This document shows, piece by piece, positions 1 to 21,077 of a stretch of DNA of 21,077 nt. The translations under genes were made by a program, and so were the position numbers. The notes beneath the pieces are model-generated. The model made no database searches. It saw only the letters and a list, made by a program, of their open reading frames with translations, and was not told the origin of the DNA. Numbering within the stretch: the stretch's first letter is position 1; each line of letters starts with the position of its first letter. The stretch spans positions 1-21,077 of IMG/VR virus record IMGVR_UViG_3300031703_000716. The stretch is one strand, 5' to 3'. This stretch comes from a virus.

Positions 1-1338
1 TCTAAGAAACCAGTTGATGAAATCAATAAACAAATTGTAAAACTTGCACCACACATTTGGAATTTAAAAATTATTGGTGGTGAACCACTTGTTATGAAGA
101 AACATTATGAATTATTAGATATGTTAATAGAGTCAGGTGAATCTAAATTCATGCAAATAAAATATCAAACAAATGGAACTGTAACTAAAGCTGGTAAGCA
201 TAACATCTTTGACTACATACCACATTTTAAAAGCTTTCTAATAACTGTATCAATTGATGGAGTTGATCAGTACAATGATTATATTAGAAGAAGATCTAGT
301 TACAACGAGATTGTAAAAAACATAAAAATGTTAAACAAACATAAGAATGTTGATATTGAATTAAATTCTGTAGTTACATTCTTTAGTGTATTGCATTTAT
401 ATAAGCTGAACAAGTTAAGTGTGAACAACACACTCTTTAACCACAACTGGTGGCGGATAGATATGCCAGCTCAAATGAAAGCAAATAACCTTCCTGATAA
501 TATAAAGGATATATTAATTCCTATATATGAAGACATTCCACACCTTAAAGAGATTGCCACCCTTCTGAGAATGCCTCCTGAACCAGACTTTAATGCTGTA
601 GAATTATACAAATATTGTCAAGCTATGGATGCATCTTATAAAGGAACTCAGTGGGAAATGGATGTATTAGATGTATTCCCAGAACTTATACCACACTACG
701 AGAGTACTCGGCCTAAAGAATCTTATTGTGTAGAATTACCAGAGATTAAAGGAGTAGTAGAATCAGTGAAGAATACTGATTGGTATTTAAATATTTTAAC
801 AGAAAAGCCAGTAGGAGAATTATGGTTCGAAGGTATTACACATCATAGGATACCAGCAGATCATCCAGTGTATAACATACTTAATAAACAGTTAATGCAT
901 GGTAGTGATACTCAAACTGTAATGACTGGAATACAAGACCCAGATAACCTACCAAAAGCTGAGGTACGTGCTTACTTAAGTGTTCAATCAGCTGGCGTAG
1001 ACTTTATACCACATACAGATACTGGATTTCATATGATCTTTCCATTTGAATTAGGGAAAGACTATGCGCTACAATACTTAAGTAATTATAATAGAGATGA
1101 AAAGGATGAAAGTAGAGTTGTGTACGAGCATAAATACAGATGTGACAAAGATAATAATGTAATAGGTATTCTACATAATGGACCAAACCATGTACATACG
1201 GTAAGGTGGAATGAACCAAAGGATAAATATTGGGTTCAAATAATATTCAATCCTTTAAATGATGATTGGGATACACTATTAGAAGAGATGGAAAATTTAA
1301 ATTTATTTAACCTAGGAGAAGATGCATGGATCAATTAA
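1..1338 (+). CDS. Radical SAM protein (5'-truncated) fused to a C-terminal 2OG-dioxygenase-like domain
   Basis: The frame is open from base 1, so the gene starts before the window; the ATG at 94 is internal, because the residues around it (GGEPLVMKKHYELL) are conserved in two paralogues downstream. The 445 residues visible begin just before the rSAM GGE motif (bases 76-84). The CX3CX2C cluster motif must lie upstream. Residues to about 240 match the genes at 2657 and 4360, including KYQTN, SIDG, DYIRRRS and YKGTxWEM. The last 200 residues are absent from those paralogues and look like a double-stranded beta-helix oxygenase of the Asp/Asn beta-hydroxylase type: H-T-D (His338, Asp340, window-frame numbering), then HVHTVRWN with distal His397/His399, then a hydrophobic strand. 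A 2-oxoglutarate-binding Arg after the distal His is not obvious. The rSAM call is firm; the oxygenase call is moderate. The substrate is unknown. Confidence 0.8.
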   Translation, partial: SKKPVDEINKQIVKLAPHIWNLKIIGGEPLVMKKHYELLDMLIESGESKFMQIKYQTNGTVTKAGKHNIFDYIPHFKSFLITVSIDGVDQYNDYIRRRSSYNEIVKNIKMLNKHKNVDIELNSVVTFFSVLHLYKLNKLSVNNTLFNHNWWRIDMPAQMKANNLPDNIKDILIPIYEDIPHLKEIATLLRMPPEPDFNAVELYKYCQAMDASYKGTQWEMDVLDVFPELIPHYESTRPKESYCVELPEIKGVVESVKNTDWYLNILTEKPVGELWFEGITHHRIPADHPVYNILNKQLMHGSDTQTVMTGIQDPDNLPKAEVRAYLSVQSAGVDFIPHTDTGFHMIFPFELGKDYALQYLSNYNRDEKDESRVVYEHKYRCDKDNNVIGILHNGPNHVHTVRWNEPKDKYWVQIIFNPLNDDWDTLLEEMENLNLFNLGEDAWIN

Positions 1339-2024
1339 CAGAATTAAGTAAAAGAAGACACATCATGACGTTCTCTGATGTAGCTCCTGCAAAGAAGCTT
1401 ATTGAAGAACTATTATGGAAGGCATGGAAGGTTACACCTTCAAAGAATAACTTTATGCCTTATCAGGTAAACGTATTAGGCCCTGACAAACAAGCTGAAA
1501 AAGTATCAGTATGGAACAAATCAAAAAAGAATAAAAAGAAAACTAATGAAACAATGATACCCGGCTCTGAGTTTAATGAGTTTAAAGAGTGGGATGATCA
1601 AGACGGTACAAACATATACTTTGATCATCTAACATCTGCACCGTATCTTTTAGTTATCACTCAAAGAGTTGAGATGGGTAATGCTATGTATCAGAAAAAT
1701 GTAAAAGAAGGTGACTATTATGAACAGATGCATGCAGATGCTTTGCCATCAATAGCAAGAGGTACTTCTATAGAGGTAGGTATGTTTGCAGCTAACCTAA
1801 CTGCATTCGCTATTGAGGCAGGAATAGATGCTTCAACTATACTTTGCTTCCCAGCTGATATAGAAGAATGGACTGACTTACCATGGGTAGAGCATGATGT
1901 ACTATTGCTTATGAGTCTTGGAAACTGTAAAGAATCTAGAAGAGAATTTATGGCAAGAACTAACCAAGTGTTGCATAAAGAAGATCTAAAACCAGAGCCA
2001 GAGAGCGTAATAAACTGGGTATAA
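1326..2024 (+). CDS. Nitroreductase-family flavoprotein
   Basis: This 232-residue protein has the family landmarks in order. RRHIMTF (residues 10-16) matches the FMN-phosphate-binding RRSxRxF. PSKNNFMPYQVNVL (about 38-51) matches PSxxNxQPWxFxVV. A later helix, GMFAANLTAFAIEAG, matches the NLxLAAxxLG segment. Family members are FMN-dependent NAD(P)H oxidoreductases that reduce nitro groups, quinones or enones, and some oxidise azolines in peptide biosynthesis. A Lys-rich insert (about residues 63-72) is unusual. The ATG overlaps the preceding rSAM gene by 13 bp and has a strong Shine-Dalgarno, AGGAG at 1314-1318, 7 nt upstream. The gene next to an rSAM gene suggests a joint redox step, but the substrate cannot be read. 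A second, more divergent nitroreductase-like gene lies at 5795. Confidence 0.72.
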   Translation: MDQLTELSKRRHIMTFSDVAPAKKLIEELLWKAWKVTPSKNNFMPYQVNVLGPDKQAEKVSVWNKSKKNKKKTNETMIPGSEFNEFKEWDDQDGTNIYFDHLTSAPYLLVITQRVEMGNAMYQKNVKEGDYYEQMHADALPSIARGTSIEVGMFAANLTAFAIEAGIDASTILCFPADIEEWTDLPWVEHDVLLLMSLGNCKESRREFMARTNQVLHKEDLKPEPESVINWV

Positions 2025-2027
2025 AGA

Positions 2028-2056
2028 TGTACAAATAAACTAAACTATGATATAAT
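2028..2056 (+). promoter_or_regulatory. Candidate sigma-70-like promoter with extended -10
   Basis: TGTACA (2028-2033, four of six matches to TTGACA) is followed by a 17-bp spacer and a perfect TATAAT (2051-2056). TG at 2048-2049 gives the TGn extended -10. It lies in the only intergenic gap of the plus-strand operon, between stop 2024 and start 2064. Transcription would begin near 2062-2064, practically on the start codon, so the mRNA would be leaderless or nearly so. No Shine-Dalgarno is visible before 2064. It would be read by host RNA polymerase, as expected of an early or middle phage promoter. The expression class is inference. Confidence 0.5.
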
Positions 2057-2063
2057 ATACTTG

Positions 2064-2660
2064 ATGTTAAAACCTAAAACTCTTATAATGTTAATTGACT
2101 TCGAAGGCCGCCCTATAATGGGTGATGAGATGACCAACGAACTTCGCTATTCATACTTAAAAGGATTACTCTTTAATGGAGTTGATGATCCAATCTATGA
2201 TCTACTTATAGTATCTGATCAAACTGATAAGCACACCAAAATGAATGAGTTAAAAAAGATGTCTGATTTGGAAGGCAAACACCAATGGTTAAATATTGAT
2301 CCTGATGACGGAACAGGTGTTGAAGACATTATAAATATGGTTAGCATGTTTGGTTATGAAATTCAAAATGTTGTTGTAGGTGGTTGTAATACTGTTGGTT
2401 GTATTTTTAATTCAACACCTTACTCATCATGCGCGTGGGCTAAGAGAGGATTTCCTGTACAGATATTTCTTCCTATGTGTGCTGATTATCAAATGAGTGG
2501 TTTAAATCAAATCGAACAAAATATGATGGCGTTTTCAGATTTATATAATGCAATTAAAAAGAATGATGTAGTTAATGAGGTTGATCCTATAAGTAGGCTA
2601 TCAGCTATATGGCTAGATCCTGAATTAAAATATGAAACTATTAGAGGAATTGGCGAATGA
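2064..2660 (+). CDS. Isochorismatase-like cysteine hydrolase
   Basis: This 198-residue protein shows LIMLIDFEG near the N-terminus, with Asp12 where the family has its catalytic Asp (IDxQ). At residues 107-113 it has GCNTVGC, then IFNST and A-W-A-K-R-G. This follows the isochorismatase-superfamily pattern GxxTxxCVxxTxxxAxxxG, so Cys113 would be the nucleophile. The catalytic Lys that normally lies between Asp and Cys is not obvious, and the N-terminal half fits poorly. Family members hydrolyse amides, ureas, isochorismate or related compounds. The TTG at 2061 is in frame just before ATG 2064; the ATG is preferred. The gene sits directly behind the promoter-like sequence at 2028-2056 and shares an ATGA overlap with the next rSAM gene. 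The fold is fairly likely; the substrate is unknown. Confidence 0.5.
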   Translation: MLKPKTLIMLIDFEGRPIMGDEMTNELRYSYLKGLLFNGVDDPIYDLLIVSDQTDKHTKMNELKKMSDLEGKHQWLNIDPDDGTGVEDIINMVSMFGYEIQNVVVGGCNTVGCIFNSTPYSSCAWAKRGFPVQIFLPMCADYQMSGLNQIEQNMMAFSDLYNAIKKNDVVNEVDPISRLSAIWLDPELKYETIRGIGE

Positions 2661-4360
2661 GTGATCAAGAGAAACAAGAATGGAGTGAAGACCTGAAGGA
2701 TTATGTAGATGAATGGAATGAACTTCCTAAATTTATGACTAGAGGTGGTCCAGGCGATCACGAATTCGAATTGTCTTTACTAGATGGTAAAGTTGATTCA
2801 TCACAATGGTTTCAAGATCAACTCAATCCAGAGAATAGCTACAACTATAATCCAGAGGTACTTGATAAAGGTACGATCGGGCAACAAGCTAAAGATCAAG
2901 AGATATTCTTTTGTGACATTCCGTTTAATCAATTGTATGTTGAAATGGATGGATCATATGCAGCATGTTGTTTTGGTGCAAAAGCAGATGGCAGAAATGG
3001 ATTACCAAAACATACTGTAAAAGATACAACCTTACAACACTGGATGGAAGAAAGCACATATATGAATGAGATCCGTGCTGAGATGTTAGATCCTAATTCT
3101 AAATTTGAGACCACAAAGAAAACATGTAAGAGATGTATCAGTGATGAAAAACGTTATGGTAGATCTAGAAGAACAGCTTGCATGAAAATACATACTAATG
3201 AACCAGACTATTGGAAAATGATTGAACAATCAGCTCAGATGTTTAAAGCAACTGGCCAATATGTTATGGAACATAGAATGATTGAAGTTCAATTAAAGGT
3301 TTACGGTGATGAGTGTAACTTAGATTGCTATATGTGTATGCATGACAATTCTTCAATACGTCAAAAGGTTGCTAACGAAGGTGTATGGAATGATTCAATA
3401 TTTGGTAACTCAGCTTGGAAGAGAGATCAAGATATAGATGTTCAATACTTTCAACCTGATGAACAGGACATTAAGGATGGCATTAGTGTAAAGGCTAAGA
3501 TTCCATTATCAAAGAATGCTAGCTCACATTTTACTAATGGTAATATCACTGGTAATAATGTAGAGTCTATGATAGAACAAACACTTTCTATGTCGAAATA
3601 CATACGAAGCATTAAGATCATCGGTGGTGAACCACTCATTATGAAAAAACATTATGAGTTATTACAGAGATTGATAGACAAAGATGAAGCTAAACATATT
3701 ATAATCAAGTATCAAACAAACCTAACTGAAACAAAGGCTGGCAAACATAATATCTTTAACTACATACCTCACTTCAAACTTGTTTGTATGGTAGCATCTG
3801 TTGATGGTGTAGGTAAAACTATTGAATACATGAGAAGAAGAACAGATTGGAAGAAGGTTATAAAGAATACTGAGTATTGCAGAAGATATGATAATGTCAA
3901 TGTTGACTTTAATGGATTAGTTTCTTTCCTAAGTGTAATGAGATTTTATGAAGTGATTGATTTTTGTTTAGACAATCCTATCATCGATCAAATAAACTGG
4001 GCTCTATTAGAAATGCCTATACACTTGAGAGTGAATAACCTACCAGAGAAAATTAAAAAAGATTTACTTCCTAAGTATGCTGCATGGCCTGATATTCAAG
4101 CAGCGCTCTCACTGCCTAACGATCCTGGTATTGATATGCAAGAGGTATTTGACTACATGTTAGATGCTGATAAATACTATAAAGGGACTAAATGGGAAAT
4201 GAATCTATTTGAAGTATTCCCTGAGTTAGAAGAATTTTATATACCGAAGCACAAGAGAAAGTTACAAGTAGTTGAAGCTACAGAAAAAGTATATACAAAT
4301 CAAGGTGAGAGAGAATTAATTGATATGTTAACATTGGTAGAGCCTACAGAGAAATATTAG
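2657..4360 (+). CDS. Radical SAM protein with N-terminal twitch/SPASM-like domain
   Basis: The protein has 567 residues. An N-terminal Cys domain comes first: Cys86 in FFCDIPF, then a Y-V-E-M-D-G-S turn, Cys104-Cys105, and Cys157xxCys160. This is the Cys pattern of a SPASM/twitch auxiliary iron-sulfur domain, but before the rSAM core rather than after it. A conserved YGRSRR link follows, then the SAM-cluster motif Cys220-x3-Cys224-x2-Cys227 (CNLDCYMC) and GGE at 323-325. About 95 residues separate cluster and GGE, longer than in the paralogue at 4360 (about 60), so there is an insert. I recall permuted N-twitch rSAM proteins as an annotated class with no known substrate. Start: ATG overlapping the previous TGA, with AGAGGA 8 nt upstream. 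It shares MTRGGPGD and a GKVD...WF segment with the paralogue. Likely cytosolic. Confidence 0.87.
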   Translation: MSDQEKQEWSEDLKDYVDEWNELPKFMTRGGPGDHEFELSLLDGKVDSSQWFQDQLNPENSYNYNPEVLDKGTIGQQAKDQEIFFCDIPFNQLYVEMDGSYAACCFGAKADGRNGLPKHTVKDTTLQHWMEESTYMNEIRAEMLDPNSKFETTKKTCKRCISDEKRYGRSRRTACMKIHTNEPDYWKMIEQSAQMFKATGQYVMEHRMIEVQLKVYGDECNLDCYMCMHDNSSIRQKVANEGVWNDSIFGNSAWKRDQDIDVQYFQPDEQDIKDGISVKAKIPLSKNASSHFTNGNITGNNVESMIEQTLSMSKYIRSIKIIGGEPLIMKKHYELLQRLIDKDEAKHIIIKYQTNLTETKAGKHNIFNYIPHFKLVCMVASVDGVGKTIEYMRRRTDWKKVIKNTEYCRRYDNVNVDFNGLVSFLSVMRFYEVIDFCLDNPIIDQINWALLEMPIHLRVNNLPEKIKKDLLPKYAAWPDIQAALSLPNDPGIDMQEVFDYMLDADKYYKGTKWEMNLFEVFPELEEFYIPKHKRKLQVVEATEKVYTNQGERELIDMLTLVEPTEKY

Positions 4361-5823
4361 TGAGCAAGAAATTAGATAATCATATGACTAAAGGCGGACC
4401 TGGAGATAAATTCTTAGGTAAAGGCAAAGTAGACACTACTAAATGGTTTGAGAATGTTCCTAACTTAGATAATCAAGTTAAGAATGAAGAGATATGGTTT
4501 TGCCCTGCACCGTTCTCATTAGCGTATACTAGTACACTAGGAGAACTCTTACCGTGTTCATGGGCTCAAGAACAAGTTGGACCTAACATTAAAAACACTA
4601 AGTTGATGGAGTACTTTCTCAGAGATAAAAGATTAAATGAATTACGTACTGAGATGACTACTGTTGGTTCTGATCTTAAGCAAGCAAGTCATACATGTTA
4701 TAATTGTAGACACCAAGAAGAAGAGTATGGAAGATCTAGACGACAGGCTTCTTTAAAGATTCAAACTAATGATCATATTCTTTGGCCACGGATACGTAGA
4801 ACTGTAGATGAATTTAGAAAGAATGGCGTTGTTCATTTAGAAGATAGAATATTTGAAGTACAAGTAAAGGTGTTTGGCAATCAATGTAACTTAGATTGTT
4901 ATATGTGTATACCATATGATTCTAGTACACGTCTTACTACAATGCATTCAGATTATCTTAAAGAAGAAAACGTTTTCTCAGATTATTCTAAACAACATAT
5001 ACCTACGCCTAAAGCTGATACTATTGATAAGGTTATAAATCAAATTGCTGATATGGCTCCATACATATATAATCTAAAACTAATTGGTGGTGAACCTTTA
5101 GTCATGAAAAAGTTTTATAAACTATTGGAAGCAGTTGTTGAAACAGGCCATGCTAAAGAGATCATGCTTAAGTACCAAACGAATATGTCTGTACTAGAGT
5201 TTGAAAAAATAAAGATATCAACGTTTATTCCTCACTTTCATCAATTCGAATTCACGGTATCATTAGATGGAATAGAAAGAGAAAATGATTATATAAGACG
5301 TAGATCTAACTGGGATAACATTGTACGAAATATGAGACATGTTAGTATATATCCAAATGTAACAATAAATATAAATGGAACTATATCATTTTTGTCAGTA
5401 CTTCGTTTTCATAGATTAATAGAATGGGCTAAAGATAACGGTGATATGATAAAGCAAATCAATTGGTCAAACATTAGAGGCCCAGCTAAAATATGTGCTA
5501 ATGTATTACCACAGAAACTTAAAGATAAACTTATTCCGTTGTATGAAGGTTTTCCTGATATACAGAATGTATTGAGAGAATCTAATCATGGCCTTGGTCA
5601 TCAAGACGCGTTAGATTACCTATTAATGGTTGATGAAAAATACAGAGGAACAGCATGGGCAATGGGTCTATTTGATATATACCCGGAACTGAAAGAGTTC
5701 CACGAACCAAAAGAAATAAAGAGAGATTCAAACTTTGAGAACGATATACAAGTAGTGAATCTAAATTTAAACTCAGATAAAAGGAGACAAAAACGTGAAC
5801 AATACGATCAAGCAAGCGGTTGA
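4360..5823 (+). CDS. Radical SAM protein with N-terminal twitch/SPASM-like domain (paralogue)
   Basis: This 487-residue protein is a paralogue of the gene just upstream, with the same order of parts. The auxiliary cluster ligands are Cys48 (WFCPAPF), Cys66 (LPCSW) and Cys113xxCys116. Next come the YGRSRR link, the rSAM motif Cys176-x3-Cys180-x2-Cys183 (CNLDCYMC), GGE at 243-245, and the shared KYQTN, SLDG, DYIRRRS and RGTAWAM segments. It has one Cys where the upstream copy has a Cys pair, and lacks that copy's insert between cluster and GGE. The C-terminal 40 residues are charged and not conserved. GTG 4360 overlaps the preceding TAG by one base and has only a weak ribosome-binding site. ATG 4384 would begin at the conserved MTKGGPGD and is a possible alternative start. 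Two adjacent copies suggest sequential or paired reactions; this is inference. Confidence 0.85.
   Translation: MSKKLDNHMTKGGPGDKFLGKGKVDTTKWFENVPNLDNQVKNEEIWFCPAPFSLAYTSTLGELLPCSWAQEQVGPNIKNTKLMEYFLRDKRLNELRTEMTTVGSDLKQASHTCYNCRHQEEEYGRSRRQASLKIQTNDHILWPRIRRTVDEFRKNGVVHLEDRIFEVQVKVFGNQCNLDCYMCIPYDSSTRLTTMHSDYLKEENVFSDYSKQHIPTPKADTIDKVINQIADMAPYIYNLKLIGGEPLVMKKFYKLLEAVVETGHAKEIMLKYQTNMSVLEFEKIKISTFIPHFHQFEFTVSLDGIERENDYIRRRSNWDNIVRNMRHVSIYPNVTININGTISFLSVLRFHRLIEWAKDNGDMIKQINWSNIRGPAKICANVLPQKLKDKLIPLYEGFPDIQNVLRESNHGLGHQDALDYLLMVDEKYRGTAWAMGLFDIYPELKEFHEPKEIKRDSNFENDIQVVNLNLNSDKRRQKREQYDQASG
5781..5786 (+). promoter_or_regulatory. Strong Shine-Dalgarno deciding the GTG start at 5795
   Basis: AAGGAG lies 8 nt before GTG 5795, inside the coding end of the rSAM gene. 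It is among the best Shine-Dalgarno sites on this strand and supports a GTG start that overlaps the preceding gene by 29 bp. The next in-frame ATG is 32 codons further in and would cut into the conserved fold. Confidence 0.7.
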
Positions 5824-6568
5824 TTCAACTAAAAAAGCACAAAGGAATTGGGATCTATCAAAAGAAATTCCTCAAGAAGACTTAGACACAATGATATACG
5901 CAGCGCAGAAGAGTCCAAAGAAACAAATGGAAACACATTTTTCTTTACATGTGTATACAGATCCAGCAACAATTAGAGCGATATATGATAACACTAAAAA
6001 GTTTTCTATATATCCTGTAGACACACCTGATGTACCTGAAGGAGAGTGGACTCCACCTGAAGGCATGTTTGAAGATGTCGATGGAAGATTTTATCAAGAC
6101 GATCATTTCTCTGTAAAGAATTCTCAGATTTTAGCTAATGCTATGTTTGTTTATTGTGAAGATAGACGTACAGTAAGAGGTGGCACACACTTCATGGCTA
6201 AAAAAGAAGGAGCATCACCGAATGTACTATCAATATATGAAGAGCAAATAGATTTTTCAATTGGTATTTCAGTTGGTCAACTATTATTATCATCAGCAAT
6301 GATGGGATATAAAACAGGTATATGTTCAGCACTCGACTCTGATATGATATCAGATATATTACCGAAAGATCCAGATGGTGACCATCAAAATCCTAAGCTT
6401 ATCATTGGTGTAGGATATGAGAATGAAGGTGTTGATAGAACTTTACATCAGGAAACTATGAACAAAGATCTACCTGAAGATAGACGTCAAGGTGATGACG
6501 ATGCACTATTTAAATTCCCTACATTTACCGGAGTAACAGACGTATATATAAATGGAGAGAAGCAGTGA
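5795..6568 (+). CDS. Divergent nitroreductase-fold protein
   Basis: The 257 residues follow the nitroreductase layout loosely. The N-terminal stretch has IPQEDLDTMIYAAQKSPKKQ, corresponding to the IPxExIxxIxxAAxxAPSxxN segment, then a short beta strand. In the middle, FSIGISVGQLLLSSAMMGYK matches the xxxxxQNLLLAAxxLG helix, followed by KTGICSA and a C-terminal IIGVGYEN strand (family: xxxIGYP). The usual RRSxRxF is degraded to QRNWDL, and the Asn of PSxxN is missing. FMN binding may therefore be altered, or the protein may be an accessory or cyclase-like relative; nitroreductase-fold proteins without redox activity are known. It follows an rSAM gene, as the nitroreductase at 1326 does, so the rSAM-nitroreductase pairing occurs twice. 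GTG start with strong AAGGAG. Confidence 0.6.
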   Translation: MNNTIKQAVDSTKKAQRNWDLSKEIPQEDLDTMIYAAQKSPKKQMETHFSLHVYTDPATIRAIYDNTKKFSIYPVDTPDVPEGEWTPPEGMFEDVDGRFYQDDHFSVKNSQILANAMFVYCEDRRTVRGGTHFMAKKEGASPNVLSIYEEQIDFSIGISVGQLLLSSAMMGYKTGICSALDSDMISDILPKDPDGDHQNPKLIIGVGYENEGVDRTLHQETMNKDLPEDRRQGDDDALFKFPTFTGVTDVYINGEKQ

Positions 6569-6960
6569 GTTCAAGCGAGGCAGCAATGAATAAACAGAAA
6601 GAAGATCAGGAACAAGAATTAACTATAGGTGAATTTAAACTAGAGATTAAACCAAGGTGTTTAACCTTTGAGCCGAAGAGTTATCATAAACCTGCTGCCT
6701 ACACTTCAGATGGATTTATGGTTCCATGCTGTTGGCTAGACGATCCAAAGAATGACTTTGGTGTAGAATACTTTGGATTAAAAGATGAACATCTTCGTGT
6801 AAAGAATGTTGAATCGATAGGTGACATATTTAGATCTGAAGAATGGAATCATTTCTTTGATACACTACTTAATAATCAAGGTCAAGCAATGAGACACTGT
6901 AAATACAAATGTGGTAATCTAAAGAAAGATAATAACTTATATATGGAATCTACAATATAA
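6565..6960 (+). CDS. Stand-alone twitch/SPASM-like iron-sulfur domain protein
   Basis: This 131-residue protein has the Cys pattern of the N-terminal domains of the rSAM proteins at 2657 and 4360. Cys32 is followed by A-Y-T-S-D-G-F, then the pair Cys55-Cys56 in VPCCW, then a GDIFRSEEW segment typical of SPASM-like domains, and finally Cys112-x3-Cys116. It has no SAM-cluster motif, so it cannot be an rSAM enzyme alone. The rSAM core is the next gene, joined by TAATG. Together the two equal one split N-twitch rSAM protein, so this one probably binds an auxiliary cluster and partners the next protein (inference). The final Cys spacing is CX3C, not the CX2C of the fused paralogues. GTG 6565 has GGAG about 7 nt upstream; ATG 6586 is an alternative start. 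Confidence 0.65.
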   Translation: MSSSEAAMNKQKEDQEQELTIGEFKLEIKPRCLTFEPKSYHKPAAYTSDGFMVPCCWLDDPKNDFGVEYFGLKDEHLRVKNVESIGDIFRSEEWNHFFDTLLNNQGQAMRHCKYKCGNLKKDNNLYMESTI

Positions 6961-7736
6961 TGAGATTTACAGAACTACAACCTACTGAGCGTGTAGCTGA
7001 TTGGTATACAAAGAATGAAGTATGGGGATCACCTAATATTGATTCATCACATAGGTGTATTTTAAGATGTCCACAATGCCTTCGTCAAAAGAAAGAAGGT
7101 ATCCCTAGAATAAAGAAAGCATATGATCTAGCACCACCTGAGTTTCAAAAGCTGATAGATTACTATGAACATTGTATTACATTCTGTGGACAGATATCAG
7201 ATCCAATATATAACCCAAACTTTTTAGAATTCTTAAAGATGATAGACGGTACTGGAAGAGGTGTAAGAATTGCTACATGTGGTCAATCAGTTAAAGGTCG
7301 TCATACACGTGAGTGGTGGGAAGAAGCATTCACCTATGGTATGAATGAGAATGCATGGTACTTTGGCGTTGATGGCATAGATGAAAAGAGTGAGCTGTAT
7401 CGTATTGGTTCTAACTTTAAAGATGTATGGGAGACAATGCGATTAGGCAAATCAATGGGTGTTGCTATTGTTTGGCAGTTTATTATATTCGGTTACAATG
7501 AACATGAGATAGAAATTGCAAAGCAAATGGCAAAGGATGAAGGCTTTACATTATTGTTAGTTAAAACAAACAGAGGTTTTGATCCTCAATCAAGAAATAT
7601 TAAAGATAATATGAAAGAGATCTATGCTAACTTTCCTAGACCTGATGTAAAGAATACAGTGAAGAAGATTAAAAATGAAGAATACTTTAACGTCACTAGA
7701 GAATTAGAGACGTGGAGAAACACTAGGAATACATAA
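6960..7736 (+). CDS. Radical SAM core protein, partner of the preceding twitch gene
   Basis: This 258-residue protein has an early SAM-cluster motif, Cys33-x3-Cys37-x2-Cys40 (CILRCPQC). The GGE motif is replaced by FCGQISDPIYNP (from about residue 75), a variant in which CG-x-x-S/G-D/E-P occupies the SAM-binding loop. Later segments (FGVDGIDE, FIIFGYNEHE) fit successive strands of the partial TIM barrel. It has no C-terminal SPASM Cys set, consistent with its cluster domain being supplied by the 131-residue protein upstream. It is unlike the three long rSAM paralogues outside the Cys motif, so it was probably recruited separately. It is not QueE-like, although a QueC-like gene follows. The ATG overlaps the TAA of the upstream gene, and the stop overlaps the next ATG. 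The reaction is unknown. Confidence 0.83.
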   Translation: MRFTELQPTERVADWYTKNEVWGSPNIDSSHRCILRCPQCLRQKKEGIPRIKKAYDLAPPEFQKLIDYYEHCITFCGQISDPIYNPNFLEFLKMIDGTGRGVRIATCGQSVKGRHTREWWEEAFTYGMNENAWYFGVDGIDEKSELYRIGSNFKDVWETMRLGKSMGVAIVWQFIIFGYNEHEIEIAKQMAKDEGFTLLLVKTNRGFDPQSRNIKDNMKEIYANFPRPDVKNTVKKIKNEEYFNVTRELETWRNTRNT

Positions 7737-8572
7737 TGCAAATAACATATAATGGTATTACCATCCCTTTCTTTGAGGCAGATGAGTGTAAGAATTTAGT
7801 TAATGTTAAACTTGATGATAGAGGTTTACCTGAAGAAGTATTAGTATCTCTATCAGGTGGATGTGATTCTGCATCAGCACTCTATCTTGCACTAACACAT
7901 TTCCCAGAGATTAAATGGTTACCATATACATGTAGAGATCTTAATGCTCCGAATGACGCAGACTCTGCAATCATGTTCATTGAAAAAATGCAGAAAGAGT
8001 TTCCACATGCTAACCTACAAGACATACAAGTATTTGAATTCGACGATAAAGATCCTAAACATTTCCCAGATGCTAATTATTGTATAAAACATTACGAGAG
8101 ATATAAAGACATGACCACTGTCGGTATGGTAAAGGTATTGTTAATAGATAGAATCACAAGAGATATCATGAACAAATATGATAACCCTATGAGATTCGAT
8201 GGCATGTCAAAAAATCCATCTGTACAAGACATGGTAGACGGTGGATTCTTAGATGTAAGTGAACCAAGACGTACACACGATGACAACTGGTCAACGATGA
8301 TGAGACAAATTTATCAGCCATTCATTAATGTTGATAAGAAATTTATTGCTGCTATATACTTTGCTCATCCTTTTATGTTGAATGAAATTTATCCACATAC
8401 AAAGTCATGTACTGGTACAGCATGGTGGACTAATAACTTTGAAAGAGTTTGCGGTAAATGTTTTTGGTGTTATGAAAGGAACTGGGCATTTGGTGATGAA
8501 CTATATCCAATCAAAGACTTACCACAAATACCTGCTCCACCTCCAGACTACGATCCACGCAAAATAGCATGA
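7736..8572 (+). CDS. QueC-like PP-loop ATPase (N-type ATP pyrophosphatase)
   Basis: The 278-residue protein has the PP-loop SGGCDS at residues 40-45 (family SGGxDS), which binds ATP for adenylation of a carboxylate or amide. At the C-terminus, Cys225 plus Cys239-G-x-Cys242-x2-Cys245-x2-Arg and AF reproduce the QueC zinc site (SC...CGxCxxCxxR..AF). QueC converts 7-carboxy-7-deazaguanine to preQ0 and is found in queuosine and phage 7-deazaguanine DNA-modification pathways. No QueD, QueE, FolE or transglycosylase partner is visible here. The protein also has an N-terminal extension of about 35 residues and a Pro-rich tail. It may use the same chemistry (acid to amide or nitrile, or amide formation) on another substrate. 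AGGA at 7725-7728 sets the start. Fold confident; QueC activity uncertain. Confidence 0.72.
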   Translation: MQITYNGITIPFFEADECKNLVNVKLDDRGLPEEVLVSLSGGCDSASALYLALTHFPEIKWLPYTCRDLNAPNDADSAIMFIEKMQKEFPHANLQDIQVFEFDDKDPKHFPDANYCIKHYERYKDMTTVGMVKVLLIDRITRDIMNKYDNPMRFDGMSKNPSVQDMVDGGFLDVSEPRRTHDDNWSTMMRQIYQPFINVDKKFIAAIYFAHPFMLNEIYPHTKSCTGTAWWTNNFERVCGKCFWCYERNWAFGDELYPIKDLPQIPAPPPDYDPRKIA

Positions 8573-9537
8573 AGAAATTATTACTCGTGAGCGGTGATAG
8601 TTTTGCCGATCCTCAGTTTAGATCATCATCTCATCCAGAAATGGATGTGTCATGGCCTAAGTGGCCTGAGCTGATGGCTAAGAAATTAGATATGAAGCTG
8701 ATTAATTTAGGAAGATCAGGTGCAGGTAATGAATACATATCCTCATCATTGCAAGATGTTATTGTAAGACTAGATGATAAAAGCCAAATAGGTTTAGTTG
8801 TTGCTGGTTGGTCTCAATGTTTTAGACATGACTATCAAGAGATATCTTGGCACGGAGCAATGGAGAAAACTTCTTGGCAAAAGAAATCACTTGAACACAT
8901 TGCTAAGAAAGGAAAGATTGTTTGGAAAGGAGAATGGTCAGAAGATTGGTACGTGGATGGAGACAAAGAGACTTATAACGGTGGTGACATGGCTAAGTCA
9001 AAAACAATACATGACCGTATGGATGCTAACTCTATAAAGAAATCTGCTGGAGCTACTGGATGGGAATGCCTACGAGTAAATACACACGGTGATATCGAAG
9101 GTTGGGTTAGAAAGAGTTTAAGAACATATATGAATTTTCAATTGATGTGCGAAAGATATGACATACCTTATCTGCATACTCAAATGATACCTATGTATAT
9201 AGATTACATGAGAGGATTAATGCCTACTGAACAAGAAGTTGCTTTAGGTGCTACGAGAGAGAATGATTCAATGCTACCAAGTCAAGTACCTGAAGAGGAA
9301 CTTCAAAAGATCATATTAGAATATGAAGGTATTATGGATCCACACAAATTTGTAGGCTGGCCTATTTCAAGATTCATTGGCGGTTATCCTCTTAATTTAG
9401 AAGTACTTGGTGTATGGCCAGACACTGGCATTAACGAATATGTAATATCAGAAATGGATAACCATCCAAATAAAGAAGGTAATCAATTAATAGCAGATCA
9501 TTTACTGGAGCAATATGAAGAAATATTTAATAGTTAG
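8569..9537 (+). CDS. SGNH/GDSL-family hydrolase, copy 1
   Basis: This 322-residue protein begins with a strand and then GDSFAD, with Ser11 as nucleophile (block I). GRSGAGNEYI gives the oxyanion Gly and Asn of blocks II and III. The C-terminal MDNHPNKEG holds the catalytic His299, with Asp297 two residues before it instead of the textbook three. The family contains esterases and acyltransferases that remove or add acetyl groups, often on glycans. No signal peptide or membrane segment is visible, so it should act in the cytosol, for instance on an activated sugar. The next gene is a close tandem paralogue. Relative to it, this copy has a longer middle region (about residues 95-165, Lys/Trp rich). 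ATGA overlap with the upstream gene; weak ribosome-binding site, so translation is probably coupled. Confidence 0.75.
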   Translation: MKKLLLVSGDSFADPQFRSSSHPEMDVSWPKWPELMAKKLDMKLINLGRSGAGNEYISSSLQDVIVRLDDKSQIGLVVAGWSQCFRHDYQEISWHGAMEKTSWQKKSLEHIAKKGKIVWKGEWSEDWYVDGDKETYNGGDMAKSKTIHDRMDANSIKKSAGATGWECLRVNTHGDIEGWVRKSLRTYMNFQLMCERYDIPYLHTQMIPMYIDYMRGLMPTEQEVALGATRENDSMLPSQVPEEELQKIILEYEGIMDPHKFVGWPISRFIGGYPLNLEVLGVWPDTGINEYVISEMDNHPNKEGNQLIADHLLEQYEEIFNS

Positions 9538-9645
9538 CGGAGATAGTTTTACTGATAAAGACTTTAGGTCTTCTTGTTATCCAGACATGGATGTGTCATG
9601 GCCTAAGTGGCCTGATATCTTAGCAAAGAAATTAGATATGAAGCT
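8641..9645. repeat. Near-identical DNA blocks shared by the two SGNH genes
   Basis: A 29-nt block is identical at 8641-8669 and 9587-9615, and a 20-nt block is identical at 8680-8699 and 9626-9645. Both pairs are exactly 946 bp apart. They encode the shared MDVSWPKWP and KKLDMKLINL segments. Identity at synonymous sites over these runs points to a recent tandem duplication or gene conversion, since the rest of the two genes has diverged. Confidence 0.85.
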
Positions 9646-10402
9646 TATCAATTTAGCAAAGGCTGGATCAGGTAATGGTTACATCTATAACACATTGTTA
9701 GATTGTATTCAATTAGTACCTAAAGATGAAATAGGATATGTTATAGCTGGATGGTCACAATGTCAAAGAGGAGATTATCAAGAACTCGGTCATACTACTG
9801 GAGTGCTAGGTGGATTAAAGAGCACTCAAGCCGAGAGAGATAACTTCCATGCTAATATGAAAGATTCATGGGGAGGACAAGACATATATAAACCAACCGA
9901 GATGGGTGAATACGCAGTTGATAAACGTAATTGGCATCAAGATAGAATAGATCCTCGTGGCAATTTACCATATTGGGTACGTAGAACTTTAAGACATTAT
10001 GTTGGTTTACAGATGTTATGTGAAAATTATAACATACCTTATATGCAATGTCAAATGATAGATATGTATAAAGACTATATAGATGGAATGATGCCTACTG
10101 AAGAAGAAGTAGCATTTCAAGGTAAAGATCTTTATGCCGATAGACAAACATACCCAGGTGATGCAAAGGCCGATGAACAATTAATAATGAAAATTATAAT
10201 GTCATATGATGGTCATATAGATACATCAAGGGTTATAGGTTGGCCACTTACAAGAACACTAGGTGGATTTCCAATCAATCGTGGTGTAATGGGATGGAAT
10301 CAAATAGAAGAAGAGCCTTACGTTATAGATGAAAACGATAATCATCCTAACGCAGCGGGACATGAATTAATAGCGGAGTACATATATGACTGGATGGGAT
10401 AG
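9515..10402 (+). CDS. SGNH/GDSL-family hydrolase, copy 2
   Basis: This 295-residue tandem paralogue of the preceding gene has GDSFTD (Ser11), the shared MDVSWPKWP and KKLDMKLINL segments, AGSGNGYI for the Gly and Asn blocks, and ENDNHPNAAG with His277 and Asp275. The conserved YIDGMMPTEEEVAF-like and GWPLTRTLGGFP-like segments also match copy 1, so the two align over their whole length except for an indel in the middle. Keeping two copies suggests different acyl or sugar substrates, or one catalytic and one accessory copy; both retain all catalytic positions. The ATG lies inside the end of copy 1 (23-bp overlap), with CTGGAG 4 nt upstream. No export signal. Confidence 0.75.
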   Translation: MKKYLIVSGDSFTDKDFRSSCYPDMDVSWPKWPDILAKKLDMKLINLAKAGSGNGYIYNTLLDCIQLVPKDEIGYVIAGWSQCQRGDYQELGHTTGVLGGLKSTQAERDNFHANMKDSWGGQDIYKPTEMGEYAVDKRNWHQDRIDPRGNLPYWVRRTLRHYVGLQMLCENYNIPYMQCQMIDMYKDYIDGMMPTEEEVAFQGKDLYADRQTYPGDAKADEQLIMKIIMSYDGHIDTSRVIGWPLTRTLGGFPINRGVMGWNQIEEEPYVIDENDNHPNAAGHELIAEYIYDWMG

Positions 10403-11438
10403 AGATTACTTAGAAAATAAAGAAGATTACTTAGCACTATTTGATAGTGCAATGGGAAAGGAACAAGAAAGGAATATAGAATTTCTTGAGAAAAGCCTAA
10501 AGGATATAACAGGTAGAAAGTTTGCAGTTGCTTGTAGCAGCGGTACTGATGCTTTGTTATTTGCTTTAATAGGTTTAGATCTTAAATCCGATGATGAAGT
10601 ATTAGTTACTAACTTCTCTTGGATCTCTTCAGCTTCATGTGTATCATTAGCCGGTGCGGTTCCAGTGTTTTGTGATGTAGATCTAGATACATATCACATG
10701 TCATTAGATAGTATTAAGAGAATGGTGAGTGATAAAACAAAAGCAATTGTTCATCCATTTCTATTCGGTAGTATATCTGACACAACCGAGTTAAAAGAAT
10801 TCTGTGAATTTAATGGTATTGTCTTCATTGAAGATGCATGTCAAGCTTTAGGTTCTACTTACAATGGCCAGAAGGCAGGTGCAATAGGAGAGATTAGTAC
10901 ACTAAGCTTTAACGCTAACAAACAAGTTGCTGGTATCGCAGGTGGTGGTGCAGTACTTACGGATAGTAAAGAACAAGCAGTGTTATTTAGAAAATTAAGA
11001 AAGCATGGTGAACACGAAGTACTAGGATATAATTCTAAGATGCTTGGCATGAACGCTGACTTTATTGATTATAGATTATCTAAGATGGAAGGCTGGAACG
11101 CTAAGAGACAAGAGATTGCAGAGAAGTATAATGAGATAATGAGAATGTGTGAGGTTGTTATACAAGATCCAGGTGAAGAGTTACACCACACATATCATAA
11201 ATATGTTGTAAGGTTTATGAGTAAAGATATCAGAGATACAGTAAAGGAAAAACTAGGGCAGATTCATTATGCTAAACCTATATCTGAACATCCGATGTAT
11301 AACCACATTGAACATAGAAGCGATGATTGCCCAAATGCAAAAGAAATATGTGATACAATACTTACATTACCTATGCATCCATATTTGACAGACGATGAAA
11401 TATCTGAAGTCACTAATACAATTATGATACTAGCATGA
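10386..11438 (+). CDS. DegT/DnrJ/EryC1/StrS-family PLP aminotransferase
   Basis: The 350 residues show the family's fold type I PLP landmarks: ACSSGTDAL (50-57, phosphate binding), TNFSWISSA, HPFLFG, EDACQALGS with Asp150 contacting the pyridine nitrogen, and SFNANK with Lys179 as the Schiff-base lysine. AGIAGGGAV follows in place of the usual GEGG. These enzymes transaminate nucleotide-linked keto sugars to amino sugars, or act as dehydratases when the lysine is lost; here the lysine is present. A C-terminal HTYHKYVVRF strand also fits. It is slightly shorter than the usual 370-400 residues. In this cluster it would supply an amino sugar for the glycosyltransferases, although no nucleotide-sugar dehydratase is seen in the window. 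Start ATG has GGAG 7 nt upstream and overlaps the preceding gene by 17 bp. Confidence 0.9.
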   Translation: MTGWDRDYLENKEDYLALFDSAMGKEQERNIEFLEKSLKDITGRKFAVACSSGTDALLFALIGLDLKSDDEVLVTNFSWISSASCVSLAGAVPVFCDVDLDTYHMSLDSIKRMVSDKTKAIVHPFLFGSISDTTELKEFCEFNGIVFIEDACQALGSTYNGQKAGAIGEISTLSFNANKQVAGIAGGGAVLTDSKEQAVLFRKLRKHGEHEVLGYNSKMLGMNADFIDYRLSKMEGWNAKRQEIAEKYNEIMRMCEVVIQDPGEELHHTYHKYVVRFMSKDIRDTVKEKLGQIHYAKPISEHPMYNHIEHRSDDCPNAKEICDTILTLPMHPYLTDDEISEVTNTIMILA

Positions 11439-11725
11439 CATTAGATATAGTAAGTGACAAGCTTGTCGTAATCGATGATATGGGTAATATGATTGAATGG
11501 GGTGATGAATCTATTATCACTTTATATCACAATATGAAGTCAATAATAGGTGATATAAATATAAGGGAAGAGGTAGAAGAAGTTGAGCCGATATATTCTT
11601 ATATAGTAGAGAAAATATATACTATGCCAGATTATATAAAATGGAATGATACTGAATTTAAAGAGAAGCCTAAGCAAAAACTACTCATAGCATTTAACAG
11701 ATTTATATATGATAAAATTAATTGA
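11435..11725 (+). CDS. Small acidic protein of unknown function
   Basis: The 96-residue protein is not recognised. It starts MTLDIVSDKLVVIDDMGN, which reads as two short beta strands with an Asp-rich turn. It continues with a REEVEEVEP acidic patch and a helix-rich C-terminal half ending KLLIAFNRFIYDKIN. There is no Cys, signal peptide or membrane segment. It overlaps the aminotransferase by 4 bp (ATGA) and the next rSAM gene by 17 bp, so it is translated as part of the operon. Its size and place next to an rSAM gene with a SPASM-like tail could suit a peptide substrate or partner protein. However, it lacks the Cys/Gly-rich or leader-core character of typical rSAM-modified precursors, so no function is claimed. 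Confidence 0.6.
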   Translation: MTLDIVSDKLVVIDDMGNMIEWGDESIITLYHNMKSIIGDINIREEVEEVEPIYSYIVEKIYTMPDYIKWNDTEFKEKPKQKLLIAFNRFIYDKIN

Positions 11726-12548
11726 CGTACAGAATAACTATTTAGCAATAGACTTCTTTTTGACAATGACCTGTAATAAGGATTGTCATTACTGTACTAG
11801 CTATACTCTAGAACAAAGAAACCTAACGGTTGACATGGATTTCTTAAGGAGTACCTTATACTATTTAAGAGATTATAAAGTAAGATGTAACCTACTCGGC
11901 GGTGAGCCTGGGTTAGTAAAGAACTTAGATGAAGTCATTGCAGAAATCAAAAGCAATCCCAATCATGTATGTGAAGTATTATCTAACTCAACGGTTAGAA
12001 GAAGATACCCACAAGTGTTAACAGATCCTGATATAATATATGTTGAGCATATGATATTAGATTTTTATGACCACGAAATCACATTGCTAGGCCCTAAGTC
12101 ATACAAATATCATCAAGAGAATGATATGAATAATTATAACTTAGTGATTAAGACACCTAACTTTGAGAAGTACAAGCATCTATATCCTGAAGCAATGGAA
12201 CAATTAGATAATAAGAATACGTTATGGAAAGACTTTAATGGTAGAGCACCTAACTTTGGTGAGATACAGATAACAAAGCAAGCAGCCGAGATAGATAGGA
12301 AGATGTGTGCAGCCTTTCCTATGGTACCTGTTATAAACTTTGAGAATAAGAACCTAGTACATTGTAGTAAGAAGTTTGCGAACAATGCAATCACCTCTAA
12401 AGAATTTGACATAACTCAAGAGAATATAGATAAGATGATGAACTTCAGATTATTTAAGTACGAGAACTATTGTAAGACATGTACAGAATATGTACAACCG
12501 AAAGGCCATTTTAATATTAAAAAATATGCGAGCATACTAAATGACTAA
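11709..12548 (+). CDS. Radical SAM protein with C-terminal SPASM-like cysteines
   Basis: This 279-residue protein has Cys22-x3-Cys26-x2-Cys29 (CNKDCHYC) for the SAM-bound 4Fe-4S cluster and LLGGEPG with GGE at 64-66. The C-terminal part carries a Cys in MCAAFP, another in VHCSKKF and the pair Cys255-x2-Cys258 (YCKTC), in the order of a short SPASM or twitch auxiliary domain. So unlike the three long rSAM proteins in this operon, it has the normal domain order. Members with this layout modify peptides, proteins or small molecules such as aminoglycosides. It lies between a small unknown gene and the carbamoyltransferase. ATG 11709 overlaps the previous gene by 17 bp without a clear Shine-Dalgarno, so coupling to upstream translation is likely. 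The substrate is unknown. Confidence 0.85.
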   Translation: MIKLIDVQNNYLAIDFFLTMTCNKDCHYCTSYTLEQRNLTVDMDFLRSTLYYLRDYKVRCNLLGGEPGLVKNLDEVIAEIKSNPNHVCEVLSNSTVRRRYPQVLTDPDIIYVEHMILDFYDHEITLLGPKSYKYHQENDMNNYNLVIKTPNFEKYKHLYPEAMEQLDNKNTLWKDFNGRAPNFGEIQITKQAAEIDRKMCAAFPMVPVINFENKNLVHCSKKFANNAITSKEFDITQENIDKMMNFRLFKYENYCKTCTEYVQPKGHFNIKKYASILND

Positions 12549-14121
12549 GATTAAAGCAGTAGCGTTAAACCTACATGATCACAATACATATGATGGAGTG
12601 TGGCATAACCAAAGAGAAAGAGAGACACGATTTAAGCATAACTTACCTTATCGTACAGAAGCTTATGCTCATCAATCAGATGTATTAAACCCTAGTGACT
12701 ATAAACTTAATGATAAATTCACTAAAGAATATTTTGTAACACCTGATGAAGGTGTCTTAGCATTTACATATACCTACGGTGGTGTAAGAATGTCTAAAGA
12801 AGAATTACTTGAAACAGTTTTAAAAGGTCATGATGAGATATTTGATTGGGAACCTACACACTTGTGGGATCATTATCACAAAGATCAAATATACTTTATA
12901 GATCATCATCAATCACATGCCACATATGCATTTATGAATTCAGGCTTTGAGCAATCAGACTGCTTGGCTATCGATGGTATTGGTAATAGATACAGATGTT
13001 GTTTCTTTGATAAAGATGGAAAGATGACAGACCTAAGTGATGTATTACCTATTGGTTGGTTATGGAATCACATGTCAAACCTAACAGGATTCGGTACATT
13101 AGGTGCAGGTAAACTCATGGGGCTATCTGCTTATGGTAGAAGGAATGATTACTTCTATGAAATATTTGAAACAATCCTTGCTGGTCCAATAACAGAAAAG
13201 AAGCAAGAGAAGTTTGAAGAATATATTGATTTGAAAAGATATAGGAAAGAAGACTTAGCACATACTCTTCAGATATTTACAATGGATAAAATAAAAGAAT
13301 TTGTTTATCCGATGAAAAGCTGTGACAATCTTTGTGTTGCTGGTGGTGTATCTTACAATGGATATATGAATGAAGAGTTTACTAAAGTGTGGACAAATGT
13401 TTATGTCCCACCTGCTGTAGGTGATGAAGGTCAAGCTATCGGTGCATATCAACATGCTGACTATGTATTAAATGGTAACAAGCATAGAGCAGGAACATAT
13501 ATTGGTAAAGCCTATGACTTCAGGCCTAGTGTAGAAGAAGGTTTTGAATGGGGTTATAATGAATTGTTCTGGCAAGCTCTTGATGTAAAAACAATTGCTA
13601 ATGAAATTGCTGATGGCAAAACAATAGGTTGGTTTCAAGATGAATCTGAGAGTGGCAATAGAGCATTAGGCAACAGAAGTATCTTAGCAGATCCACGTAA
13701 TCCTGATATAAAAGAAATTATTAATAGTTCAATTAAAATGAGAGAAGACTTTAGACCATTTGCTCCTGCTGTAATGGAAGAACACTATCAAGAATACTTT
13801 GATACTAATCAGCCATCTCCATACATGTCAAGAATTATGCCGGTTATATCTGATAAGATTCCTGGTGTTACACACGTTGATGGAACAGCAAGAATACAGA
13901 CAGTGAGCATGGATCAAAACGTAAAGTTCTGGAATCTTATTAATGAGTTTCGTAAAGTAACAGGTATACCTATGTTATTAAACACTAGCTTTAATTCACA
14001 AGAACCTATTGTAGAAAGTCCAATGCATGCTATCAGAACCTTTAGAGAATCAGCTATAGATATACTAGTAATTAACGAATGGATGTTAATTAAAAAAGTT
14101 GAAGGCGATGGCTGGAGTTAA
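12541..14121 (+). CDS. Carbamoyltransferase, NodU/CmcH family
   Basis: The 526 residues contain both family domains. The N-terminal Kae1-like part has RERETRFKH, the metal-binding DHHQSHA (His122, His123, His126), AIDGIGN, GKLMGLSAYGR and VAGGVSYNGYMN. The C-terminal YrdC-like part, which forms carbamoyl-adenylate from carbamoyl phosphate and ATP, has GWFQDESESGNRALGNRSIL (family GxxQGxxExGPRALGNRSIL), ADPR, REDFRPFAPAV and LNTSFN. GPRALG has become GNRALG, a mild change. The very N-terminus is shorter than in classic members. Members transfer a carbamoyl group to a hydroxyl of a sugar or antibiotic, as in NodU on Nod factors and CmcH on cephems. Here the acceptor is probably a sugar from the same operon. 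ATG overlaps the rSAM stop by 8 bp. Confidence 0.93.
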   Translation: MTKIKAVALNLHDHNTYDGVWHNQRERETRFKHNLPYRTEAYAHQSDVLNPSDYKLNDKFTKEYFVTPDEGVLAFTYTYGGVRMSKEELLETVLKGHDEIFDWEPTHLWDHYHKDQIYFIDHHQSHATYAFMNSGFEQSDCLAIDGIGNRYRCCFFDKDGKMTDLSDVLPIGWLWNHMSNLTGFGTLGAGKLMGLSAYGRRNDYFYEIFETILAGPITEKKQEKFEEYIDLKRYRKEDLAHTLQIFTMDKIKEFVYPMKSCDNLCVAGGVSYNGYMNEEFTKVWTNVYVPPAVGDEGQAIGAYQHADYVLNGNKHRAGTYIGKAYDFRPSVEEGFEWGYNELFWQALDVKTIANEIADGKTIGWFQDESESGNRALGNRSILADPRNPDIKEIINSSIKMREDFRPFAPAVMEEHYQEYFDTNQPSPYMSRIMPVISDKIPGVTHVDGTARIQTVSMDQNVKFWNLINEFRKVTGIPMLLNTSFNSQEPIVESPMHAIRTFRESAIDILVINEWMLIKKVEGDGWS

Positions 14122-14924
14122 TGAATAACAATTTTAAATTAAAGCCTTACGAAGATTCTAAACTTGAAGTTAGTAGAGATGATTTAGTATTCATTAAGAA
14201 TATAATGAAGCTATCTAATACAGATGATGTAAACTTTAGTTTGCTTGATAATGTATTTAATGCAATGGAACATGATACCATATATAGATCTGATATCATT
14301 GATTCATTTAGTTATAATCAGATGCAATCAAAATCATTAATAGTTAAACACTTAAATGATCTCAATCTTTTAAACAAAGATACCGAAGTTGTTATATGGG
14401 GTTGTTGGTATGGAAGTATTATTATACCATTGCTACATGATAAGGTTAAAAAGATTACAGCAATTGATACGGATAGCCAAGCTATTACAACTGGTGAGAA
14501 TAGAATACTTGCTGGTTACGATAACGTTGAATGGATAACAGCTAACGTCTTTGATGACTATAGAGATATGTATGATACTGCTGACATCTTTATTAATACC
14601 TCGTGTGAACATATGCGTCCAATGAAATGGTGGGGACCGAAAGGCCCTAGAGGAGATCACAATTGGTTTAAAGAATGGAATGGAAAGTACCAGCATAATG
14701 ATAAGTTATGGCCAGTTTATAAAGAAGCCTGGTGGGATAGAGTTAAACCTACTGCTCACTTTGCCTTTACCTCTAATGATATGGATGCTATCGAGGGTCA
14801 TACTAATTGTGTGCACAGCATAGAAGAGTTTAAACTACAACTACCACCCCGGTCAGAAGTGCTGATAGATGATGCTTTGGTAGACGACAGAGGTACCAGA
14901 TACATATTAATAGGAAAGGTATGA
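14121..14924 (+). CDS. Class I SAM-dependent methyltransferase
   Basis: This 267-residue protein has a helical N-terminal region of about 85 residues, then the Rossmann-type core. Motif I is TEVVIWGCWYGS (Gly94-x3-Gly98; the usual GxGxG has become G-C-W-Y-G). The acidic end of strand 2 is AIDTD with Asp116, expected to bind the ribose of SAM. VEWITANVFDD supplies the adenine-contact segment, and IFINTSCEHM the motif IV region. A Trp/Gly-rich loop (KWWGPKGPRG) follows, probably over the substrate site. It may methylate a sugar or a small molecule made by the cluster. Start ATG shares TAATG with the carbamoyltransferase stop and has GGAG at 14114-14117. A DNA or RNA methyltransferase is unlikely because no NPPY or DPPY motif is present. 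Confidence 0.75.
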   Translation: MNNNFKLKPYEDSKLEVSRDDLVFIKNIMKLSNTDDVNFSLLDNVFNAMEHDTIYRSDIIDSFSYNQMQSKSLIVKHLNDLNLLNKDTEVVIWGCWYGSIIIPLLHDKVKKITAIDTDSQAITTGENRILAGYDNVEWITANVFDDYRDMYDTADIFINTSCEHMRPMKWWGPKGPRGDHNWFKEWNGKYQHNDKLWPVYKEAWWDRVKPTAHFAFTSNDMDAIEGHTNCVHSIEEFKLQLPPRSEVLIDDALVDDRGTRYILIGKV

Positions 14925-15787
14925 AAAGAATAATATATAGTATCTACGTTGACATACCAGCGGCTGAACACTATGGCACCACAAGTAAAAGCAAATGGGA
15001 TACTGAAGAGAAAGCAGAGATCACTGTTGATGCTTTTAAAATACACTATGACAGATTAAAGCAATGCAAATTAGATTACGCTAAACGTATAGGTGTACCA
15101 TTTAAAATGTATGAATACGATAATCGATATAGAGAATTCGAAAAGAAATTTACAGAAGACCATCCTGAAGTAACTGGATATGAAGTAATAAACTTTTATA
15201 AGATCCATGTGCTTGAACAGTTATCACAGGGTTATGACGAGATTCTATACCTAGACTTTGATGCTATACCTATGCCTAATGCAGATTGCTTCTTTGATCA
15301 TCATGATCTTAGCAAGGGTATGTGTGTCTTAGATAATAATGATAAGATTGTTCATGATGTAAGAGCTAGTCAAAGTATACGTAGTCCATCAGCAAAGTAT
15401 TATAATTGTCAAGCCATGTTATTAGATGGTGGTTATCATCCTAATAATGATGTAATCAATACTGGAATTATCCTTGCTACTAAAGAACAGGTAAAGCAGC
15501 TAGATTACTTTGGTCATTTTAGAGAGACAATGGATCTCATGACAGCATTAAGAAGCGATCAATATAGAGAAGCTAATGTATACCCTGAAAATATTGTTGA
15601 TATGTTTCGATATGATAATGAAACAATCTTCTCATACAAAATAAAAGTAAACGCAGTTCCTGTACAATGGCTTAGTCCTACATGGCATTACTTCTTTGAC
15701 AATCAAAAGTTCGTTCCTGGATACGCAAAGGTAGTACACGCAATCTGTAAAGACTTTGATTGTGTATGGCGAAGATACGATGCTTAA
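14921..15787 (+). CDS. Glycosyltransferase-like protein, GT-A fold (first of three)
   Basis: The 288 residues begin with a strand (MKRIIYSIYVDIP) and reach EILYLDFDAIPM at 107-117, where Asp112-x-Asp114 is the DXD motif that binds a metal and nucleotide sugar. The DVINTGIILA segment (about 177-186) is typical of GT-A enzymes such as GT8-like families, where the NTG loop lines the acceptor site. The C-terminal VQWLSPTWHYFF and VVHAICKDF segments place a late His in the position often used for metal binding. No signal peptide or membrane helix is visible, so it acts in the cytosol. It is the first of three adjacent GT-A-like genes with little mutual similarity outside the DXD region, fitting stepwise addition of different sugars. 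ATG overlaps the previous stop by 4 bp, with AGGAAAGG upstream. Confidence 0.75.
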   Translation: MKRIIYSIYVDIPAAEHYGTTSKSKWDTEEKAEITVDAFKIHYDRLKQCKLDYAKRIGVPFKMYEYDNRYREFEKKFTEDHPEVTGYEVINFYKIHVLEQLSQGYDEILYLDFDAIPMPNADCFFDHHDLSKGMCVLDNNDKIVHDVRASQSIRSPSAKYYNCQAMLLDGGYHPNNDVINTGIILATKEQVKQLDYFGHFRETMDLMTALRSDQYREANVYPENIVDMFRYDNETIFSYKIKVNAVPVQWLSPTWHYFFDNQKFVPGYAKVVHAICKDFDCVWRRYDA

Positions 15788-16517
15788 GATATGTACGGTA
15801 TACTATAACGATCAATATACTCCTGACTATGTAGGTAAGCTATATGATAGTATAAGAAGGAACTCATCTATTCCATTCCAATCTGTATGCATAAGCGATG
15901 ATCCTAACGTTGAAGCTGATATAGTACTACCATATAATCACTATGACAAAGTTAAAAAGCATTGGCATAAACTAAAATTCTTCTCTTCACACTTTGGTTA
16001 CCAAGAACCAGGGGATGATATCATAATCATGGATATAGATCAAGTGATCACGAGCAACGTGGATGATCTCATAGGCCATCCAGTGCATGATAACGAATTA
16101 GTTACTTATGGTATATGGTGGAGATCTAAGCTGCATACAAACGGTGGATTCTATAAATTCAAATCTGGTTCTTTAGAATATGTATGGGATGACTTCATTG
16201 AGAATCCTGAGTATTGGCAAATGCATTACTACAATGAAAGAGAAGTACACTTCCCATACTATGGTGAACAGAACTATGTTAACTGGAGAACAGACGAACA
16301 TAATATAACATTAACTAAAACACCACCTCAATGGATAGGTAAATGTGATATCGATATTAAAGAAGATACTATAAACAACAGAATATATAATGAAAAATTT
16401 GGTGGTTATATGTTTATGGACAATGTAAATACTGACATTAAGGTGATACATTTTACAGGTCCAGGTAATACTATACACAAGAATCGTAATGGATGGATTA
16501 AGGATTACTGGAAATGA
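15780..16517 (+). CDS. Glycosyltransferase-like protein, GT-A fold (second of three)
   Basis: This 245-residue protein starts at ATG 15780, giving MLKICTVYYND, a normal first beta strand. An in-frame TTG at 15756 would add eight residues but has no ribosome-binding site and extends further into the upstream gene. Motifs: HKLKFFSSHF before IIIMDIDQVI, with Asp85-x-Asp87 as DXD; then the HTNGGFYKFKSG acceptor-loop segment; GEQNYVNW; and a C-terminal KVIHFTGPGN, where the His would complete the metal site. The order matches GT8-like or related retaining GT-A enzymes. It overlaps the first glycosyltransferase by 8 bp and the third by 4 bp. The sugar donor cannot be told from sequence. Confidence 0.75.
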   Translation: MLKICTVYYNDQYTPDYVGKLYDSIRRNSSIPFQSVCISDDPNVEADIVLPYNHYDKVKKHWHKLKFFSSHFGYQEPGDDIIIMDIDQVITSNVDDLIGHPVHDNELVTYGIWWRSKLHTNGGFYKFKSGSLEYVWDDFIENPEYWQMHYYNEREVHFPYYGEQNYVNWRTDEHNITLTKTPPQWIGKCDIDIKEDTINNRIYNEKFGGYMFMDNVNTDIKVIHFTGPGNTIHKNRNGWIKDYWK

Positions 16518-17080
16518 GAAGAATAATATGTTGTAGATTCGGTGATAAGTTTACTCAATGGCATGTTGATAACTTAAAGCATATGATAGACACTTACTCA
16601 GGTATAGAATACGATGAGTTTGTAGTTATCGAAGAAGACCTATATGGTAATTGGTATAATAAATTTCAGATGTATGATAAGTTTAGGGATGGTGAGAATC
16701 TTTATTTTGATTTAGATATGATTATCTATGGTTACCTACCTGATCTATTTAGAGAGAAGTTCACCTTACTAGATGATAAATGGTGGAGAGAACCTGCACA
16801 TACACCTCTAAACTCTTCTATCGTTTCTTGGACAGGAGATGTATCTTATATCTGGGAGAAGTTTTGGCCGTACGCTGATGCCTATATGAAACAATATAGC
16901 AAAGGTAGTGATGAGTGGTATTATAAGGAAATGGAATACGAGATGTATAATCCAGTGTGTCCGAAGTTTAATATCAAAGAACGTGATCCTAACTTCAATG
17001 TGTGCACCTTAGGTCAGATGCACCATATACTTGAAGAGGGTTGGACCGGTTGGTGGTCACCCTACTTACTTAAGTCTTAG
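16514..17080 (+). CDS. Short glycosyltransferase-like protein, GT-A fold (third of three)
   Basis: The 188 residues resemble the preceding gene in layout: an MRRIICCRFGD first strand, a WYNKFQMYD helix before ENLYFDLDMIIYG, with Asp66-x-Asp68 as DXD, then LNSSIVSWTGD in the acceptor-loop position. It is about 60 residues shorter than its neighbour. The C-terminal part has LGQMHHILEEGWTGWWSPY, a Trp-rich ending with a His pair, instead of the usual HFxG strand. It could be a compact active enzyme or a reduced paralogue. It is the last gene of the plus-strand operon, and its TAG overlaps the stop of the opposing gene, so no terminator separates them. Confidence 0.65.
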   Translation: MRRIICCRFGDKFTQWHVDNLKHMIDTYSGIEYDEFVVIEEDLYGNWYNKFQMYDKFRDGENLYFDLDMIIYGYLPDLFREKFTLLDDKWWREPAHTPLNSSIVSWTGDVSYIWEKFWPYADAYMKQYSKGSDEWYYKEMEYEMYNPVCPKFNIKERDPNFNVCTLGQMHHILEEGWTGWWSPYLLKS

Positions 17081-17343
17081 CCTTCAGTATTAACTGGAGA
17101 GAACTTCCAAGATGTAGCGTTATCCGCTGCAGCTAATTCGTTCGTTGGAGCCTTCTTGATATACATTGTTTCGCCTGAAGCCATACAAACAGTACCAATC
17201 AAAGCACCTTTAGAAGCAGTATGCAATTCTAAGTTAGATGCACTACCTGCGACAACCTTTACCGTTGAAGATAAACCAACATTGTTTCCGTTAGATGCAT
17301 GTGAAGCTACTGTAGCTCCTAATATTTCTACGATCGTTGCCAT
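17077..17343 (-). CDS. Small hypothetical protein, probably structural
   Basis: The 88-residue protein is not recognised. It is rich in Ala, Ser, Gly, Val and Thr, with alternating short hydrophobic segments (GLSSTVKVVAG, LELHTASKGALIGTV) that read as beta strands, and a C-terminal SWKFSPV. This composition is common in small phage virion or fibre-associated proteins, and it is the last gene of the minus-strand structural block. ATG 17343 has GGGG preceded by AA (17352-17357 on the plus strand) 8 nt upstream, a good Shine-Dalgarno. Its start codon overlaps the upstream stop by one base. The 3' end overlaps the opposing glycosyltransferase gene by 4 bp. Confidence 0.55.
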   Translation of the reverse strand: MATIVEILGATVASHASNGNNVGLSSTVKVVAGSASNLELHTASKGALIGTVCMASGETMYIKKAPTNELAAADNATSWKFSPVNTEG

Positions 17344-18056
17344 TATTTTTTCCCCTTAGTTGTTGCTTCTGTTCCCTTAGCCGCTGCAATCTTCTTAGCA
17401 GCTGCAGTTTTCTTAGCAGTTGTAACAGCGGTTGCTTTAGCAACAGTTGCAGGTCTCTCATGAGGCTTCAATTTGTTTTCAGCTATAATCTCAGACTCTT
17501 GTTTGTCCAATGCTTTAGTAACAGCTACTGGATCTATTGTTCCAGGAACATCAGCATCAGTTGATCTTACGCCAGTAATTTCAAATGCATACTTTAGGAT
17601 CTCGATCTTATGTTGAGCTTTTCTTAAAGCAGTTTTTGCTTCAACGTTTTTGCTCTCTCTAATCTCTTGTAACTCAAACAATGCAAGCTTAAGTGCAAAC
17701 AAATGATCTTCGTTTTCCATGTTAGTAAAAATTGATTCAACTACAGTAGGAAACATTTTAGTTTTAGATAAACTAACTTCTTGATCTAGTAAACCACTGT
17801 CCTGCATGATAGCCTTGGCAGTCTGTATGAAAGCTTCACTCTCTGCTTTCTTAGTATTCCAAGTCTCTTCATGAAGTTGATCCATAGAAACAAGTGTCAT
17901 TAATTGTTTAAAGTCTGCTTGCTCCTCGTCTGCCTCAATAATATAAGGGGTTAAATCTTTTTCTCCAGTATGATCCATGTTGATTAGAACTTCAATGTTC
18001 TTTCTCTCATTATCAATGAAGTGTGCAGAGACAAATGTCTCTTTATTAATCATCAT
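17343..18056 (-). CDS. Unknown protein with Lys/Ala-rich C-terminal tail
   Basis: This 237-residue protein has two parts. Residues 1-185 are mixed, with acidic and helical segments (EADEEQADFKQLM, KAIMQDSGLLDQE, FALKLALFELQEIRESK) that could form a helical bundle or coiled coil. From about residue 195 there is a tail made almost only of Lys, Ala and Thr (KATAVTTAKKTAAAKKIAAA), histone H1-like in composition and probably disordered. Such tails bind nucleic acid or acidic surfaces. I do not recognise the family. It lies among putative virion genes, so a virion-associated or assembly role is possible. Start 18056 has AGGA (plus-strand 18064-18067) 7 nt upstream; a second in-frame ATG follows immediately. 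Confidence 0.6.
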   Translation of the reverse strand: MMINKETFVSAHFIDNERKNIEVLINMDHTGEKDLTPYIIEADEEQADFKQLMTLVSMDQLHEETWNTKKAESEAFIQTAKAIMQDSGLLDQEVSLSKTKMFPTVVESIFTNMENEDHLFALKLALFELQEIRESKNVEAKTALRKAQHKIEILKYAFEITGVRSTDADVPGTIDPVAVTKALDKQESEIIAENKLKPHERPATVAKATAVTTAKKTAAAKKIAAAKGTEATTKGKK

Positions 18057-18964
18057 TATGCTTTCCTCGCTTTTAAGTAGTATGTTGAAATTGTTGCCGC
18101 TGAACCAGCCGGAAACTCTTGAGTTCTATAATCATCTCCACCAACTTCTCGTTGGGCATATGTTGAACCATTTAGTTTAGTATTAACCATACCAGTACCT
18201 AAGTTAGTACCTGAACCACCGATAGCATAAACAATCTTATGTGAATTTAAGTTTACTGCTACATATCTAATCATCTCTTTCATAATAGCATCAAACTGTG
18301 CTTCTGTGTATTCTCTAATATTCTGGTTACTATCAATGTAACATGGTTTAACAGTGTAATCAGTTTCAGAACCAGTATTTCTATGAAGGTAATAGTTAGT
18401 TATAGTAGTTGGTTGATCTTGTGTTTCAGTAATACCACCCGCACTATATGCTCCAGCATTTGCACGTGTATCCGTAAATACTGCAGTTGAAGAAACGTTA
18501 GTATATCCAGATGGAGCTGATGTAGAGTTACTTATTTGATATGGTAGTGCCGCAATAACTGCATCGACAAGAGTATCTGCGTATGTATCAAACATCTCCT
18601 GAGGAGTCATAGCTTGAATGTTACCATTATTATTCCAAACTGGAAATCTAATATTATTTGAATCATTAAACGTTAATGAACCAGTATTTGTTGATGTTAT
18701 CTTGTCATATGCTACAGTTACAGTTGATACGTTAGGTGTATCTCCCGCAGAGCGAAAGCTATTTGCATGTGATGTGGCTCCACCAGCTTGAGTTCTTGTA
18801 TCACTCATAGCATCTAGGGTACCACTGCTACCAACTTGTGTTAAGAGTACAGATTGGTCTGATAAATAGAGGTATCGAGCTCTATTTATAATTGCCGTTT
18901 TATGGGCACTCGACATCTCCTTTAAGTTATTCGAGCTAATGTACATTGGTGTTCTTGCTGACAT
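18056..18964 (-). CDS. Putative phage virion (tail or fibre-associated) protein
   Basis: The 302 residues are Ser, Thr, Asn and Gly-rich with short beta strands, as in tail or fibre proteins. An N-terminal helical stretch (NNLKEMSSAHKTAIINRARYLYLSD region) precedes this. The ITNYYLHRNTGS and ISTYYLKARKA segments near the middle and the C-terminus repeat a YYL motif, possibly two related beta domains. AQFDAIMKEMIRY marks a helix between. I do not know a named family. The call rests on composition, on its place directly after a repetitive fibre-type gene and on a late-type promoter 24-31 bp upstream of the ATG. TCCT at 18972-18975 (AGGA on the coding strand) is 7 nt from ATG 18964. The stop overlaps the next start by one base. 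Confidence 0.6.
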   Translation of the reverse strand: MSARTPMYISSNNLKEMSSAHKTAIINRARYLYLSDQSVLLTQVGSSGTLDAMSDTRTQAGGATSHANSFRSAGDTPNVSTVTVAYDKITSTNTGSLTFNDSNNIRFPVWNNNGNIQAMTPQEMFDTYADTLVDAVIAALPYQISNSTSAPSGYTNVSSTAVFTDTRANAGAYSAGGITETQDQPTTITNYYLHRNTGSETDYTVKPCYIDSNQNIREYTEAQFDAIMKEMIRYVAVNLNSHKIVYAIGGSGTNLGTGMVNTKLNGSTYAQREVGGDDYRTQEFPAGSAATISTYYLKARKA

Positions 18965-18971
18965 AGTTTAG

Positions 18972-18975
18972 TCCT
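18972..18975 (-). promoter_or_regulatory. Shine-Dalgarno for the 302-residue virion-type gene
   Basis: AGGA on the minus strand lies 7 nt before ATG 18964. Together with the late-type promoter at 18988-18995 it forms a complete, compact expression signal, with a 5' leader of about 17-20 nt. Confidence 0.65.
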
Positions 18976-18984
18976 GTTGTATAA

Positions 18985-19024
18985 GTCTATTTATACCCAC
19001 TTTAAGGGTAAAGTATAAATAGAC
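18985..19024. repeat. Perfect 12-bp inverted repeat in the structural-gene gap
   Basis: GTCTATTTATAC (18985-18996) and GTATAAATAGAC (19013-19024) are exact reverse complements separated by 16 bp. Each arm contains TATAAATA on one strand, so the element is a pair of divergent late-promoter motifs. The spacer can also pair in smaller ways: TACCC (18994-18998) with GGGTA (19006-19010), and ACTTT (18999-19003) with AAAGT (19010-19014). As RNA it could fold into an AT-rich hairpin just after the stop of the fibre-type gene at 19034. It could therefore end or protect that transcript as well as hold the next promoter. Confidence 0.75.
18988..18995 (-). promoter_or_regulatory. T4-type late promoter (TATAAATA)
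   Basis: The minus strand reads TATAAATA, the T4-family late promoter consensus recognised by RNA polymerase carrying the phage late sigma factor. It lies in a 69-bp gap. Transcription would start about 6-7 nt downstream, leaving a short leader with AGGA and then ATG 18964. The motif alone occurs by chance several times in a window this AT-rich, but here the position and downstream signals agree. It would drive the three minus-strand genes to 17077. Confidence 0.6.
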
Positions 19025-19033
19025 ATGTTAATA

Positions 19034-21077
19034 TTATGCTCCCGCGCCGTGTACTGTTTTCACAGTTGAACCCGCTGCATTGATAATCAATAATGTTGAT
19101 AATGATTTCAACTCAGCTGAACCAACAGCATCATTAGCTATATGCTCTTCATCTATAGAATCAGCTGCATAGTGCTCAGAGTTAATAACGTTATCACCAA
19201 TCTTAGCTGCTGTTACACAGTCTGCTGCCAAATGAGAAGCATCAACTGAACCATCAACTAATTCTGATGAATCAACTGAGTTAGCTGCCATTTCACTTGT
19301 ACCGATAGCATTTGCTGCTATCTGAGTAGCTGTAATTGTATCATTAGCTATATGAGCTGCATCAATACTTCCTGCTGCGTAGTGTTCTGAATTGATAGCA
19401 TCATCTGCAATCTTTGATCCGTCAACTGAATCAGCTGCTAGGTGACTGCCATCGACAGAACCATTAACTAACTCACTAGAGTCGACACTGTTTGCTGCCA
19501 TTTGAGTAGCAGTAATAGTACCAGTTGCTATATGAGCTGCATCGATTGAACCGTTTACATAGTGTTCACTATCAATTGAATCATCAGCGATCTTAGCACC
19601 GTTAACAGAATCTGCTGCTAAGTGACCATTATCAACTGAGCCATTAACTAATTCACTTGAGTCAACAGAGTTTGCAGCTAATGCAGCTGCATCAACTGAA
19701 CCTGCTGCATAGTGAGCAGTATCAATTGAACCGTCAACATACATATCAGAATCAATAGAGTTGTCTGCCATCAAGGCTGCTGTTATTTGATCATTAGCGA
19801 TGTGAGCTGTATCAATTGAACCATCGACATAAGCCTGAGAGTCAACAGAGTTTGCAGCCATTTTAGCTTCAGTAACTGAGTCACTAGCCAATGCAGTTGC
19901 ATCAACTGAACCAGCAGCATAATGTTCCGCATCAATAGAATCTGCAGCAATATGTTCTGAGTTAATAACATCATTTTGTATGTTATCACCATCAATACAA
20001 TCCGCAGCAAGCATCGCATGTTCTACGGCACCTGTTTGAATTGTTGCAGCTGCACTAAAGTTTGCACTACCATCAAAGTTAGTTGATGTTATTACAACAT
20101 CACCTGAAGTAGTAAATGCTCTTGCAGTATGAAGTTTAGTTGCAGTAGCAGCTTGACCAGTTAAATCACCTGTTACAGCACCTTCAAGGTTTGCAACTAA
20201 TGTACCAACTGCATAGCCTGTACCAGAAGTGTTAACTGTTGTAGTAGGTTGTGCTTGGTTGTCTTTAAATAGTTTCCACTTACCTGAATCAGAAGCATCA
20301 CGATATATACCACCATAAAGATCTTGTGAACCTGATGTATCATACAGTCCATAGATACCGATATCAACTGCATCAGCTGAACCATTGTTCGTAGCTAATT
20401 CAATTAATGGATCAGCAACTTCGATTGTTGTTGAAGATACACTTGTTGTAGTACCACTAACCGTTAAGTTACCAGCAATTGTTACGTTATCAGGTAAACC
20501 GATTGTGATCGTTCCTGAAGATTCAGCAACTGTAGTTTCATTAGAGGTTGCAGCAAAAGTAATCGTTGAACCCAAAGCCATAGCCGTAGAGTTTGAACCA
20601 TCTGTAACTGTAATACCACTATTTGATAGTTTCGCATTAGCAATTGAACCTGCTAAGTGAGCATTATCAATTGCACCAGCAGCTATGTGTTCACTATTTA
20701 TTACGTTGTCCGCAATAAAGCCAGCTGAGTTAATTGAATCAGCAGCAAAGTGTTCTGGATCGATTGCACCTGCAGCTATGTGTTCACTATTTATTACATT
20801 ATCTGCAATAAAACTTGCAGAGTTAATAGCATCACCAGCAATATGTTCACTAGCGATTGCATCATCAGCAATTTGTGCACCAGTAACAGCATCCGCTGCT
20901 AGCTTAGCTGTAGTGACGTTAGCGTTTAGTATGTGTGCTGTAACAACAGCATCATCGATAATTGCATCAGTGTTAACTGAGTTAGCTGCTAAATGAGCTG
21001 CTAGAATACTATCATCAATATAAGCATCACTATTAATTGAGTTAGGAGCTAAGTGCTCTGCATCAATTGAATCAGCA
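19034..21077 (-). CDS. Tail-fibre-type protein with decapeptide repeats (5'-truncated)
   Basis: The frame is open without a stop from 21076 to TAA at 19034, 680 residues, so the start lies beyond the window; ATG 20581 is internal. Three parts follow. Residues 1-151 are about 15 ten-residue repeats. Residues 152-347 are a non-repetitive beta-rich domain with AGNLTVSGTTTS, VADPLIEL, DAVDIGIYG, GGIYRDASDSGKWKLF and LTGQAATATKL, a type I associate with structural proteins of marine T4-like phages. Then come 31 further repeats and a 23-residue tail ending in VHGAGA. The repeat consensus is x-[SAT]-[IV]-[DN]-x-x-[HKE]-[ILMY]-A-[ADN]. The regular period suggests a beta-rich, probably trimeric stalk. 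It is likely part of a tail or head fibre used in host recognition. It is expected to be a late gene; its own promoter is outside the window. Confidence 0.8.
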   Translation of the reverse strand, partial: ADSIDAEHLAPNSINSDAYIDDSILAAHLAANSVNTDAIIDDAVVTAHILNANVTTAKLAADAVTGAQIADDAIASEHIAGDAINSASFIADNVINSEHIAAGAIDPEHFAADSINSAGFIADNVINSEHIAAGAIDNAHLAGSIANAKLSNSGITVTDGSNSTAMALGSTITFAATSNETTVAESSGTITIGLPDNVTIAGNLTVSGTTTSVSSTTIEVADPLIELATNNGSADAVDIGIYGLYDTSGSQDLYGGIYRDASDSGKWKLFKDNQAQPTTTVNTSGTGYAVGTLVANLEGAVTGDLTGQAATATKLHTARAFTTSGDVVITSTNFDGSANFSAAATIQTGAVEHAMLAADCIDGDNIQNDVINSEHIAADSIDAEHYAAGSVDATALASDSVTEAKMAANSVDSQAYVDGSIDTAHIANDQITAALMADNSIDSDMYVDGSIDTAHYAAGSVDAAALAANSVDSSELVNGSVDNGHLAADSVNGAKIADDSIDSEHYVNGSIDAAHIATGTITATQMAANSVDSSELVNGSVDGSHLAADSVDGSKIADDAINSEHYAAGSIDAAHIANDTITATQIAANAIGTSEMAANSVDSSELVDGSVDASHLAADCVTAAKIGDNVINSEHYAADSIDEEHIANDAVGSAELKSLSTLLIINAAGSTVKTVHGAGA
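19106..19675 (-). repeat. Higher-order 180-bp (60-residue) repeat, three copies
   Basis: Inside the decapeptide array, six-unit blocks recur: 19496-19675, 19316-19495 and 19106-19285. Each reads NSVDSSELV, GSVDxxHLA, ADxVxxxKIx, xxINSEHY or similar, xSIDxxHIA and a variable sixth unit. One extra 10-residue unit (ANAIGTSEMA, 19286-19315) sits between copies two and three. This shows growth by duplication of 60-residue blocks rather than single units. Confidence 0.8.
19106..20035 (-). repeat. Second decapeptide array, 31 units
   Basis: Thirty-one consecutive 10-residue (30-bp) units run from TGAVEHAMLA to NDAVGSAELK without a phase break. Typical units are NGSVDGSHLA, ADSVDGSKIA, GSIDAAHIA and NSVDSSELV. 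The Ser-Ile/Val-Asp core and a hydrophobic residue at position 8 are the most constant. Neighbouring units differ more at the DNA level than a tract still slipping would. Confidence 0.85.
20624..21076 (-). repeat. First decapeptide array, about 15 units
   Basis: This array continues past the window edge. Units include ADSIDAEHLA, PNSINSDAYI, ADAVTGAQIA, DDAIASEHIA and AGAIDPEHFA. Two units are 11 residues long (GDAINSASFIA and ADSINSAGFIA), each with a Phe insertion, so the period is less strict than in the second array. Confidence 0.75.
20670..20827 (-). repeat. 93-bp-spaced direct repeat in the first array
   Basis: Two 65-bp copies, 20670-20734 and 20763-20827, are nearly identical and include a 26-nt exact match (20679-20704 and 20772-20797). 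They encode FIADNVINSEHIAAGAID twice. The spacing of 31 residues reflects one 11-residue plus two 10-residue units. It is the most recent duplication visible in this array. Confidence 0.8.

Follow-up and report, generated by a model that had tools for sequence, protein, structure and literature searches.

Why would a phage carry 17 kb of radical SAM (rSAM), redox and sugar enzymes next to a tail-fibre gene? This question is raised by the window studied here, the whole 21,077-nt stretch of IMG/VR record IMGVR_UViG_3300031703_000716, in which the ORF listing places 19 plus-strand ORFs (A to S) that fill positions 1–17080. We found that 17 of the 18 gene junctions overlap, by 1–32 nt, and that B and C form the sole junction with a gap (36 nt), indicating that the run of same-strand, nearly all overlapping genes described in an earlier sequence-only reading is real. 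That reading stopped before two conserved partner genes on the minus strand, namely V (18056..18964) and U (17343..18056), which lies between V and the cassette. Further along is X (19034..21076, minus strand), a repetitive tail-fibre protein that matches phrog_892 (tail fiber protein) at 5.7e-58. V is a Ser/Thr-rich (22.8%) fibre-region protein for which we found no family match; its gene position suggests a virion protein, and we propose it as a glycan acceptor. For each cassette gene tested (B to S), dN was lower than dS in comparison with relatives.

We then examined the enzymes. Five rSAM proteins had been claimed, and all five (A, D, E, H and N) are backed by Pfam, NCBIfam and PHROGs, and D, E, H and N show the CxxxCxxC motif; in A (1..1338) the motif position falls past the contig edge. 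A comprises a twitch-type rSAM core (Pfam Radical_SAM, 2.4e-9) and a C-terminal HxD...H oxygenase-like domain, and is the remainder (the last 445 aa) of a larger protein whose N-terminus is lost at the left contig edge, a truncation absent from the earlier gene list. Its homologue in L014 (971 aa; 59% identity across 444 aa) bears the motif CNLDCHMC and, at its N-terminus, a domain (f8) that adopts a GT-B fold (Z 14.0 to PimA and 12.9 to SdgB in a fold comparison). Judged by sequence, relatives of A thus encode a fusion of GT-B glycosyltransferase, rSAM and oxygenase-like domains, the last labelled by motif alone; the dioxygenase-like label previously given to the end of A found no library support, with no Pfam match even at E 5. 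D (2657..4360), which is accessory, and E (4360..5823) carry an N-terminal twitch domain and match NCBIfam NF033640 (N_Twi_rSAM) at 7.8e-84, over the cut-off, and 6.9e-83, respectively. H (6960..7736; Radical_SAM 8.5e-10; motif CILRCPQC; dN 0.064 and dS 0.72 against L095) is an rSAM core whose SPASM half is encoded separately. That half, likewise missing from the earlier list, is G (6565..6960; SPASM 0.0037), a stand-alone SPASM/twitch protein that always adjoins H, and single-chain rSAM+SPASM equivalents (f38) also occur.

Of all the genes, N (11709..12548) is the best conserved and the most diagnostic; it encodes a twitch rSAM enzyme with the motif CNKDCHYC and four further invariant cysteines, C200, C219, C255 and C258 (C-x18-C-gap-C-x2-C), for which dN was 0.032 and dS 0.52 against L095. 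The extra cysteines are in line with the four-cysteine auxiliary cluster of BtrN (PMC9012708). The predicted fold of N (model pLDDT 70) gave Z scores of 13.2 to SuiB, 12.5 to BlsE and 11.4 to BtrN; the fold leaves sugar and peptide substrates undistinguished, since SuiB (peptide), viperin (nucleotide), BlsE and BtrN score about equally. PDB profile searches with the twitch rSAM proteins E/D, f8 and Q returned no match, and those with R and I nothing significant.

Among the remaining cassette genes, all on the plus strand, Pfam backed the two nitroreductases, the aminotransferase and the carbamoyltransferase named earlier. The accessory flavoenzyme B (1326..2024; Nitroreductase 1.9e-7) and the accessory protein F (5795..6568; 6.9e-6) share the nitroreductase fold. 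L (10386..11438; DegT 1.3e-80) is a core DegT-family aminotransferase with an invariant K179, whose best solved relative is 7b0d, annotated as glutamine--scyllo-inositol transaminase (1.7e-83), followed by the sugar aminotransferases QdtB and WbpE. O (12541..14121; Carbam_trans_C 1.2e-63, Carbam_trans_N 4.4e-22) is a core NodU/TobZ-type O-carbamoyltransferase with GdmN, novobiocin and TobZ enzymes as PDB relatives (E 8e-63 to 5e-54). By sequence comparison, L and O are thus nearest to sugar aminotransferases and O-carbamoyltransferases. Between L and N lies M (11435..11725), a small protein that is fused to the L C-terminus in many relatives, including phage Mosig.

Weaker matches left several assignments plausible: the accessory PP-loop ATPase I (7736..8572; QueC 3.8e-6, PHROG QueC-like 1e-7), with a nearly invariant SGGxDS and QueC-like C-terminal Cys motif; J (8569..9537; GDSL 0.013), an SGNH-type hydrolase or acyltransferase with an invariant Ser and D-x-H-P triad residues, and its paralogue K (9515..10402; GDSL 3e-4), both in alignment A6; and the core SAM-dependent methyltransferase P (14121..14924; NCBIfam 3e-4, Methyltransf_25 0.017). 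Three glycosyltransferases had been read from the sequence. Q (14921..15787; Glyco_transf_8 8.8e-4; invariant D112-F-D114) is plausibly GT8-like on a weak match; R (15756..16517; phrog_1962 2.5e-11; invariant D-I-D) and S (16514..17080; phrog_1962 2.8e-4; invariant D66-L-D68), of GT-A type, match only the PHROG 'glycosyltransferase', with conserved DxD motifs. All three belong to the core. The accessory C (2061..2660; 199 aa) had been called a cysteine hydrolase, a label for which Pfam offers no match even at E 5; by eye it is possibly an isochorismatase-like hydrolase.

To learn whether the gene order is kept, we turned to relatives. N was found on about 290 IMG/VR contigs, and conservation was counted over 63 non-redundant loci. 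L or L-M lies immediately upstream of N in 53 of these and O immediately downstream in 43, and the order is kept in dozens of non-redundant contigs of marine phages, so the finding that would have undone the single-system view, independent genes with no conserved neighbourhood, did not appear. Sequence comparison places SGNH, DegT aminotransferase, twitch rSAM, carbamoyltransferase, methyltransferase and glycosyltransferases in the core, with the other rSAM, nitroreductase and PP-loop genes variable (B in 30, I in 17 and C in 12 of the 63 loci). Fusions recur as well: GT-B (f8) with rSAM in four versions, rSAM (E) with carbamoyltransferase (O) in 26 ORFs, the E-O proteins measuring 945–978 aa, and DegT with M in 45 ORFs. 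These fusions support the earlier suggestion of one pathway. Its completeness, in contrast, did not hold up, since the window lacks nucleotide-sugar synthesis and relatives can dispense with roughly half of the 19 genes. Among relatives, an NDP-sugar epimerase (f16) sits between U and V, and a UDP-glucose dehydrogenase adjoins the distant cassettes, a group that is without Q, R, S, U and V. The cassette boundary lay outside view in 38 of 95 N loci.

The cassette is phage-borne rather than misassembled bacterial DNA, as the same cassette stands beside tail genes in the isolated Pelagibacter phage Mosig EXVC030M (PMC7892664). N, R, S, U and V each match Mosig only among 50,697 phage records, and the syntenic phages HTVC008M and Melnitz are without all five. 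Mosig, cultured on HTCC1062, is also the only relative with a known host. Pfam searches of longer relatives for terminase and Gp23 gave no match, the Gp23 control likewise matching nowhere, and phage identity was therefore established through baseplate, portal and SbcC-like genes. The order in relatives is VrlC-f18-f17-V-U-cassette, in which VrlC is family f22, recognised by its match to HTVC008M and Mosig VrlC; the window itself extends only to X. The carriers are T4-like marine phages of pelagimyophage-like (Kyanoviridae) type, relatives of the viruses that infect the very abundant SAR11 bacteria, and the cassette occupies their host-recognition region. A bacterial source was also considered and rejected: N was matched in only 3 of 84,980 species' genomes, all marine MAG contigs, two of them with adjoining U/V.

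The location raised the question of whether V, carried by 557 viral contigs, travels with the cassette. When loci were anchored on S, V was seen in only 36 of 80, which at first appeared to break the link. In the loci that could be checked, V stood at the far end of an inverted cassette beyond the 10-kb reach, or the contig ended earlier; other S loci had other genes in the flank past S, with the f8 end out of view. We therefore switched the anchor to VrlC. Among 36 syntenic loci anchored in this way, all nine with V carried the sugar genes and 26 of the 27 without V did not (Fisher p 1e-7, for loci that are phylogenetically non-independent). Conversely, 48 V loci contained a cassette glycosyltransferase in 47 cases, the methyltransferase (P family) in 45, an rSAM gene in 45 and U in 45, and the adjacency of U/V to the cassette survives its inversion (44 convergent, 7 co-oriented). 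The joint presence or joint absence of V and a conserved set of sugar and radical-chemistry genes suggests an unusual sugar coating on part of the virus particle or on the host's surface. The link to V is the new result here, and we found neither it nor the conserved cassette described in the open-licence literature.

Building on the observed families, fusions and V linkage, we infer the rSAM, DegT and carbamoyl steps and a transfer to V, and give about an even chance to a soluble pathway in which a carbamoylated/methylated amino-sugar-like glycan decorates V. The cassette would be a cytoplasmic glycan-tailoring set; a hydropathy scan detected no membrane segment in any cassette protein family (no segment above 1.9). 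A sugar would be drawn from host nucleotide-sugar pools, twitch rSAM enzymes would oxidise or otherwise activate its C-H bonds, and L would transaminate the resulting ketone. In butirosin biosynthesis, BtrN is thought to feed an aminotransferase. O would then carbamoylate and P methylate, J and K may attach or remove acyl groups, and variation in the product may come from the optional nitroreductases, the PP-loop protein and the oxygenase-like domain. Transfer of the sugars would fall to a GT-B enzyme (the A N-terminus, or f8) and the GT-A enzymes Q, R and S. Since the most likely acceptor is the adjoining V, the product would be a variable virion glycan serving adsorption or escape from recognition. 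More tentatively, SAR11-type phages may place such an rSAM-built, carbamoylated and methylated amino-sugar glycan on V as a dedicated virion protein, a modular surface variation without described counterpart. Few organisms in the sea are as abundant as SAR11 bacteria and their phages. Should V prove to be decorated by the cassette, phages would be seen to carry out rSAM-based glycan chemistry on their own virions, what hypervariable host-recognition islands do could be tested in an isolate already in culture (Mosig on HTCC1062), and the cassette would offer a source of new sugar-active rSAM enzymes, naturally fused to glycosyltransferase and carbamoyltransferase.

The V linkage would also be expected if V binds a receptor altered by the cassette, and the main rival reading, conceivable if less likely, is that the enzymes change the host LPS core or another surface glycan in infection and so block superinfection by phages using the same receptor. 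Host modification is the published view for glycosyltransferases of the island, for which PMC7029224 proposes O-chain modification, citing GT8 and the near-absence of restriction systems in SAR11. Q is indeed GT8-like, and a V that recognises the altered glycan would also account for the pairing. The cassette families, however, contain neither a flippase or polymerase nor any GtrA-like or other membrane protein, though LPS-core enzymes could be soluble and cytosolic, and a strict pairing with a single gene of the virion region is no less natural if that gene encodes an acceptor. We consider it unlikely that the SPASM-type rSAM enzymes instead modify protein, cross-linking or oxidising V or some other fibre protein while sugars are added separately, which would make the cassette a post-translational modification system for virion proteins and not a sugar pathway. 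Most SPASM enzymes act on peptides, N has SuiB as its best fold match, an rSAM gene is present in 45 of 48 V loci and an oxygenase-like domain adjoins the rSAM core in A; against this, fusion proteins join rSAM domains to a GT-B glycosyltransferase and to the O-carbamoyltransferase, and in 53 of 63 loci the neighbour of N is a sugar-type aminotransferase. No RiPP precursor candidate was noticed among window ORFs of at least 60 aa.

A small-molecule or modified-nucleotide pathway unrelated to the virion, yielding a 7-deazaguanine-like base or an aminoglycoside-like antibiotic, appears very improbable. The resemblance of I to QueC and the occurrence of DegT, TobZ-like and BtrN-like enzymes in antibiotic pathways would fit it, but no QueD, FolE, QueE or scyllo-inosose synthase is among the Pfam matches of the 19 genes, I occurs in few loci, and the cassette tracks a fibre-region gene. 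It is harder still to credit a recombination hot spot that merely gathers unrelated metabolic genes near tail fibres. The region is called hypervariable in PMC7029224 and accessory genes come and go, yet the core order is conserved, fusions recur, selection is purifying, and phages lacking V in the same flanking context almost never carry the sugar genes.

How does this cassette compare with known systems? The sequence-only reading could not match the operon to any, which was too strong: pelagimyophage islands with glycosyltransferases and rSAM cassettes are published, and the DegT, carbamoyltransferase and twitch rSAM proteins resemble aminoglycoside and sugar enzymes. The closest system is the pelagimyophage host recognition cluster (Zaragoza-Solas et al., 2020; PMC7029224), whose description mentions rSAM gene cassettes. 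It is the same kind of island, glycosyltransferase-rich and between VrlC/tail genes and neck genes; Mosig carries the core cassette, and here too we found a structural-region location near VrlC and tail-fibre genes with glycosyltransferases Q, R, S and GT-B (f8/A). It differs in that the paper treats the island as hypervariable and LPS-related, and its excerpts mention neither the DegT-rSAM-carbamoyltransferase-methyltransferase-glycosyltransferase core nor the fusions nor a pairing with V. A carbamoyltransferase and sugar genes likewise occur in T4-like marine phages, among cyanophage LPS gene clusters and carbamoyltransferases that stand alone (Sullivan et al., 2010; PMC3037559), whereas P-RSM4 and AG-345-O18 have the carbamoyltransferase without other cassette genes, save a weak epimerase (f16) match in AG-345-O18. 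We found no paper joining phage and rSAM with carbamoyltransferase or nitroreductase in the open-licence literature. The 7-deazaguanine route is represented among the 19 genes by the QueC-like protein only, with no match to QueD, FolE or QueE. Phage O-antigen conversion (gtrABC type) shares phage glycosyltransferases near host-recognition functions, but the cassette is without the membrane flippase, polymerase or membrane glycosyltransferase of gtrABC or Wzx/Wzy systems. Aminoglycoside tailoring (BtrN, BtrS-type DegT, TobZ) shares the twitch rSAM, DegT and O-carbamoyltransferase types and, at the motif level, the four-cysteine set of N; the cassette differs in having no aminocyclitol-forming synthase (no Pfam match to 2-deoxy-scyllo-inosose synthase among the 19 genes), and its glycosyltransferases and position argue for a glycan on the phage surface. 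In mycobacteriophages, capsid and tail glycosylation relies on glycosyltransferases encoded beside virion genes, and we know of no rSAM, DegT or carbamoyltransferase chemistry there. Glycosyltransferases stand beside virion genes in both systems, the acceptor here being putative.

Positions 1–17080 of the 21,077-bp window, an IMG/VR virus record, are occupied by nineteen plus-strand genes (A to S) that overlap at 17 of the 18 junctions. Convergent to this operon, on its right side and starting at 17.3 kb, are the minus-strand genes U (17343–18056), V (18056–18964; a Ser/Thr-rich fibre-region protein) and X (19034–21076; a repetitive tail-fibre protein). Between 17000 and 21000, G+C content goes from ~34% in the operon to 37–40% in the fibre genes, and the GC skew flips at the strand change. 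The gene list of the sequence-only reading stood overall, except that library support was missing for the putative hydrolase C and for the oxygenase-like domain at the C-terminus of A; two entries are corrected, as A is truncated and G is the SPASM half that partners the radical SAM (rSAM) core protein H. This split into a core and a SPASM gene (G or family f6) was seen in the window (6565–7736) and at L101:6625–7698, and relatives also encode a single-chain form (f38).

The concern raised in that reading, that a bacterial segment had been misassembled next to phage tail genes, was not borne out. The core cassette adjoins tail genes in the cultured Pelagibacter phage Mosig EXVC030M, and long relatives carry T4-like baseplate genes (contig G013) or portal and SbcC-like genes (contig G003). 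Gene N, encoding the diagnostic twitch rSAM protein, was present in ~290 IMG/VR contigs but only three genome contigs, all marine MAGs that carry the cassette (L092, L093 and L094; bins Gammaproteobacteria, Pelagibacter and Rhodobiaceae). U and V lie beside N in two of these, the third being too short to reveal its flank, and the two with adjoining phage fibre-region genes probably come from phages and were binned with bacteria. Given the phage genes of the long relatives, Mosig, the N counts and the MAG flanks, we rule out both misassembly and bacterial origin.

This type of island is already known: PMC7029224 describes host recognition clusters (HRCs) of pelagimyophages that contain glycosyltransferases as well as rSAM cassettes, and LPS clusters are described in cyanophages (PMC3037559). 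No account of the conserved cassette, of its fusions or of its pairing with V turned up in the open-licence literature searched. Among 63 non-redundant N loci, the DegT aminotransferase gene L, or L followed by the small-protein gene M, immediately precedes N in 53, and the carbamoyltransferase gene O immediately follows it in 43. The typical order is f8 – [rSAM/SPASM pair] – SGNH – DegT – M – N – [nitroreductase, twitch rSAM] – O – P (methyltransferase) – Q – R – S (glycosyltransferases). Relatives may lack the twitch rSAMs (D/E), the nitroreductases, the PP-loop protein, hydrolase C or the H/G pair; the window looks unusually rich because such genes make up its long left half. Relatives also carry PP-loop families besides I (f36 and f56; L114:3912–4781, L010:9340–9993), with QueC-like terminal cysteines. 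A distant cassette group (L055, L059; contigs G003, G011) is without Q, R, S, U and V, and has SGNH proteins and glycosyltransferase-like genes on the convergent strand, with a UDP-glucose dehydrogenase-like gene in G011.

The structure model of f8 (pLDDT 83.5) has a GT-B glycosyltransferase fold (Z: PimA 14.0, TarM 13.6, SdgB 12.9, T4 alpha-glucosyltransferase 12.9), and DxD motifs are retained in Q, R and S. Nearest to L were a chain annotated as glutamine--scyllo-inositol transaminase and nucleotide-sugar aminotransferases, and nearest to O were GdmN, novobiocin carbamoyltransferase and TobZ. N is a twitch rSAM protein with four extra invariant cysteines, comparable to the four-cysteine auxiliary cluster of BtrN (PMC9012708). 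Since SuiB, viperin, BlsE, MoaA and BtrN match its model (mean pLDDT 70) about equally, the fold favours no one substrate class.

Several of these steps are physically joined. Relatives encode fusions of the f8 GT-B with a twitch rSAM, and a 971-aa protein, seen once, adds an oxygenase-like domain; gene A (1–1338) is the C-terminal part of this three-domain arrangement. In a 715-aa GT-B–rSAM fusion (L053:1390–3537, L049:2996–5143) the GT-B half is retained, and the rSAM domain looks degenerate and catalytically dead, judging from the loss of the CxxxCxxC and GGEP motifs. Fusions of E with O (945–978 aa) and of L with M, the latter including Mosig, are recurrent. Sugar transfer, radical chemistry and carbamoylation are thereby physically tied together.

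Among 50,697 phage records, Mosig was the sole relative for V and U and also the sole record with N, R and S; in HTVC008M and Melnitz, V/U and the cassette are both absent at the corresponding site downstream of the flanking gene VrlC. As a hot-spot control, loci were gathered by VrlC alone, yielding 36 non-redundant loci with room: sugar genes were present in 9/9 loci with V and none in 26/27 without it (Fisher p = 1e-7, a value that ignores shared ancestry), the single exception retaining U and the epimerase family f16. In 48 non-redundant loci anchored on V, we found a cassette glycosyltransferase in 47, a methyltransferase in 45 and an rSAM gene in 45, and both cassette orientations relative to U/V occur.

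The cassette is a conserved, selected, soluble enzyme set with physically fused steps and an all-or-none association with V; no membrane protein was found in it. We propose that the rSAM enzymes would oxidise a sugar that L transaminates, O carbamoylates and P methylates, and that the GT-B and GT-A enzymes would carry out sugar transfer, with V as the putative glycan acceptor. O-antigen assembly or gtr-type conversion is argued against, as the membrane machinery is missing from the cassette. Modification of the LPS core on the cytoplasmic face is a possible alternative, and for this reason we regard the proposed type of pathway as likely and V as its acceptor more tentatively, at slightly under an even chance.

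Many relatives carry an NAD-dependent epimerase (f16; L149:12463–13194) between V and U, which is absent from the window. Mosig has a divergent neighbouring operon (L091:9702–15955) encoding Asp/Arg hydroxylase-like, acetyltransferase, TauD-like, FMN reductase, aminotransferase and fatty-acid desaturase proteins.
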